This document shows positions 1-64,000 of a stretch of DNA of 64,000 nt, piece after piece. Position numbers and translations under genes: made by a program. Where the stretch lies: NCBI RefSeq assembly GCF_007754155.1, contig NZ_CP037423.1, positions 9,110,938-9,174,937 on the forward strand. Reading direction: 5' to 3'. Within the stretch, counting starts at the first letter, position 1. The number at the start of each line of letters is the position of its first letter. This DNA comes from Stieleria neptunia. GTDB taxonomy: Bacteria; Planctomycetota; Planctomycetia; Pirellulales; Pirellulaceae. The notes beneath the pieces were generated by a model that did no database searches, was not told the DNA's origin, and was given only the letters and a program-made list of their open reading frames with translations.

Positions 1-2
1 CC

Positions 3-1031
3 TACACCTTTCGTGTGCCCGGCACCGACGAAGAAGTCGAAATGATCCCGGTCCCGGGTGGCGAATTCATGTTCGGCAGCCCCGAGGATGAAGCGGATCG
101 CGGCGAAGACGAAGGCCCGCAGATCAAGGTCACCGTCGATCCGATGTGGGTCGCCAAGACCGAGGTCACCTGGGGCTTGTACCAGGAGTTCATGGACCTG
201 TATGGCATCTTCAAAGAGTTTGAATCGAGCGGAATCCGAGTGGTCAACGACGACAACAAAGTCGATTCGATCACCGCACCGACCGAACTCTACGACCCCA
301 CGTTTACCTACGAGTACGGCGACGACGAGGACCAACCGGCGGTCACGATGACCCAGTATTCGGCCCAACAGTTCACCAAATGGATCAGCCTGGTGTCCGG
401 CCAACAGTTCCGATTGCCGACCGAAGCGGAATGGGAATACGCCGCCCGGGCCGGCACGACGACGGCTTACTCGTGGGGCGACAGCGCCGACGACATCGAT
501 GACTACGCTTGGTATTTTGACAACGCCGACGACGGACAAGTCGCCGTGGCATCGAAGAAACCCAACCCCTTCGGCCTCTACGACATGCACGGCAACGTCG
601 GCGAATGGACCGTCAACCAATACACCGAAGACGGCTATGTCGACTTCGCGGACAAGCAAGGCATCAACGCGACCGACCTGGTCAAATGGCCTGAAGTCCC
701 CTCGCCGTGTGTGGTTCGCGGCGGAACCTGGGAATCGGACGCCGAAGACGTCCGCAGCGCCGCCCGCATGGCTTCGGACGACGAAGAATGGAAGTCGGAA
801 GACCCGAACTTTCCCCGTAGCCCCTGGTGGCACACCAGTGATCCCTCGCGCGGCGTCGGATTCCGCATCTTCCGATCCTACAAACCGCTCCCCAAAGCAA
901 CGATCACCAAGTTCTGGGAAGCCCAAGCCGAAGACACCGTGCTGGATGTCGAGTCTCGAATGGATGGCGGACGTGGCGGCATGGGCGTGATCGACAAAGA
1001 TTTGCCCAAGGCGATCGAAGAGATCAAATAA
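3..1031 (+). CDS. SUMF1/formylglycine-generating-enzyme-like domain protein (5' partial)
   Basis: The reading frame is open to the left edge, so the N-terminus lies outside the window; a GTG at 15 is probably internal. Hallmarks of the FGE-sulfatase (SUMF1) fold appear in order: a VPGGEFMFGSP segment near the start, RLPTEAEWEYAARAG, GLYDMHGNVGEWT, VVRGGTWES and GVGFRIFR near the C-terminus. True formylglycine-generating enzymes carry two copper-binding cysteines just after the RGG-W segment. Here that stretch reads WESDAEDVRSAAR with no cysteine, so sulfatase activation is unlikely. Such proteins are abundant in planctomycetes, often as secreted or fused domains of unknown role. Family assignment is firm; function is open. 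Confidence 0.85.
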   Translation, partial: YTFRVPGTDEEVEMIPVPGGEFMFGSPEDEADRGEDEGPQIKVTVDPMWVAKTEVTWGLYQEFMDLYGIFKEFESSGIRVVNDDNKVDSITAPTELYDPTFTYEYGDDEDQPAVTMTQYSAQQFTKWISLVSGQQFRLPTEAEWEYAARAGTTTAYSWGDSADDIDDYAWYFDNADDGQVAVASKKPNPFGLYDMHGNVGEWTVNQYTEDGYVDFADKQGINATDLVKWPEVPSPCVVRGGTWESDAEDVRSAARMASDDEEWKSEDPNFPRSPWWHTSDPSRGVGFRIFRSYKPLPKATITKFWEAQAEDTVLDVESRMDGGRGGMGVIDKDLPKAIEEIK

Positions 1032-1050
1032 AGCAAAGCTCAAATCTACA

Positions 1051-1077
1051 CGTCGCAAGCCGGAAGCTTACGCCACT
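1051..1077 (-). repeat. dispersed TCC-triloop hairpin (GTGGCGTAAGCTTCC subfamily), inverted copy
   Basis: Read on the minus strand this is the 8-bp stem CGTAAGCT / GGCTTGCG around a TCC loop. It matches the two plus-strand copies near 8.6 kb except for one T-A pair that is T-G here. It sits between the SUMF1-like gene and asd. Confidence 0.75.
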
Positions 1078-1092
1078 TCACTCCAACCTTTT

Positions 1093-2121
1093 TTGAATCC
1101 CGTGTACGAAACCTTAGCTGTCGTCGGCGCCACCGGTGCGGTCGGACGAATCGTTCTTGAGCAACTCGAGGCTCGCAACTTTCCCTACAAGCGGCTGAAA
1201 CTGCTGGCCTCGCAGCGTTCGGCGGGTCAGCAGGTTCGCTTCAAAGACGAAACGATCACGGTTGAATTGCTGGCCCCCGGTGCGTTCGAAGACGTCGACA
1301 TCGTGATCGCCAGCACACCCGATGAGGTGTCCGCCGAATTCGCCCCCTACGCCGTCAAAGAAGGCGCCATCGTCGTCGACGAAAGCGGTTATTGGCGGAT
1401 GGACCCCAAGGTGCCGCTGATCATCCCCGAAGTCAATCCGGATGCGATCGCCGACCATCAAGGCATCATCGCCAGCCCGAATTGCAGCACCACGCAAATG
1501 GTCGTCGCGCTCGCACCGCTCCACCAAGCCGCCAAGGTCAAACGAGTCGTCGTGAGCACCTACCAAGCGACCAGCGGCGCGGGTTTGGCCGGCAACGCCG
1601 AACTGGAATCCAGCGTGCGACAGATCCTGGACGGGCAAACCCCCGGCCACGAAACGTTTCAACACCCGATCGGTTTCAACCTGATCCCGCAGATCGGCGG
1701 CGAGAAATTCGAGGGTTACACCAGCGAAGAAATGAAGATGGTGTACGAGACCCGGAAAATCATGGGCGACGACGACATCCAAGTCTGCCCCACGGCCGTT
1801 CGCGTTCCGGTCACGATCGGGCACAGCGAATCGATCCTGGTAGAAACGGAAAAACCGCTGACGGTGGCCGAAGCGACCGAATTGTTCCGCGCCGCGGCGG
1901 GCATCACCGTCGTCGACGACTTGGCCAACCACCAGTATCCGATGCCGCGCGACTGCGACGGCAAAGACGACGTTTTCGTCGGCCGGATTCGACGCGACAT
2001 CAGCGGCGACGGCCATGGGATCGCATTCTGGTGCGTCAGCGACAATCTCAGAAAAGGCGCGGCGACCAACGCCGTCCAGATCGCCGAATTGCTGCAGCAG
2101 TCCGTCGCCTCGGCCGGCTGA
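1093..2121 (+). CDS. asd: aspartate-semialdehyde dehydrogenase
   Basis: Catalyses NADPH-dependent reduction of aspartyl-4-phosphate to aspartate semialdehyde, the branch point to lysine/diaminopimelate, threonine and methionine. The N-terminal Rossmann motif VVGATGAVG and the active-site cysteine segment ASPNCSTTQM (around residue 134) are present, and the 342-residue length is normal for the family. The start used is TTG at 1093; a GTG three codons in (1102) is equally possible and neither has a strong ribosome-binding site. The stop is 3 bases before truA, suggesting co-transcription, although the two products have unrelated pathways. Confidence 0.95.
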   Translation: MNPVYETLAVVGATGAVGRIVLEQLEARNFPYKRLKLLASQRSAGQQVRFKDETITVELLAPGAFEDVDIVIASTPDEVSAEFAPYAVKEGAIVVDESGYWRMDPKVPLIIPEVNPDAIADHQGIIASPNCSTTQMVVALAPLHQAAKVKRVVVSTYQATSGAGLAGNAELESSVRQILDGQTPGHETFQHPIGFNLIPQIGGEKFEGYTSEEMKMVYETRKIMGDDDIQVCPTAVRVPVTIGHSESILVETEKPLTVAEATELFRAAAGITVVDDLANHQYPMPRDCDGKDDVFVGRIRRDISGDGHGIAFWCVSDNLRKGAATNAVQIAELLQQSVASAG

Positions 2122-2124
2122 TCG

Positions 2125-2901
2125 GTGACGCGAACGTTTGCGATCACGATCGCCTATGACGGAACGGACTTCGCCGGCTGGCAGGTCCAACCGGGCCAGG
2201 CAACGATCCAAGGAACGCTGCAGCACGCCATCAAGCGGTCGACCAAACTGGACGTCAACGTCACCGGCAGCGGACGCACCGACGCCGGTGTCCACGCGCT
2301 CGGCCAAGTCGCCAGCTGCCGCTTTCCGACTTGGACCGCTTCGACCGACGCGCTGTCCAAGGCGATCAATTCACGATTGCCCGAGACGATCGTGGTGACC
2401 GAAGTCCACCAGGCACCTTCGGATTTTCACGCCATTCGTGACGCGATCGGAAAACGCTATCGTTATCAAATCCAAGTCCGCCATCAGCGTGACCCGTTCG
2501 AACATCGTTACCGCTGGCGACTCCGCCGAGCGGTCGATGTCGCGGCGATGCAGTCTGCCGCGGCCAAGATCATCGGGCATCGCGATTTTTCCAGCTTTGA
2601 ATCGGCCGGCGCCCGACGCAAGTCATCGGTCCGCGACGTGCGAGATTGCCAAGTCTTGCCGGCGGCGGATTACGAAACCAGCGGGCACCTGGCGATCGAA
2701 GTCGAAGCCAACGGCTTTCTCTACAACATGGTCCGCAACATCGTCGGTACACTGGTCGAAGTCGGATACGGCAAACAGCCGCCGGAATGGATCGATGAGG
2801 TGCTGGGACAGAAAAATCGCATCTATGCCGGCCAAGCGGCACCGCCCCAGGGGCTGTTCCTGAAAGAAGTTTATTACCGGCCCGGATTTGAACCTGTTTA
2901 A
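2125..2901 (+). CDS. truA: tRNA pseudouridine(38-40) synthase TruA
   Basis: Isomerises uridines 38-40 in the tRNA anticodon arm to pseudouridine. The catalytic aspartate is in the GSGRTDAGVHALGQVA motif at about residues 47-62, and the C-terminal segment FLYNMVRNIVGTLVEVG is typical of TruA. Length (258 residues) is normal. Start is GTG at 2125, immediately after the asd stop, so translational coupling is likely. No anomalies seen. Confidence 0.95.
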   Translation: MTRTFAITIAYDGTDFAGWQVQPGQATIQGTLQHAIKRSTKLDVNVTGSGRTDAGVHALGQVASCRFPTWTASTDALSKAINSRLPETIVVTEVHQAPSDFHAIRDAIGKRYRYQIQVRHQRDPFEHRYRWRLRRAVDVAAMQSAAAKIIGHRDFSSFESAGARRKSSVRDVRDCQVLPAADYETSGHLAIEVEANGFLYNMVRNIVGTLVEVGYGKQPPEWIDEVLGQKNRIYAGQAAPPQGLFLKEVYYRPGFEPV

Positions 2902-3097
2902 CGTCGCCGCAAGCCCCATAAAACCCCTCCCTCCGCCGGTCAGGACCACCACCGCCAACCCTCACCGGATCGACACAATCCCTTAACGTATTCTTAACCG
3001 GCTGGTCAGCCCGATGCTCAATAATGGTGACTCTCACAGGTAGCGCGACCGTGCGGTCGTGACTGGGGAAGTTCTCGGAGTAGAGACGCATCGCTCA

Positions 3098-4591
3098 ATG
3101 TCGGTTGAAACCACCGCCGCCGAACCGGTCTTGGACCAGGCAACCCGCGACTTCGTTCGCCGGTCCATGCAAGCCGGACTGGTCGAACTGGCCGACGTCA
3201 AAAAGGTCGTCGTTTCGCTGATGACCGAAGACCTGGTGTTCACGCCCGAGCGACTGGCACAAGGTCTGGTCGGCGCGGACCTGCTGACGCCTTGGCAAGC
3301 CCGCAAGCTGTTGGCCGGAAAAGCACGTGGATTCCATCTGGGCAATTATCGCTTGCTTCAACCCCTGGGACGCGGCGGCATGGGCGTCGTCTTTCTGGCC
3401 CGACATGCGGTCATGAATCGATTGATGGCCCTCAAGATCCTGCCTTCGGAAGCATCGAAGGATTCCCGCCGCATCGAACGTTTCAAAGAGGAGGCCCGGG
3501 CCTCGGCAAAACTGGAACACCCCAACATCGTTCAAGCGTTCGATTTCTCCGAATCCGATGGCAAACTGTTCATCGTGATGGAATACATCGAAGGCGTCGA
3601 CTTGCACCGCGCGGTGGCCCGCGACGGAGTGATGTCGCCCACCGAAGCGCTCGACGCGATGATCCAGACGACCGATGCGCTGGCCCACGCACACCAACGT
3701 GGCATCGTTCACCGCGACATCAAGCCGTCGAATTTATTGTTGCGCAATGACGGAGTGATCAAAGTCAGCGACATGGGGCTTGCCCGGATCGGATACACCG
3801 CCGGAACCGACGCCCCCAATCGCTTGACCGGCACGGCCGACTTCATCGCCCCCGAACAGGCCATCGATTCCCAGTCGGTCGACGCCCGCGCGGACATCTA
3901 TTCCCTGGGATGCACGTGGTACTTTCTGCTGGTGGGGAAACCGCCGTTCCCGGGAACCAGCGTCGCCCAGCGATTGGCCAAGCACCAGACCGCCAAAGTC
4001 CCCTTGGTGAGCGACACCCGCTCGGACTGTCCGCCGGCGATCAGTTTGTTGATCCAACGCATGATGTCCAAACGCCCGGTCGACCGCCCCGCCTCGGCGG
4101 CGGAACTGTTGACCCAACTGCGGCGGATTGCGGGATCGAAATTGGCCGGTCGGGAACTGGCCAACCGGCCCCGATCGGAACAGCGGACGGTGCCCCAGGA
4201 CGACTCCTCCAGTTTTGCGTCGCTCGACGACAGCGGACCACTTGGCGAAGCCTCACAGGGAGCGATGGCGGAAATCGCCGAGATTGATTTCGGCAGCCTG
4301 CCGCCGATCGACCTGGCGACCCTGCCCCCGGCCGCTGTTCACGTTTCGCCCCTGGCGACGCCCCCAAACGCTGCGGGGTCGCCGAGCAAGCCGGCGCAGC
4401 GACGCGGCTCATCCAACGAAACGGATTCCAATCAGAGCGTCTTGCTCGGCGCCGGGCTGGCACTGTCCATTGTCGCCTTACTGGCTGTCGTCAGCGTCAC
4501 GTTTTACCAAATGACGAAAGACGAAAAGCCCCTCACACGGCTGAAAACCACCGAAGGCGGCAAAGGAAATGTCATTGTCATCGAAGAGTAG
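3098..4591 (+). CDS. membrane-anchored serine/threonine protein kinase
   Basis: A Hanks-type kinase. Visible motifs: glycine loop LGRGGMGVVFLARH (about residue 89), lysine in MALKIL, catalytic loop HRDIKPSN (about 205), metal-binding DMG in place of DFG (about 225) and activation segment GTADFIAPEQ. The ATG at 3098 is preferred over an in-frame GTG at 3059 because the homologous-looking N-terminus begins there. One transmembrane helix near residues 448-470 follows a proline-rich linker, leaving a short external tail. This is the usual planctomycete architecture. The FHA gene begins one base after the stop, which strongly suggests a signalling pair, since FHA domains bind phosphothreonine. Substrates cannot be deduced. 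Confidence 0.92.
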   Translation: MSVETTAAEPVLDQATRDFVRRSMQAGLVELADVKKVVVSLMTEDLVFTPERLAQGLVGADLLTPWQARKLLAGKARGFHLGNYRLLQPLGRGGMGVVFLARHAVMNRLMALKILPSEASKDSRRIERFKEEARASAKLEHPNIVQAFDFSESDGKLFIVMEYIEGVDLHRAVARDGVMSPTEALDAMIQTTDALAHAHQRGIVHRDIKPSNLLLRNDGVIKVSDMGLARIGYTAGTDAPNRLTGTADFIAPEQAIDSQSVDARADIYSLGCTWYFLLVGKPPFPGTSVAQRLAKHQTAKVPLVSDTRSDCPPAISLLIQRMMSKRPVDRPASAAELLTQLRRIAGSKLAGRELANRPRSEQRTVPQDDSSSFASLDDSGPLGEASQGAMAEIAEIDFGSLPPIDLATLPPAAVHVSPLATPPNAAGSPSKPAQRRGSSNETDSNQSVLLGAGLALSIVALLAVVSVTFYQMTKDEKPLTRLKTTEGGKGNVIVIEE

Positions 4592-4592
4592 C

Positions 4593-5465
4593 ATGTCCGT
4601 TGAATTGATCATCACACAGGGAAGCAACGCCGGCACGGCGGCATCGATCCACCCTGGCTACTACTTGGTCGGCCGGCTGAAAGAATGCCAAATCCGGCCG
4701 AAAAGCCGATCGGTCAGCCGGCGGCACTGCTTGTTGCTGCACAACGATGACGGATTCGGAGCGCTCGATTTAAAAAGCACACGCGGCACCTACGTCAACG
4801 GAACGCGACTTCAGCCGCACCAGTGGCGAGTGCTTGCCGACGGCGACGAATTGCGATTCGGTAAAGTCGTCTTCAAGGTCTCGGTCAAGCAACCCGTCCT
4901 CGCCACGGCCGGCCATGCCGCCGAGGGGCCAGGGCACACGGACGCGACCTTCAGCGAGCCTCCGCCTTCATGGAACAACCAAGACGTCGCGGAATTCTTG
5001 GAAGAGGAGGACCAGGCGGAATTTGATGAGCAGGACGACCTGCCATCGGCGCCGCGTCGATCGGCCCGATCCGGTCTCGACTCCGACGCCATCGCGGCCG
5101 CCGAGGCCGACCATGCCGACGTGCTCTCCGATAGCGCGATTCGCTCCGGCAAACCCCACGACACGTTCATCGGAGACTTCTCAGACGACTTCGAAGACGA
5201 AGACGAAGAAGTCGCAAAGGACATCGAATTGGATTCGGTGCCGAAAAAACGACCGCCACGACAGAAGATCGACCACAAGCAATACAAGCGGGCCGCGAAG
5301 CGGTCGTTCAACCTGCCAAGCTTCTCAATCCGCTCGGCCGACGGCGTCGACTGGAAACTGCTCGGCACCGTCGCCCTGGTCGCCCTGACCCTCGGCGTGT
5401 TGGGCTACCAGCTCTATCAGTTCGGCGGACCGGCGGACATCGAAATCCGGCAAAATCTGGATTGA
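4593..5465 (+). CDS. FHA-domain membrane protein
   Basis: The first ~100 residues form a forkhead-associated domain: GR at the start of the fold, the phosphothreonine-contacting segment VSRRHC, and STRGTYVNG. A long acidic, low-complexity linker follows, then a basic patch (KKRPPRQK) and a transmembrane helix near residues 255-276 with a short tail. The ATG at 4593 was chosen because it directly follows the kinase stop; an in-frame ATG at 4569 would overlap the kinase. It probably docks onto the neighbouring kinase or its phosphorylated targets; this is inferred from context. Confidence 0.88.
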   Translation: MSVELIITQGSNAGTAASIHPGYYLVGRLKECQIRPKSRSVSRRHCLLLHNDDGFGALDLKSTRGTYVNGTRLQPHQWRVLADGDELRFGKVVFKVSVKQPVLATAGHAAEGPGHTDATFSEPPPSWNNQDVAEFLEEEDQAEFDEQDDLPSAPRRSARSGLDSDAIAAAEADHADVLSDSAIRSGKPHDTFIGDFSDDFEDEDEEVAKDIELDSVPKKRPPRQKIDHKQYKRAAKRSFNLPSFSIRSADGVDWKLLGTVALVALTLGVLGYQLYQFGGPADIEIRQNLD

Positions 5466-5487
5466 TGCATGGTACGCTACGCGGACC

Positions 5488-6054
5488 ATGTCACTTTTGC
5501 TGCTCCTTGACGGCTACAACATCACCCAGCCGATCGCGCCGACTCGCAATCCCGACCCGCGTTGGTTGCAGCGGGATCGCAATGTGCTGCTGCGCGAGCT
5601 GACGAATCAACTCAGCGAGCCGGTTCGTCGAAAAACCTGTGTCGTCTTCGATGCCGCCAATCCGCCACGTGATCGTCCCAGCGAGTTCGTTCACCACGGG
5701 ATGAGCGTCCGTTTTGCGGTCGATTACCTGTCCGCAGACGATTTATTGGAAGAAATCATTCGGGCACATCACACGCCCAAACGGCTGATGGTCGTCTCCT
5801 CGGACCACCGAATCCAGATCGCGGCGCGGCGCCGCGGCGCCGCGCATTTCGACAGCGAACCCTGGATGGACGACCTGACAGACGGAAAAATCCATTTGGC
5901 GATCGACGTGGTGGCGAAATCCGGCGGGGCAGGGCAGGGCGGTCGGCCGCCGGCAGACCCGGAAAAAAACGCGGCGGCGGCCAAGAAACCCCGTATCCAG
6001 GACCCTTCGGAGGTGGAGCAGTGGATGCGGGAATTCGGTTTTGATCCGGATTAA
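5488..6054 (+). CDS. YacP-like NYN-domain (PIN-fold) RNase
   Basis: The N-terminus LLLLDGYNI carries the first acidic metal ligand of the NYN/PIN fold. VVFDAANPP and the SSDHRIQIAARRRGA segment supply further acidic positions typical of YacP/Rae1-type endoribonucleases. The 188-residue length fits. The C-terminus (GGAGQGGRPPADPEKN) is a low-complexity tail containing two overlapping GGGCAGGG octamers in DNA. It follows the FHA gene by 22 bases and may be co-transcribed. RNA targets are unknown. Confidence 0.82.
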   Translation: MSLLLLLDGYNITQPIAPTRNPDPRWLQRDRNVLLRELTNQLSEPVRRKTCVVFDAANPPRDRPSEFVHHGMSVRFAVDYLSADDLLEEIIRAHHTPKRLMVVSSDHRIQIAARRRGAAHFDSEPWMDDLTDGKIHLAIDVVAKSGGAGQGGRPPADPEKNAAAAKKPRIQDPSEVEQWMREFGFDPD

Positions 6055-6199
6055 TCGGCCTGGCAAGCCCCGGGCAACCCGCCTGCGACGCGATGCTCCT
6101 TCCGCACTCGACCGGCTCGACATAGAATCCCGGCTCAGATTGCCGACGCAGGCGTGCCGTCGGCGGCCCCACCCCCCCAACGTTACACCGATTCGTTCG

Positions 6200-7312
6200 A
6201 TGACAGCCACCGCGACCGCCCAACGAGCTTATAACTTTTCCGCCGGCCCCGCCGTCTTGCCCGTCTCGGTACTTGAGGAAGTACGCGACGAACTGGTTTG
6301 CCTGCCCGGTGCACGCAGTTCATTGCTCGAAATGAGCCACCGTGACAAAACCTTTGTCGACATCCTGCACGACGCCGAAAACAGCCTGCGATCGCTGCTG
6401 AACATCAGCGACGACTACGCCGTGCTGTTTCTGCAAGGCGGTGCGGCGCTTCAGTTCTCGATGATCCCCGCCAACCTGCTTCGCGATTCGGGTAAATCGG
6501 CGGCCTACATTCAAACGGGCACCTGGGGCAAGAAAGCGATCGCGGAAGCCAAGAAAGAAGGGCCGGTCGAGGTCGTCTACGACGCCTCGGCGTCGAATTT
6601 CAACCATGTCCCCGGCCCGCAGGACTACAGCGTCGCCGACGACGCGGCCTACCTGTATTACTGCAACAACGAAACGATCCAGGGTGTTCAATTCCCCACC
6701 GAACCCGAATGCCCCTCCGGCGTGCCGCTGGTTTGCGACGCATCGAGCGATTTTCTGTATCGCCCGGTCGACATCAACAAATACGGCTTGTTGTATGCTT
6801 GTGCCCAAAAGAACGCCGGCCCGGCCGGTGTGACCGTGGTGGTCATCCGCCGCGACCTGATCGACCGCGGCAGCGTTTCGCTTCCGGGTTACTTGAATTA
6901 CAAGAACCACGCCGACGCGGACTCCGAATGGAACACGCCGCCGACGTTCGCCATCTGGGTGCTGGGCAAAGTCGCCAAGTGGCTGCAAAACGACATCGGC
7001 GGGCTGGCGGCGATGGAAACGCTGAACCGCAAAAAAGCATCGCTGCTCTACGACGCGATCGACCAGTCGGGCGGCTATTACACCGGACACGCCAAACCGG
7101 AGTGCCGCTCGCTGATGAACGCGACCTTCACGCTGCCCAACGATGATCTGCAGTCGGCGTTTCTTGCCCAAGCGGCCGAGCGTGACTTGGTCAACCTGAA
7201 AGGGCACCGTAGCGTGGGCGGAATCCGTGCCAGCATCTACAACGCGATGCCGATCGAAGGCGTGCAATCGCTGGCAAGCTTCATGACCGATTTCGCATCC
7301 AAAAACGCGTGA
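6200..7312 (+). CDS. serC: phosphoserine aminotransferase
   Basis: PLP-dependent transamination of 3-phosphohydroxypyruvate to phosphoserine. The N-terminal signature YNFSAGPAVLP and the lysine-containing segment YACAQKNAGPAGVTVV (Schiff-base lysine) are clear. The ATG at 6200 (MTATATAQRAYNF) places the signature at the normal position; the frame is open upstream to 6041, but that extension is arginine-rich and overlaps the preceding gene. The product is 370 residues, normal for SerC. serA follows in the same direction, giving two consecutive serine-biosynthesis steps in one cluster. Confidence 0.95.
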   Translation: MTATATAQRAYNFSAGPAVLPVSVLEEVRDELVCLPGARSSLLEMSHRDKTFVDILHDAENSLRSLLNISDDYAVLFLQGGAALQFSMIPANLLRDSGKSAAYIQTGTWGKKAIAEAKKEGPVEVVYDASASNFNHVPGPQDYSVADDAAYLYYCNNETIQGVQFPTEPECPSGVPLVCDASSDFLYRPVDINKYGLLYACAQKNAGPAGVTVVVIRRDLIDRGSVSLPGYLNYKNHADADSEWNTPPTFAIWVLGKVAKWLQNDIGGLAAMETLNRKKASLLYDAIDQSGGYYTGHAKPECRSLMNATFTLPNDDLQSAFLAQAAERDLVNLKGHRSVGGIRASIYNAMPIEGVQSLASFMTDFASKNA

Positions 7313-7411
7313 TCTTCGCCGGACCGACGCGGCGGCTGCCTTCGGCGAGCCCCGCAAGGTCCTCGCACTCTCCCCGATCTTTCCTTTCCTCCAACCACAG
7401 CAACGCCAGAG

Positions 7412-8587
7412 ATGTACAAGATCCTGACGCTCAATAACATCTCCGTCAAAGGACTCTCACGCCTGCCACGCGACGAATACGAAATCTCGTCCGAGTCGAG
7501 TCAGCCGGATGCGATTCTGCTTCGTTCCTTCAAGATGCACGACATGGAGATCCCCGAATCGGTCGCGGCCATCGGCCGTGCCGGTGCCGGCGTGAACAAC
7601 ATTCCGATCGACAAGATGACCAAGCGCGGCGTGCCGGTGTTCAATGCCCCAGGCGCCAACGCCAACGCCGTCAAGGAACTGGTGCTTGCCGGGTTGCTGA
7701 TGGCATCTCGCAACATCTACCCGGCGATGCAATTCGCGTCGTCGCTGGAAGGGACCGATGCGGAGATTTCCACCGCGGTCGAATCCGGCAAGAAGAACTT
7801 TGTCGGTTGCGAATTGCACTCCAAGACCTTCGGCGTGATCGGCCTGGGCGCGATCGGACGCCGCGTCGCCAACGCCGCCAGCGCGCTGGGCATGAAGGTC
7901 GTCGGCTACGACCCGCAGATCTCGGTCGAAAACGCCTGGCGACTTTCCCGCAACGTCAAACAGGCGATCAACCTGGACCACCTGTTCTCGCAATGCGACG
8001 CCGTCAGCGTTCACGTCCCGCTGCTGGATGTGACGAAAGGACTGGTCAACAAGGCGCGCATCGAGTCGATGAATGACGGCGGTATCATCGTCAACCTCGC
8101 CCGCGGCGGCATCTGTGATGACGACGCCGTGATCGCCGCGCTGGACTCCGGCAAACTGAGCGCCTATGTGATCGATTTCCCCACCGGCCAGTTGATCAAG
8201 CACCCCAAAGTCATTTCGTTCCCGCACCTGGGTGCGTCGACCGAAGAGGCGGAGGAAAACTGTGCGGTCATGGTCGCCGATCAAGTCCGCGATTTCCTGG
8301 AAGACGGCACGGTGACCAACTCCGTCAATTTCCCCGAAGCCGTGATGCCTCGCGAAGGCAGCGGGTGTCGCGTCACGATCGCCAACGCCAATGTGCCCAA
8401 CATGGTCGGCCAGATCTCAACGATTCTCGCCAACGCGGGATTGAACATCGCCGACCTGTTGAACAAGTCACGCGGCGATTTGGCGTACACCATCATCGAC
8501 TTAGATGGCAACATCGAAGAGGCGTCGCTGCAAGCCCTGCGAGACATCGACGGCGTGCTCGCCGTCCGCCACCTGCCCGCCAAATAA
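7412..8587 (+). CDS. serA: D-3-phosphoglycerate dehydrogenase
   Basis: First committed step of serine synthesis: NAD-dependent oxidation of 3-phosphoglycerate. Substrate domain segment GRAGAGVNNIP, Rossmann motif GLGAIGRRVANAA (about residue 145), NLARGG, and a catalytic-histidine region FPHLGASTEEAEENC are visible. The C-terminal ~75 residues form an ACT-like regulatory domain (ANVPNMVGQISTILANAGLNI). At 391 residues it is the short type without the intervening domain of longer SerA enzymes. It lies 99 bases after serC and is probably co-transcribed. Confidence 0.93.
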   Translation: MYKILTLNNISVKGLSRLPRDEYEISSESSQPDAILLRSFKMHDMEIPESVAAIGRAGAGVNNIPIDKMTKRGVPVFNAPGANANAVKELVLAGLLMASRNIYPAMQFASSLEGTDAEISTAVESGKKNFVGCELHSKTFGVIGLGAIGRRVANAASALGMKVVGYDPQISVENAWRLSRNVKQAINLDHLFSQCDAVSVHVPLLDVTKGLVNKARIESMNDGGIIVNLARGGICDDDAVIAALDSGKLSAYVIDFPTGQLIKHPKVISFPHLGASTEEAEENCAVMVADQVRDFLEDGTVTNSVNFPEAVMPREGSGCRVTIANANVPNMVGQISTILANAGLNIADLLNKSRGDLAYTIIDLDGNIEEASLQALRDIDGVLAVRHLPAK

Positions 8588-8662
8588 GGTGGCGTAAGCT
8601 TCCAGCTTGCGAAAGTGGCGTAAGCTTCCAGCTTGCGATTCGGGCATGCTCCGCATGCCCAC
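8588..8662 (+). repeat. cluster of three TCC-triloop hairpins downstream of serA
   Basis: Two direct copies of CGTAAGCT-TCC-AGCTTGCG (8593-8611 and 8619-8637) are followed at once by a third, different hairpin GGGCATGC-TCC-GCATGCCC (8642-8660). All three share the TCC triloop. No coding potential is apparent here, although spurious frames cross it. Confidence 0.85.
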
Positions 8663-8875
8663 CAACCGTCCGCCACAGCCTCCCCCGCGCCGAAACCGCA
8701 AGCCCTTTAAGAGCAAACGACCCAAACTGCGAGTGGTCGGCTGCAACTGCTGCTTCGAGCAGGGCATGGCGGATCTTGTGAAAGATGCCAACCCAAAGGA
8801 TCTTTCACAAGATCCAGTACCCGAAAACGGCGTAAACTGATTCCTGCGTCTCCCACTTGAGCCAGGAAATCACGC

Positions 8876-10051
8876 GTGCACAAAACCATCATCCGGACCA
8901 TCGGCATTCCGTTGGTCACCTTGATTTCATCGACCATTCTGCCGTTCCATTCATCCGCGGCACCACCCTGGAAACGGCATACGATCGACGACACCCGGCG
9001 CGGTGCCGATGGGGTGCGACTGGGCGATTTCAACGGCGACGGGCTGATGGACGTCGTCACGGGCTGGGAAGAATCGGGATTGGTCCGGCTGTACCTTCAT
9101 CCCGGCACGACGAGCGCGGGCGCCCCCTGGCCGATGGCAACGATCGCCAAAGCCAAATCGCCCGAGGACGCCGTCCCGATGGATCTCGACGGTGACGGGC
9201 GACTGGACATCGTCAGTTGCCACGAAGGCAAACAACGCCAACTGCTGGTTCATTGGAATAACACGCCCGAGCCGCACTCGAATTCATCACAGTTGCTCCG
9301 ACAACAGAACTGGACGACCGATCGTTTCAAACAACTCGACGGCGTGATGTGGATGTTCGCCCTGCCGCTGGGCACGATCGACTCGCGGATCGCACTGGTC
9401 GCCGGGGCCAAGGGCCCCAAGGCCACGATCACGCTGTTGCTCGGGCCCGCGACCAACCCACGCGATCTGTCATCCTGGACCACCATTCGGCTGCGTGATG
9501 CGGGCTGGATCATGTCGCTGCGCGCCGTCGACATGGATCGCGATGGGGACCAAGACATCGTCTTTTCCGACCGTAAGGGCGACCGTCGTGTGGCGGCCTG
9601 GCTGGAACAACCCGACGATCCCGATCAGACGTGGACCGAACATGAGATCGCGGGGCAGGGCAGGGAAGTGATGTTCCTGACCGCCACCGCCGAGCGTTGT
9701 TTGATCAGCACGCGAGAGGGCGTTTCGCTGGATGGTCGACGGAGCGACAACGGCTGGATCGTGACGCCGCTGCCCAACCCGCCACAAATCAGCATGGGCA
9801 AAGCGATCGAAAGCTTTCCCGACGGTCAACTCGTGCTGACGGCCAACACGCATGCCAGTTCCGATCCCGACCGGCCCGGAATCTGGATCCGCGACGTTTC
9901 GGGAAACTGGTCCGCGATCGATCCGACGACGCGAGTGAAATTCGATCGGATGGAATTGATCGATCTCGATGGCGACGGCGACCTGGACGTGATGACCTGT
10001 GAAGAACGCCGAAACCTAGGCATCATCTGGTACGAGAATCCGGCGAATTGA
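8876..10051 (+). CDS. secreted FG-GAP/VCBS-repeat protein
   Basis: A signal peptide (hydrophobic residues 8-28 ending at SSAA) is followed by a beta-propeller-type protein built from FG-GAP repeats with calcium-loop motifs DFNGDGLMDVVTG, DLDGDGRLDIVS, DMDRDGDQDIVFS and DLDGDGDLDVMT. These repeats normally form extracellular integrin-like propellers. The start is GTG at 8876. Two overlapping GGGCAGGG octamers (9653-9665) encode an AGQGR segment that looks like a loop insertion. No enzymatic domain is visible; the role is probably extracellular binding. Confidence 0.85.
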   Translation: MHKTIIRTIGIPLVTLISSTILPFHSSAAPPWKRHTIDDTRRGADGVRLGDFNGDGLMDVVTGWEESGLVRLYLHPGTTSAGAPWPMATIAKAKSPEDAVPMDLDGDGRLDIVSCHEGKQRQLLVHWNNTPEPHSNSSQLLRQQNWTTDRFKQLDGVMWMFALPLGTIDSRIALVAGAKGPKATITLLLGPATNPRDLSSWTTIRLRDAGWIMSLRAVDMDRDGDQDIVFSDRKGDRRVAAWLEQPDDPDQTWTEHEIAGQGREVMFLTATAERCLISTREGVSLDGRRSDNGWIVTPLPNPPQISMGKAIESFPDGQLVLTANTHASSDPDRPGIWIRDVSGNWSAIDPTTRVKFDRMELIDLDGDGDLDVMTCEERRNLGIIWYENPAN

Positions 10052-10283
10052 AATCTCAGCGGAGCAGGGCAGGGGAGTTGGCAGAAAAATGGAGGGCAGA
10101 ACAATGAGCACTCAGCACTCAAATCATTTTCCTGTCTTCCATTTTTCTGCCATTCCCCGCCCCCTGTTTCACACCCTGTTTCACACCGTCCCCCGCAGAA
10201 TCGCCTAGACCCCGCGCTCGCGGATTCACTACTGTCGCCAGGAAAGTGTTTCCATCGTCCCCCTGCGTGCGACAGGTCTTGCA

Positions 10284-12404
10284 TTGTCCCCGATCCAACG
10301 AATTCGCCCTTGGTTGCTGCCGATCGGAGTGATGGCCTGTCTGGTCGTGATTCTGATGCCGTTGCCGACGGTGATCATGGATTTTTTGTTGGCCGGCAAC
10401 ATCGCGTTGGCGGTGGTGATTCTGTTGACGACGATTCACGTGGCGACGCCGCTGGAGTTCAGCGTGTTTCCGACGCTGCTGCTGGCGACAACGCTGTCCC
10501 GTTTGGTGCTGAACATTGCAACGACTCGGCTGATCTTGTCCGACGCGCCCACGGCCGGCGAAGACGCCGCGGGGGGCGTGATTCGCACCTTCGGTCAATT
10601 CGTCGCCGGCAATCAGATCGAAGTCGGTTTGGTGCTGTTTTTGATCTTGGTGGTGGTCCAGTTTGTGGTGATCACCAAGGGCGCGACACGGATCAGCGAA
10701 GTCGCCGCACGATTTGCGCTCGACGGCATGCCGGGACGCCAATCGGCAATCGACGCCGACTTGAATGCGGGAAACATTGACGCGGCGACGGCGGCGGGCA
10801 AACGCGACGACTTGATCGCCGAAGCCGACTTTTACGCCGCGATGGACGGTGCCGGAAAATTTGTCCGCGGCGATGCGGTTGCCGGGCTGGTGATCACCGC
10901 AATCAACATCATCGGCGGCCTGTATCTGGGCATCGTCGTCTCGGGCATGGGACTGGCCGATGCCGCCTCCGTGTTCACCAAACTGACCATCGGCGACGGG
11001 TTGGTCAGCCAAATCCCATCGCTGTTGATTTCGTTGTCGGCGGGCGTGCTGGTCACCCGCGGCGCCCGGCGAACGAATTTGTCCGACAACTTCGTGACAC
11101 AATTGTTGGGAAACTCCAAAGCCCTGGTGATCGCGGGCGGTTTTTTATTGGTGCTGGTCATCACGGGACTGCCGCCGATCCCTTTGATTTTGTTGGGCAG
11201 CGGTTGTGTGTTGATCGCCACCACGCTTGACCGCAACGCGAAACAACAGGCGGCCCAGGCGCAGCGTGAGCGTGAAACCGAAGCCCAAGCGGCCACGCCG
11301 ACCCAAAAACGCGTCGAAGACTTCTTGACGGTGGACCCGCTGGAAGTGGCGATCGGATTGGGGCTGCTACCGCTGGCCGACCCGATTCGCGGCGGCGATC
11401 TGATGCAACGCATCGCCAGTCTGCGAAATCAGATGGCCGCGGAGATCGGCATCGTGTTGCCCAAGGTGCGGGTACGCGACGACGCGACGCTCGGCCAACA
11501 GGAATACGAAATCCGATTGTTCGGTGACTTCGTCGCCCGCGGCGAGTTGCGTGTGGACCGACTGCTCGCCAGCGGTGACGGCAGAACGACCGGAAAACTG
11601 GACGGAGAAACGGTGCATGAATTCGGCGGCACGACGTCGATCTGGATTGATCCGGCGGGCCGCGAACAAGCGATGATCTACGGATTCAAGACACGGACGG
11701 CACCGGGCGTGCTGGCCGATCACTTGGAACAAGTCGCCCGCGCCCACGCCGACGAACTGCTCTCGCACGACGCCACCAAACACCTGTTGGATGAATTGCG
11801 GCAGGTGGCTCCGGCGCTGGTGGACGATTTGGTCCCGGCCCGGCTGTCGATCAATGACGTTCAAAAAGTCTTGCAGGGCCTGCTGCGTGAAGCGATCCCG
11901 ATTCGGCAATTGGGCATCATCTTGGAAGCGCTCGGTGACGCCGCGGCGCGTTCCAGTGACGCGTCCGAACAGATCGAAAGCGTCCGCCGACGTTTGGCCA
12001 GAACACTGTGCTCCCAACTCCGTGACGAACAACGCACGCTGCGAGTCGTCACGCTCGAATCGTCCGCCGCGGAACCGCTGCAACCGCTCAACGGGCCGGC
12101 GGGGCAGGGCGAGATCTGGGCGGATGGCCAGGGCGGCACCGGCGCGACGTCTCAATTGGAAATCCGGCACAACAAAACACAAGACGTCACTTGCGACGCG
12201 ATTCGTCAAGCCGTTAAGAACCTATCCAGTGAAGGTTACCCGCCGGTCCTGTTGGTCGGCCCACACCTTCGACGCCGCGTGAAACAGGTGACCGAAGAAG
12301 CCGGAATCTGGACGCACGTATTGTCCACCAACGAAATCACCACCGACACTCAGCTGGAAATTTCCTCGACGGTCGGCCGCCCCACATCCTCCGCCGCCGC
12401 TTAG
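10284..12404 (+). CDS. flhA: flagellar export apparatus protein FlhA
   Basis: Core inner-membrane component of the flagellar type III export gate. The N-terminal half has about eight membrane helices and the FlhA signature around GDGLVSQIPSLLISLSAG. The C-terminal half, from about residue 340, is the cytoplasmic nonameric-ring domain that docks export substrates. The 706-residue length is normal. The start is TTG at 10284, since no ATG lies at the right place. It heads a flhA-flhF-fliA cluster; rod and hook genes are not in the window. PAGQGEIW near residue 610 is encoded over a GGGCAGGG octamer. Confidence 0.95.
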   Translation: MSPIQRIRPWLLPIGVMACLVVILMPLPTVIMDFLLAGNIALAVVILLTTIHVATPLEFSVFPTLLLATTLSRLVLNIATTRLILSDAPTAGEDAAGGVIRTFGQFVAGNQIEVGLVLFLILVVVQFVVITKGATRISEVAARFALDGMPGRQSAIDADLNAGNIDAATAAGKRDDLIAEADFYAAMDGAGKFVRGDAVAGLVITAINIIGGLYLGIVVSGMGLADAASVFTKLTIGDGLVSQIPSLLISLSAGVLVTRGARRTNLSDNFVTQLLGNSKALVIAGGFLLVLVITGLPPIPLILLGSGCVLIATTLDRNAKQQAAQAQRERETEAQAATPTQKRVEDFLTVDPLEVAIGLGLLPLADPIRGGDLMQRIASLRNQMAAEIGIVLPKVRVRDDATLGQQEYEIRLFGDFVARGELRVDRLLASGDGRTTGKLDGETVHEFGGTTSIWIDPAGREQAMIYGFKTRTAPGVLADHLEQVARAHADELLSHDATKHLLDELRQVAPALVDDLVPARLSINDVQKVLQGLLREAIPIRQLGIILEALGDAAARSSDASEQIESVRRRLARTLCSQLRDEQRTLRVVTLESSAAEPLQPLNGPAGQGEIWADGQGGTGATSQLEIRHNKTQDVTCDAIRQAVKNLSSEGYPPVLLVGPHLRRRVKQVTEEAGIWTHVLSTNEITTDTQLEISSTVGRPTSSAAA

Positions 12405-12444
12405 TCCTGACGATCCTCCGCCCCGCCTTTTTACAGCCCACTTG

Positions 12445-13638
12445 ATGCAAGTCAAAATTTTCCGAGCCGCAAATTTGCAAGCTGCCCTGGAGGAGATCCG
12501 GGAACAGCTCGGGCCGAATGCATCCGTTCTGCGAACGCGACAGTGCCGTGACGGATGGATGGGTTGGCTGGGCCGAAGCTATGTCGAAGTGACCGCCAGC
12601 AGCGGCGACCAGCCGCGCGACGCGGCCGGCATGATGTCCGAAGACACGCATCGCTCCCTGGAACGCCTGGCGGGGATTCAACCTTCTCCCAACACACTTC
12701 CGATCGACTCGCGACAAACGCTGTCGGTCGTCGGCCGGATGCCGATCAGCCCCACCGGCTCGACGAGCCCTACCCGGCCGACCGGCGGGACCGGTCTGAA
12801 CCATTCCCGGTACTCCGACCCCACCGCCGACTATCGCACGGGCCTGATCTCGCTGGGCGTCTCCGAAGCCGTGGCCGACCGCTGGATCCGTTCGACCAGC
12901 GGCTTTGTGGCCAACCTGGGCGACCCGGTGGAACCGTCTTGGTTGGAACAGTTGCAACGCAGCGTGGCCCGAGAGATCCGTCTCAGCGGTGCGATCCAGC
13001 TCAATCCCGGCGAACGCCGCATCGTGGCACTGATCGGGCCGACCGGCGTCGGAAAAACCACGACGGTGGCGAAGCTTGCTGCCGGGTTCCGCATTCAATC
13101 CAAACGACGCGTCGGTCTGTTGACGATCGATACGTTCCGAATCGCCGCCGTCCAACAGCTCCAAGCCTACGCGCAAATCATGGACTTGCCGATGAGCGTG
13201 GTCGAATCGACCGACCAGATGCGCGGTGCGATTGACCAACTGGGCGATGTCGATTTGATCTTGATCGACACCGCCGGGCGGAGTCCCAAGGGGGACATGA
13301 GCATCGCCGGGCTGGCCGAGTTGTTGCGCACCGCCCAACCGGACGAAACCCACTTGGTCATCAGCGCGACGAGCACCGCCGCGGTGGTCCAATCCGCACT
13401 CGACGGATTCGCCGCCGCCAGGCCGACCGCCGCGATCCTCTCCAAACTGGACGAAACCCCTTACACCGCGGGCGTGCTGTCGGCGCTGACGTCCTCACGC
13501 GACCGCCTCGGGCTGCCGATCAGCTACGTCACCAACGGCCAGCATGTCCCCGATGACATCGCCGTCGCGACCGCCCAGCGGCTGACCGAACGTTTGATTC
13601 CCGCGCCCACCGGCGTGCGGCAGTTCGAAGCCGCCTGA
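12445..13638 (+). CDS. flhF: flagellar SRP-like GTPase FlhF
   Basis: SRP54-type GTPase that sets flagellar position and number. The N-terminus MQVKIFRAANLQAALEEI is typical FlhF. The NG domain carries the P-loop GPTGVGKTTTVAKLAAGF (about residue 197), DTFRIAAVQQLQAYA, and DTAGRSPKGD. The ATG at 12445 is preferred to the TTG one codon earlier. In most flagellar clusters the regulator FlhG/FleN follows; here fliA follows directly and no MinD-like gene is present. Confidence 0.94.
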   Translation: MQVKIFRAANLQAALEEIREQLGPNASVLRTRQCRDGWMGWLGRSYVEVTASSGDQPRDAAGMMSEDTHRSLERLAGIQPSPNTLPIDSRQTLSVVGRMPISPTGSTSPTRPTGGTGLNHSRYSDPTADYRTGLISLGVSEAVADRWIRSTSGFVANLGDPVEPSWLEQLQRSVAREIRLSGAIQLNPGERRIVALIGPTGVGKTTTVAKLAAGFRIQSKRRVGLLTIDTFRIAAVQQLQAYAQIMDLPMSVVESTDQMRGAIDQLGDVDLILIDTAGRSPKGDMSIAGLAELLRTAQPDETHLVISATSTAAVVQSALDGFAAARPTAAILSKLDETPYTAGVLSALTSSRDRLGLPISYVTNGQHVPDDIAVATAQRLTERLIPAPTGVRQFEAA

Positions 13639-13707
13639 AAGAAACGAACAATAAAACTCAACTCACCATGAGAAACAACCGATAGAGAAAAAGCCGAGGG
13701 CTGGGAA

Positions 13708-13735
13708 CTCAAAAGACGACTTGAGATTTTTTTTT
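13708..13735 (+). terminator. possible weak intrinsic terminator after flhF
   Basis: A 5-bp stem CTCAA/TTGAG (13708-13725) is followed after one base by nine T residues. The stem is short for an intrinsic terminator. The remaining 13639-13974 gap before fliA holds no gene I can support. Confidence 0.35.
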
Positions 13736-13974
13736 GAGAGACCACCTTCGGCGACTGGGTCGACCCCGGCACACACGGACAAGAAAGCTGGACAAGGATT
13801 GTCTGGTCGATTGGTCGTGCCCGTGCAGAGAACCGACCCTGAGTGGCGCCGATGATTTTGTTCGCAGCAATGCAACTCGGATCGTCGGCAACAGCGAAAG
13901 CGAAAGCGAACCCCAAACATGACCTCGGCGACATGATGTCGTCGGCAGTCGAATTGAAGATCACGGAGGATTGG

Positions 13975-14775
13975 ATGCCAGCCGCAGTTTCAACAGACGA
14001 TGAAATCCTAGAGGTTTGGAAACGATTCAAACAGACCGAGAAGGATGCGGACGAATACGAACCTCTACGCAATCGCCTCGTCGAGCGGTACATGCCCTTG
14101 GTTCGATACAACGGTGAACGCATTTGGCAACGTTTGCCCGATGGCGTCGAACTCGATGACCTGATCAGCGCCGGAATCTTCGGCCTGATGGACGCGATCG
14201 ATGCCTATGACATGGACCGCGGCGTCAAGTTCGAAACCTATTGCGTGCCGCGAATCCGAGGCGCCATGCTGGACGAACTACGCACCATGGACTGGGTCCC
14301 CCGGTTGGTTCGCAGCAAGGCCAGCAAGCTGGCCGTCGCCAAGAAGCAATTGGAAACCAGGTACGGACGTCCTGCGACGGTGCAGGAATTGTCCGAACAC
14401 ATGGAGCTTTCGATCGCCGAAGTCGAAAAGATGGAATCGGACGCCAATGCCGTCGGCGTCGTCTCGCTCAACAAAAAGTGGTACGAGACCGACAGCTACA
14501 AGGACGTGCGCGAAATCGACATCCTGGAAGACAAGAAAGGCGAAGACCCGACCCGACGTGTCCAGAAAAACGATCTGATGCGTTTGGTCACCAAGGGACT
14601 CAATCGCAACGAACGCTTGATCATCATTCTTTATTACTACGAAGAATTGACGATGAAAGAGATCGGTGCGACACTGGATTTGTCCGAGTCGCGGGTCAGC
14701 CAGATGCACACCTCCATCGTCAACCGTTTGCAAACCCAACTGGGAATGCGACGAGTCGAGTTTGGCACGGCGTGA
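13975..14775 (+). CDS. fliA: RNA polymerase sigma factor FliA (sigma-28)
   Basis: Alternative sigma factor for late flagellar and motility genes. Region 2 contains VERYMPLVRYNGERIW and ISAGIFGLMDAIDAYD; region 3 contains RGAMLDELRTMDWVPR, a strong FliA signature; the C-terminal helix-turn-helix of region 4 reads LTMKEIGATLDLSESRVSQMH. The ATG at 13975 was chosen because a GGAGGA ribosome-binding site ends four bases before it; the frame is open upstream to 13843 but looks non-coding. The product is 266 residues. It sits directly after flhF without flhG between them. Confidence 0.92.
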   Translation: MPAAVSTDDEILEVWKRFKQTEKDADEYEPLRNRLVERYMPLVRYNGERIWQRLPDGVELDDLISAGIFGLMDAIDAYDMDRGVKFETYCVPRIRGAMLDELRTMDWVPRLVRSKASKLAVAKKQLETRYGRPATVQELSEHMELSIAEVEKMESDANAVGVVSLNKKWYETDSYKDVREIDILEDKKGEDPTRRVQKNDLMRLVTKGLNRNERLIIILYYYEELTMKEIGATLDLSESRVSQMHTSIVNRLQTQLGMRRVEFGTA

Positions 14776-14847
14776 CGCTGCTCCAGTCCGTGCGAAGTCC
14801 CGCCGACTTCGCCGACGTGTCCTCCGTTTTGCAATTGAGTCAACCGC

Positions 14848-16047
14848 GTGCGCGTCGCCCACATCATCACTCGCATGATCATCGGCGGCGCCCAGGAAAA
14901 CACGCTTTTCAATTGCCTGGACTTGATCGAGCATCATGACGACGAAGTGATGCTGATCACCGGGCCGTCGCTGGGGCCCGAAGGCGACTTGCTGCACCGC
15001 GCCGGTTTCTTCGCAGATCGAAGCAAACTGCGGGGCAGGGCAGGGGAGTTGCAGATCGAACTGTTGCCGATGTTTCGTCGCAACATCCATCCGCGACGCG
15101 ATTGGGCCGCCTCCCGGGCGATCCGAAAAACCATCCAAAACTTCCGTCCCGACGTCGTGCACACGCACAGTGCCAAAGGCGGACTGCTGGGACGCAAGGC
15201 CGCCTGGTCGCTCGGCGTGCCGGCCGTGATCCATACCGTTCACGGAGCGCCCTTTCACGATTTCCAGCCCCGACTGGCGCGCGAATTCTTCCGACGCTGC
15301 GAACGCTTCGCCGCGACCCGCTGCCACCACTTGATTTCCGTGGCCGATGCAATGACAGAACTGATGGTCCAAGCCGGCGTCGCACCGCGAGAAAAATTCA
15401 CGACCATCTACAGCGGGATGGACGTCGACCCGTTCCTCCGCGCCGACGAGCAGCGACAATCGGTGCGCGAAAAATACCAGATCGCGCCCGATCGCGTCGT
15501 GATCGGCAAACTCGCGCGACTGTTTCACCTCAAAGGCCACGACGACCTGATCACCGCCGCGGTCGAGGTGATCGCCCGATGCCCCCAGGCCCTGTTCCTG
15601 TTGGTCGGCGACGGCATCTTACGCGCCCCCCTGACCCGACGAATCGAATCGCTCGGCCTGGCCGAGCATTTCGTGTTCACCGGACTGGTTTCCCCCGCCG
15701 ACGTCCCCCCGCTGATCGGTGCGATGGACGTGCTCGTGCACACCTCGCTGCGTGAAGGCCTGGCCCGAGCATTGCCCCAAGCGTTGATCGCCGGAAAGCC
15801 CGCGGTCAGCTACGACGTCGATGGGGCTCGCGAGGTCGTGATCAGCGACGAAACCGGTTTCCTGATCCCGCCACGCGACACCGCCAGATTGGCGGATGCG
15901 TTGATCCGCCTGGTCGAAAATGCCCCACTTCGCAAAACGTTGGGCGGGGAAGGGCAGAGGCGATTCACCGAGCAGTTCCGCCACGAGACGATGACGCAGC
16001 AGGTTCGCGGCATCTACCAACGCGTTTTGGACCGCCGATCACCCTGA
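14848..16047 (+). CDS. GT4-family glycosyltransferase
   Basis: Two Rossmann-like domains of a GT-B glycosyltransferase: N-terminal RVAHIITRMIIGGAQENT, HTHSAKGGLLGRKAAW, and the C-terminal donor-binding region HTSLREGLARALPQALIAGKP. In retaining GT4 enzymes the last segment carries an E-x7-E pair; here the second position is glutamine, a possible change of chemistry or donor. Start is GTG at 14848. LRGRAGEL near residue 65 lies over two GGGCAGGG octamers. It probably acts on envelope polysaccharide or lipid; the substrate is unknown. It follows fliA by 72 bases, but a flagellar role (glycosylation) is only a guess. Confidence 0.85.
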   Translation: MRVAHIITRMIIGGAQENTLFNCLDLIEHHDDEVMLITGPSLGPEGDLLHRAGFFADRSKLRGRAGELQIELLPMFRRNIHPRRDWAASRAIRKTIQNFRPDVVHTHSAKGGLLGRKAAWSLGVPAVIHTVHGAPFHDFQPRLAREFFRRCERFAATRCHHLISVADAMTELMVQAGVAPREKFTTIYSGMDVDPFLRADEQRQSVREKYQIAPDRVVIGKLARLFHLKGHDDLITAAVEVIARCPQALFLLVGDGILRAPLTRRIESLGLAEHFVFTGLVSPADVPPLIGAMDVLVHTSLREGLARALPQALIAGKPAVSYDVDGAREVVISDETGFLIPPRDTARLADALIRLVENAPLRKTLGGEGQRRFTEQFRHETMTQQVRGIYQRVLDRRSP

Positions 16048-16499
16048 ATCACCTCCCGGTGACACTTTGGCTCTAACGGTGTTCGCGGAACGGGGCGAGC
16101 GGGCCGTCATTTTTGTGAGCCGCGCGCCGCGTAAGCGGCCGGGCACTGCGACGCTGCCCGAGGCCTTACGGCCAGCGGCTCACCATTGACTCAGCAGATC
16201 CCGCCCCAACCGACAACCCGCGAACCGTCCGGTCGCGTTTCAAAAACACCGCGTTTGGCGTCAAAGTCGACGGCAGGGGGCGCAAGCCCTCCGGTGGTTT
16301 GCGTCACCGCGTGACCTGAATCGGTCGCTCACGGCCAGCCGGCGGCCAATTCCCCGGCTTTCGCGATTGCCACGACGTCAACTATGATGCCAGCCGGCAG
16401 GGTCTGGTAAACTCTGCCGGCCCCGACAGCCCCCCCGATGAGACGATCGCGGGGCCCGCTGGAACTCCGACACACTGCCATTTGTCCGATCGGTAACCG
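16048..16499. repeat. intergenic stretch with REP-type palindrome and small hairpin
   Basis: 16115-16200 is one of four copies of a ~70-110-bp palindrome that begins GTGAGCCGC, contains GCGTAAGCGGCCGGGCA and ends GGCCAGCGGCTCACCATTGA, followed by CTCAGCAGAT. 16272-16295 holds a smaller hairpin with GGGC/GCCC arms and a GCAA loop, repeated at 32470 and 42092. The remainder, upstream of the second kinase, shows nothing I can name. Confidence 0.8.
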
Positions 16500-17450
16500 A
16501 TGACCAAGACCCGAGATTACTACGGCCCGTACCGATTGACCCGTCTGATTCGCTCCGGCTCGACCGCGGAGGTCTGGGAAGCGATCCACGAACACGACCA
16601 GGAACGTTTCGCGCTCAAGATCCTGAAAGGGCAGATGGCCAAGGACAAAAACGAAGTCAATCTGCTCAAGCACGAATTCAACGTCGGCAAGGACCTGCAA
16701 AACAGCCCCCGGATCATCAAAATCCTGGATTATTCGATCGCCAACGATCGGCCGTTCCTGGTCCTGGAACTGTTCAGCGAACTGAACATCAAACAGGCAC
16801 TTCGACGCGGCCCCGACTCGCTCGCCTTCATGCTCGACAAGATCATCGAACAGGCCGGCGAGGGCATTTATTACATGCACACCCGCAACTGGATCCACCT
16901 GGACCTGAAACCCGACAACTTCCTGGTCAGCCGCGACGGCGAAACCAAACTGATCGACTTCACGATCACCGAAAAGAAAAAGACCGGGCTGAGCAAGATC
17001 TTCCATCGCAAAACCCTGGCCAAGGGAACCCGCAGCTACATGGCACCCGAGCAGATCCGACGCAAGGTCTGTGACGAACGAACCGACATCTATTCCTTCG
17101 GCTGCGTCCTGTTTGAAATGGCCACCGGCAAGCCTCCCTTTACCGGCGACACCCCGAACGATTTGCTCAACAAACACCTAAACGCCTCGATCCCCAGTGC
17201 GATCGCCTACAACAACAACGTCACGAAAGAATTCGCCGATCTGATCAAACGCATGATGGCCAAATCGGCATCCGCCAGGCCGGGTTCGATGTGGGACTTC
17301 TTGAAAGAGATCCGCTCGATCCAACTCTGGAACAAACGCCCACGCAAGCCGGAAATTAGCGTCTTCGACAGCATGCCCGGTATCCGTGGCGCCGATGACA
17401 TGCTTCGCAAACCATCGGCTGCAGACCTAAACGACGAAGAAGAGGATTGA
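16500..17450 (+). CDS. serine/threonine protein kinase (soluble)
   Basis: A compact Hanks kinase of 316 residues with no transmembrane helix. The glycine loop is degenerate (IRSGSTAEVWEA), the lysine is in FALKIL, the catalytic loop is HLDLKPDNF (HRD to HLD) and the metal site DFT replaces DFG. The activation segment GTRSYMAPEQIRRK is conserved. The catalytic Asp, Lys and Asn remain, so it may be active as a non-RD kinase. accA starts 6 bases downstream, suggesting co-transcription and raising the possibility that it regulates fatty-acid synthesis; that link is inferred from position only. Confidence 0.88.
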   Translation: MTKTRDYYGPYRLTRLIRSGSTAEVWEAIHEHDQERFALKILKGQMAKDKNEVNLLKHEFNVGKDLQNSPRIIKILDYSIANDRPFLVLELFSELNIKQALRRGPDSLAFMLDKIIEQAGEGIYYMHTRNWIHLDLKPDNFLVSRDGETKLIDFTITEKKKTGLSKIFHRKTLAKGTRSYMAPEQIRRKVCDERTDIYSFGCVLFEMATGKPPFTGDTPNDLLNKHLNASIPSAIAYNNNVTKEFADLIKRMMAKSASARPGSMWDFLKEIRSIQLWNKRPRKPEISVFDSMPGIRGADDMLRKPSAADLNDEEED

Positions 17451-17456
17451 CAATCG

Positions 17457-18419
17457 ATGGCCGGACCCGGACTCGATTTTGAAATCGAAATCGCCGAACT
17501 TGAAACCCGTATCAGCACGCTTCAGCGACAGACCGAACGCAGCGAAGCCGCCGAAGGCGAATTGCGGTCGCTGCGGACGGACCTTGCCAAACAATTGCGC
17601 GACGTCTACTCCTCGCTCGATCCGTGGCAAACCGTTCAAGTCGCCCGACACAAGAACCGCCCCTACACCAAGGACTACCTGAACCTGGCGTTCGACGATT
17701 TTGTCGAACTCCATGGCGACAAACACTTCGGCGATGACCGGGCGATGCTGGCCGGATTCGCCAAATTGGATCGCTTCAAAGTCATGGTGCTCGGCCACCA
17801 AAAAGGACGCACCTACAAAGAACGCGCCGCCTGCCACTTCGGCTGCGCCCACCCCGAAGGCTATCGCAAGGCGATGGTCAAAATGCGTCTGGCGGAGAAA
17901 TACAAACTGCCACTGATCTGCTTCATCGATACACCCGGCGCCTATCCCGGCATCGGTGCCGAAGAACGCGGCCAGGCGCAAGTGATCGCCGAAAGCATGT
18001 TCAAAATGAGCCAGCTGAAAACGCCGATCATCTGCATCGTGATCGGTGAAGGCGGATCCGGAGGCGCATTGGGAATCGGTGTCGGAGACCGGATTGCCGT
18101 GATGCAACACGCCTACTACAGCGTGATCAGCCCCGAAGGTTGCGCCGGCATCCTCTGGAAAAGCCACGAACACGCGCCCAAAGCCGCCGCCGCACTCCGC
18201 TTCACCAGCGATCACCTCAAACGCCTCGGCGTGGTCGATGACGTGCTCGATGAACCGCTTGGTGGAGCCCACCGGGATCATCACCAAATGGCCACGCGAC
18301 TCAAAACCTACCTCTCCAAAACGCTCGGCGAGCTGGAAACCAAGTCCGTCGATCAGCTGCTCGAATCACGCTACGACAAATTCCGACGCATCGGAGTCTT
18401 CCTCGAAGAGGCCTCCTGA
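17457..18419 (+). CDS. accA: acetyl-CoA carboxylase carboxyltransferase subunit alpha
   Basis: Transfers the carboxyl group from biotin to acetyl-CoA, making malonyl-CoA for fatty-acid synthesis, in complex with AccD. The N-terminal coiled segment (LDFEIEIAELETRIS), FDDFVELHGDKHFGDD, ICFIDTPGAYPGIGAEERGQ, and GEGGSGGALGIGVGD match AccA throughout. The length of 320 residues is normal. The ATG at 17457 follows the kinase stop by 6 bases. accD is not in the window. Confidence 0.96.
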   Translation: MAGPGLDFEIEIAELETRISTLQRQTERSEAAEGELRSLRTDLAKQLRDVYSSLDPWQTVQVARHKNRPYTKDYLNLAFDDFVELHGDKHFGDDRAMLAGFAKLDRFKVMVLGHQKGRTYKERAACHFGCAHPEGYRKAMVKMRLAEKYKLPLICFIDTPGAYPGIGAEERGQAQVIAESMFKMSQLKTPIICIVIGEGGSGGALGIGVGDRIAVMQHAYYSVISPEGCAGILWKSHEHAPKAAAALRFTSDHLKRLGVVDDVLDEPLGGAHRDHHQMATRLKTYLSKTLGELETKSVDQLLESRYDKFRRIGVFLEEAS

Positions 18420-18887
18420 TCGCCGGTCGAAAAATCGACGCCCGCAAGCGACACCCAGAGCCCGAGCGCCCTGCGAAAGGAGTCACCCTCCCTGCCAGGG
18501 AGGGTCGAGCGCAGCGAGGGGAGGGTCGACCGGTCGTCGCTGAGCGATTCCGAGCCACTTAGACCCTCCCCGCTCCGAGCGCACACTCCTCCGCGCCCCT
18601 CCCAAAGGACGGCGATTGTAAAAGTGGCGGATTTGACCGTCGCGGAAGTCGCTAAGCCTTTCGCAGCGCCCGCCCTCTCTGGCGTTTGCTTGCTGCGCAA
18701 ACGCCGTCTCTCCCAGAGGGAGAGAATCTAAATCGGTTACAAAATCCTGCAGAAAACGAATCGGCGTCCCGAGGGAGAGAATCTATTTGGTTGCCAAAAG
18801 CTGCCGTTATACAATCGATATCCCGAGTCTACCGTAACGTCATTCATCGACCATCCGCTTCGCTCCGGCCGACCGGCAACACGACGT
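18420..18887. repeat. intergenic stretch with two dispersed repeat families
   Basis: 18481-18610 carries a CCCTGCCAGGGAGGG palindrome with GAGGGGAGGGTCG and an inverted AGACCCTCCCCGCTCC. 18655-18830 carries the arm GGCGTTTGC / GCAAACGCC flanked by CCCTCTC and GAGAGA. This second element recurs in inverted orientation at 56215-56335, including the outer words GGTTG-C-AAAGCTGCCGTT and CTTAGCG. No gene is seen. Confidence 0.8.
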
Positions 18888-19766
18888 TTATTCCACGGCG
18901 GTTTCGTCCTCACCGCCAGACGCCGTCTCGATCCCCCAAGCCCGCAAGATCTCGGTCGTCGAAACTCCGAAGCCGAAGACACCAGCCTTCGGATCGTCGT
19001 CTGCGCCGCCTTCCTCGGCAGGCGATCCCAGGTGAACGCCGACGACATGCCCCTTGTCGTCCAGCAGCGGAGCGCCGGGAGTCGCCTGCAGAGAGAGCCT
19101 GGAGTTGGCAAACCGGTACGCGATTCGGCCATCACCATCCACCTCGGTCACCGTTGCTTGATGAGCCACCCGGCTCGGCGAGGCCCCCGCGTAGACCGCC
19201 GTCGCCATCCAAACGGTGTCGCCGACTTGGGGAGCCTCGGTTGCCAGTGGCAAGGGTCGAATCCCCCGAGCCAAGGCGCCCGTCGAGACGGCGACCAGAT
19301 CACGCGCCCAGCGGTCGTCATCCGATGCGTCGGCGTCTTCGAACTCAATGATCTCCCTCAGCTGTCGCATCGCATCGGCGGCACCGAACGCTTCGCTGAC
19401 CATGATCTTTGTGACGCCACTGCGAGCGGCGTCGGCTGCGTCACGGTTGACGACGGGATCGGATTGCTGAAGCGCCGGATGCAGCGGCATGATCATGACC
19501 GGAGCATCACCGGGCTCCAAGTGGACCGCAAACGCGGTCGCGAGAATCACGTCGGGATCGATTTGAATTTCGTTGACCGCCACGTAAGGACGCCAGATCG
19601 TGAAATCACGAACCGACGGCCCGCGGTAGGGATCGGCAACGGCGGGAGAGTTGGCGCGCTGTCGGGTCGAGGCACCGAAATCGGACTCCGATGAGCAACC
19701 GACCAGGGCGAGAGCGAGCAACAGACCGGCCCCCGACAGCCGAGCTGTCGGGGGCAACATTTCCAT
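18888..19766 (-). CDS. lipoprotein with trypsin-like fold lacking the catalytic serine
   Basis: An N-terminal hydrophobic segment ends in the lipobox LALVGC, so this is a predicted lipoprotein. The rest resembles a degraded chymotrypsin/DegP-type protease domain: ATAFAVHL stands where GSGFVI occurs, ARDLVAVSTG resembles the D-LALL strand, and QATPGAPLLDDKGHVVGVHLG matches the G-N-S-G-G-P active-site strand with the serine replaced by proline. It is therefore probably a non-catalytic binding protein. ATG at 19766 is used; 19760 is an alternative. The family is weakly recognised and the fold call is by motif only. Confidence 0.6.
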   Translation of the reverse strand: MEMLPPTARLSGAGLLLALALVGCSSESDFGASTRQRANSPAVADPYRGPSVRDFTIWRPYVAVNEIQIDPDVILATAFAVHLEPGDAPVMIMPLHPALQQSDPVVNRDAADAARSGVTKIMVSEAFGAADAMRQLREIIEFEDADASDDDRWARDLVAVSTGALARGIRPLPLATEAPQVGDTVWMATAVYAGASPSRVAHQATVTEVDGDGRIAYRFANSRLSLQATPGAPLLDDKGHVVGVHLGSPAEEGGADDDPKAGVFGFGVSTTEILRAWGIETASGGEDETAVE

Positions 19767-19813
19767 GATCTTCAAGATGCAATTCCAAGTAGCAAAACGA
19801 AACAATCAAAAAG

Positions 19814-19996
19814 TTAGAGTTCGCTTTCGGCGTCGATGATGGCTTCATCTTCCGCCTGAATCTCTGCGGCGACGTCGGTGTCAATCTCGGGCGGGGCAGG
19901 GCCGCCGCAGCCGATCATCGGCATCACCAAACACGCGATGAATACGATCAACGCAAGACGGGTACGTCCTGATTGAAGAGGAACGTTGTAGAACAT
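19814..19996 (-). CDS. small lipoprotein (60 residues)
   Basis: MFYNVPLQSG is followed by a hydrophobic stretch and the lipobox MPMIGC, then a short acidic tail rich in Glu and Asp. It lies just downstream of the DUF1559 gene. Small lipoproteins of this type often accompany DUF1559 genes in planctomycetes. Function is unknown. Confidence 0.7.
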   Translation of the reverse strand: MFYNVPLQSGRTRLALIVFIACLVMPMIGCGGPAPPEIDTDVAAEIQAEDEAIIDAESEL

Positions 19997-20027
19997 AGGA
20001 TCAATCCTTTCAGGGTGTTGGACAGTA

Positions 20028-21095
20028 TTAATTGACGTGGTTTTCTTCAAGAGACTCTCCATCGTCAACGACGCACAGATTCTTCCAAATCGTTGCATCG
20101 ACGTTGAAGTTGTAGAACTGCACCGATCCGTCGCAGAGGGCGGCGTGAACACCGACGTGCGCGGCGCCGAAGTAATGATTCCAGTTGGTCGATCCGCCGG
20201 CATCGCGATCGGGAGCATACGCATCGTTGTCCGATTTGGGCGGAAAGTGCCAACGGATCGTATCGGTATCCCAACCCGCGTTGTTCCAGCGTTCGTTGTC
20301 TCCACCGTCAAGTCCATGCTCGGTATAGGGCAGTGACTTTTCGGCGAACACGATGCTGTGGGTCAGGCCGTCACGGATATCAGCCAGGCGACGTTTGTCA
20401 CCGTCTTTGGCCCAGATGATGGCACCGGCGCGTTTCTTGATCAGGCCTCCGTTGGATCGACTGCGGGTCGAAACCGCGGGTGCACCGAGCGGAGCTTCGG
20501 GAATGAAGTTGACGGCCGTGTCGGGTCGGCCGTGGTAGAAACCGCCGTTTCCGGCGTAATCCACCCGACCAAATTTCGCACTGCCATATCCGGTCGGCGC
20601 CCGCCGGGTGGGACAGTAGTAGACGGGGATCAGCACTTGGGCGACGTCGTCTTCGCGCGAATTGTTCGGACGATTCGGCCACCAAGGCGGATCATTGGTC
20701 GCCAAGTCGTAGACGGCGGCCTGCTCCAGGAACGGCAGAATCCGCCACTGTGCCGACCATCCCGCGCGGTTCGCCGCTCGGCAGCACGCGTCGGACGTCC
20801 GACCGGACGGGTTGCTGGTGCCGGGATCTCCGTCCCAGGGCCCGGGCGGCAATTGCTTGTACGTACTTTCGTAGTTCAGAGTCGCGAGTGCAATTTGCTT
20901 CATGTTGTTGCTGCACTGCATTCTGCGAGCCGCTTCACGGGCAGCTTGCACTGCCGGCAACAGCAGCCCGACCAAGATTCCGATGATCGCGATAACGACC
21001 AGCAACTCAACCAGCGTAAAACCGCCGGATGCCATTCGCTTCGAACCGCGCGCTCGCGTTGTTGTGTTCGATCGAATGTAACTACCTGACCACAT
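20028..21095 (-). CDS. DUF1559 pseudopilin-like protein
   Basis: A type IV prepilin-like N-terminus (SGGFTLVELLVVIAIIGILVGLLLPAVQAARE) shows the G|F processing site, glutamate at +5 and a long hydrophobic helix. A DUF1559 domain of about 300 residues follows, ending in the characteristic FGAAHVGVHAALCDGSVQFYNF. The ATG at 21095 has an AGGAG site 6 bases upstream. Planctomycetes encode dozens of these; they are thought to be exported fibre or surface components processed by a prepilin peptidase. It is transcribed divergently from the giant surface-protein gene. Confidence 0.93.
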   Translation of the reverse strand: MWSGSYIRSNTTTRARGSKRMASGGFTLVELLVVIAIIGILVGLLLPAVQAAREAARRMQCSNNMKQIALATLNYESTYKQLPPGPWDGDPGTSNPSGRTSDACCRAANRAGWSAQWRILPFLEQAAVYDLATNDPPWWPNRPNNSREDDVAQVLIPVYYCPTRRAPTGYGSAKFGRVDYAGNGGFYHGRPDTAVNFIPEAPLGAPAVSTRSRSNGGLIKKRAGAIIWAKDGDKRRLADIRDGLTHSIVFAEKSLPYTEHGLDGGDNERWNNAGWDTDTIRWHFPPKSDNDAYAPDRDAGGSTNWNHYFGAAHVGVHAALCDGSVQFYNFNVDATIWKNLCVVDDGESLEENHVN

Positions 21096-21725
21096 TGTTG
21101 TCTCCTGTAAGTGATAACTGTGGTGATTCAAAATTGTTTTAAGGGTAAATCGATTCTCGTGCCGTTGATGGCAACGTGGTTCACTCAAACGGACCAATCG
21201 TTGTGATGAACAAGATGAAGCTCGGCCGACAGGCGCCGAAGCATTCGAGAAGAAGAGGGTTCATCGAGAGAGCTTGCTTGGTCTGGTGCGATACGGTAGC
21301 GACCTGATCTCGATTCAAAAGACGAGTTCAAAACTCTTGTGGCATATTCATCCAAACCACGTCAAAGTCTTCGCCAGTTTCTAACAATCACGAGACCGCA
21401 TGCCGGGGGCGAAGAAGCCCACCTGCTGACGCATGCGACGGTCAACCGAGTGCAGGACTGAAACAACAGCGAACGCGCCCAGACATGCGTGGTCGCAAAC
21501 ATCGGTTGAATCTCAAACCGACCTGCACACCGCTGCATGAAGCTCTGGTGAATGTTCCATCGAGTAACTGTGTGAACTGTGTGAATAACGGCAACGTCGC
21601 ATTGATCAAGTTTTTGCGATCGCTATTCTCCGCCGCGTCGGCCCAGACCGATTAACAAGACGCACCACTACAAACACGTTGCCGCGTCGCTCCACATACA
21701 ACCATTCACCACAGAAACATTCACC
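21096..21725. other. divergent intergenic region, no gene seen
   Basis: This is 630 bases between the minus-strand DUF1559 gene and the plus-strand giant gene. It must hold both promoters, but I cannot point to convincing -35/-10 boxes. No repeat family of the window is present, which is unusual for a gap of this size here. Confidence 0.5.
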
Positions 21726-24700
21726 GTGAAATCAAGAATGAACAAGCGTCGTACGAAGGATTCAAGTTCACGATCAAAGCGTCGTCGCCCCACCAAGAAA
21801 AACCTCAAACTGGAATCCCTTGAAGCGCGTCAACTGCTTGCGGCGAATGTCGTCAACGACTCGTTGACGTTGGCAGCCGACAGCTCGATCAACGTTCTGA
21901 CCAACGACACGTCCGGAAGCGAAGTGCAATCGGTCTCGGCGTTTCAGGTCGACTTTGATCGCGAAACGTATGACCCGGCCGTCAACGCCACCGATTGGTT
22001 CATCCCCGATCGCCCGGGACAGCCGGGTGTTCCCCAACGCTCGTTGATCCCGGGCGCGGTGACTTCGATCACCGGTAATAAAGGCGACCTGGACCTGCAT
22101 CGCGACAACGATGCTGACCCGTCCAACGATACCGATCTGGCACCCCTGACGGCGGGCGAAGGAATCAGCCTGCCGGTGCTTCGCGACAACCAACCGGTTG
22201 ACAGCACACAAACCAACTTGGGCGTTCTCCAGTATGTGGTCGACTCCGCGAACACCTGGATCGCGATGGCCGCCGCCCCGGAGAACAATGGGGAAAATTC
22301 CGTTCCGATCTCGAATACTTTCTTCCCCTACGATGCGGGATGGGCGGGGGCAACCATCGACGAAGGTGGGGTCAGGGTCTTCGGTAGCACCGACATCACT
22401 GCCACCGGAGACGGCAGAAACTTCGTGGTCGAAGTCGCCGGGGTGACCGATTCGTTTGAGGACGGCTTCCTGTTCTCGATCGCCGGCGACAACTCCGACA
22501 ACTACTCTCGGGCTCGGCCGATTGGGGGAAACCAATGGGCAATCCAGGTTCGCGACAATAGCCAGGAGATCGGGTCAACGGACACCGATCCGATCAGCGT
22601 GCTTTATATTCCCAGAAGTGCTCAAGGTCTGATCGGCGGTGTCGTCGACGGCGGCTTCGACGGCGTCAGCCCGATGCGGCAGTCCTTCGGCGACTTCAGC
22701 GTTTCGCGCCAGTCCGACGGATTCTACCGGGTCAGCATTCCAGGGCACGACATCACCTCGGGCGCCCTGATCGTCGAAAACTATGACCTGTCGGTCAGTC
22801 AGCCGCGAAACACCTATTTCAGCTATGACGATGCTGGTGACGGCAGTGGCGACATCATCATTCGCCAATTTGCCTGGAACGGAAACACGGAAACGCCGCT
22901 GAACTCGGACTTCGTGTTCTTCTTCGTCCCCTTCGAAAACACGCTTAGCCCGACCACCGACCTGACGGTCTCCTCACTCGGTGAGAACAACAATGGTTTG
23001 TCCGCCAAGGGACTGCCACTGACACTGAACGCTGACGGAACGGTCAACTACGCCACCTCGGGCGCGATCCGTGCACTCGGTGCCGGCGAAACCGATACGG
23101 ACTCCTTCGTCTATCGGGCCACCGATGGAACCACCGAAAGCACCGAAGCCACTGCGACGATCAATTGGGTCGGCGTGAACGACGCCCCCGAAGTCATCAC
23201 CGCACCGGCAGAGCTGATTCTCGACGAAGACAGTCCGACAACCCTGATCGACCTGACCACGGTCTTCAACGACGTCGATGCCAACGACGTGCTGACGTAC
23301 GACATCGACACCGGAGTCGGTGGACTGATCACCGGTGAAATCGTCGGCACCAATGCCTCGATCACTCCCGCCCTGAACCAATTCGGTTACGTGCAAATCT
23401 CCTTGTCGGCGACGGACCCGAACGGTGAAACCGCGACGGTCACGCTGGACATTTCGGTCATCCCCCAAGACGACGACGTGCAGGCGGTCGATGACGACGG
23501 CACGGTGACGGACAAGTTCACCCCCGCCAGTATCGACGTGCTCGGCAACGACTTCCATCCCGACACGACCGAATTCTCGGTCTCTGCGGCTGAGATATAC
23601 GGTGACCCGGCAGCGACCAGCAATGAAGGCTCCGTATTTAGCGTCATCAACACAACCGCGGCTCCCAACGATTTGACCATCCAAAGCCCCGGCAACTTGG
23701 GTGACGTCGCGGTCGGCCGCGGCGGCCTCGATCTGTCGCTGGCCGACGGCGTTTTCTTGGGCACCGGGCGTGACAACACCAGTCCGTTCCCGACCGTCAA
23801 CACCTACGCCGCCTTCGGCAGCTACGGATTCGCCACCGACCGAGGCATCGGCGGCGGCGAACGGAACACCGCACTGAGCGCCGCGTTCTTTCCCTTCGGT
23901 GATCAATGGACCTCCGGACACATCGCGGCCGACGGAACCGTACTCGGAGGCGTCGGCATCTCGCAGGCCAACGTGACGCTGCTTCAACCGGGGCTGTTCG
24001 AAATCACCATCCCCGAAGCCAGATTCACCGACGACGGCTTGCTGTTCGCCGTCAGCGGTAGCAACGACGACAACATCGTGTCGGTCTATCCGCAAGGCTA
24101 CAACAACACATGGCTCGTCCGTCAAATGGACAGCGATTCGGATGCGACCGGATTCGAAAGCGACGCGATCAGCTTCGTCTACCTCCCCGGTTCGGTCACC
24201 GGATTGATCGGCGGTCGCGCCGCGTCGGAAGAAGGCCAGTACGCCTTGCGACAGCGTTACGGCAACGTCTCGCTCAGCTCCGACACCGACCAGGCACCGC
24301 TGGTCACGATCGACGGATACACGCCGGCCGATGGCGCCCTGATCGCCGTCGCAACCTCCTATGACTTTGCCGATGTCAACGGAGTGTCGACCTTGATCCC
24401 CGCCAACCAAGCCGTCATGGCAACGCCCCAAGGCAATGCGTTCCGAATTGACATTCTTCAATCCGAGACCTTCACGCCGACCGGAAACTTCCCCGAGTTC
24501 CAGTTCATCTTCCTGCCCTACGACAGCCCGCTGGAAAAGATCGACGGCTTGGATTTCGGCATCGACGGGTTTGACAGCGTCAGTGCCTTGGGAGCCTCTG
24601 TCACGCTCGAGTCCGATGGAACGTTTACTTATGATCCATCGGGAGCGGGCGCAGCGATCGCCGATCTGGGCAACGGTGAATCGACCACCGATACGTTCAC

Positions 24701-27700
24701 CTACACGATCCGCGACGGCCGTGGCGGGACTTCGACCGCAACCGTCTCCTTGACCGTGCAAGGTGAAAACCAAGCCCCGACGGCCAACGACGATGTCGTC
24801 AACTTGAATGAATTGAACGCCCAAGGCGCATTGATTAGCGTGCTTGGAAATGACATCGACCCCGATGTCGAGTCGCTGCTGGGAACGCCGACCGGGATCC
24901 CGTCGGCCAACCTGTCGGTCGATGCTTCGAGCGTCTGGTCGGTCTCTCAAACCGGTACCGCACCGCTGAATTTGACGGTCGGTGCGGCAGCGACGGGGAC
25001 GGTCGAAATCCTGCAAAACGGAAACGCGATCAACCAAGCCGACGGCGTCGTGCTGGCAACGATCCGCGAAAACTTCGACGGCGCCAACACCAACTATCGC
25101 TTGGTCCAATCGTTCGACAACGGCAGCGGCACTTCGCTCGCCTTGCAACAGTTCGGTACCGACGCGGCAGCCGACGCCGACGTCTCGGTCGCGTTCTTCC
25201 CGTTTGCCGACAACTGGGTCGGCGGCCACGTCAGCAGCGGCGGCACCTTGACCCACGGCAACGGATTGACCGATGCCGAAGTGGTTCGAACCGACGTCGG
25301 CCGTTACGAAGTCACCATCCCCGGCGTGACCGACGCGGCACTGGACGGATTCCTGTTCGTCATCGGCAATGAAAACGCCGACAACGTTGCCCAGGCCAGG
25401 GCCGTTCCTGGTTCGTCCATCTACGAAGTCGCCGTTCGCGACAACCAACAAGATTTCGGCAACGGCGAAGACGGCGGATTCTCGTTCGTGTTTGTCCCAC
25501 GCAACGCGCAAAACTTGGTCACCGGAACGATCGATCCGTTCAATTCCCGCCCCAATGCCGTCAGCGCCGCGATCGGCGAATTCAGCGTCGAACGGATGGA
25601 CGTCACCAACGGTGGTCACGAGTGGAAAGTGACGATCCCCGGACAGTCTCCGGACACCGGCATGTTGGTGCTGACCAACCAAAACAACAGCAGTATCGAA
25701 GACAACTTCCTGAGCTACCAAGACGATGGATCGGGAAGCTTTGTGATCCGATCGCACGACATGCCGGGACTCGGTCGCCAAGACCAATCGTTTACGTTCA
25801 CATTCATTCCGTTCGATTCGATCGGTCAACCCGCCGCGCGCCCCGTGCCTGGCCTGTTGTCGATCGACAGCGTCGACCCGACCTCCAGCTTGGGCGTGAC
25901 GCTGACGGCCAACGCAGACGGTACGATCAGCTACGACCCGGGAACGGTTCTGGATTCGCTTTATGACGGCGATGTGGCGACCGATACGTTCACCTACACC
26001 ATGACCGATGGTTTCGGTGGAACCTCGACGGCAACCGTCACCGTGAACATCGACGGCTTCGGCGCCGCACCCGTGCTACAAACCTCGTCCGGTGCGACCT
26101 ACTACGGCGTGGGCGATGAACCGGTCAGCATCGCCGGGCAGTTCAGCCTGGCTCCCGTCGGCGTACCATTCTTCGACGGCGCCGTCGCGACGGTGGAACT
26201 GACCAGCGGCCAAATCGCATCGGATTCCGTGTCCATTCGCGACGAAGGCAACGGGGCAGGGCAGGTCGGTATCTCGGGAACCGACGTCATCTATGACGGG
26301 GTCGTGGTGGCAACGTTCACCGCCGGATCCGGAACATCCCCGCTGACGCTGACGTTCAACGCGGCAGCAACCGAGATGGCCGTTGAACGAATCCTGCAAT
26401 CGGTGACCTACTTCACCTCGGACCCCGTCGTGACCGGTGGCGGCCGAGTGGCAACGTTCTCGTTTGTCGACGGCAACGGCCAGGCAAGTGACTCGGTCAC
26501 CAAACCACTGCAGCTCGGATTGGTCTATCGACGGGAACTGCAACAGGGCGTCAACAACGGCTATGGCACCTATCAGGGAACCTCGGATGCCCAGATCCGT
26601 GAAAGCGATCCTGATTCGGTGATCGTGCCGACCACTGACTTGTTGGTCGATTTCGACAGCGCCGGAAACGCATCGCAAGTGCTGCTGCGTTACGCCGACC
26701 TGTTCGGTGACGGGCCGGGGCAAATCCCGCTCGGTTCCGTCATCACGTCGGCAAACCTGGTCGTTGAAACCAATCCCAACACCTCCAACGCGCCGGGCGA
26801 TGGCGGAACGCTGCACCGCATGTCGATCGACTGGGACGATGCCACCGCCACCTGGAATGCATTCGGCAACGGGATCCAACCGGATGCGGGAGAAGCCGCC
26901 AGCGTCTTTGAATCTGCAATCGGGACCGCCAGTGGAGCCGGCAGTACGGGGACGGGCGTGCTGAGCTTCAGCGTGCTGCCGGACATTCAAGCCTGGGCCG
27001 ATGGCGAAACCAACAACGGTTGGCTGATTCAGGGTTGGGAAAACCGCACCGACGGCTGGTTCTTTAGCAGTGCCGAAGACGAAACGCCGACGGCCCGCCC
27101 GAAGCTGGAAATCGAATGGGTTCCCGCCGGTGCGAATGTCGTCAGCTTCCGTGAAGGCGTCGACGGCTATTCGTCGACGGTGGACACCGAAATCGACAGC
27201 ACCACTGCGGATGATGATTTGTCGGCCGCCGAAACGTTGTTTATCGATTCACCGACCAGCCGAGCGCTGATCCGATTCGACGACATCATCGGAGACCTGG
27301 CCGGACAAATCCCCGCGGGCTCGAAGATCGTCACCGCACGGCTTCGTACCGCTTCGACCACCAGCAATGCGCAAGGCGACGGGGCACGGTTCTTCCCGAT
27401 GCTGACGGATTGGAGCGAGACCGACACGTTCAACAGCCTGATTGACGGCGTCAGCATCGACGGCGTGGAAGCGGCGACGGAATTCACCGCCTCCGCCGGC
27501 AATGCCAGCCGCACCCCCGACGTCCAAGGTGGGTTCCACGATTGGGATGTTACCCAAGACGTGCAAGCCTGGGTCAACGGCGACCTGACCAACTTCGGCT
27601 GGCTGATGGAACACTGGGAAAGCGGTACCGACGGCTGGGGTTTCCAAAGCTCCGAAGCGGCCAATGAACTGGAACGGCCACGACTGGAAGTCGTGTTCAC

Positions 27701-30107
27701 GACCGCCATCGACCCGGAAATCAACATCACCGGTGACAACGGCCAAGCGGTCGCTGCCGGAACCACCAACGTCTCGCCCTTGGCCGGAACGGACTTCGGT
27801 AGCGCCGACGTAACCGGCGGAACGGTCACCAAGACCTTTACCATCGAAAACACCGGCGCCGCGGCGCTGAATATCTCGGCTGCCGAAATCATCGGAGCCG
27901 AATCCGGTGCGTTCGCCTTTACGAACCAACCGGTCGCGACCGTCATCCCCGGCGGATCGTTCTCCTTCGATGTGGTCTTCGATCCGTCCAAGCTGGGACT
28001 GCACGATGCCACCGTGGTGATCACCAGTGACGACGCGGACGAAGGAGTGTATCGGTTCGCCATCCAAGGCAACGGCGTCGGATTCCCGGCGCTGTCGGCG
28101 ACACCGGACGGGTCAACATCCTTCACAGCGATCGGCGGTATTTCGAGCGGCCTTTCAGGTGCTGAGATCTCCGCCTTCGACCCCGGCAGCGATCGCCTGT
28201 TCGTGACGTCCGATGCCGGGCTGCAGGTCGTCGATCTGGCTGACCCCGCCAACCCGGTTTTGTTGTCAACCATCCAGCCGACCGCGGAGGGTGCCAGCGA
28301 CAATGCGATCACCAGTGTCGCGGTCAGCAACACGGGCGTCGTCGCAGTCGCCGTTCCCGGATCCGATCCCCAAGCTCCCGGCAGCGTGTTCTTCTACAAT
28401 GCCGCCGACGCCTTGTTCTTGGGCAGCGTGACCGTCGGAGCCCTGCCGGACCAACTGACGTTCACCCCCGACGGCAGCCGACTGTTGGTCGCCAATGAAG
28501 GCGAACCTTCGTCGGACGGAACGACAGATCCGGTCGGGTCGGTCAGCATCGTCGATCTCTCGACCGGTGTCGCAACCGCGACCGTGCAAACCGCCGGCTT
28601 CGAATCCTTTGACGGAAGCGAACAAGCACTGCGAGACGCGGGCGTCAAACTGAGCCCCGGCAAGAGTGTTTCCGAAGACGTCGAACCGGAATACATCGCC
28701 ATCTCCCCCGATGGCAGCACCGCCTTCGTCACGCTTCAGGAAAACAACGCGTTGGCCGAAGTCGACATCGCGACCGCGACCGTCACCCAGATTCTTCCGT
28801 TGGGCTACAAAGACCACAACGCGGCGAATGCTCAAATCGACCCGACCAACGATTCTCCCGACGCGTTGACGCTGGGAAGCATCCCGGTTCGTGGCCTGTT
28901 CCAACCCGATGCGATCGCCAGCTACGAAGTGGACGGTGTGACCTACTATGTGACCGCCAACGAAGGCGATGCACGCGACGCGGAAGAAACGGACGTCCAA
29001 AGCGTCACGCTGGATCCGACAATGTTCCCCAACGCCGCGGCACTGCAAGCCGCAGCGTCGGCAGGTGAACTGGAACTCACTGGCATCATCGGTGACCCCG
29101 ATGGCGACGGTGACTTCGACGCCCTGTATTCCTTCGGTGCCCGATCGTTCTCGATCTGGAACGAAGCGGGTGACATGGTGTTTGACAGCGGCGATGTGCT
29201 CGCACGAGCCACCGATCTGCTGGGGCTCTACGACGACGGACGAAGCGACAACAAGGGGACCGAACCCGAAGGTGTCACGATCGGACAAATCGACGGACGC
29301 ACCTACGCGTTTGTCGGGCTCGAACGCGCCAACGCCATCACGGTGTTCGACGTCACCGACCCGACCAACGTCACGCTGTCGCAAGTGCTCAACGACACCG
29401 CGGACGTCAGCCCCGAAGGACTGACCTTCATCTCTTCCAGCGACAGCCCGAGTGGTTCGCCGTTGCTGGTCGTCAGCAATGAAGTCAGCAACACCTTGCG
29501 TGTGTACTCGATCGGTTCGACGTCGGCGACTCCCCAAGTCGAATCGGTCGTGATCAACGACGGATCAGCGTCGCGATCGCAGATCACATCCGTGACCGTG
29601 ACGTTCGACACCGAAGTGGACCACGCCGCGCTGCAATCGGCGTTCACGTTGACCAACATCGACACGTCGACGCAAGTCACCGGACTGGACATCGCCGCAA
29701 ACAACAGCGGAGGGAAAACGATTGCCGTACTTTCCTTCGCCGCGGGAGCAAGCGTCGTGACGCGAAACGGTTCCGGTCTGCAAGGCAATTCGCTCGCCGA
29801 TGGAAATTACCGACTCGACATCGCGGGGACTCAAGTCCAAGCGACCGCCGGATCAGCCGCGATGGCCGTTGACTATGCGTTCGGTGGCCAAGACGCGGCG
29901 GGAGCACCCAATGACGATTTCTTCCGTCTGCTCGGTGACGCCAACGGTGACGGGTTCCGTAACGGGATCGATTTGAACTCGATCATTCCGTCGCTGTTCA
30001 ACCCCAATGAATATCGATTCGACTTGGACACCAACGGCGATGGATCGATCAACGGCATCGACCTGAACGACTTGATCCCGACCATCTTCGGATCGCCACG
30101 CCAGTAG
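21726..30107 (+). CDS. giant LEPR-XLL / cadherin-like / dockerin surface protein (2793 aa)
   Basis: The basic N-terminus followed by LESLEARQLLA is the LEPR-XLL motif of planctomycete exported proteins. Residues ~40-1500 hold three cadherin/VCBS-type repeats (VLGND start, GTFTYDPSG...DTFTYTIRDG end), each split by a long insert with the words FFPFxDxW, DGFLFxI and FVFVPR. Two DNRLRE-like domains (~1600-1800 and ~1804-1994; GWLIQGWEN, GWLMEHWESG) follow, then a choice-of-anchor-D-like ASPM/SPD-2 domain (~1997-2118), a choice-of-anchor-I propeller (~2125-2600) and a C-terminal dockerin with two calcium loops (DANGDGFRNGIDLN, DTNGDGSINGIDLN). The GTG at 21726 or ATG at 21738 may be the start. 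Probably an adhesin or cell-surface scaffold; the partner cohesin is not in the window. Confidence 0.9.
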   Translation: MKSRMNKRRTKDSSSRSKRRRPTKKNLKLESLEARQLLAANVVNDSLTLAADSSINVLTNDTSGSEVQSVSAFQVDFDRETYDPAVNATDWFIPDRPGQPGVPQRSLIPGAVTSITGNKGDLDLHRDNDADPSNDTDLAPLTAGEGISLPVLRDNQPVDSTQTNLGVLQYVVDSANTWIAMAAAPENNGENSVPISNTFFPYDAGWAGATIDEGGVRVFGSTDITATGDGRNFVVEVAGVTDSFEDGFLFSIAGDNSDNYSRARPIGGNQWAIQVRDNSQEIGSTDTDPISVLYIPRSAQGLIGGVVDGGFDGVSPMRQSFGDFSVSRQSDGFYRVSIPGHDITSGALIVENYDLSVSQPRNTYFSYDDAGDGSGDIIIRQFAWNGNTETPLNSDFVFFFVPFENTLSPTTDLTVSSLGENNNGLSAKGLPLTLNADGTVNYATSGAIRALGAGETDTDSFVYRATDGTTESTEATATINWVGVNDAPEVITAPAELILDEDSPTTLIDLTTVFNDVDANDVLTYDIDTGVGGLITGEIVGTNASITPALNQFGYVQISLSATDPNGETATVTLDISVIPQDDDVQAVDDDGTVTDKFTPASIDVLGNDFHPDTTEFSVSAAEIYGDPAATSNEGSVFSVINTTAAPNDLTIQSPGNLGDVAVGRGGLDLSLADGVFLGTGRDNTSPFPTVNTYAAFGSYGFATDRGIGGGERNTALSAAFFPFGDQWTSGHIAADGTVLGGVGISQANVTLLQPGLFEITIPEARFTDDGLLFAVSGSNDDNIVSVYPQGYNNTWLVRQMDSDSDATGFESDAISFVYLPGSVTGLIGGRAASEEGQYALRQRYGNVSLSSDTDQAPLVTIDGYTPADGALIAVATSYDFADVNGVSTLIPANQAVMATPQGNAFRIDILQSETFTPTGNFPEFQFIFLPYDSPLEKIDGLDFGIDGFDSVSALGASVTLESDGTFTYDPSGAGAAIADLGNGESTTDTFTYTIRDGRGGTSTATVSLTVQGENQAPTANDDVVNLNELNAQGALISVLGNDIDPDVESLLGTPTGIPSANLSVDASSVWSVSQTGTAPLNLTVGAAATGTVEILQNGNAINQADGVVLATIRENFDGANTNYRLVQSFDNGSGTSLALQQFGTDAAADADVSVAFFPFADNWVGGHVSSGGTLTHGNGLTDAEVVRTDVGRYEVTIPGVTDAALDGFLFVIGNENADNVAQARAVPGSSIYEVAVRDNQQDFGNGEDGGFSFVFVPRNAQNLVTGTIDPFNSRPNAVSAAIGEFSVERMDVTNGGHEWKVTIPGQSPDTGMLVLTNQNNSSIEDNFLSYQDDGSGSFVIRSHDMPGLGRQDQSFTFTFIPFDSIGQPAARPVPGLLSIDSVDPTSSLGVTLTANADGTISYDPGTVLDSLYDGDVATDTFTYTMTDGFGGTSTATVTVNIDGFGAAPVLQTSSGATYYGVGDEPVSIAGQFSLAPVGVPFFDGAVATVELTSGQIASDSVSIRDEGNGAGQVGISGTDVIYDGVVVATFTAGSGTSPLTLTFNAAATEMAVERILQSVTYFTSDPVVTGGGRVATFSFVDGNGQASDSVTKPLQLGLVYRRELQQGVNNGYGTYQGTSDAQIRESDPDSVIVPTTDLLVDFDSAGNASQVLLRYADLFGDGPGQIPLGSVITSANLVVETNPNTSNAPGDGGTLHRMSIDWDDATATWNAFGNGIQPDAGEAASVFESAIGTASGAGSTGTGVLSFSVLPDIQAWADGETNNGWLIQGWENRTDGWFFSSAEDETPTARPKLEIEWVPAGANVVSFREGVDGYSSTVDTEIDSTTADDDLSAAETLFIDSPTSRALIRFDDIIGDLAGQIPAGSKIVTARLRTASTTSNAQGDGARFFPMLTDWSETDTFNSLIDGVSIDGVEAATEFTASAGNASRTPDVQGGFHDWDVTQDVQAWVNGDLTNFGWLMEHWESGTDGWGFQSSEAANELERPRLEVVFTTAIDPEINITGDNGQAVAAGTTNVSPLAGTDFGSADVTGGTVTKTFTIENTGAAALNISAAEIIGAESGAFAFTNQPVATVIPGGSFSFDVVFDPSKLGLHDATVVITSDDADEGVYRFAIQGNGVGFPALSATPDGSTSFTAIGGISSGLSGAEISAFDPGSDRLFVTSDAGLQVVDLADPANPVLLSTIQPTAEGASDNAITSVAVSNTGVVAVAVPGSDPQAPGSVFFYNAADALFLGSVTVGALPDQLTFTPDGSRLLVANEGEPSSDGTTDPVGSVSIVDLSTGVATATVQTAGFESFDGSEQALRDAGVKLSPGKSVSEDVEPEYIAISPDGSTAFVTLQENNALAEVDIATATVTQILPLGYKDHNAANAQIDPTNDSPDALTLGSIPVRGLFQPDAIASYEVDGVTYYVTANEGDARDAEETDVQSVTLDPTMFPNAAALQAAASAGELELTGIIGDPDGDGDFDALYSFGARSFSIWNEAGDMVFDSGDVLARATDLLGLYDDGRSDNKGTEPEGVTIGQIDGRTYAFVGLERANAITVFDVTDPTNVTLSQVLNDTADVSPEGLTFISSSDSPSGSPLLVVSNEVSNTLRVYSIGSTSATPQVESVVINDGSASRSQITSVTVTFDTEVDHAALQSAFTLTNIDTSTQVTGLDIAANNSGGKTIAVLSFAAGASVVTRNGSGLQGNSLADGNYRLDIAGTQVQATAGSAAMAVDYAFGGQDAAGAPNDDFFRLLGDANGDGFRNGIDLNSIIPSLFNPNEYRFDLDTNGDGSINGIDLNDLIPTIFGSPRQ

Positions 30108-30132
30108 GTCCAACGTCCAACAGCCCTTTGAC

Positions 30133-30156
30133 GTTCGCGCCCCACGGGGCGCGAAC
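30133..30156 (+). terminator. hairpin after the giant gene
   Basis: An 11-bp perfect stem GTTCGCGCCCC / GGGGCGCGAAC with only AC between the arms lies 26 bases after the stop codon. The T-tract is poor, so it may act as a terminator or as an RNA-stabilising end. Confidence 0.55.
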
Positions 30157-30219
30157 TTACGTTTCATTCAATTCAACCTTTCACACTACTTCCTACGACT
30201 ACCATCTCGAGACTACGAA

Positions 30220-30891
30220 ATGAATTTGCGAATAGCCACTTTTGCGATTGTCCTCTTGTCGATGCTTTCCTCGGCCCAAGCCGAACTCACCTACGACCTG
30301 TTGCTGCGGACCAACCGTGGCGACGGCATGGACAGCGCGATTGCAACCACGGCCGGTGAAGCACTCAACGCGGAAGTTATTCTGCGTGAAACCGTCACCG
30401 GATCCGACAGCACCTTGATCGGCACAGCGAACCTGAACGCATTCAATCTGACACTGGAAAGCATCGGCAGCGATGGACTGTTCGAATCGCTGACACTCAA
30501 CGGCGACGGTGGCTTTGACGCCGGATCGGGCGCGTCGACGTTGACCTTTGCCGCCTTCGGTCCCGGCTTCGGCCAACCCGGACGCACCTCGATCGATCGC
30601 GGAAACGGCATCTTCGAAGCGTCGCTGGGAACGGTCACGCTGCGTGCACCGACGCTCGGAGAAACCCGCTTTGTCCTGTCCGACGGTTCCGCCGTCGACG
30701 GCGACTTCACGACGTTCCAAACCGTCGGCTTCGGACTCGAATCGGCCGCCGCCAATTCCGGTGGTGGGTTCTTCGGTCGGGCGTTGACGCTGAGCAGCCA
30801 AGTGACCGCGATCCCAGAACCGTCCAGCGCGCTGGCACTGTCGCTGGTTTGCTCGGCCGGCTTGTTGCGATCGCGTCGACGACGACGCTAA
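30220..30891 (+). CDS. PEP-CTERM-anchored secreted protein
   Basis: A signal peptide (LRIATFAIVLLSMLSSAQA) precedes a beta-rich, Gly/Thr/Ser-rich body without recognised domain. The C-terminus IPEPSSALALSLVCSAGLL plus an RSRRRRR tail is a PEP-CTERM sorting signal, recognised by an exosortase/archaeosortase-type transpeptidase and linked with exopolysaccharide systems. It follows the giant dockerin protein by 112 bases, so both may be surface-matrix components, but a hairpin lies between them. Confidence 0.85.
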   Translation: MNLRIATFAIVLLSMLSSAQAELTYDLLLRTNRGDGMDSAIATTAGEALNAEVILRETVTGSDSTLIGTANLNAFNLTLESIGSDGLFESLTLNGDGGFDAGSGASTLTFAAFGPGFGQPGRTSIDRGNGIFEASLGTVTLRAPTLGETRFVLSDGSAVDGDFTTFQTVGFGLESAAANSGGGFFGRALTLSSQVTAIPEPSSALALSLVCSAGLLRSRRRRR

Positions 30892-30946
30892 GCACGAAGA
30901 AGAGCAGGGCGGTTGGAAATTTTTTCTGGCCGCCGACAGCCAACGC

Positions 30947-30987
30947 AACCCAGAGGGCCAGCCCACGCGCCCTCTGGGTTTTGTTTT
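30947..30987 (+). terminator. intrinsic terminator after the PEP-CTERM gene
   Basis: A 12-bp perfect stem AACCCAGAGGGC / GCCCTCTGGGTT with a 10-base loop runs into TTGTTTTGG. This is the best-formed intrinsic terminator in the window and closes the plus-strand block before the repeat-rich 31-kb region. Confidence 0.8.
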
Positions 30988-31011
30988 GGTCTGACGGGTG
31001 GTTGGTTGTGA

Positions 31012-31110
31012 TCGGCTGAGTCAATGGTGAGCCGTTGGGCCGTAAGGCCTCGGGCGAGCGAAGGAATGCCCGGCCGCTTACGCGCCCGCGGCTCACAATA
31101 GCGACAGACC
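31012..31110. repeat. REP-type palindrome, copy 2
   Basis: Inverted relative to the 16.1-kb copy. It shares GAGTCAATGGTGAGCC, GGCCGTAAGGCCTCGGGC, GCCCGGCCGCTTACGCG and CGGCTCACAA, then GCTCGCGCCGT. Confidence 0.85.
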
Positions 31111-31167
31111 GCTCGCGCCGTGCCTCAGATTCCTTCCGCTGTTGTTAATCGATCCGACGGTTCGGCA

Positions 31168-31217
31168 TTGGTTGTCGACAACCAAGCGATCCTCATCTGC
31201 ATGGTTGTCGACAACCA
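31168..31217. promoter_or_regulatory. pair of identical 14-bp palindromes (operator-like)
   Basis: TTGGTTGTCGACAACCAA (31168-31185) and TGGTTGTCGACAACCA (31202-31217) share the perfect palindrome GGTTGTCGACAACC. Their centres are 33 bp apart, close to three helical turns, which would suit a dimeric regulator bound on one face of the DNA. No adjacent promoter or regulator is evident, so this could also be a repeat. Confidence 0.4.
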
Positions 31218-31256
31218 AGCAAACGGCCACCGACAGAGTCAGTACGCAGCACTGAA

Positions 31257-31502
31257 TACTCAGCACTCAGCACTCAGCACTCAGTACTCAGTACTCAGTA
31301 CTCAGTACTCAGTACTCAGTACTCAGTACTCAGTACTCAGTACTCAGTACTCAGTACTCAGTACTCAGTACCCAAGACCCAAGACCCAAGACCCAAGACC
31401 CAAGACCCAAGACCCAAGACCCAAGACCCAAGACCCAAGACTCAAGACTCAAGACTCAAGACTCAAGACTCAAGACTCAAGACTCAAGACTCAAGACTCA
31501 AG
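31257..31502. repeat. three abutting heptanucleotide tandem arrays
   Basis: About 16 units of ACTCAGT/ACTCAGC (to ~31370), then about 10 units of ACCCAAG (to ~31438), then about 9 units of ACTCAAG (to ~31502). The unit length stays at 7 bp while the sequence switches twice. Because 7 is not a multiple of 3, any reading frame through it gives a 7-residue periodic peptide; I do not regard that frame as a gene. Confidence 0.95.
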
Positions 31503-31535
31503 ACCCAGCACAGGGCAGATAACACCGCCCCTGCA

Positions 31536-31563
31536 ACGTCCGATAATCACTCTTATGTTGTAT
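31536..31563 (+). other. dif: dif-like XerC/XerD recombination site
   Basis: The layout is 11-6-11: left arm ACGTCCGATAA, spacer TCACTC, right arm TTATGTTGTAT. The right arm matches the E. coli XerD arm TTATGTTAAAT at 9 of 11 positions. The left arm matches the B. subtilis left arm ACTTCCTAGAA at 8 of 11 and ends in the inner ATAA of the E. coli XerC arm. It lies about 1.3 kb from the point where KOPS-like octamers change strand, as expected for a chromosome-dimer resolution site. No xer gene is nearby, which is normal for chromosomal dif. Confidence 0.6.
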
Positions 31564-31605
31564 TGCGACTGCAAAAAACCCCGTGTTTGAGCGATTTCGG
31601 CGATC

Positions 31606-31698
31606 GTGGGATAGGCTTCCAGCCTGTCGGCTGCTGTGGGATAGGCTTCCAGCCTGTCGGCCTATGATCGAATCGACAGGCTGGAAGCCTATCCCACT
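31606..31698. repeat. GATAGGCT-TCC-AGCCTGTC hairpins, two direct and one inverted
   Basis: Copies at 31610-31628 and 31640-31658 (plus) and 31675-31693 (minus), each preceded by GTGG. Each folds as an 8-bp stem with one T-G wobble and a TCC triloop. The array lies just past the cvpA stop codon, so it could serve as its 3' end. Confidence 0.9.
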
Positions 31699-31705
31699 TC
31701 GATGA

Positions 31706-32377
31706 TCACGGGCGCCAGGCGGCCGGGCGTGCGATTGCGTTGCCCTGCTCGGGTGTAAACACGGGCGGCAACCGGTCTCGGATCTCGTCCACCAAAACGC
31801 CCTCGACGCCCTCCGGTCCGTCGATCAACCGGCCGGCCAACCCGGCGTCGGTCTGCGTTTGGGCGTTCTCAAATTCGGCGTCGAATCGCTCCAAATAGGG
31901 ATGCAAAAATTGATGGATCTCCGGCGGGATCACCGACTCGCTGCGGTCGAGATGCCGGGCGATGAATCGACCACTTTTGCTAGCAACAATCTTTTGACGA
32001 ATCCCGTCCCCCATCAGAGTGACGGCAAACAGCGTGATCAGCGTGCAGTACAGCCCACCCTTGAGCAGCCCGAACAACGCTCCGATCTGGCGATCAAATT
32101 CCTTCAGTTTCATTCGGTCGATCGTCCGGCGGACCATGTTGAAGCCAACCCAGACGACCAGCGAGGTCCCGACGAACAGAATCAACATCGCCAGAAAGCG
32201 GTTCCAGGGAGGCTCGGCGACGATCGAATGGCTGAGCGGTTCGCGGAATCGATAGGCCACGAAATAGCTGACCACGATCGACGCGATCGACGCCAACTGC
32301 CATGCGAAGCCCTTGACCGCGCCGAACACGCCGGCGGCGACAAGCACGATCAGCATCAAGATGTCGTAGGTCTCCAC
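31706..32377 (-). CDS. cvpA: CvpA-family membrane protein
   Basis: Four predicted membrane helices in the first ~150 residues, with TYDILMLIVLVAAGVFGAVKG at the N-terminus and a central FDRQIGALFGLLKGGLYC segment typical of CvpA/colicin V production proteins. A hydrophilic C-terminal extension follows. GTG at 32377 has a GAGGA ribosome-binding site nine bases upstream and is preferred to a TTG at 32395. The family is widespread and linked to envelope integrity; its biochemical role is unsettled. Confidence 0.85.
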   Translation of the reverse strand: METYDILMLIVLVAAGVFGAVKGFAWQLASIASIVVSYFVAYRFREPLSHSIVAEPPWNRFLAMLILFVGTSLVVWVGFNMVRRTIDRMKLKEFDRQIGALFGLLKGGLYCTLITLFAVTLMGDGIRQKIVASKSGRFIARHLDRSESVIPPEIHQFLHPYLERFDAEFENAQTQTDAGLAGRLIDGPEGVEGVLVDEIRDRLPPVFTPEQGNAIARPAAWRP

Positions 32378-32465
32378 AAGCCGTTGTCCTCGCAACTCTG
32401 TCCTTGAACTTCCATCTCGCCAATCACTCGCACCACAGCTGCCCGACGCCTGCAGCTTTGACGCC

Positions 32466-32665
32466 GAGCGGAATGTCTTTTGCTAGCGGCAGGGCGCGAG
32501 CCCTCCGGTCTTTCACGCCGAAACCGGACGGCTCGCGGGCTGTCGATTTAGTCGGGATCTGCTGCGTTAATGGTGAGCCGCTGGCCGTAAGGCCTCGGGC
32601 AACGTCGCAGTGCCCGGCCGCTTACGCGTCGCGGCTCACAAAACCGACAGCCCGCTCGCGCCGTT
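32466..32665. repeat. small GNRA hairpin plus REP-type palindrome, copy 3
   Basis: 32470-32495 contains AGGGC-GCGA-GCCCT followed by CCGGTC, as at 16.27 and 42.09 kb. 32556-32665 is the third REP-type copy, with outer words TCTGCTGCGTTAATGGTGAGCC and GCGGCTCACAAAACCGACAG. The rest of the gap to 32893 holds no gene I trust. Confidence 0.8.
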
Positions 32666-32893
32666 CCGCTAACACGTTCTGCGCTAACGTCGTTGACATT
32701 GCACGCGGCCCACGATTGCGGCGATCCGACGGAACCGAGGGCAGGGCGGCGTCGCGGTGACTTATACGCAATCCATCCACCGCAAGCGAAGACCAATCGC
32801 AATCCAGTCTTGGCAGCGGACCACAAAAACCGGTATGACCCCAGTTCCCCATTTTCTCGACCGCCCTCCCCTGCCCCTCACCCATTTGCTAGC

Positions 32894-33676
32894 GTGGCAG
32901 ATTTCAAAACCCACATCAGCGCCAGCACGCTTGTCGGGATCGCCTACGGTTACTGGGGCGTGACCTCGCAATCGATGACGCTGGAAAATGGGATCTTGGC
33001 CGGCGGTCTGTGTTCGGTCAGCGGGATGCTGCCGGACCTGGATAGCGACGGCGGCATTCCGTTGCGCGAGATCAGCATGTTCACCGCGGCGGTCGCCCCG
33101 ATGATGATGCTCAACCGCTTTCGCGATTACGACCTGTCCCACGAGTCGATGGCATTGGCGGCGATGCTGATCTATGTCGTGATCCGCTTCGGTGCCTTTG
33201 AGTTCTTCAAACGTTTTACCGTGCACCGTGGCATGTGGCACAGCTTGCCCGCCGCGGCGGTGTCGGGATTAATCGCCTACCTGGCGATGCCGACCACCAG
33301 CGATGCCGAACGGGCATACAAAGCCGTGGCGGTCGTGGTCGGATTCATGGTCCACTTGATCTTGGACGAGATCTGGGCGGTCGAAGTCGGCGTGGCACGC
33401 CTGCGCACGAAGAAGTCGTTCGGAACCGCACTCAAGTTCTTTGGCACCGACGCGATGGCCAACGTGTTCGTGTACGCGCTGCTGTTCGGACTTTGCTACA
33501 CCGCGTGGAGCGACAACAAGATCGCGGCGCGGCTGCGCGAACGCGCCAAGTACGATCTCACACAACCCGGCTGGCAATACACGCCGACATCTCCGCCGAC
33601 GGAATGGACCGCGCCCCAGTGGCAGATCCCCGACTTCGGCTTCAACGCCTCGCTTCCTTCCGCGGAACGGAAGTAG
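32894..33676 (+). CDS. YdjM-like (DUF457) inner-membrane metal-dependent hydrolase family
   Basis: Starts ADFKTHISASTLVGIAYGY, the usual H-containing N-terminus of the DUF457/YdjM family. It continues with an aspartate pair in GMLPDLDSD, HRGMWHSLP (conserved His residues) and HLILDEIW, within about five membrane segments. GTG at 32894 was chosen because upstream frame sequence is arginine/proline-rich and crosses repeats. The product is 260 residues. The E. coli homologue is a LexA-regulated membrane protein of unclear substrate. It converges on dtd across tandem repeats. Confidence 0.82.
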   Translation: MADFKTHISASTLVGIAYGYWGVTSQSMTLENGILAGGLCSVSGMLPDLDSDGGIPLREISMFTAAVAPMMMLNRFRDYDLSHESMALAAMLIYVVIRFGAFEFFKRFTVHRGMWHSLPAAAVSGLIAYLAMPTTSDAERAYKAVAVVVGFMVHLILDEIWAVEVGVARLRTKKSFGTALKFFGTDAMANVFVYALLFGLCYTAWSDNKIAARLRERAKYDLTQPGWQYTPTSPPTEWTAPQWQIPDFGFNASLPSAERK

Positions 33677-33680
33677 AGGG

Positions 33681-33829
33681 GGAGACAAGGAGACAAGGAG
33701 ACAAGGAGACAAGGAGACAAGGAGACAAGGAGACAAGGAGACAAGGAGAGAAGGGGAGTCGAGAGTACCCAGTTCCTCGAAAACTTGAAACTTGAAACTT
33801 GAAACTTGAAACTTGAAACTTGAAACTTG
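33681..33829. repeat. octamer array then heptamer array between convergent genes
   Basis: Eight perfect units of GGAGACAA plus one variant (33681-33752), a short linker, then seven units of AAACTTG (33781-33829). They fill nearly the whole gap between the stop codons of the YdjM-like gene and dtd. Confidence 0.95.
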
Positions 33830-33841
33830 AAACTCCCTCCT

Positions 33842-34279
33842 TCACCGTTCCAGCAACATCGTGACCGGACCGTCGTTGACCAACGACACTTTCATGTCCG
33901 CGGCGAAGACGCCGGTTTCGACACCAATCCCCTGCCCTTTCAGCTTCTCGACATACAGTTCGTACAACCGTTCGGCGATCGCCGGATCGGCGGCGTCGGT
34001 GAATGCCGGACGTCGCCCCTTGCGACAATCACCGTACAGTGTGAATTGGCTGACGGCCAAGACGCTGCCGCCGATATCGATCACCGACCGATTCATTTTT
34101 CCGGCATCGTCTTCGAACACGCGGAGCACGGCAGTCTTGTCTGCCATCCAGCTGACCACCGCTTCATCATCGGCGTGGCCGATTCCGACCAAGGCCAAAA
34201 ACCCTGCTTCGATTTGTCCGACGACTTCGCCTTCGACCGAAACACTCGCTTGACTGACCCGTTGTAACACCACTTTCAA
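33842..34279 (-). CDS. dtd: D-aminoacyl-tRNA deacylase
   Basis: Hydrolyses D-aminoacyl (and glycyl-tRNA-Ala) mischarging products. The N-terminus KVVLQRVSQASV, the catalytic SQFTLYGD segment and the C-terminal NDGPVTMLLE carrying the Gly-cisPro motif are all present. The length of 145 residues is exactly typical. Confidence 0.96.
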   Translation of the reverse strand: MKVVLQRVSQASVSVEGEVVGQIEAGFLALVGIGHADDEAVVSWMADKTAVLRVFEDDAGKMNRSVIDIGGSVLAVSQFTLYGDCRKGRRPAFTDAADPAIAERLYELYVEKLKGQGIGVETGVFAADMKVSLVNDGPVTMLLER

Positions 34280-34371
34280 CTTATTGTCCTCTAGAATGAA
34301 CCGCTCGCGCTCTCGGGCGCGTTGTCAATCATCATCATGTGCCCTCCGTCTCGCAAGTCGTTTGACCATTC

Positions 34372-35277
34372 ATGCCCTACCTGTTCACCTGCCCGCACTG
34401 CAACGCGCAAACTCAGGTCGAAGATCAGTACAGCGGAAAATCCGGTGAGTGTTTTTCGTGCGGCGCACCGATCCAACTGCCCGACTTCGACGCTTCGACG
34501 ACTTCCCAATCCCGCCAAGTGAGCAAACGCCCGTTAGGGGTTTTGATTTCCGCGGGCGTTGTCTTGACCATGTTGGTTTGCATCGCGTTTGCCGCCATCC
34601 GTTTTGGCGGCGACAGCGTTTCACGACTCGCCGAGATCCGCGTCCAAAACGCTTCGATCAAGAATCTCGAAAGTATCGCCGCTGCACTCAATGCGTACGC
34701 GGCCGACTATGGAACGTACCCACCGGCGACCCTTCGCGACAGCGGCGGAATCCCGATGCATTCGTGGCGTGTCCTGATCCTGCCTTACCTCGGGGAACAG
34801 GAAACGTACGACCAGTTTGATCTCAGCAAGCCCTGGGACCATGAGCTGAACCTGCAAGCGAGCTACTCGATGCCCTCGGTGTACGTGCACCCCAGCGACA
34901 GCAACCGCGCCGGAACCCAGTCGGGATACTATTTGATCACGGGCCCGGGAACGCTTTTCCCTCCCTCAGGCCCCTTGTCTCCAGACAAAATCCAAGACAA
35001 TGCTTCTCAGACCATCCTGGTGATTGCCGGCGCCCCGCCGGTCAACCGAGCGATCGGGGGCTGGGCCGAACCGGTCGATCTTGATTACACGGCGATGCAA
35101 GGCGTGATCAACGGAACGGTCGGCATTGAACCGGGCGGCAGAATGGCCAGCGGTGCGACGATGGCGACGGTCGATGGCCGCGGCCACTTTCTCCGCAATG
35201 ACCTCTCGCCAAGAACCTTCGCCGCGCTGGTCACCCCCAACGGCAACGAACCGCTGCCCGACGACACCCTCGATTGA
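34372..35277 (+). CDS. zinc-ribbon membrane protein with DUF1559-like C-terminal domain
   Basis: The N-terminal zinc ribbon has CPHC and CFSC pairs separated by about 18 residues. A basic linker and one membrane helix (GVLISAGVVLTMLVCIAFAA) follow. The outer domain of ~215 residues has DUF1559-like features: NLESIAAALNAYAADYGTYPP, MHSWRVLILPYLGE, a SPDKIQDNASQTILVI-type segment and a late GATMATVDGRGHFL. It lacks the prepilin signal, so it is a tail-like membrane variant of that family. Function is unknown. A similar arrangement is common in Pirellulales. Confidence 0.75.
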   Translation: MPYLFTCPHCNAQTQVEDQYSGKSGECFSCGAPIQLPDFDASTTSQSRQVSKRPLGVLISAGVVLTMLVCIAFAAIRFGGDSVSRLAEIRVQNASIKNLESIAAALNAYAADYGTYPPATLRDSGGIPMHSWRVLILPYLGEQETYDQFDLSKPWDHELNLQASYSMPSVYVHPSDSNRAGTQSGYYLITGPGTLFPPSGPLSPDKIQDNASQTILVIAGAPPVNRAIGGWAEPVDLDYTAMQGVINGTVGIEPGGRMASGATMATVDGRGHFLRNDLSPRTFAALVTPNGNEPLPDDTLD

Positions 35278-35281
35278 ACAA

Positions 35282-35366
35282 GTGGGATAGGCTTCCAGCC
35301 TGTCATAGATCGTGGGATAGGCTTCCAGCCTGTCGAAGATGACAGGCTGGAAGCCTATCCCACTTG
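35282..35366. repeat. GATAGGCT-TCC-AGCCTGTC hairpins, two direct and one inverted
   Basis: Copies at 35286-35304, 35316-35334 (plus) and 35341-35359 (minus), all flanked by GTGG/CCAC. They lie between the convergent zinc-ribbon and DUF1501 genes. Confidence 0.92.
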
Positions 35367-35377
35367 CCCCCCCGTTT

Positions 35378-36817
35378 CTATGCCAAGAACCCGAGTGGAT
35401 AAGCCGTCTCGCCTTGGTTAACGAAGTTGCGGATGTTGGGCAGAATGCTTTCCATTTGGTTGTCATTTTCCAGACCGTACCACATCGCCAACTCGCACCA
35501 CATTTCGTCGACCGACGTCGTGGGCAACAGCCGACCGCGGCCGAGGTCCAGCGGGTTGCCGGGCGCCAACGAATCCGGATACGTGCCGCACAATTGATTT
35601 CCCCTGACCGGCCCGCCCATGATAATCTGGTTGCCGCCCCAGGCGTGATCGCTGCCGCGGCCATTGCTATTGAGCGTCCGCGCAAAGTCGCTGGCGGTAA
35701 AGGTCACGACATCGTTCTGAACGCCCAACTCCGTCATCGCATCATAGAAATCTTTCAGCGCTTCGCTGACACGCGTCAGATTGGTTTGCTGGTTGTTGAT
35801 CAGTTCATCGTGGTTGTCCCAGCCACCGATATTGACGAAGAAGATCTGTCGCGAGTGCCCGATCGCATCGCGTGCGCCGATCGTTTTGGCGACCATCTGC
35901 AGCTGGCTGGACAGACTGTTGTTGTCGGTCCGGAAGGTCGTGTTTAAGTTGACCGCATTGGCCGCCTCGTTGAACGCGATCGCCGAGTCGAGTGCGTTGC
36001 GGTTGGCGTTGGCGAATGTCTGCTCGACCAGGTTCCCGTAGGATCGCGACAGAACGTCATCGGTCAATTGCGTGAAAATCTTGGCCTGCGTCCAGGTTTG
36101 GCCATACCAGCCCACTTCGCTGGCGCCCGAATTGGTCACGATGTAGGGAATCACCGAGCCACCGGTCTGCATCATGTTGACCGAATTGAGCGCGATGTTC
36201 ATCGAGATGTTGTCGTTCGAATTGACTTGACTGGTGATCAGGTCGGCCATTCGCCCGGCCCAACCGGTCACTTGTGAACGGGTTTGCGGAACCGAAGTCA
36301 TCCAGTGCCGTTGCAGGTCGGCATGGGAAAACAACCCCAGCGGCAGATTGGATTGGGCCTGGTACTGGGCCATCGTCGTCGGCTCGACCAGGCTGCCGAT
36401 GTTGCACAGAAACGTCAGATCACCGGCCTGGTAAATCTGTTGCACGTCACCCATCCCCGGGTGAACACCGAAGGTTCGCCCGGTGGCATTGTCGGTGATC
36501 GGATGCAGTTCATTTTCGGGCAACCCGAGCGCACCGTTACCCGGCTGATAAACACCTCCACGTGCGGTCAAGTAGTCGGCCCGCTCGGCGGTATCCAACG
36601 GCGTCAGCATGTTGAACGAATCGTTGCCGCCGTACATGAACACACAGACGAGCGCCTTGTAGCCGCTCAAGTCATTCGCGGCGACGGCAGCGTTGGTGGC
36701 CGACAGACTGAACAACGTCGACAGCAGCGACGTGTTCGTCAGCGCCGCACAACCGCCGGCCAGTTTCAGGACATCTCGACGAAGCGGCTCGCGGTGGATG
36801 CGATGCGTGGGTCTCAT
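35378..36817 (-). CDS. DUF1501 domain-containing exported protein
   Basis: A twin-arginine-like N-terminus (RRDVLKLAGG) precedes the DUF1501 domain, which belongs to the alkaline-phosphatase/sulfatase-like superfamily. Typical segments: LVCVFMYGGNDSFNML near residue 57, VHPGMGDVQQIYQAGDL, FFVNIGGWDNHDEL and DHAWGGNQIIMGG. The length of 479 residues is normal. It lies downstream of the DUF1800 gene on the same strand with a 63-base gap. These two families occur as a pair across many planctomycetes and other bacteria, presumably acting together outside the cytoplasm; the reaction is unknown. Confidence 0.92.
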   Translation of the reverse strand: MRPTHRIHREPLRRDVLKLAGGCAALTNTSLLSTLFSLSATNAAVAANDLSGYKALVCVFMYGGNDSFNMLTPLDTAERADYLTARGGVYQPGNGALGLPENELHPITDNATGRTFGVHPGMGDVQQIYQAGDLTFLCNIGSLVEPTTMAQYQAQSNLPLGLFSHADLQRHWMTSVPQTRSQVTGWAGRMADLITSQVNSNDNISMNIALNSVNMMQTGGSVIPYIVTNSGASEVGWYGQTWTQAKIFTQLTDDVLSRSYGNLVEQTFANANRNALDSAIAFNEAANAVNLNTTFRTDNNSLSSQLQMVAKTIGARDAIGHSRQIFFVNIGGWDNHDELINNQQTNLTRVSEALKDFYDAMTELGVQNDVVTFTASDFARTLNSNGRGSDHAWGGNQIIMGGPVRGNQLCGTYPDSLAPGNPLDLGRGRLLPTTSVDEMWCELAMWYGLENDNQMESILPNIRNFVNQGETAYPLGFLA

Positions 36818-36880
36818 GACAATCGGTCCGGAAGCGGGAGAAGGGAAAGGAGGAGAAACGCGGTCGGATTCCGCGGCGAG

Positions 36881-38764
36881 CTATTGAGTGACGGCGGCGA
36901 ACGGCGACAACACGGTCGCCATCAGTGCCGCGTTGACGCGAAACTCTTCCATCCTTGGACGCCAAGTCGAGTTGGTCTTCATCCACTCGGTCTCCGCCGT
37001 CGTGACCTCGACCACCCTGTCCTTGTAGTCTTGCGGCATCGATCCATAGCAGAACACCAAATCGAAGTGATCCATCAACTGGTGCATGTCACCATCTTCG
37101 GTGCACAGCGATTCCTCCTCTTCCAGATGAAAAATCATGTCGCTGTTGTGAGAAACGCCGCTGGTGCTGTTGGACCAACGCTGTTGTGACATTTGATTGG
37201 AGATGTCCCAGATGTATCGTCCGGCCAACCGATTCGAGGTGACGGGCGTCTTGATTTGAAACTCCGGGGCGGCCAAGAATCCGTTCGGGATGCGACGTGA
37301 CGGCGTGTACCCGAGCAGCTTGCCGGGCGGCTGATAATCGGGCAGATAGAAATTGAAGACCGTCGGCGACAGGTACGGTTCTTGAGTCCAGTTGTAGTTC
37401 TGCGACATCAACATCGCGCGCCCGCTGTGGTGATTGCTGGTCGCATTCACGCCCCGCAATAATCGCGTGTATCGAATCACCGGTTCGGAGAGCGTCGAAT
37501 AATCCGTCCCCCGGGCGATGACTTCGACACGGTTGGGCCGACTGCGTCCGAGCAACCGCTGACCGCTCCAAGCTTCCGGATCCAGCAGCACCGCCTTGAC
37601 GACGGCGGCCAAGTCACCCTTGACGCCCTGCCCGTTGTTATTGAACTTGCGAGCGACACGTCGAATGTAGCCGCGAGACGGATTGCTTTTGACCAACCGC
37701 TGTATCAGACGCCGGGAAATGAAGGGCGCCACGTTGTCGTGGGCCAGCAAGTTGTCCAGCGCCGCGGCGATATCGGCGTCCCCATCCACGCTCGTTTCAC
37801 TTCCGATCACTTCCCCGCCGAGCAGCGTTTTTAAACCGGGCTCGTGCTCGAAATCGAACATCTCCATCGGTTCTTCAAATTCGTTGCCCCACCAAAACCG
37901 CCCCGTCCCGTTCGCGTTGGGATGCGGCTTGAAGGCCAACCCCGTAAAGACCTTGGCGAACTCCTTGATCGTTTCATTGTCGTAGGTCGGAATCAGATTG
38001 CCCGATTCGTCAGTCTTCAGCCGGCCGTCTTGATGCAGTTCGTACAGCCCGATCGTAAACAGTTGCATGATCTCGCGGGCATAGTTTTCGTCGGGGAATC
38101 GATTGGCGGATTCATCCGTCTTTCGGTTTCGCATGTGACTCAAGTAGACGCCCATGACCGGGTGATAGGTCACGTCCTCCAACAATTCCCGATAGTTGCC
38201 GAAGGCATGCCTGACCATCAAGTCGTAGTAGTGTGTCGGACCGAGCCACCGCCCTTCCCCGCTGTAATGCCCCGGGTTTTGATCGTTGAACCCAGCGCCG
38301 TCCTGGCTGGTCACCAGAATCTGGATCAGCGCCCACGCCACACGTTGACGAAGCTGATCTTCACCGGCCAACGCACAGTGCCACCAGGCGTGGTAGCGGT
38401 AACGCTGGATGTAGGCGTCGCCTTGCGTTGAGTTCAGCCCATCGCGGGCGATCATGTCCAGCGCCAAGGGATGGTGATACGCCGCCGGCATCGCCATCTG
38501 CTGATCGATCCATTCTTCGCAGGCACGCCGCGTCCCGATCTGGGCCATCCGATCGGCCAGCGCTTCGATCTGCTCAAGGTTGGGACCGAAGGTCGCGCGC
38601 GAGAGGAACTGGGCGGCGCGGATCTTGCGTTTGATGACTGCGACGCCTCTCCGCGAATCGACCTCAAAGGTGCCTGCATCGACGGCGGTTGCAAACACAC
38701 CGACAGTAAACACGCACACCATCCACCGGATCCAAGCACCTGTCCGCAACGGCATCGCTCTCAC
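36881..38764 (-). CDS. DUF1800 domain-containing exported protein
   Basis: A hydrophobic signal-like N-terminus (WIRWMVCVFTVGVFATAVDA) is followed by the DUF1800 core: AAQFLSRATFGPNLEQIEAL, WALIQILVTSQDG, NYARELMQLF-type segment ENYAREIMQLFTIGLYEL, and FISRRLIQRLVKSNPS. The 627-residue length is typical. It is the upstream partner of the DUF1501 gene. DUF1800 proteins have no assigned biochemistry. Confidence 0.92.
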   Translation of the reverse strand: MRAMPLRTGAWIRWMVCVFTVGVFATAVDAGTFEVDSRRGVAVIKRKIRAAQFLSRATFGPNLEQIEALADRMAQIGTRRACEEWIDQQMAMPAAYHHPLALDMIARDGLNSTQGDAYIQRYRYHAWWHCALAGEDQLRQRVAWALIQILVTSQDGAGFNDQNPGHYSGEGRWLGPTHYYDLMVRHAFGNYRELLEDVTYHPVMGVYLSHMRNRKTDESANRFPDENYAREIMQLFTIGLYELHQDGRLKTDESGNLIPTYDNETIKEFAKVFTGLAFKPHPNANGTGRFWWGNEFEEPMEMFDFEHEPGLKTLLGGEVIGSETSVDGDADIAAALDNLLAHDNVAPFISRRLIQRLVKSNPSRGYIRRVARKFNNNGQGVKGDLAAVVKAVLLDPEAWSGQRLLGRSRPNRVEVIARGTDYSTLSEPVIRYTRLLRGVNATSNHHSGRAMLMSQNYNWTQEPYLSPTVFNFYLPDYQPPGKLLGYTPSRRIPNGFLAAPEFQIKTPVTSNRLAGRYIWDISNQMSQQRWSNSTSGVSHNSDMIFHLEEEESLCTEDGDMHQLMDHFDLVFCYGSMPQDYKDRVVEVTTAETEWMKTNSTWRPRMEEFRVNAALMATVLSPFAAVTQ

Positions 38765-39676
38765 CTTGAAAAGGATTCGGCCCGGCGACCTGACCGACCA
38801 TCAACTGATCAGCCACGATGTCGCGAGCCATTTGGAATAGACCCATTCGCGTTCTTGAACGCTTGGGAGGCGCGAACGGCGACAACCCGTGCCGGATTTT
38901 CCCGACAATCGCAACATTCGCGAGAAGCAAGCTAAGCCACGCAACCACTCAGGTCAATCAGAAGACTCGGATTGGGGGGGGAGTGCAGAAGCAGACCCCC
39001 ACACACCAAAGATGCTGAAAACAAAGGGGGTTCGACGCCTTCCCCATGGGTGGACCGTCAAAAACGTTGCAGCGACCACCGAAAGCTACCCGAACTGAAG
39101 CAGCAGTTTCACAGTCAAGTATTGATTCTGGCTCCCCTCTCCCCCAACACTCTGGCGAGCCCCAGCGAGCCAGAGTGTTGGGGGAGAGGGGCTGGGGGTG
39201 AGGGGGGGAATCCAATCCATCGTGATGCATGTGAGCAGAGAAGACCCGAAGGCGAGATTTGATACCCAAGCGGTGAAACCCGACAACGATCACGCCTCAA
39301 AATAATCGGCGATTTAGCACGTCAATCGATGGGAAGCGTCTCAATGCTGAGCCCCTCACCCCCAGCCCCTACTCCCCAAAACAGATCGCGGTCAACGTCA
39401 CTCTGCGAACAAATGTTCTTCGCGCGATCTGTTTTGGGGAGAGGGGAGCCATGTCCCAAATGATGTGCCTTCGTCAATGCAAGACGGTCGATGGAGCGGA
39501 CAACGCCGGCGCGCCGAGCGCCATCGATCGAGTTTCACGACCGAGCGTTAGTCGGGTTGCGAGTTGATTTATCTAGCGCCGATCCTCGCGGCGTGGATTC
39601 ATTTTTGACGGTCCAGCCTCTGGGAGGGTGACTTTCAACCCGGCGCGACCTTAACAAGGCACAGCCGCCTCGCCCC
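38765..39676. repeat. long intergenic region with two large hairpins sharing flanks
   Basis: 39128-39210 has CCCCAACACTCTGGC / GCCAGAGTGTTGGGG arms, and 39350-39448 has CTCCCCAAAACAGATCGCG / CGCGATCTGTTTTGGGGAG arms. Both are bordered by CCCTCACCCCCAGCCCC and GAGAGGGGAGCC words. The rest of the 900 bases (upstream of DUF1800 and beyond the argG stop) shows no supportable gene. Confidence 0.85.
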
Positions 39677-40897
39677 CTAATACTTCCGCGGCGTCACGGT
39701 GCCTTGGACGCGGCTGGGCAAGCCTTGAATCCTCAAGAAGCCTTCGGCGTCATCTTGGTTGTAGGACCCGCCGCCTTCCATGGTCGCGATCTCGGCGTCG
39801 TACAAGCTGTTCGGACTGCTTCGCGAGTCCACCGAGATGTTGCCCTTGTAGAGTTTCAGCGTGACTTCACCGGTCACGATCGCTTGGGCTTGCTTGATGA
39901 ACGACATCAATGCGTCCATCTTGGGCGTGTACCAGAAACCGTAATAGACCATCTCGGCGACTTCCGGTGCCAACCGATCGCGGAGGTGCATCAGATCGCG
40001 GTCCATCGTCAATTGCTCGACATACATCAACGCATCGTACAGGATCGTCATCCCGGGCGACTCATAGACGCCGCGGCTTTTCATCCCGACGAAACGGTTC
40101 TCGATCATATCGATTCGACCGATGCCGTTGCGACCGCCGATATCATTGAGCCGCTCGACCATTTCCAACGCATTGACGGCCTGGCCGTTGAGCGTCGTGG
40201 GGACTCCCGATTCGAACCCGATCGTCACCGACTCGCTTTCGTCGGGTGCTTCTTGGGGACTGACCCCCATCCCGAAATCGACCAGTTCAACGCCGTTGAC
40301 GTCCAACTCTTCTAACTCGCCAGCCTCGTAACTGATGTGCAACACGTTTTCGTCGCTGCTGTACGGCTTGGCGGTCGACGCTTTGACCGGAATGTTCTTC
40401 TCGGCACAGTAGGCGATCAATTCGGTTCGGCCGGGGAACGCGTCACGGAACTCCTTGATTCTCCAAGGTGCGATCATCTCGACCTTGGGATCGAGTGCTT
40501 CGGCGGCCAGCTGAAAACGACACTGATCGTTGCCCTTGCCGGTCGCACCGTGGGCGTACGCGACCGCCCCCACTTCGCGAGCCACTTGCAGACAAACCTT
40601 GCTGATCAACGGCCGCGCGATCGAGGTTCCCAGCAGATAGATCTGTTCATACTTGGCCTGCCAGGCGAGCACGGGGAATGCAAAGTCGCGGCACAATTCT
40701 TCGCGAACGTCGATCAATTTCGCCGACGCCGCACCGCAGTCCCGCGCCTTTTGCATGATCGCCTCGCGATCCTCACAGGGCTGTCCTAAATCGACATACA
40801 CGGCATGGACTTCGTAACCTTGGTCCTGCAACCATCCCAGGATCACGGAGGTATCCAGACCGCCGGAGTACGCCAATACGCATTTTTTGGTCGACAT
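39677..40897 (-). CDS. argG: argininosuccinate synthase
   Basis: ATP-dependent condensation of citrulline and aspartate in arginine synthesis. The ATP-pyrophosphatase P-loop is at the N-terminus (KKCVLAYSGGLDTSVIL), followed by AYAHGATGKGNDQCRF and DIGGRNGIGRIDMIENRFVG. ATG at 40897 gives the standard 406-residue protein; the frame stays open to 41092 but that part is arginine-rich and unrelated. No other arg genes are in the window. Confidence 0.97.
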   Translation of the reverse strand: MSTKKCVLAYSGGLDTSVILGWLQDQGYEVHAVYVDLGQPCEDREAIMQKARDCGAASAKLIDVREELCRDFAFPVLAWQAKYEQIYLLGTSIARPLISKVCLQVAREVGAVAYAHGATGKGNDQCRFQLAAEALDPKVEMIAPWRIKEFRDAFPGRTELIAYCAEKNIPVKASTAKPYSSDENVLHISYEAGELEELDVNGVELVDFGMGVSPQEAPDESESVTIGFESGVPTTLNGQAVNALEMVERLNDIGGRNGIGRIDMIENRFVGMKSRGVYESPGMTILYDALMYVEQLTMDRDLMHLRDRLAPEVAEMVYYGFWYTPKMDALMSFIKQAQAIVTGEVTLKLYKGNISVDSRSSPNSLYDAEIATMEGGGSYNQDDAEGFLRIQGLPSRVQGTVTPRKY

Positions 40898-41147
40898 GAA
40901 CAAATGCCTTTGCTGATGCTGTCTAGTGAAGGGTTGGGGTCGCCGGACGCGCCGGAGTTGGCCCGCCGGAATTGGGGGACCTATTCTACGCTCGCGACAT
41001 CGGCTTCGCTGGGGCGACCTTGATTGGATAACATGGAAACTGCAGCACATTGGACCAGCGCATCGTCGAGTTGCGAACCCCGCTTTGGTCAAGACTCCCC
41101 TGCCCTGCCCCGACCCGTCCCGCTCCCCGACTTTTCACGGCCGATCC

Positions 41148-42047
41148 TTGCCTCCCCATCCGCCTCCCCATCCGCCTCGCAATCCGAATCCGAAAGACCT
41201 GGCCCGCCTGCTGACCGAGGTGGCGACCGGCCGCATCAGCGCGTCGGACGCCTTGGCGACCCTGACCGCCGCGTCATTCGGCGTCCCCCCTAACGCTGCC
41301 GACGCCCCGGCGGCCGACCGCGTCACGCTGGACCTGGATCGCCAGCGACGCTGCGGGTTTCCCGAAGTGATCTACGGCGACGGCAAACCGGCCGAGATGA
41401 TCGCCGCCATCATCCGGGCCCAACAAGACGCCGGCCAGCCGTCCTTCGCCACCCGCGTCGCCGCGGCGGTCGCCGAACAAGTCCGAGCCCAAATCCCCGA
41501 CGTGCGGTTCAACCCGATCGCAAGAACGCTGACCGCGGGAATCTCCGAGCCGCCACTGCCGACTCCACTGCCGACTCCACTGCCCAGTCCACTGCCCAGT
41601 CGGTCGGCTGCGGCCGCAGATCCGGACGCCGCACCGATCGCGCACGTCGCCGTCGTCACCGCCGGCAGCACCGATGCCCCGGTGGCCGAAGAAGCGATCG
41701 AGACGTTGCACTGGATGGGCATCCCGTTTCGGTCATTCGACGACATCGGCGTGGCCGGCCCGGCCCGGCTGCTGGCCGCGGTGCCGCACTTGCGCCAAGC
41801 CGCCGCGGTGGTCGTGATCGCGGGCATGGAAGGCGCCCTCCCGGCCGCCGTCGGCGGTCATCTGAGTGTGCCCGTGTTTGCCGTCCCGACCAGCGTCGGT
41901 TACGGAGCGACCCTCGGCGGGCTGACCGCGATGCTGGGGATGCTCAGCTCCTGTGCGTCCAACGTCGCCGTCGTCAACATCGATGCGGGGTTCAAAGCCG
42001 CCTACTTATCCGGATTGGTCGTCCGGCAACTTCAACGCTCCCCGTAG
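41148..42047 (+). CDS. larB: LarB: pyridinium-3,5-biscarboxylic acid mononucleotide synthase
   Basis: Makes the carboxylated precursor of the nickel-pincer nucleotide cofactor. The C-terminal PurE-like domain shows VAVVTAGSTDAPVAEEA, VVIAGMEGALPAAVGG and VPTSVGYGATLGGLTAMLGML. The conserved N-terminal helix begins at KDLARLLTEVATGRIS. No ATG fits; TTG at 41148 is the nearest upstream candidate and 41085 (TTG) is another, so the start is uncertain. Two 12-bp tandem duplications lie in the gene, one giving a PPHPPPHPP N-terminus and one an LPTPLPTPLPSPLPS linker near 41570. larC and larE are not in the window. Confidence 0.88.
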   Translation: MPPHPPPHPPRNPNPKDLARLLTEVATGRISASDALATLTAASFGVPPNAADAPAADRVTLDLDRQRRCGFPEVIYGDGKPAEMIAAIIRAQQDAGQPSFATRVAAAVAEQVRAQIPDVRFNPIARTLTAGISEPPLPTPLPTPLPSPLPSRSAAAADPDAAPIAHVAVVTAGSTDAPVAEEAIETLHWMGIPFRSFDDIGVAGPARLLAAVPHLRQAAAVVVIAGMEGALPAAVGGHLSVPVFAVPTSVGYGATLGGLTAMLGMLSSCASNVAVVNIDAGFKAAYLSGLVVRQLQRSP

Positions 42048-42063
42048 CGGAACGCGGTGAAGC

Positions 42064-42530
42064 ATGGATGGCCTGGGCTTGACGAAGTTTGAGCGGCAGG
42101 GCGCCAGCCCTCCGGTCTCCACTCCTCGACTCCTCGTTCCAAGGCTCCGCCTTGGAACGCAATGTCTCGGTGGCTCTGCCACACATTGTTCACGGCCAGG
42201 AGGCGGCCCCTCCAAGACAGCGTGTCCCCAGGCGGAGCCCGGGAACAAGGGGATGACACGCTGGAAGCCTATCCCACTCTTAACTCGTTCCAAGGCTCCG
42301 CCTTGGAACGCAATACCTCGGTGGCTCCGCCACACACCGTTCACGGCCAGGAGGCGGAGCCTCCAAGACAGCGTGTCCCGAGGCGGAGCCTGGGAACAAG
42401 GGGATGACAGGCTGGAAGCCTATCCCACTCTTGACTCGTTCCAAGGCTCCGCCTTGGAACGCAATGTCTCGGTGGCTCTGCCACACGCCGTTCGCGGCCA
42501 GGAGGCGGAATCTCCATGACAGTGCGTGGC
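42064..42530. repeat. composite repeat: ~150-bp unit of TCC-triloop hairpins, about three tandem copies
   Basis: Each unit contains TTCCAAGGC-TCC-GCCTTGGAA (42137, 42288, 42439), then GGTGGC-TC[CT]-GCCAC, then GGAGGC-GGA-GCCTCC or a variant, GGCGGAGCC[CT]GGGAACA, and ends with an inverted GATAGGCT-type hairpin (42255-42273 and 42406-42424). The third unit is truncated. A small hairpin AGGGC-GCCA-GCCCT precedes the block at 42092. The ORFs across it are not genes. Confidence 0.92.
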
Positions 42531-42607
42531 CTTGTATGATGGGTCGGAGCCCGATCGATCCACCGAACCGACAACTCTCAGCCCTCCCTCGGTAACCCTC
42601 TCCCAAC

Positions 42608-43483
42608 ATGTCGCACCCCGCGCCTCCCCTGCCCTTCCCCGACCGCGCGACCGATGCCCACAAAGGCGACTTCGGACGCGTGCTGCTGATCGGCGGTTCG
42701 CGCGGCATGGCGGGCTCGATCGCGCTGTCATCGATGGCGGCACTGAAAACCGGTTCGGGACTGGTTTCGACGGCCATCCCGGATCGCTGTCTGGACACGG
42801 TCGCAGGCTTTCATCCCGGCATCATGACGATCCCGCTGGCCGATACCGATGACGGTCAGTTCCATTTGTCGGCGACACTGCCAGCGTTCGATTCGTTTGA
42901 TGCCGTCGGCTGTGGTCCGGGCATGCGGACCGGTCCTGGGTCGCTGCGGATCGTCGAATCGCTGTTGCAAAAAAACGAATGCCTGCGCGTGATGGACGCC
43001 GACGCGATCAACCTGATCTCCGAGCACCAACTATTGGACTCCCCTGCCCTGCCCCGCGATCAATCCACGCTGGTCCTGACGCCGCACCCGGGCGAACTGG
43101 CGCGATTGACCGGAGTGTCCGCCGGCGATCGCCCCGGCCAACTGGCCGCGGCGGAATCCCTGGTCGAAAAACACGGCCTGACGATCGTCGTCAAAGGCGG
43201 GCCAACCGTCGTGGTCGGTTGCGATGCAGACGACGGCAACGCGGTGCGGTCGGTCAACAACACCGGGAACCCGGGCATGGCCAGCGCCGGCAGCGGTGAC
43301 GTCTTGACCGGCGTCATCACCTCATTGTTGGGCCAACGGCTCTCGCCTTGGGACGCCGCACGGTTGGGCGTGTTTGTGCACGGCCTGGCCGGTGACACCG
43401 CCGCCGCGCATCACTCCCAGCCCGGGATGACCTGCGTGGAGTTGCTGCAAGCCCTCCCCGCCGCGATCGGATTGATCGAGTGA
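42608..43483 (+). CDS. nnrD: ADP-dependent NAD(P)H-hydrate dehydratase
   Basis: Repairs hydrated NAD(P)H. A ribokinase-fold YjeF C-terminal-type protein: KGDFGRVLLIGGSRGMAG, GCGPGMRT, VMDADAIN, LTPHPGELARLTG, and the nucleotide-binding GNPGMASAGSGDVLTGVI. Length is 291 residues; the epimerase (YjeF N-terminal) domain is absent, so NnrE must be separate. An LLDSPALPRDQ segment lies over two overlapping CCCTGCCC octamers and looks like a loop expansion. Confidence 0.94.
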   Translation: MSHPAPPLPFPDRATDAHKGDFGRVLLIGGSRGMAGSIALSSMAALKTGSGLVSTAIPDRCLDTVAGFHPGIMTIPLADTDDGQFHLSATLPAFDSFDAVGCGPGMRTGPGSLRIVESLLQKNECLRVMDADAINLISEHQLLDSPALPRDQSTLVLTPHPGELARLTGVSAGDRPGQLAAAESLVEKHGLTIVVKGGPTVVVGCDADDGNAVRSVNNTGNPGMASAGSGDVLTGVITSLLGQRLSPWDAARLGVFVHGLAGDTAAAHHSQPGMTCVELLQALPAAIGLIE

Positions 43484-43497
43484 TCGGCACCCCAGCG

Positions 43498-43606
43498 GGA
43501 CGCGTCAGCGACTGTTGATTGAGTGCGCCGCGGGCGCGTAAGCGGCCGGGCATCCCGGCGTCGCCCGAGGCCTGACGGCCAGCGGCTCACCATGGACTCA
43601 GCAGAT
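43498..43606. repeat. REP-type palindrome, copy 4
   Basis: Same orientation as the 16.1-kb copy: GCGCGTAAGCGGCCGGGCA, CCCGAGGCCTGACGGCC, then AGCGGCTCACCATGGACTCA and GCAGAT. The first arm is more diverged than in the other copies. The rest of the gap to 43749 is the promoter side of the ABC operon. Confidence 0.82.
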
Positions 43607-43749
43607 ATCGATTCAATCAACCGCCCGCTCACGCCACGTGCTGACATGCGGCATCCCGGCGGGAAACGCGATCCGCCTTCTTCCCCATCGGCGCCACCAA
43701 AATCGGCTATCATTGCGGCTTCCCTCCCCTACTCTTCCCGATCCCTGCT

Positions 43750-44760
43750 ATGTCTTCCATGAAACGTTCCACCGTGTCCCTCGCCTCGCTGCTGGCCGTC
43801 GCCTTGATGGTGGCCGGCTGCAAGTCTTCCTCCGACAACTCCTCCACGTCTGACTCCGCCGCCGACGGCAAGCCACTCCGCATCGCGGTGATCCCCAAGG
43901 GCACCAGTCATGAGTTCTGGCGATCGGTGCATTTCGGCGCAGAGAAAGCCGCCAAAGAAATTGGCAACGTCGAAATCATTTGGCGTGGACCGGTGGTCGA
44001 AAGCGACACCGGCAGCCAAATCGAAGTCGTCAAAGACATGATCACGATCGGCGTCGACGGCATCGCCTTGGCACCGAACCAGAAAGGCGGCCTGGTCGAT
44101 GCGGTCGAAGAGACAATTGGCGAAGGCATCCCGGTCGTGATCTTCGACAGCGGATTGGACGAGGGCCCGGAGATCGTCAGCTATGTCGCGACCGACAACT
44201 TCAAGGGCGGTCAAATGGCCGGCGACGCGATGGCCAAGGCGATCGGTGAAAAAGGCAACGTCATCTTGTTGCGTTACATCGCCGGCAGCGAAAGCACCGA
44301 ACAACGCGAAAACGGCTACCTGGACGCACTCAAGAAGTATCCGGGCATCACCGTCGTCTCCTCCGACCAATACGCCGGAGACAACGCGACCAGCGCCAAA
44401 GAAAAGGCCGATCAACTGTTGCAACTGCACGGCGAGTCGCTGGCGGGGATCTTTGCCGTTTGCGAACCCAACGCAAACGGAACCCTGGAAGCGATCAAGA
44501 ACGCCGGCATGGCGGGCAAGGTGAAATTCATCGCCTTTGACCCCAGCGACGCCTTGATCCAAGCGATGAAAGATGGCCATTGCCACGGCATCGTGCTGCA
44601 GGATCCCGTCCAGATGGGTTACCAATCCGTCATCACGCTCGTCGATTCACTCAACGGTCAATCCGCCGAAGCGTTTCAAAGCACCGGCGAATACCTGGCG
44701 ACGCCGGAGAACATGGACGAAGAGACGTATCAAAAACTGCTCCAACCCGAAACGATGTAG
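43750..44760 (+). CDS. sugar ABC transporter substrate-binding lipoprotein
   Basis: A signal peptide with lipobox LMVAGC precedes a periplasmic-binding-protein type I domain: LRIAVIPKGTSHEFWRSV, GVDGIALAPNQKGGLVDAVEE, VVIFDSGLDE, and EQRENGYLDALKKYPGI. It resembles RbsB/XylF-type binders for ribose, xylose or related sugars. The stop codon overlaps the GTG of the ATPase gene (TAGTG). Together with the next two genes it forms a complete importer. The exact sugar cannot be told from sequence. Confidence 0.92.
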   Translation: MSSMKRSTVSLASLLAVALMVAGCKSSSDNSSTSDSAADGKPLRIAVIPKGTSHEFWRSVHFGAEKAAKEIGNVEIIWRGPVVESDTGSQIEVVKDMITIGVDGIALAPNQKGGLVDAVEETIGEGIPVVIFDSGLDEGPEIVSYVATDNFKGGQMAGDAMAKAIGEKGNVILLRYIAGSESTEQRENGYLDALKKYPGITVVSSDQYAGDNATSAKEKADQLLQLHGESLAGIFAVCEPNANGTLEAIKNAGMAGKVKFIAFDPSDALIQAMKDGHCHGIVLQDPVQMGYQSVITLVDSLNGQSAEAFQSTGEYLATPENMDEETYQKLLQPETM

Positions 44761-46253
44761 TGAATCCGTTGCTCGAAGTCTCCGGAATCAGCAAACGATT
44801 CGGCCCTACCATCGCACTCGAGAACGTCTCGTTGTCAGCCTGCGCCGGTCGTGTGCTGGCGTTGATCGGCGAGAACGGCGCGGGAAAGAGCACGCTGCTG
44901 AAAACACTCAGCGGCGCCCATCGTGCCGACGCCGGAACGATGTCGCTCGATGGCCGGCCCTACCGCCCATCTAGCCCCATCGATGCGCGCGATAGCGGTG
45001 TCGCGATCGTGTACCAGGAACTGACCCTGGCGCCCGACTTGAGCATCGAAGACAACGTGATGCTGGGACGCACCGGCACCGGCGCGGGGACGCTGTTTCG
45101 ATCCAACCAACGCGCCGCAGTCGCCGAGGCACTGCATCGCGTCGGACTGAATCATGTTTCCCCCAAAGCCCGCACCGGTGACCAATCCGTCGCGACGCAA
45201 CAGTTGATCGAAGTCGCCCGAGCGCTGATCAGCGACGCCAAGATTATCCTGTTTGACGAACCGACCAGCTCGCTGCCGGCGGCCGACGTGGACCGTTTGT
45301 TTGAAATCATCGACAACCTTCGCGGCCGCGGACTGGCGATCATCTACATCAGCCACTTTCTGGAAGAAGTCCGCCGGGTCGCCGATGACTACGCGGTCCT
45401 TCGCGACGGCAACTCCGTCGGCAGCGGCCAACTCGCATCGATCACCGATGACCAAATCATCTCGCTGATGGTGGGCCGCGACGTCGACGACCTGTTCCCC
45501 TCGGTGCCCCACGAGATCGGCGAAGTACGATTGGAAGTCGAAGACCTGGGTGCCGCGCCGATGCCCAAAAACGTTTCGCTCGCACTCCGCCGGGGAGAAA
45601 TCTTTGGCGTCGCCGGACTGGTCGGCGCCGGGCGAACCGAATTGCTGCGTTGCCTGTTCGCCTTGGAACCGACCTATGCCGGCCATGTGCGACTGGACGG
45701 GCGACGCCTGCCGCACAACGTTCGCGGGCGCCGCAAAGCCGGGTTCGGACTGCTCAGCGAAGACCGCAAGAACGAAGGCCTGGCGCAAAACCTCTCGATC
45801 GTTGAAAACCTGGCGATGGGCAATCACGATCGTTACACCACCGCCGGTTGGATCAATCTGAATGCACGTCTTCGCGACGCCAGAGCCTGGATCAAGAAAG
45901 TCGAAATCAAAGCCCAAGATCCCGGCCAGTCGGTGTCCGAACTGTCCGGCGGCAATCAACAAAAAGTCGCGATCGCCAGATTGCTCGCCCAAGACGCAGA
46001 GATCTACCTGCTGGATGAACCGACCAAGGGCATCGACGTCGGCACCAAAGCGGAAATTTATCGCATGATGGGCGAGTTGGCGGCCAACGGTAAAACGGTC
46101 ATTTTTGTCAGCTCGTATCTGCCGGAATTGTTGGCGGTCTGCGATCGAGTCGGCGTGATGACGCGTGGACGGCTTGCCGAAACGCGTGATGCAGACCAAT
46201 GGGACGAAGAGGAATTGATGGTGGCGGCGCTGGCCGCTGTTGAAGAACGATGA
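44760..46253 (+). CDS. RbsA-type sugar ABC transporter ATPase (two domains)
   Basis: Two tandem ATP-binding domains, as in RbsA/XylG/MglA. The first has Walker A GENGAGKSTLLKTLSG and Walker B IILFDEPTSSLPAAD. The second has a degenerate Walker A (GLVGAGRTELLRCLF), an LSGGNQQKVAIARLL signature and Walker B IYLLDEPTKGIDVGTK, the usual asymmetry. The GTG at 44760 overlaps the binding-protein stop, giving 497 residues. The ATG of the permease overlaps its stop (ATGA), so the three genes are translationally coupled. Confidence 0.94.
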   Translation: MNPLLEVSGISKRFGPTIALENVSLSACAGRVLALIGENGAGKSTLLKTLSGAHRADAGTMSLDGRPYRPSSPIDARDSGVAIVYQELTLAPDLSIEDNVMLGRTGTGAGTLFRSNQRAAVAEALHRVGLNHVSPKARTGDQSVATQQLIEVARALISDAKIILFDEPTSSLPAADVDRLFEIIDNLRGRGLAIIYISHFLEEVRRVADDYAVLRDGNSVGSGQLASITDDQIISLMVGRDVDDLFPSVPHEIGEVRLEVEDLGAAPMPKNVSLALRRGEIFGVAGLVGAGRTELLRCLFALEPTYAGHVRLDGRRLPHNVRGRRKAGFGLLSEDRKNEGLAQNLSIVENLAMGNHDRYTTAGWINLNARLRDARAWIKKVEIKAQDPGQSVSELSGGNQQKVAIARLLAQDAEIYLLDEPTKGIDVGTKAEIYRMMGELAANGKTVIFVSSYLPELLAVCDRVGVMTRGRLAETRDADQWDEEELMVAALAAVEER

Positions 46254-47317
46254 CCGAAAAACAAACACGACCGAGTAAACTTCATTGGCTGGCTTCGTTT
46301 CGGCATGGACCGACGTTGGCTTTATTAGCGATCATCGCACTATTCGCGCTGCTGGACTGGCAATACGGCAGCGGCCGATTCTTTTCGCCGCGCAACGCCC
46401 GCGTGATCGTCAATTCCGCCGCCCTGATCGCCGTCCCCGCTCTCGGGATGACGATGATCATCATCGCCGGCGGCATCGACCTGTCCGCCGGTACCGCGCT
46501 GACACTCAGCGGGACCGCGCTGGCGATCGCGTTTCGCGACTACACGATTCCGGCCGACCAGGCCGGCGCCGCGACGTGGATCGCCGCCGCACTCGCCCTC
46601 GGACTGGGCGTCGGCATCCTGTGCGGTTTGATCAACGGCCTGATCATCAGTTTGACCGAGATGGTGCCGTTCATCGTCACGCTCGGCACGATGACCATCT
46701 TCCTGGGACTGGGCCAAGTCATCGCCGATGAATCGACCGTGTACCCCGAGTCGGGACACCTGCCCGATTGGCTGCGGTATCTGTGTTACACCGGCAGCAA
46801 TTCGGATCACTATTGGTTGGGTTTCTTGCATGTCCCGTCCAGCGCCTTGATCGCGATTGTTTTGGGACTCATGGTCGCCGCGGTGATGCATTTCACCGTA
46901 TTCGGCCGCAACGTGATCGCGATCGGATCGAACGCGTCGACGGCGCGGCTGTGTGGAATCCGGGTCGGCGTGACCACTGCGCTGGTGTACGCCCTGGCCG
47001 GTGTCTTTGTCGCCGTCGGTGCCCTGCTCTATTTCGCCAACGTCAAAAACGGCAACCCGTCCGACGGCACGGGCAAAGAACTGGAAATCATCGCCGCGGT
47101 GGTGCTGGGCGGGGGCAGCTTGAGCGGCGGACGCGGATCGGTGCTGGGGACGATCATCGGCGCGCTGATCATCAAAACGATCAGCAGCGGATGCACGATG
47201 CTGTCGATCCCGAACACCTACACCCACATCATCATCGGGGTGATCATCATCATCGCGGTGCTGATCGACGGCCTGCGCAATGGAGCCCCCAAGTGGCTGT
47301 TCGACCGGTTGCGGTGA
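46250..47317 (+). CDS. RbsC-type sugar ABC transporter permease
   Basis: About ten hydrophobic helices and the branched-chain/ribose permease signature: ALGMTMIIIAGGIDLSAGTALTLSG, LITEMVPFIVTLGTM-type segment SLTEMVPFIVTLGTM, and GTGKELEIIAAVVLGGGSLSGGRGS. Length is 355 residues. It is the last gene of the operon; the following gap begins with hairpin repeats that could define the transcript end. Confidence 0.93.
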   Translation: MTEKQTRPSKLHWLASFRHGPTLALLAIIALFALLDWQYGSGRFFSPRNARVIVNSAALIAVPALGMTMIIIAGGIDLSAGTALTLSGTALAIAFRDYTIPADQAGAATWIAAALALGLGVGILCGLINGLIISLTEMVPFIVTLGTMTIFLGLGQVIADESTVYPESGHLPDWLRYLCYTGSNSDHYWLGFLHVPSSALIAIVLGLMVAAVMHFTVFGRNVIAIGSNASTARLCGIRVGVTTALVYALAGVFVAVGALLYFANVKNGNPSDGTGKELEIIAAVVLGGGSLSGGRGSVLGTIIGALIIKTISSGCTMLSIPNTYTHIIIGVIIIIAVLIDGLRNGAPKWLFDRLR

Positions 47318-47329
47318 GGACGCAATGAG

Positions 47330-47620
47330 TCCATCCCCTTGTTCCCGGGCTCCGCCTGGGAACAAAATGTCTTGGAGGCTCCCGCCTCCTACCCGCCGAC
47401 CGCGCGTGGCGAGAGCCACACCGAGACCTTGCGTTCCAAGCCGGAGCCTTGGAACGAGGCAAGAGTGGGATAGGCTTCCAGCCTGTCATCCCCTTGTTCC
47501 CGGGCTCCGCCTGGGAACACACTGTCTTGGAGGCTCCCGCCTCCTACCCGCCGACCGCGTGTGGCAAGCGGCCACACCGACCTTGCGTTCCAAGCCAGAG
47601 GCCTGGGAACGATCGGAGGA
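47330..47620. repeat. composite repeat of TCC-triloop hairpins, two units
   Basis: Opposite orientation to the 42-kb block. Each unit starts TTGTTCCCGGGC-TCC-GCCTGGGAACA, continues GGAGGCTCCCGCCTCC and GGC-GAGAGCCACACCGA-type words, and has TTCCAAGCC-GGAGCCTTGGAA. A GATAGGCT-TCC-AGCCTGTC copy (47469-47487) links the two units. Confidence 0.9.
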
Positions 47621-47731
47621 GATTTCCGCCCCCACTCGCCCGATCGTAGACAATCGGCCAAACTACGCGTTTTGGCTCCCTTCACAGCGCAGCCTCTGCG
47701 GCTGCCGCCCCCCCCTGCCCTTTCGCAGCTC

Positions 47732-48676
47732 GTGACCGAAATCGTTTCGATTCCCGACATCACCCTGCCCGCGGTCGATGCTGCGCTGCAAGGCGGTGTC
47801 GTCAGCATCGGAAACTTCGACGGCGTGCACCTCGGCCACGCCGGCTTGCTGGGGCAGACCCGGCAACTGGCCGACCGTCTGGGCGGCCCCGCCATCGCGT
47901 GCTTGTTTGACCCCCATCCGATCGCAATCCTGCGTCCCGAGCTGGCCCCCAAGCGGTTGACCTCGGTCGAGGAACGGGCCCGCCGGATGACGAAGCTCGG
48001 CATCGACTTTTTGGTCGTTTGCCAAACGTCACCGGACCTATTGAATCTGTCGGCCGAACGGTTCTTCGACGCCCTGGTCCGAGACCATTTGAAATGCCGC
48101 GGCGTGGTCGAGGGCGAGAATTTTTGTTTCGGAAAAGACCGCCGCGGCGATGTCGACCTGCTGCGAACGCTGTGTCGCGACCAGGGCATCGAATTCCGCG
48201 TCGCCCAAATGGAATCGGCCGACGGCGCGATGATCAGCAGCACACGGATTCGCGACCTGCTCGCCGCAGGCAACGTCCGCGACGCCGCCGCGATGATGGC
48301 CACGCCACATTTGATTTGCGGCGTCGTCGCCCAGGGAGACCGGCGGGGCCGCACGCTCGGTTTCCCGACCGCCAACCTGGAACAGATCGACGTGGTCATC
48401 CCCACCGGCGGCGTCTATGCCGGGTTCGCAACGGTCGCAGCCGCCCGCCACCCGGCCGCGATCCACATCGGCGAAAGCCCGACATTCCAATCAGGCGATC
48501 CGACGAAGGTGGAAGTCCATCTGATCGGATTCAGCGGCGACCTGTACGGGCAAACGATCTCCGTCGAGCTGGTCGATCGCGTCCGTGGCGTCGTTCGCTT
48601 TGACTCCGTTGCGGCGATTGCCGACCAACTTCGAAAAGACATCCAATCCGCCCAGCAATTGCTGGAACCATCCTAA
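47732..48676 (+). CDS. ribF: bifunctional riboflavin kinase/FMN adenylyltransferase
   Basis: Converts riboflavin to FMN and FAD. The N-terminal adenylyltransferase domain shows SIGNFDGVHLGHAGLL, the FDPHP motif, and ISSTRIRDLLAAGNV. The C-terminal kinase domain shows GDRRGRTLGFPTANL and the late VEVHLIGFSGDLYGQ. GTG at 47732 is used because the frame upstream runs through repeats; this gives 314 residues, normal for the family. nrnA follows 15 bases later. Confidence 0.94.
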   Translation: MTEIVSIPDITLPAVDAALQGGVVSIGNFDGVHLGHAGLLGQTRQLADRLGGPAIACLFDPHPIAILRPELAPKRLTSVEERARRMTKLGIDFLVVCQTSPDLLNLSAERFFDALVRDHLKCRGVVEGENFCFGKDRRGDVDLLRTLCRDQGIEFRVAQMESADGAMISSTRIRDLLAAGNVRDAAAMMATPHLICGVVAQGDRRGRTLGFPTANLEQIDVVIPTGGVYAGFATVAAARHPAAIHIGESPTFQSGDPTKVEVHLIGFSGDLYGQTISVELVDRVRGVVRFDSVAAIADQLRKDIQSAQQLLEPS

Positions 48677-48691
48677 CGCGACCGATCCCCG

Positions 48692-49681
48692 ATGAGCGTC
48701 CACTGGAAACGATTTGTCGATCAAATCAGCCACTACCAATCCTTTGTCCTGGTCAGCCACGTGCGGCCGGATTGCGACGCCTTGGGCAGCGAACTCGGCA
48801 TGGCGCATGTCCTTCGCCAGATCGGCAAAGACGTCCGCATCATCAACGCCCACCGCGTCCCGCCGTCGCTGCAATTTCTCGACCCCGCCGGCAACATCGA
48901 AATCCTCGGTGACGATGTCGAGCCGGAAGACATTTCGGCCGATTGCATCATGATCCTGGACACCAGCGCGTGGGTGCAACTGGGCGACATGGCCGACGTC
49001 GTCCGCACCGCGTCGTGCGATAAAATGGTGCTCGATCACCACGTCGGTGAAGACGACTTGGGCGCAACGATGTACAAGGATTACCAGGCCGAGGCTTGTG
49101 GAACCCTGGTCGTGCAAGCGGCCGATGCGTTGGGCGTTCCCATCACCCGCCCGATGGCCCAGCCGCTGTTTGCCGCGATCGCCACCGACACCGGCTGGTT
49201 CCGTTTCGGCAGCGTGACCGCGGAAACCTACCGCGTGATCGCGCGGCTGGTGGACGCCGGCGTGGTCCCGGCCGAAGTCTACAGCGACCTGTACGAACGC
49301 GACACGTTGGCTCGACTGAAATTGCGCGGCCTGATCCTCTCGCGGACGCAAAGCGAACTCGACGGCGCGCTGATGCACACCCACGTCGAAACCCGCGACT
49401 TTGAAGCGGTCGGGGCGTTACCGAGCGACACCGAAGATTCGATCAACCTGACCCTGGCGGTCGAAAACACCAAGGCCGCCGTGATCTTTGTCGGCCAGCG
49501 ACGCGGCGGATTTAAAATCTCGTTCCGCAGCCGTTGCGATCTTGCGGTCAACGAGATCGCCCAACAGTTCGGCGGCGGCGGACACAAGGCGGCCGCGGGA
49601 GCATTCCAAGAAGGCACGCTCAGCGACGTCCAAGCCCGGGTCTTGCCGGTGATGATCGAGGCACTGAAAAAGGTGCTTTAA
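48692..49681 (+). CDS. nrnA: oligoribonuclease/pAp phosphatase NrnA (DHH family)
   Basis: Degrades nano-RNA and dephosphorylates 3'-phosphoadenosine 5'-phosphate. DHH-family motifs: VSHVRPDCDALGSELGMA, MILDTSAWVQLGDM, LDHHVGEDDLGA (DHH) and the DHHA1-type C-terminus FGGGGHKAAAGA. Length is 329 residues with a clear ATG. Probably co-transcribed with ribF. A repeat split by an IS begins 8 bases after the stop. Confidence 0.93.
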   Translation: MSVHWKRFVDQISHYQSFVLVSHVRPDCDALGSELGMAHVLRQIGKDVRIINAHRVPPSLQFLDPAGNIEILGDDVEPEDISADCIMILDTSAWVQLGDMADVVRTASCDKMVLDHHVGEDDLGATMYKDYQAEACGTLVVQAADALGVPITRPMAQPLFAAIATDTGWFRFGSVTAETYRVIARLVDAGVVPAEVYSDLYERDTLARLKLRGLILSRTQSELDGALMHTHVETRDFEAVGALPSDTEDSINLTLAVENTKAAVIFVGQRRGGFKISFRSRCDLAVNEIAQQFGGGGHKAAAGAFQEGTLSDVQARVLPVMIEALKKVL

Positions 49682-49776
49682 ACATGTGGGATAGGCTTCC
49701 AGCCCAGGGCTGTAAGGGTATCGCGTGACCGCGATTTTTGTGTATTCCCGTGTTTTACGCTACACGGAGGTTCGCG

Positions 49777-50052
49777 ATGTCATCGAAAGTTTTTGATCGG
49801 TTTGTAACCAAGGCACCATTTGCTGTCATGACCAGGGCGCTCACGCAGGACTTTATCGGGAGCGATTTGCAACTGGTTTTCGATAACAATCGAGAAAAGC
49901 AGTATGAGTACCTCGCCACATTCCAGGCAGTGGCGATGACGGTCGCTGACGTGGCCTTGAATTTCAGCGAGAATTTCAATCAAGCCTACAAGGAGCACAA
50001 AGAGAATCTCGACGTTTCTCGACAGTCATTCTATGCCAAAACCAGAGGCATA
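49777..50052 (+). pseudogene. IS4-type transposase, 5' part (disrupted)
   Basis: Begins at ATG 49777 after an ACGGAGG ribosome-binding site and encodes 92 residues (MSSKVFDRFVTKAPFAVMTR to YAKTRGI). It then runs into the nested IS630 at a TA dinucleotide. Joining it to the segment at 51247 restores one uninterrupted frame of 448 codons, the size of a complete IS4-type transposase. Beyond the junction the current frame reads IS630 sequence until a stop near 50157. Confidence 0.9.
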
Positions 50053-51244
50053 AGCACGTCAGCACGAGTTATTCGGCATAACTTTCAAGTGATGGCATGT
50101 AGGTTACCTCACCGATTTCGCATAGCTTCGTCGTCAGCGTTTGTAACAAGGTTTTGAATCGTTCCCAGGCCGTGGCGGGCATTTGTTGATACTTTAGTTG
50201 CCTCCATAGTCGCTCGATCGAATTCAGTTCGGGACTATACGGCGGAAGATGATAAACCAGCAGCCCACGCTCTGCCCAGCGTTCGATCGATGCTTCAAAA
50301 GCTCCGCTGGTGTGGCAAGATGCATTGTCGAGGATGACCACCGTTGTTTGGTCAATCGTCTCACAAAAATCATCCATGATTTCAATGACCGTTTGCGTGT
50401 TGACGTACCCTTTGTGAAGATAGGTATGGGTGGTTCCATCTTGATGCTCAAAGCCAAGTGCCTGAACCGTCGCCCCATGGGCGCCGGTGACTGGCACATC
50501 GGTCCGTTCGCCGATGGGAAGCCATCCGTATGGCACCACGCCCTTAAGCGAAAATCCCGCTTCGTCAAAGTATACGACATCCAGTTCAGGTTCATTGAGC
50601 AACTCGGCGAGTTCCTCTTGAGCCAACCGGAAAGCCTTTTCGTCTCGTTTTTTCCGCAGGCTGCGCCGAAACCGCTTCCAGCTCAAATTGAATCGTCGGG
50701 CGTAACGACGCAGCGAATGTCGGCTGATCGATTTGCCGGTCCGTGTTCGCAAACGCGACAGGACTGTGGCAGGCCGGGAGGGAAATTGCCGCAACAAATC
50801 TTTGAGGATTTGCTCTTCCTGTTCATTGAGCTTCCTCGGTCCGCCTGGTCGCTTTTCGTCCAGCAGGGCGTCTGGTCCGTCTTGTTCAAAGTGTTTGATC
50901 CAAGCTCGCACGCTGTCTCTACTGACACTAAGAATATCGACGATCTGCTCAATTTCGTATTGAGCATCGCTCAGAAGAATCGCGTGTGCCCGTATTCGTG
51001 TGTAATGGTTTGGATGCTGTTTCCAAAGCTCAATCAGACGGTCACGTTGCTGCTGGTTCGTGATTTTCGCGAAAACGGTTGCAGGTCTTGCCATGGTAAG
51101 TCTCCCGTGATTGTCGGGAGGCACCGACCTTGCCAGGCCCGTCCGACGACCGGACAATTAGCTAGCAAAAGAACGAACCGCGCCCATCGTGACAAACCTG
51201 CAAAAGCCTTGCCAATTTCCATGAACTACACATGCTCACGTGCT
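50053..51244 (-). mobile_element. IS630-family insertion sequence (intact)
   Basis: This 1192-bp element is flanked by TA on each side (50051-50052 and 51245-51246), the target duplication of IS630/Tc1 elements. The ends are imperfect inverted repeats: AGCACGTCAGCACGAGT at the left and AGCACGTGAGCATGTGT read inward from the right. It carries one transposase on the minus strand, opposite to the host IS4 transposase. Confidence 0.92.
50069..51094 (-). CDS. IS630-family transposase
   Basis: An N-terminal helix-turn-helix region (QIVDILSVSRDSVRAWIKHF) is followed by a DDE domain with the three acidic segments VVYFDEAGFSLKG, VVILDNASCHTS and LPPYSPELNSIERLWRQLK. ATG at 51094 gives 341 residues; upstream ORF sequence to 51157 reaches the terminal repeat side. 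It is a single uninterrupted ORF, so the element may be active. The stop is 16 bases from the element end. Confidence 0.93.
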   Translation of the reverse strand: MARPATVFAKITNQQQRDRLIELWKQHPNHYTRIRAHAILLSDAQYEIEQIVDILSVSRDSVRAWIKHFEQDGPDALLDEKRPGGPRKLNEQEEQILKDLLRQFPSRPATVLSRLRTRTGKSISRHSLRRYARRFNLSWKRFRRSLRKKRDEKAFRLAQEELAELLNEPELDVVYFDEAGFSLKGVVPYGWLPIGERTDVPVTGAHGATVQALGFEHQDGTTHTYLHKGYVNTQTVIEIMDDFCETIDQTTVVILDNASCHTSGAFEASIERWAERGLLVYHLPPYSPELNSIERLWRQLKYQQMPATAWERFKTLLQTLTTKLCEIGEVTYMPSLESYAE

Positions 51245-51246
51245 TA

Positions 51247-52317
51247 GAACCAGCGGTAAGTGAGTCGCTCGTTTCGCACGCGGCAAAGCGGACTATCCAA
51301 ATGCAAGACGCGATGGGGTTCACACCCTGGGAATTGCTTCCAGGTTATCGTTGCTTGAGTATTGATGGGAATGTCTTGGCGAAGTCTGACAAAAGATTGA
51401 AAGACCTTCGAGACGTCAAGGGTGCACCGTTGCCGGGTAAACTAGTCGCGAGGTTTGACCTACAGCGACAGGTGTTTGACCGCGCGTACGTGCTGCTTGA
51501 CGGCCACGCGCAAGAGTCGACGTGTTGCGATCGGATCGTGGATGATATCCAGCCGAATGATGTCGTAATTGCGGACCGGCATTATTGCATCGTCCCATTC
51601 CTCAACAAACTCGCTCAATCCAAAAGCTTCTTCGTGATCCGCCAGCACGGGCGTTTGAAAGGCGTTTTACTGGGAAAACGCAAACGCATTGGCCGCAGCA
51701 GCACAGGCGTAGTCTACGAACAAGCGTTGAAACTATCTGCTGCCGAAGATGCCATGGTGGTTCGCCGAATCACTGTCATATTGGACTCGCCAACGCGAGA
51801 TGGCGACGAAGAGATTCACGTGTTGACGAATCTTCCCGCCACAGTTTCGGCTAAGGACGTGGCAGAGGTTTACCGGCATCGCTGGGAAGAAGAAACCGCG
51901 TTCAATATTTTACAGATGACGCTCACTTGCGAGAAATCAGGTGTCGGTCATCCCAAAGCAGCAACGTTCCTGTTTTGTATGTCGCTGCTCGCGTTCAATC
52001 TTCGACAAACCATCTTTGCGGCTTTGTTTGCGACCCATGACGAATCAGAGGTGGAAGCGATCAGCCACTTTCACGTCTCAAAAAATGTCTCCGATAAAAC
52101 CGAAGGGATGTTGATTGCGATCACCGAGGACGAGTGGGCAGAATTGATTCCGACGACAATCAAAGGCCTCGTCGCGATGCTGAAGAAGATCGCTCGGACG
52201 ATCGACCTAAAGGAGTACAGAAAATCGGTCCGCGGCCCGAAGAAGAAAAAGCCGCACCGATCAAGGAATGTAGCCTCGTCTCATGTTTCGACCGCGAAAC
52301 TGCTAGGATTGACCTAG
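51247..52317 (+). pseudogene. IS4-type transposase, 3' part (disrupted)
   Basis: Continues in the same frame as the 5' part, starting EPAVSESLVSHAAKRTIQMQ. It includes the catalytic segments YRCLSIDGNVLAKSD (first Asp), DVVIADRHYC (second Asp) and YRHRWEEETAFNILQM (Y-R-E region; the usual lysine position is glutamine). An ATG at 51232 inside the IS630 end could start a truncated product lacking the N-terminal 92 residues, unlikely to transpose. Confidence 0.9.
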
Positions 52318-52405
52318 CAGGATACCCTTACAGCCCTGGGCTTCCAGCCTGTCAGTCCGGCAATGACAGGCTGGAAGCCTATCCCACCGCCCGCTCGGCC
52401 CACCG

Positions 52406-54430
52406 TTACTCCGCCATCAAGAATCCGGTCATCGTCCAACCGCTGTCGGTCTTTTCCCAGAACGCTCCGGCACTGGTGAAGAATTGCTTGATCGTTTCAA
52501 ACGGCGGCAACTTGCCGGCTTGAATCGGATCCGGCTCGCCATCCTGGTCATTCTCGACGATCCGACGGAGCAGATTGGCGATCAGCGAGTCGCTGTCCTT
52601 CAGCTCTCCGTTTCGCAGCAGTTCATAGCGTGCCCGCAGCGCGATGCTGGGGTGGACGACGCTGTCGTAGGTGACCTCGTTGCCCTGGTTCAAATCGTCG
52701 ATCGCCGTGACGATCGTTTTGGTGTTTTCGGTCGCCCCCAAACGGTCTCCCTCCGCACCGGACCGAACTCGCTTGCCAAGCTTGACCAGCAATTCGGAGT
52801 GGCTGGAAAACATCAGGTAGTCCCCATCGTCGGGCTGCTGGCCGGTGACGACCGCGATCGCCCAATGGTTCAGTAGCGGCGCGGTATCTTCGTCATCGAT
52901 GTTTTCGTCAAACCCCAAAGCCGCCAACTGGGCATCGATATCGTCACTGTCATTCTTGCCACGTTCGACGCGCCAAACATCAAACTCGGGCACCTCCAGC
53001 TTGATCGCGTCCGGTTCGACTTCCATCGCTTTCTGCACGACCTTGGCGACGACGTCTGCGTTCTTGATCCGCAGCGCGACCAACATCCGATCCGATTCCG
53101 GACCGGCCGGCATGGTGTTGTCGGTGATCAAAATCACCTCGTTTTCCAGGTTGGGCAAAAAGTCTCTCGCGATATCGATTTGCGGGCCTTCCGGATCATC
53201 GCGGATCCCTTCGATCATCGGCCGAAACAGATCTTCGCCCAACGCATCGTTGACCAACGACTCGGCAGCCCAAAAGGCCGATTCCAATTCCCAATTGAAT
53301 CGAAAGAACGCGCCGGAGTCTTCGGTCGGCCACGCGGGAATGGGCAGCCGGATCGAATTCTTGGCCTGTAACATCCGGGCGGCCTTGGTCAACTTTCCGG
53401 GGGCCAACACGACGCCGCAGTGCAGCACATCGAATCGCTCGCCGGCCACGACACCGACGCCACCGACCGCCTCGATCACGCCAAAGCCCTGTCGCTCGAG
53501 CAGCTCGATCACGTCCAGATCATCGCGGCGATCGTACTCGACGACCTCACGCAAAATCCGCCCCATCGCAAACGGCTCGGCATACCACTGCCAACAGACG
53601 GTCGCTTGTTTCTCGTTGGCCGAGTCAACCGCGGCGGTCGAATCGGTCAGCACTTGCTGGTAAGACGCTCGGTCGGAGAATGCTTTGGCGGGCGATTTTC
53701 CGGCAACCACGTCCAACACCCCTTGAACCACACTCTCGCGATCGGCCGCGATGAAACGCTCGTCGTTCCAAGTCAGCGCGATCTCGACAATTTTCAATTG
53801 CCCGGGCTTGGGCTTGGTGCGATAGACGCGAATCGTTTCGTCACCGTATTTGACGTCGGTCCGTACCGCGCCCCCGGCTTTCAATTCGGCATCGATCTTT
53901 TCCGCCGCCTGATCGGCTTCCTCTTTTCGGTCGCGGATGTCGGCAACGACGCACAGTGCATAAGGCCGACGCTTGTCATCGGTGAACGACAACCACGCCA
54001 GCGTGACTTCCCCCGATGCGATCTCGTACAGATCATCGGGCTTCAATCCGATCTTTCGATTCAGCGAATCAAAGTACGACCGGGCGCGTTCCCGTTGGTC
54101 ATCGAGAAACGGCTGCATCTCCGCCGAGGCAAACAGCAGTCCGATCTGCGTCCGCTCCCAGGCGTCGCAAAACGACGGCAGCTCGGGAATTCGGACGATA
54201 CCGGCGGTGGATTCGGGCAACAGATCAACCGCGGGCAAATAGTCGCCTGCGATCGCCTGCCCCTGCCCGTCTCCCTGCTCGTCTCCCTGCTCGACTTCGA
54301 CCTGGGGCGATTCCGCCTCCTGCTCGAGCTGCACCGGTTGCGCAGCACAAGCCAAATGGGCCAGGGACAACAGGGCGACGCCACACAGGACTGCCGCCGA
54401 CGATCGGATCAAAGGAAGACCAACTCTCAT
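52406..54430 (-). CDS. DUF3352-like secreted protein
   Basis: A signal peptide (VGLPLIRSSAAVLCGVALLSLAHLACA) is followed by a Gln/Glu/Gly-rich linker and a ~600-residue body: LPESTAGIVRIPELPSFCDAW, GLKPDDLYEIASGEVTLAW, VVADIRDRKEEADQAAEKI, and a repeat of similar pattern from about residue 300. These fit planctomycete DUF3352-type proteins of unknown function. ATG at 54430 is chosen because it begins the signal peptide. The linker coding QGDEQGDGQGQ overlaps a CCCTGCCC octamer. It diverges from purB. Confidence 0.65.
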   Translation of the reverse strand: MRVGLPLIRSSAAVLCGVALLSLAHLACAAQPVQLEQEAESPQVEVEQGDEQGDGQGQAIAGDYLPAVDLLPESTAGIVRIPELPSFCDAWERTQIGLLFASAEMQPFLDDQRERARSYFDSLNRKIGLKPDDLYEIASGEVTLAWLSFTDDKRRPYALCVVADIRDRKEEADQAAEKIDAELKAGGAVRTDVKYGDETIRVYRTKPKPGQLKIVEIALTWNDERFIAADRESVVQGVLDVVAGKSPAKAFSDRASYQQVLTDSTAAVDSANEKQATVCWQWYAEPFAMGRILREVVEYDRRDDLDVIELLERQGFGVIEAVGGVGVVAGERFDVLHCGVVLAPGKLTKAARMLQAKNSIRLPIPAWPTEDSGAFFRFNWELESAFWAAESLVNDALGEDLFRPMIEGIRDDPEGPQIDIARDFLPNLENEVILITDNTMPAGPESDRMLVALRIKNADVVAKVVQKAMEVEPDAIKLEVPEFDVWRVERGKNDSDDIDAQLAALGFDENIDDEDTAPLLNHWAIAVVTGQQPDDGDYLMFSSHSELLVKLGKRVRSGAEGDRLGATENTKTIVTAIDDLNQGNEVTYDSVVHPSIALRARYELLRNGELKDSDSLIANLLRRIVENDQDGEPDPIQAGKLPPFETIKQFFTSAGAFWEKTDSGWTMTGFLMAE

Positions 54431-54703
54431 AAAATTATCTTTCGGCAAACGCCCACACTGAGCTGCCATTATGTTGTGAAAAAATCCGCTGATTCGCAAA
54501 AATGCCCGGGCGGAGAATAGCTCAGAATGGCTCAAATGCATGTTGGACTCAGCGGCTTGTGAATCTCGGGGGAGGAGCGAGACCTACTCGCAACGAGTGG
54601 CGTTCATCGATCGACGAATTGTCAGACATCGCAAGCCCAGTATGTTATCGCACTCGATTGAACCACGAAACGCCTTCGATTCCGACGTCCCAATACCAGC
54701 GAA

Positions 54704-56152
54704 ATGACTCAATCCTCGTCCAATCCCGCCGAATCAACGTACCAAAACCCACTGATCGAACGCTATTCGTCTCGAGAAATGGCGACGCTTTGGGGCCCCA
54801 ACCGACGTTTTCAGACCTGGCGACGCCTCTGGATTGCCCTGGCAGAAAGCGAAAAAGAGCTCGGAATCGATATTTCTGACACGCAATTGGACCAACTCCG
54901 CGCGTTCGAGTCCAATCTAAATCTGGACGTGGCCCGGGAATACGAGCGGATTCGACGCCACGATGTGATGGCCCATGTCGAGGCCTACGGGGACCAGTGC
55001 CCCGACGCCAAAAAAATCATCCACCTGGGCGCCACCAGCTGTTTTATCACCGACAACGCCGACGTCATTTTGATCCGCGACGCCTTGCGATTGGTCGCCC
55101 GGCGTCTGGCCGCCACCATCGACACGATGGCCACCTTTGCCGCCCAGCACCGTGCCCTGCCCTGCCTCGGCTTCACCCACCTGCAACCCGCCCAGCCGAC
55201 CACGATCGGCAAACGGTGCTGCCTGTGGACCTATGATCTGGTCCTGGACCTGCTCGAAATCGAACACCGCCTCGACACGCTCTGCGCCCGCAGCGCCAAG
55301 GGAACCACCGGCACCCAAGCCAGCTTCCTGCAATTGTTCGGCGGCGATCACGAAAAAGTCCGCCAGCTGGAACGCCGCATCGCCGAGAAAATCGGGTTCG
55401 ACAAAACCTACGCCGTCACCGGGCAAACCTATCCTCGCAAAGTCGACGCGCAATTGCTGGACGCACTCAGCGGGATCGCCCAAAGCCTGCACAAGACGGC
55501 GACCGACATCCGGCTGTTGGCCAACCGCAAAGAAATCGAAGAGCCGATCGAAAAACAACAAATCGGTTCGTCGGCGATGCCCTACAAACGCAACCCGATG
55601 CGGAGCGAGCGGATTTGTGCCCTGACGCGGTTCGTGATGAGTCTTCAAAGCAGCCCGGCGATGACGGCCGCCACGCAATGGATGGAACGAACGCTCGACG
55701 ACAGCGCCAACCGCCGCCTGGTGATTCCCCAAGCCTTCTTGGCGATCGACGCGTCCTTGGTGCTGATGCAAAACATCGCCAGCGGGTTCGTCGTCTATCC
55801 CAAGACGATCGAGCACAACCTGGCCAAGGAACTGCCCTACATGGAAACCGAAAACATCATGATGCGGGCCGTCGAAGCCGGCGGCGATCGCCAAGACCTT
55901 CACGAGCGGATTCGGATCCACAGCCGCGAAGTCGCCCAACGCGTCAACGCCGAAGGCAAACCGAACGACATGATCGAGCGACTGAAAAACGACGACGCCT
56001 TCTCCGCCGTCTCCTTCGACACCGAAATCAACCCGCTCGATTTCGTCGGACGCGCCCCCGAACAAGTCGACGAGTTCATCGAACAAGAGATCAAACCGAT
56101 CCGCAGCCGCTACGCCGATCAGGAATCGCTGAGCGTGGAAGTCACGGTCTAA
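54704..56152 (+). CDS. purB: adenylosuccinate lyase
   Basis: Catalyses two fumarate-releasing steps in purine synthesis. The fumarase/aspartase-superfamily signature [29 protein letters not shown], and [15 protein letters not shown] are all present. Length is 482 residues, a normal size for the longer eukaryote-like PurB type. The start ATG at 54704 has no strong Shine-Dalgarno sequence. No neighbouring purine genes. Confidence 0.96.
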
Positions 56153-56214
56153 CGCGGGAGAATGTGCCAACGACAGCAAGACAGCTTTTGTGCGTGCTTC
56201 GTTCTTCTCCCGAA

Positions 56215-56335
56215 GGAACACCGATTGAACAACGGCAGCCTTTGACAACCGATTGAGTCTCTCTCCCTCTGGGAGAGACGGCGTTTGCGCAGCAAGCAAA
56301 CGCCAGAGAGGGCCGGCGCTACAAAAGTCTTAGCG
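56215..56335. repeat. GGCGTTTGC hairpin repeat, copy 2
   Basis: Inverted copy of the 18655-18830 element: GGCGTTTGC / GCAAACGCC arms with a GCAGCAA loop, CTCTCCCTCTGGGAGAGAC on one side and GAGAGGGCCGGCGCTAC on the other. It lies between purB and the convergent rpsU. Confidence 0.88.
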
Positions 56336-56413
56336 CCTACCGCTACGATCAAAACCTCGTTTAGATCTCACAGGCGCACGTCAACCATCGACGCGTAAAG
56401 CAATCGAGGAAGT

Positions 56414-56614
56414 TCAACGACGACGCATAGCCCTGATATGACGATTGCGGCGTTGTTTTACGCCCTTCGATTCATAGTAGTAGCGCTGACGATTTCGGTC
56501 GGCCATTCGGACATAGCGACCGGTGAGCAATCCAGAGCGTCGGCAAACGGTACGGAATCGACGAACGGCCTCTTGTATCGTCTCGCCATCGCGGACGACA
56601 ATCTTCACGGACAT
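56414..56614 (-). CDS. rpsU: 30S ribosomal protein bS21
   Basis: A small basic protein of 66 residues: VKIVVRDGETIQEAVRRFRT, CRRSGLLTGRYVRM, and a strongly basic C-terminus RNRHIRAMRRR. This matches bS21, which in bacteria helps 30S initiation near the anti-Shine-Dalgarno region. It is the last housekeeping gene before the accessory stretch. Confidence 0.93.
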   Translation of the reverse strand: MSVKIVVRDGETIQEAVRRFRTVCRRSGLLTGRYVRMADRNRQRYYYESKGVKQRRNRHIRAMRRR

Positions 56615-57499
56615 GAGGATGCGTCTCGATGGCTAACGCTATACCAGTTTTTTTGGAGAGATCAGTCGCAACCTATCAGCGATCACGTCGCACACGTATC
56701 TCTACGACGGCGTGAGCGAGACAGTCGCAATGGGGTGAAAGTTTGTGGATCGTGGCAACGGAGTGGCGAATCGCTTCGCGGTCAACCTCCGGTGGCTCCG
56801 ATTCAAATCACTCACTGGACTAACGAGACGGACGAGTGACTGGAAACCAACGCTTGTCAAACAACAGACCTTTGTCGACCTCGTTTGCCCAACGGACACG
56901 CAAGATTTTACCGACGCCGCCGGCGCAGTGTCCACCGTATCCCGGAGGGATCACAGCGAGTAGCCGGAGGTCAGCGCAGCGCCACCTCCGGGCCACCGCC
57001 CCCAAACCTCCCCTCGACCCCGGATGGGGTCGCAGCAAATCCCGGCACGCCGCCGAGCGACATGGCCTGCTGCACGGAAATCCCAGAGGCCAACCGCAAC
57101 ATCGGGAGCGATCACTGCGGGCAAACCGTTCTCTCAACCCACAGAACGCAGTCGGAAAGGTAGGAAAATTGAGGGTAGAAAAACGGGTGGCTGAAAGACG
57201 CGACAGCCGGCAAACACCGTGCACTCTTTTCCTACCCTCAATTTTCCTACCTCCCTCTCCAACCGATGCATCGCCCGCCGGTCGTCATCAATCTACCCGC
57301 TCCTCTTCGCGTTGAGGAAGTCGGCAAGCATGCAACGCAACCTCTCGCAAGGACGGGCTTCACGGCGCCAGTTCACGTCGCCCCCCTGCCCTTCGCAAAC
57401 CGTCCGCTCAATTCAACGGCGAGAATCACCAGGTTGCAGCGGGAGTTAAAACTAAACCCCAAAAGACATCAACTCCGCAACTCCGTGTGAATCGATTCC
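56615..57499. repeat. ~600-bp accessory repeat, copy A (partial), no gene seen
   Basis: From about 56935 it matches copies B-D: ATCCC-GGA-GGGAT hairpin, CCGGAGGTCAGCGCAGCGCC with ACCTCCGG arm, GACCCCGGATGGGGTC, and long inverted arms GGTAGGAAAATTGAGGGTAG (57159-57183) and its complement at 57227-57251. The first half seen in B-D (GATCCGCGCATGCGGAGG) is not recognisable. After the arms, CCGCTCCTCTTCGCGTTGAG is shared with copy C. Confidence 0.88.
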
Positions 57500-58087
57500 T
57501 TAGCGCAATACACGGTACACAGTGTACTCATGCTGCCATTCCCCGGACTTGGTTGGCATCAATCGATGCGTGGTATCAAGATCCGGATGAAGATCCGCAA
57601 GATTGAACACAAACCCATTGTCGTAGGGGCCGGCACATGAAACAACCAACGGCGTGCCAGCACTATCGAGAACCTCAACGGACAACCGATAGTCTCGCCG
57701 TTTTGCATTAAGGAAAAGCTGATTGCCCAGCACATCCAACAACACCTCCTTCAATTCAAAATCCCAGTTTGTCCCGTAATCTGAGGCCGGATGGTACATC
57801 CAGTAGACACGAAACCCTTCAAACCTTTGGGCGAGTGGACGTGGACAAAGGTCGATTTCGGACTTCGGAACATGCACATGAAGTAAATACTCACCACAGT
57901 GGTAAGTGCCGACCGCACCCTCGACCACCGTTCGCTCGGTAGACGCAATCAGCCGAGCGAGTGCTGTGTACGGTATGTCAACGCGGTCTCGTTCATAAGC
58001 GTCCCAAACCTGAAATTTCAAATGATCCTGATCGGACTCAGGCATTAAGAGCCATTCGTCATAGCTGTTCGGAGGCAGTGGCTTCAT
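57500..58087 (-). CDS. unknown protein (195 aa), accessory region
   Basis: Not recognised. ATG at 58087 (KPLPPNSYDEWLLMPES) is preferred over an earlier in-frame start at 58171 whose extra sequence looks non-coding. The protein is soluble, mixed alpha/beta in appearance, with TYHCGEYLLHVHVPKSEIDL in the middle and FELKEVLLDVLGNQLFLN later. No signal peptide or membrane helix. It is the first of six minus-strand genes lying between copies of the accessory repeat. Confidence 0.65.
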   Translation of the reverse strand: MKPLPPNSYDEWLLMPESDQDHLKFQVWDAYERDRVDIPYTALARLIASTERTVVEGAVGTYHCGEYLLHVHVPKSEIDLCPRPLAQRFEGFRVYWMYHPASDYGTNWDFELKEVLLDVLGNQLFLNAKRRDYRLSVEVLDSAGTPLVVSCAGPYDNGFVFNLADLHPDLDTTHRLMPTKSGEWQHEYTVYRVLR

Positions 58088-58255
58088 TTTGATCCAAATA
58101 ACGTCAGAAATGATGGGGATCGCCCCGCTGACCATCCATTGGCAAACGCGACAAAGTGATCTCCCTTGCATCCTATGATTCTCTGCTGGTCACTCGCTAC
58201 CGATCCCACACGCCCTTCACCCACGGCTCACCAAAACATATCGATGTAGACAACG

Positions 58256-58384
58256 CCACTGAGGACAGTCGGAAGAATAAGTGGCGGGGATTGATTGTGG
58301 GATAGGCTTCCAGCCTGTCGTTTTCGCAATGACAGGCTGGAAGCCTATCCCACTTATTCTTCCGACGGTCCTTATTCCGTGTGT
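58256..58384. repeat. GATAGGCT-type hairpin pair inside a larger inverted repeat
   Basis: Copies at 58301-58319 (plus) and 58331-58349 (minus). They are nested in outer arms GTCGGAAGAATAAGTGG and CCACTTATTCTTCCGAC, so about 110 bases fold back on themselves. This end may supply the transcript terminus of the ankyrin gene. Confidence 0.88.
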
Positions 58385-59047
58385 TCATCTGCTGGAGCTT
58401 GCATCTGGCGGAAAGTCAGGCCCGACACCAGAGCCCTCATACGACAGTTGATCGATGATCGATTTTTCGCGGCGGTACCAACTGGCCCAGCTCAACGGCG
58501 TATCTCGGTTGGCGTCACGGATCGTCGGATCAGCACCGGCGTCCAACAGCAACTGAATGATTTCCGAACTCCCCCACGCTGCGGCTCTGTGCAGTGGAGT
58601 TTCCCCCCGCACGCGCGCGTCACGCCACAGGCCGTATGTCTTCATTCCGGGCTTTGTTTGAGCGTTGGGATTCGCACCATGATCCAGCAGCAACTGTACC
58701 GAGCGGATTTCGCTGCCGTCGACAACCCAATGTAGCGCCGTCTCCCCGTTATGTTCGCTTGCGCGGTTGACGTTCGCCCCAGCCTCAACCATCAACCGCA
58801 AGCACTGGAAATTGCCACAAACTCCGACAAGCACCGGCGCAATATTCTCATTGCGCTGTAAGTCGGGATCAGCCCCCTGTTCCAACAGAAGTCGCGTCAC
58901 GTCCGGATGGAAGTTCAAAAGCGGCCCCATCCCATGCTTGTCGACGCTATTGGGATCCGCCCCGTCCTCAATCAGGCGTTTGACGGTTTCGAGGTCACCG
59001 GCATTTGCGGCCTCGACAAGCTCATCATTGCGGGGTTGATGCGTCAT
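58385..59047 (-). CDS. ankyrin-repeat protein (220 aa)
   Basis: Five to six ankyrin repeats, e.g. DELVEAANAGDLETVKRLIE, NGETALHWVVDGSEIRSVQL, GETPLHRAAAWGSSEIIQLL and DANRDTPLSWASWYRREKSI, with DGADPN / HGANPN / AGADPT turns. There is no signal peptide, so it is probably a cytoplasmic protein-binding scaffold. ATG at 59047. Accessory ankyrin genes of this size are often toxin-antitoxin or immunity neighbours, but no partner is visible here. Confidence 0.9.
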   Translation of the reverse strand: MTHQPRNDELVEAANAGDLETVKRLIEDGADPNSVDKHGMGPLLNFHPDVTRLLLEQGADPDLQRNENIAPVLVGVCGNFQCLRLMVEAGANVNRASEHNGETALHWVVDGSEIRSVQLLLDHGANPNAQTKPGMKTYGLWRDARVRGETPLHRAAAWGSSEIIQLLLDAGADPTIRDANRDTPLSWASWYRREKSIIDQLSYEGSGVGPDFPPDASSSR

Positions 59048-59109
59048 GGAGATTGGCTCGAGACAGACTTGCGGCCCAACGAGTTGTCACACAGAACGTT
59101 CACCCTTGG

Positions 59110-59740
59110 GACGACGATTCAACAGAACGAATTTGCACTCGATCCGCGCGTGCGGAGGAACACGGATCGATCGGGCGCCAGAACGTTGCCGCCCCTCAGG
59201 TGGTCCGGTCACAGGACCTGATTAGAACGGATCCGGCCAGACGGTGCCACTTTCTCAGGCCCAAGCGAAATCGAGCTGGATGGCGGGTGCCCGGTCCGAT
59301 TCGGCCGCGGCCTCCCTTGCACTTTCTTGTTCACTTTTCGCACGACCAGTCGTACCAAGTGCGAAGAACCTCCACCCATCACGCCGTCCCAGCTATCCCG
59401 AAGGGATCACAGCAAGTAGCCGGAGGTCAGCGCAGCGCCACCTCCGGACCACGCCACCGATCCGCCCGTCGACCCCGGACGGGGTCGCAGCAAATCCCGA
59501 CACCCCGCCGTGTTCAGCCTCTCGCTCAATGGCCCCCTCAAAGACCGACCGGAAAAGCGGTAGCGCTCACTGTCGGCAAGCCGTTTTTCCGCCCCACAGA
59601 ACTCAGCAGGAAGGTAGGAAAATTTCGGGTAGGAAAACGGATGCCCGAAAAACGACACACCCGGCAAACACCCGGCTCTCTGTTCCTACCCAAAATTTTC
59701 CTACCTCCATCTCCAGCCGATGCTTCATCCGCGGTTCACC
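59110..59740. repeat. ~600-bp accessory repeat, copy B
   Basis: Words in order: CACTCGATCCGCGCGTGCGG, GATCGATCGGGCGCCAGAAC, GATTAGAACGGATCC, GCCACTTTCTCAGGCCCA, TGCACTTTCTTGTTCACTTT, ATCCCGAAGGGATCACAGC, CCGGAGGTCAGCGCAGCG, GACCCCGGACGGGGTC, arms at 59613-59637 and 59681-59705, ending GCCGATGCTTCATCCGCG. It begins about 60 bases upstream of the ankyrin gene start and ends at the stop codon of the next minus-strand gene. Confidence 0.9.
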
Positions 59741-59744
59741 TTTT

Positions 59745-60008
59745 TCATCGCTGAGAGTCCTCTACAGAGTTCGCACGCGCCTTCTCTGCAGCGCGTTCCG
59801 CCCGAAGTGCAGCCTCCTCTCGTGGCAATTTAAATTCAGGCCCGGCGGGAAAGTACTGAACATCATCGGTTCCTCCCCATTGGTGAGCCGGATACTCGGG
59901 TTCGGGTCGCAATCCTCCACATCCGGCCACCATAAACACGATCACCATGGTTGCCGAAATCATCGCGATGGATGGCAACCGATCCAGGTACGATTGCAAA
60001 CGCGACAT
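59745..60008 (-). CDS. small lipoprotein (87 aa), accessory region
   Basis: ATG at 60008 (SRLQSYLDRLPSIAMISATM) begins a signal peptide ending in the lipobox VFMVAGC. The mature part (GGLRPEPEYPAHQWGG ... PREEAALRAERAAEKARANS) ends in an alanine/glutamate-rich helix. An in-frame start at 60101 would add a non-conserved-looking leader. Function is unknown. Confidence 0.72.
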   Translation of the reverse strand: MSRLQSYLDRLPSIAMISATMVIVFMVAGCGGLRPEPEYPAHQWGGTDDVQYFPAGPEFKLPREEAALRAERAAEKARANSVEDSQR

Positions 60009-60216
60009 GTTGATCCTTCGAGTCGATGAGGTAGATGCGATTTCAGTAGGCGAACGGTGAAGATCACGCGGAACAAGCAAATGCACGCCCAGATCGATCA
60101 CTGTCGGATGTCATGGTCTTAGTGAAAAGGAGAGGCCCATTCGAATTGGAATCAACATTGCATTCGCCCTCATTCTCTCCAAGTCGTACCATCAGCGATC
60201 ATCGGGCACAGCATTG

Positions 60217-60801
60217 CTATCCGCTTTGTGCATCGTCAGAAACCAGCTTGAACGACGCCGGATCAATCGTGTATTCGCCATCACCAACAAATTCAAACCC
60301 ACGGTTCACACCGGGTGACTGAATCTGTGTGTAGACGTTATCGCGATTGGCAATTAATTGGCTGTTTTGGCGTTCAAGTTTTCGATTCACGCTGCTGCCT
60401 GCGTAAGCGTTCTTCCAATCAAAGTAGGCTAAAACACCATCAAGATAGTCGATGTCGAAGACTACAAATTGGCCAGTATCGAGTAAAAAATGGGAAGTTG
60501 GGTCAGCGTCGGGGGCGTCGTTCACTCTCCGGATGTCTTTGAGCGAGAATTGATACGTGCCTACATCACACGGAGCGAGGTCGATGTATCCGATCGTCTT
60601 CAGGATATCGCGGAGCCGCGTGCTTCCCAATGCGGCCATTTCGAGTCGAATTAGCTTGTCGATGCCAGTCGCAGATTGGAAATCGGGCAGGTCAACCACC
60701 GAAACAGCATCGCCACACGGATTGACGGCGTAATCAATGAACAAGGGGTCGATTGCGACGATGTGCCCGGACGTGACGTGAATTGCGAAGGTGGTTGCCA
60801 T
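60217..60801 (-). CDS. unknown protein (194 aa), accessory region
   Basis: Not recognised. Starts ATTFAIHVTSGHIVAIDPLF at an unambiguous ATG. It appears soluble and beta-rich, with DVGTYQFSLKDIRRV, FVVFDIDYLDGVLAYFDW and a late FVGDGEYTIDPASFKLV. The ATG is only about 30 bases from the start of repeat copy C, leaving a very short promoter region outside the repeat. Confidence 0.68.
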   Translation of the reverse strand: MATTFAIHVTSGHIVAIDPLFIDYAVNPCGDAVSVVDLPDFQSATGIDKLIRLEMAALGSTRLRDILKTIGYIDLAPCDVGTYQFSLKDIRRVNDAPDADPTSHFLLDTGQFVVFDIDYLDGVLAYFDWKNAYAGSSVNRKLERQNSQLIANRDNVYTQIQSPGVNRGFEFVGDGEYTIDPASFKLVSDDAQSG

Positions 60802-60825
60802 AGAGTTTTGAGTCGGAAAGACTCA

Positions 60826-61470
60826 GTCGGATAACGAATTGCAATCGATCCGCGCATATCGATCCGCGCATGCGAAGGAACGGGGATCGATTGGGCGTTA
60901 GAACTTTGTCGCTCCTCAGGTAGGCCGGTCGGAAAAGTTGATTAGAACGGATCCCGTCAGACGGTGCCAGTTTCTCAGACCCAGGCAAACTCGAACTGGG
61001 AGGTGAGGCAGGCTTCGGCTCCTTTGCACTTCCTTGTTCACGTTTCGCACTACCAGTAAAAACCTTCACCCATCGCGGCGTCCGAACTATCCCGGAGGGA
61101 TCACAGCGATTAGCCGGAGGCCAGCGCAGCGCCACCTCCGGACCACGCCCCCAAATCTGCCCATCGACCCCGGACGGGGTCGCAGCAAAACCCGACACCC
61201 GCCGGATGCAACCGCCGACCAAATGCCCCCCCAAAGACCGACCGGAAACTCGGAAGCGACACACTGGGCGCAAGTCGATTTCCCAATCAGCCGGATGCAG
61301 AGAGAAGGTAGGAAAATTTCGGGTAGGAAAACGGATGCCCGAAATACGACACACCCGACAAACACCCAGCTCTCTTTTCCTACCCAAAATTTTCCTACCT
61401 CCATCTCCAGCCGATGCTTCATCCGCGCTTCATCATCAGAACCCCCGCTCCTCTTCGCGTTGAGAAAGCT
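60826..61470. repeat. ~600-bp accessory repeat, copy C, with attC-like fold at its edge
   Basis: Carries every word of copy B. The leading edge 60832-60900 folds as TAACG (60832-60836), a 5-base bulge, CAATCGATCC (60842-60851), a ~32-base middle, GGATCGATTG (60884-60893), a 2-base bulge and CGTTA (60896-60900). The distal arms GGTAGGAAAATTTCGGGTAG lie at 61307-61331, with the complement at 61375-61399. ORFs over it are not genes. Confidence 0.88.
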
Positions 61471-61616
61471 GGCGAAGACGCCGACGACCTACGGCCAGAG
61501 GATTTGAGAAGCTGGCGTCAGCCTACGGCCCGAAGTCCCACGCTGGCCACGCCGCACCGGAACCGCACGTCAACCGTCGAAGCGGAATGCAATTCGACTA
61601 AGTTCAACGTTACCGA

Positions 61617-62708
61617 TCACCGAGGACCGGCGGTTGATTTTCCATTTCCAATTAACGACGCCCGGTCCGTTGGTGCATCGGCTGGTTCGCCCTTGTTGGA
61701 AGTAGTCCAGCGGCTCTCTTTGGGTCGATAGGTGGGGTCTGGAAATGCATCTCGAAACACCCGAAACGCAATCCCTATCGAATCATCAAACATTGTCCTG
61801 CCGAAACCGTCAATGTCATTCGTGTTCCAGCTCCAAGGGTCGTCGTTCATGATCACGTTGCCTTTCCGGTCCAAAATCCCGGACCATTCAACGCCAGGGT
61901 AATAGTTTGACCATTCGTTCGGTCTACCGCGAACCGACCCAATCCGCCGCCGACTGTCTGTGTCAACATTGGCAAACTGGTCACCCAAAAACAGCCACGG
62001 ATTATCAACGGCGTACGTCAGTGCCGCCAAGAATTCTTGCGTCTTCGCGTAGGTCAGGTCGTTCCATTCTTCATTGATCCAATCTGTACCGCCGGGCCAA
62101 CCATGACCGATCCTGTATCGACGTTTCAGTTTGCACGCCTGAGGAGAGGCGTGTAATTCGATCTCTTCTTCAACAATTCCACCGTAATCCCCCGAGCGGA
62201 ACTTGAGCTTCGTTGACCATGAATCCGGCAACAGCAATGGATAGCTAGGGCAGGGCAAATTCTTGGCTCCGGGGATTTTCTTCCACGCGTCGGGATACCG
62301 TTTGCCTTTTTTTCGATACTCCGCCGCGTAGCGTTTCCCGTATACATCCCACCATTGTCGCCACTTCGCAATCGCCGACCGATGTTCCCCTTCGACATCA
62401 GAGTCCGCATACAGAAGTTGGTCAAACTTACATCGCGAGATTGTGCGAAGTTGACTGACGATTATCACGCGGTCGCCAGCAACTCCGGGCTTGCCTTTGA
62501 ATCGCGGATCAATTGCAAGTTCGAGCAGTTCAGGAAACCGCTGCAGGGTGGGGAGCGTTTTGACGTATTTGTAGTTGGAGTCGATTTCGTACGGGTAACG
62601 CATCCACTTCGCGTACGCCCCGCACTCGCCCCAAGAGTCAGTTTCTTGCGAGCGACCAACCCCAACAAAACAGGAGAAAACGGCAATCGCGAGCAGGATG
62701 ATTTTCAT
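61617..62708 (-). CDS. unknown secreted protein (363 aa), accessory region
   Basis: A clear signal peptide (KIILLAIAVFSCFVGVGRSQ) leads a soluble protein rich in Trp, Tyr and Asp/Asn. There is an AIAKWRQWWDVYGKRYAAEY segment near residue 115 and several cysteines that could form disulfides. No domain is recognised. It has an unambiguous ATG and is the largest gene of the accessory stretch. The 61471-61616 gap holds nothing notable. Confidence 0.7.
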   Translation of the reverse strand: MKIILLAIAVFSCFVGVGRSQETDSWGECGAYAKWMRYPYEIDSNYKYVKTLPTLQRFPELLELAIDPRFKGKPGVAGDRVIIVSQLRTISRCKFDQLLYADSDVEGEHRSAIAKWRQWWDVYGKRYAAEYRKKGKRYPDAWKKIPGAKNLPCPSYPLLLPDSWSTKLKFRSGDYGGIVEEEIELHASPQACKLKRRYRIGHGWPGGTDWINEEWNDLTYAKTQEFLAALTYAVDNPWLFLGDQFANVDTDSRRRIGSVRGRPNEWSNYYPGVEWSGILDRKGNVIMNDDPWSWNTNDIDGFGRTMFDDSIGIAFRVFRDAFPDPTYRPKESRWTTSNKGEPADAPTDRASLIGNGKSTAGPR

Positions 62709-63282
62709 TCGATTGGGCGAACGTCACGCGGCACCGTTCACGCGGCACGGCGAACGACATGGTGTTTTCAGGTGACGCCGACTCCGTGCCTGCGTGTGCG
62801 GGCGGATGGTCCGCGCGTCCGGCCACGACGAAGGCACGTGCGATCATCGCTCGCTGCCAATGTACTCGATCGGAATCGCCATGGGAAATTCCGTGGCCCA
62901 ATCAGCAGTCGGCATTTCAGGCGTCCGTCTGCCGTGAATCGTACTCGTATTCAGCATCGCGGTACTCGCGCTCGCACTCGATCGACAGGCGACGGTTTGT
63001 CTTCGTCGGTCGAGTCGACCGCGCACCGATCCAACGATGACGTCAAATCCGAATCCTGGGAAACAGAGGTCTGACGAAATCCGGTGGGCGCCCGTCGGGT
63101 CACGATCAAACGACGGCGAATCAATTGCCACAAAAAAAACGCGAATACACACAAAAGAAGAAGTGGGCGCTGTCGTCAGGCGTCGGCTAGCAGCGCAAAC
63201 GGTAGCCGTCACCGAGGACGGACGATCTATTTTCTACTTCAAAAACCGCGCAAGCCGTCCTTCGCGTGCGTGCACGGCGTGG
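62709..63282. other. gene-poor stretch, possibly a decayed minus-strand gene
   Basis: No frame is convincing. Two overlapping minus-strand frames (62844-63212 and 62951-63154) each have protein-like pieces: one ends TPEMPTADWATEFPMAIPIE, the other begins CVFAFFLWQLIRRRL. This would fit a frameshifted remnant. Near 62715 a GGCGAACGTCACGCGG word resembles GGCGAACGGTGAAGATCACG upstream of the 60008 gene. Confidence 0.4.
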
Positions 63283-63651
63283 TTATCGCCTGACTGGCGT
63301 TTTTGCTTCTGCGATCTCTTCGGCACGCTGAAACTGTCGCCGAAACCACCAACCGATAGCTAGCACGCAGGCGAGCACAAGGATGCCTGGTTCGAATATC
63401 GCCGACAACATAACACCAGCAGCTAACCACCAGACACGAGGCGTGACTCCGAAAAGAGATGAGGATGTGTTCACGTCGAACCAATGCAAACCAGAGTACA
63501 CGGACGCAAGAAACACCGGCACGAAGAAGATCGCTGTACTGCTATTCCAGCCGAGCGCATCCCAAGGTGCTGACAGTCCAAGAAGGGACAGCGCGAAGGT
63601 CGCCGAAGTCGCCAGCAATAAATACGTCGAATCGCGATCACGGGTTTCCAT
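63283..63651 (-). CDS. small membrane protein (122 aa), accessory region
   Basis: Three to four hydrophobic helices (YLLLATSATFALSLLGLSA, AIFFVPVFLASVYSGLHWF, VWWLAAGVMLSAIFEPGILV) and a basic/acidic tail. ATG at 63651 is used; a GTG three codons earlier is possible. Repeat copy D begins about 35 bases upstream. No family recognised. Confidence 0.68.
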   Translation of the reverse strand: METRDRDSTYLLLATSATFALSLLGLSAPWDALGWNSSTAIFFVPVFLASVYSGLHWFDVNTSSSLFGVTPRVWWLAAGVMLSAIFEPGILVLACVLAIGWWFRRQFQRAEEIAEAKTPVRR

Positions 63652-63682
63652 GTTGGACACTCGATTGTGTTAGGTGATTTGT

Positions 63683-64000
63683 GCGATAACGAATTGCGAT
63701 CTATCCGCGCATGCGGAGGAACGGGGATCCATCGTCCGCCAGAACGTTGTCGCTCCTCTGGTGGGCCGGTCACAGCACTGGATTAGAACGGATCCTGCCA
63801 GATGTTGCCAGTTTCTCAGGCCCAGTAGAACTCGAGCTGGGTGACGGGAGGACGGTCCGCTTCGGACTCCGGCCTCCTTGCACTTTCTTGTTCACTTTTC
63901 GTACTACCAGTCGTACCAAGTGCGAAAACTCGTCACCCATCGCGGCGTCCGAACTATCCCGGAGGGATCACAGCGATTAGCCGGAGGTCAGCGCAGCGCC
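63683..64000. repeat. ~600-bp accessory repeat, copy D (cut by the window edge)
   Basis: Begins GCGATAACGAATTGCGATC, with CGTTGTCGC as a near-inverse at 63745-63753. It continues through GATTAGAACGGATCC, TTGCACTTTCTTGTTCACTT and ATCCCGGAGGGATCACAGCG to the last base, so the array probably continues beyond the window. Confidence 0.88.

Follow-up and report, generated by a model that had tools for sequence, protein, structure and literature searches.

Convergent KOPS octamers around dif in Stieleria neptunia appear to mark a segregation terminus decoupled from replication

The 64-kb window of Stieleria neptunia DNA, by which we mean the whole stretch that was analysed, carries 35 copies of the octamer GGGNAGGG, compared with a mean of 7.5 and a maximum of 16 in 100 dinucleotide-preserving shuffles. 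It also carries a dif-type 28-mer, ACGTCCGATAA-TCACTC-TTATGTTGTAT, at 31536..31563 on the plus strand. This site was the highest-scoring match in the window to a loose matrix built from five bacterial dif sites, and it was located after searching for the consensus of the E. coli dif core had given no match. It has the expected format of an 11-bp XerC arm (ACGTCCGATAA, 31536-31546), a 6-bp centre (TCACTC, 31547-31552) and an 11-bp XerD arm with a TTATGTT core (TTATGTTGTAT, 31553-31563). By inspection it is intergenic, and the frame that overlies it has no Pfam match.

On the left of dif, the motif count places twelve octamers on the plus strand, all pointing toward dif: overlapping pairs at 5927..5939 (both GGGCAGGG), 9653..9665 and 15033..15045, single copies at 10067..10074 and 19894..19901, a copy that gene calls place within an FHIPEP-family gene (12102..12109), the variants GGGAAGGG (15947..15954) and GGGGAGGG (18518..18525), and the copy nearest to dif on this side at 26254..26261. 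On the right, the octamers pointing toward dif are on the minus strand. The nearest are an overlapping pair of GGGGAGGG and GGGCAGGG (32864..32876), followed by a single copy at 33930..33937, overlapping pairs at 41098..41110, 42627..42639 (GGGCAGGG and GGGAAGGG) and 43042..43054, a GGGGAGGG variant at 43722..43729, and single copies at 47713..47720, 47763..47770, 54261..54268, 55155..55162 and 57384..57391. Three more minus-strand copies, at 37626..37633, 38252..38259 (GGGAAGGG) and 43452..43459 (GGGGAGGG), also point toward dif and were overlooked in the original prediction, which had listed octamers by eye; all 32 that it did list (12 plus, 15 minus and five exceptions) are real and lie within ~15 bp of where it placed them. 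The five exceptions, which in the polarity test face away from dif, are at 4320..4327, 12768..12775 (GGGTAGGG) and 18564..18571 (GGGGAGGG) on the minus strand, and at 32739..32746, 1.2 kb right of dif, and 62248..62255 on the plus strand.

The strand switch that had been claimed near 32.8 kb is borne out: the best single split point falls at 32,739-32,864 and fits 31/35 octamers, and none of 20,000 label shuffles equalled it. With the centre set at dif (31,536), 30/35 octamers point inward (binomial p ~1e-5). The claim that many copies lie inside coding sequence was right in part, in that heuristic gene calls place 31/35 within genes (15 sense and 16 antisense, with 4 intergenic), and the GQG, GRAG and SPALP residues are present where octamers fall in coding sequence. 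The over-representation is local only. There are 388 copies of GGGCAGGG in the 10.98-Mb genome and 26 in the window, ~11 times the genome average, and the whole genome has more of the reversed motif (643/634 by strand) than of GGGNAGGG (502/519). Genome-wide strand totals are even, for GGGNAGGG and for GGGCAGGG (188/200), as would be expected from any convergent arrangement.

A dif-type 28-mer was the top matrix match in all 11 genomes scanned, S. neptunia included. In seven of them the nearest plus and minus octamers flank it, and in four, among them S. neptunia, it is one octamer off. The dif arms are present in 48/48 genomes searched (45 exact and three with one mismatch, S. neptunia included), a figure to which 11 genomes contribute by construction because they supplied the arm pattern; the reversed pattern, used as a control, matches in 2/48. 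At 0-1 mismatch dif is single copy in each of the 48, and G017, G026 and G173 each have one extra match with two mismatches. According to PMC3025954, a dif-prediction survey of 641 organisms failed in its sole planctomycete. A dif-type site is now found in each of the 48 genomes searched, and all 21 for which flanking sequence was examined have inward KOPS.

The direction of the octamers is conserved with the site. The 13-mer GGGCAGGGCAGGG was scored in 30 genomes, 19 of which have copies to the left and right of dif. Of the 182 copies, 175 point toward dif, and all seven away-facing copies belong to one rearranged genome, G001. Eight closed genomes account for 84/91 of these and the dif contigs of 22 drafts for 91/91; drafts were scored on the dif contig only, which holds 91 of their 173 copies, and for six further drafts (16 copies) none is listed on the dif contig. 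With no prior choice of motif, GGGCAGGG was the most dif-polar of all 8-mers in three further data sets: genome G019 (72 toward, 3 away), five genomes of another family, f18 (40 toward, 0 away), and five more genomes of the order (45 toward, 4 away). These ranks, and the presence of dif beside the polarity switch in 11/11 genomes, lend strong support to the proposal that the octamers direct FtsK at dif. The variants GAGCAGGG and GGGNAGGG are likewise polar toward dif. In S. neptunia GGGCAGGG ranks eighth (58 toward, 11 away), behind seven 8-mers spread across 26-58 bins of 2 kb. The four that were traced share a dispersed repeat of >100 bp found in two blocks, exemplified by GTACATTG, which has 30 plus-strand copies and no others at 9.040-9.081 Mb, and 10 minus-strand copies and no others at 9.174-9.189 Mb. 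The higher-ranked 8-mers are taken as probably belonging to a repeat of mobile or cassette-like type and not as a second guide motif.

Could the convergence be a by-product, in which G-rich octamers merely follow gene direction or strand skew? Most window genes left of dif are indeed on the plus strand. Polarity (toward/away) is nevertheless kept in sense, antisense and intergenic copies, at 40/4, 16/7 and 10/1 in S. neptunia and 18/0, 17/2 and 37/1 in G019, so that controlling for gene strand abolishes nothing; polarity flips at dif where GC skew does not; the reversed motif, commoner genome-wide, is scarce near dif (18 vs 78 forward in S. neptunia, 4 vs 75 in G019); and the direction is identical in 30 genomes. 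We give chance convergence next to no credence. Polar DNA motifs of other kinds exist, and tandem copies such as GGGCAGGGCAGGG could form G-quadruplexes, so the octamers might serve fork barriers or Chi-type recombination hotspots with dif among them by coincidence. This is highly improbable given a switch at or beside dif in genus after genus, the polarity of G019, which even megabases away still follows dif and not the fork, the shared polarity of GAGCAGGG and GGGNAGGG, and the identity of the octamer with the E. coli KOPS consensus as set out in a section of PMC2680272.

The window very probably holds an FtsK-KOPS/XerCD-dif polarity junction, and the corresponding machinery is encoded in the genome. 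S. neptunia has an FtsK with a gamma domain related to that of 2VE8/2VE9, which reads GYG-RAAKLID where E. coli and Pseudomonas have GYN-RAARIIE or RMIE, a difference at base-contacting positions that weighs against this reading. In 6/6 genomes the top match to the XerD model scores 345-363 bits, above the curated cut-off of 329.6, and a second match scores 321-333 bits, above the cut-off in 2/6; the model also matches in all 14 controls, above the cut-off in four. The second, near-equal match is presumably XerC.

Does replication also terminate here, as had been thought probable? In S. neptunia and G019 no reversal of strand composition was found at dif. GC skew over 200 kb on each side is -0.045 (left) and -0.067 (right) in S. 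neptunia and +0.070 and +0.053 in G019, in neither genome does third-position skew, averaged over gene strands, change sign at dif, and skew also persists in intergenic DNA. The identification as a replication terminus is therefore not sustained, and the outcome that the original prediction had named as its own refutation, a skew inversion distant from the window, is the one observed: in G019 (halves differing at p 0.002) and in G147, skew switches at dnaA and again about half a genome away. The skew of S. neptunia is faint genome-wide (p 0.047 between halves). The dnaA-dnaN genes lie at base 1, at the skew switch, and in 12 genomes representing 8 genera the distance between dnaA and dif amounts to 8-39% of the genome. 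The sign of skew at dif was scored in nine of the 21 genomes with arms, namely those with a closed record that starts or stops at dnaA, the others being mixed in sign; an origin at dnaA fits 17/18 arms and dif as terminus fits 10/18. On short arms (4-42 kb) in 19 relatives, skew has the same sign left and right of dif in 12, is plus on the left and minus on the right, as at a terminus, in five, is the reverse in one and is zero on one side in one. We infer that GC skew reports fork direction. Strict DnaA boxes (TTATNCACA) were not found within 20 kb of dnaA; relaxed boxes upstream of dnaA number three in G019, the densest locus examined there, and two in S. neptunia, where three other loci match this. 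Two DnaA-type proteins are encoded in each of 14/14 genomes.

The octamers behave differently from skew. The original prediction anticipated a genome-wide leading-strand bias, and away from dif none was seen for GGGCAGGG in 40 samples of S. neptunia (13 leading, 12 lagging, taking dnaA as origin and 6 Mb as terminus) or in 20 samples of G019 outside the dif zone (1 leading, 16 lagging, with the origin at dnaA). Outside the dif zone of S. neptunia the 40 samples gave a weak polarity of 15 toward and 10 away. KOPS polarity tracks dif rather than the replication fork. Leading-strand bias accompanies KOPS in E. coli but is not treated here as defining them; the working definition is that they orient to dif and are bound by FtsK.

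A conventional layout would have oriC opposite dif near parABS, replication ending at dif, and a skew that does not come from forks. It draws on G019, which has two parS-like sites at 4.572-4.575 Mb with adjoining ParA and ParB genes, and on G030, which has three at 5.515-5.517 Mb (with no ParA or ParB among the 15 ORFs listed in the 11 kb around them). Both clusters are 45-47% of the genome from dif, that is, opposite dif and away from dnaA. The divergence of KOPS polarity in G019 somewhere within 3.3-5.1 Mb would suit it as well, as would the five relatives with terminus-like short arms. At one mismatch or fewer, parS was found neither in S. neptunia nor in 8/12 relatives, and a reversed parS control matched in 2/13 genomes, so single hits carry little meaning; the two single hits of G153 (not opposite dif) and the one of G075 (opposite dif) were given no weight. 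Against this layout, the skew of G019 and G147 switches at dnaA and mid-genome, neither at dif nor opposite it, and dnaA-dnaN sits at such a switch; skew survives in intergenic DNA and in strand-averaged third positions; and the apparent inversion in G001 is near-symmetric about dnaA (~1.09 and 1.14 Mb). We regard the conventional layout as unlikely. Probably, the octamers are KOPS around dif and form an FtsK polarity junction decoupled from the replication terminus.

Under this decoupled arrangement, KOPS and dif appear to mark a segregation terminus separate from replication. The FtsK gamma domain would bind GGGCAGGG. KOPS, as polar loading sites, would set the motor on the DNA pointing toward dif, and DNA from both sides would be pumped until the dif sites of the two sisters come together at the division site. 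Pumping from both sides would make dif the FtsK polarity junction and the last-segregated locus. There, FtsK at the division site would activate XerD, and XerCD would then resolve dimers by recombination. As strand composition suggests, the fork would pass straight through dif, from an origin at dnaA to a terminus about half a genome off, and the segregation axis (dif, plus parABS where found) would be rotated against the replication axis in this lineage. A wider version, which we favour by a slight margin over its negation, is that chromosomes throughout Planctomycetia have two separate axes, one for replication, running from oriC at dnaA to a terminus across from it, and one for segregation, with parABS across from dif and KOPS directed toward dif even against forks. 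KOPS and dif, and not the timing of replication, would then decide which locus is last through the bud neck, and FtsK, an essential protein of these budding, FtsZ-less bacteria, would be the transfer engine. If dif does lie apart from the replication terminus, this would break the rule that KOPS, dif and the GC-skew shift coincide, and would provide a natural case in which chromosome segregation is separated from replication order.

The system is like the E. coli FtsK-KOPS/XerCD-dif system in that GGGNAGGG points inward to dif from both sides, and in its 11+6+11-bp dif, its FtsK with a gamma domain and its Xer recombinases. In E. coli, KOPS are leading-strand motifs whose orientation reverses at dif, as summarized within PMC2680272, and are evenly dense at one per ~12 kb, in the figures quoted from PMC3140498. 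Unlike in E. coli, GGGCAGGG is concentrated in the S. neptunia window, dif is mid-replichore by skew, the distant KOPS of G019 are on the lagging strand, and Planctomycetes are without FtsZ according to the literature. In Planctopirus limnophila, as related in parts of PMC6952346 and PMC10632474, FtsZ is absent, ftsI, ftsW and mreB are dispensable, and ftsK is essential; the DNA side of this essential FtsK function is now open to experiment. The octamer array resembles SpoIIIE/SftA of Bacillus subtilis, FtsK-family motors steered by polar octamers. The SRS of B. subtilis is another octamer, GAGAAGGG, and follows the replichores. SRS occupy the leading strand and change over at dif, again from the relevant part of PMC2680272. 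The arrangement is also reminiscent of E. coli strains carrying inversions that have an endpoint at dif, in which the KOPS junction is separated from the point opposite oriC and, by the account given in part of PMC2585057, junction loci are cohesive late regardless of replication time. Those strains, as that account describes them, were engineered and growth-impaired; here it is dif and the point opposite dnaA that naturally lie far apart, in 12 genomes of 8 genera. By their kinship labels, some of the 12 belong to another order of the class.

What do the polar octamers of this stretch (9,110,938-9,174,937 of the single 10,975,817-base contig) converge on? The source, Stieleria neptunia Enr13, is described in PMC7378531 as a planctomycete that buds at the pole and has a closed genome. 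The window holds 35 copies of GGGNAGGG against 7.5 expected; all 32 positions listed in the original prediction are real, three more octamers had been overlooked, and the inward convergence described there holds, with 30 of the 35 directed to a dif site. For GGGCAGGG, present in 78 copies in 464 kb of contiguous sequence, 15 point toward dif and 1 away within 20 kb, and 58 toward and 11 away within 200 kb; distant octamers are near random (15 toward, 10 away). The 13-mer GGGCAGGGCAGGG, two overlapping octamers in tandem, occurs 14 times genome-wide (reversed control, 2), and 13 of these copies fall within 8.90-9.25 Mb, 8 on the plus strand left of dif and 5 on the minus strand right of it; the fourteenth, at 3.95 Mb, scores as pointing toward dif, though it lies near the opposite point. 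Unlike this local concentration, GGGNAGGG in E. coli is described as occurring once per ~12 kb, within the FtsK zone and beyond it alike (PMC3140498).

The dif site, at 31,536-31,563 of the window, is the top match of a matrix made from five bacterial dif sites. Applied to the switch intervals in 11 genomes, the matrix gave a best match of the type ACGTCCGATAA-6 bp-TTATGTTNNNT in every one. The 28-mer is flanked directly by the nearest plus (left) and minus (right) octamers in seven of the 11 (G009, G019, G022, G024, G027, G030 and G032), and one octamer intervenes in the other four (this genome, G012, G023 and G038). With up to two mismatches allowed, the arms were found in 48 of 48 genomes (45 exact, three with one mismatch), of which 11 supplied the pattern and match by construction and 37 are new; three genomes have one extra two-mismatch match each, and the reversed control pattern matched in 2 of 48. 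The alignment of 20 dif flanks is rough, half being in opposite orientation. Kono et al. 2011 record dif prediction as unsuccessful in Planctomycetes (0 of 1 genome; PMC3025954), and no prior report of planctomycete KOPS, dif, FtsK, oriC or parS appeared among the open-licence papers listed by the searches. Dif arms with varied centres also occur in 41 stretches of IMG/VR contigs (L192-L232), candidate phages integrating through the host Xer, in which KOPS are few (7 toward, 3 away altogether). Two long arrays of 7-bp repeats (TCAGTAC x19 and ACCCAAG x19.7; 31239-31507) stop 29 bp before dif, and further 7-8 bp arrays lie beyond it at 33681-33754 and 33781-33834. A frame spanning dif (31120-31590) had no Pfam match and looks like an artefact of the 7-bp repeats.

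When all 8-mers were ranked for polarity to dif, with no motif preselected, GGGCAGGG came first in G019, a member of another genus of the same family (72/3), in five genomes of another family of the class, f18 (40/0), and in a set of another five from the order (45/4). It ranks eighth in this genome (58/11), where the words outranking it were traced in part to a longer two-block repeat. Clear polarity is also seen in the single-base variants GAGCAGGG, GGGGAGGG, GGGAAGGG, AGGCAGGG, GGGCGGGG and GGGTAGGG (75/16 down to 23/7), and most others have little or none; this polar set resembles the E. coli KOPS consensus GGGNAGGG as given in PMC2680272. At least 36 of the 40 genomes searched, this one included, carry the 13-mer. 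In 8 closed genomes, 84 of 91 copies point toward dif, as do 91 of 91 on the dif contigs of 22 drafts; in 19 of these 30 genomes the 13-mer is present on both sides of dif. Octamer polarity is present in sense, antisense and intergenic copies, as defined by heuristic gene calls. The encoded FtsK has a gamma domain matching solved FtsK gamma structures, including 2VE8/2VE9, and six of six genomes encode XerD together with a second Xer recombinase. The 13-mer direction, the 8-mer ranking, FtsK gamma and the Xer genes all favor the earlier proposal of KOPS pointing FtsK at dif, and we have little doubt that the site is dif and the octamers are KOPS.

The two-block repeat is dispersed, exceeds 100 bp and often recurs ~470 bp apart (chromosome 9040189-9081041, L029-L031, and 9173795-9189306, at the window end, L033); its word GTACATTG has 30 plus copies left of dif and 10 minus copies right. 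Given the XerD-like integrase genes at 9,049,057 and 9,075,795, one guess is that these are cassette arrays. The whole genome has 36 XerD-like matches; several of them fall into groups of identical score, which suggests integrase-bearing repeats.

All seven misdirected 13-mers belong to one relative, G001, six in a block at 1.087-1.134 Mb and the seventh at 9.282 Mb. The block DNA corresponds to the right dif flank of this genome, 5.5-16.5 kb from dif, in inverted order and at 78-85% identity, and G001's own right flank matches this genome only to 2.1 kb; the matches thus indicate an inversion or assembly join with a breakpoint 2-5.5 kb from dif (L184, L185). It is nearly symmetric about dnaA, its other end being ~1.14 Mb beyond dnaA and dif 1.09 Mb before it.

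Is dif then the replication terminus, as the strand switch near 32.8 kb had been read? Of the 32 2-kb bins that make up the window, 30 have negative GC skew, the other two being 10-12 kb (+0.035) and 50-52 kb (+0.006), and the sign does not switch at dif. The 200-kb dif arms have skews of -0.045 and -0.067 here and +0.070 and +0.053 in G019. Third-position skew, averaged over both gene strands, likewise keeps its sign across dif, at about -0.08 / -0.095 here, nearly all from plus-strand genes, and about +0.12 / +0.11 in G019, where it is positive on both gene strands; the sign is also unchanged in intergenic DNA. Over short arms (4-42 kb) in 19 relatives, the sign is unchanged in 12, plus/minus in five (G022, G027, G030, G037 and G173), minus/plus in G036 and zero on one side in G038. 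Among 20 samples of G019, skew is plus over 0.1-3.3 Mb except at 2.62 Mb, and minus over 3.7-7.25 Mb except at 5.5 Mb, and the halves differ (p 0.002). G147, of family f18, behaves alike: its skew is plus up to 0.38 of the genome and minus beyond 0.53, and its dif lies at 0.333. The terminus reading therefore lacks support: neither here nor in G019 does skew change sign at dif, and in G019 and G147 it switches elsewhere. In Proteobacteria and Firmicutes dif is reported at most 3% from the skew shift (PMC3025954); here it very probably is not located at the skew terminus.

That skew reports true fork direction, and hence that segregation and replication truly follow separate axes, we consider likely, with somewhat less assurance. 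Across 18 dif arms from 9 genomes, the local skew sign is the one expected with the origin at dnaA in 17, and the one expected with dif as terminus in 10. Skew is weak in 40 samples of this genome, where halves split at dnaA differ (p 0.047) and halves split at dif showed no difference (p 0.94). The dnaA gene is at the record start in 11 of 14 genomes and at the record end in one more, G153; dnaN follows it in this genome. Dif lies from dnaA by 8% of the genome in G019, 11% in G001, 14% in G003 (length rounded) and G012, 15% in G024, 17% here, 19% in G011, 26% in G057, 33% in G147, 37% in G030 and G075, and 39% in G153. No strict DnaA boxes were found near dnaA in G019 or this genome; at ~500 bp upstream of the gene there is a cluster of relaxed boxes, three in G019, the densest among the loci compared, and two here, tied by three other loci. 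A second DnaA-type protein is encoded elsewhere in each of the 14 genomes; it has the DnaA C-terminal domain and is longer (chromosome 4771600-4771800 and counterparts, 14/14).

Sampled beyond the dif zone, G019 has 16 GGGCAGGG copies directed toward dif and 1 away; with the origin taken at dnaA, they are 1 leading and 16 lagging relative to the fork. The looser GGGNAGGG is less consistent: from dif to the skew terminus 18 copies point toward dif and 5 away, and in the far arm 11 and 8. A parS-like pair adjoined by ParA and ParB genes lies at 4.572-4.575 Mb in G019, and a parS-like trio at 5.515-5.517 Mb in G030, with no ParA/ParB among the ORFs listed nearby; none was found in this genome. 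A DUF1015 gene is at or near the sites in both (L170, L171). In both genomes the sites are separated from dif by 45-47% of the genome and from dnaA by 16-37%, which supports a parABS-dif axis rotated relative to the replication axis. On the rival, less probable reading, they would point to a true origin near parABS.

In the proposed mechanism, FtsK gamma would bind KOPS, the hexamer would load facing dif and then pump DNA, and its arrival at dif would activate XerD. Loci at the E. coli KOPS junction are described as late to lose cohesion regardless of replication time (PMC2585057), so by analogy a junction distant from the terminus could in principle be functional. In P. limnophila, ftsK is reported not to be deletable and ftsI, ftsW and mreB to be deletable, with FtsZ absent (PMC6952346, PMC10632474).

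Elsewhere in the window, 21726-30107 encodes a surface-type protein of 2793 residues; its domains are cadherin-like, choice-of-anchor I and dockerin, and it has a weak match to a planctomycete extracellular signal. An FG-GAP repeat protein (8876-10051) matches a TcdB middle-domain profile below cut-off, probably through its repeats, and a tandem repeat (42133-42522) has 2.6 copies of a 151-bp unit.
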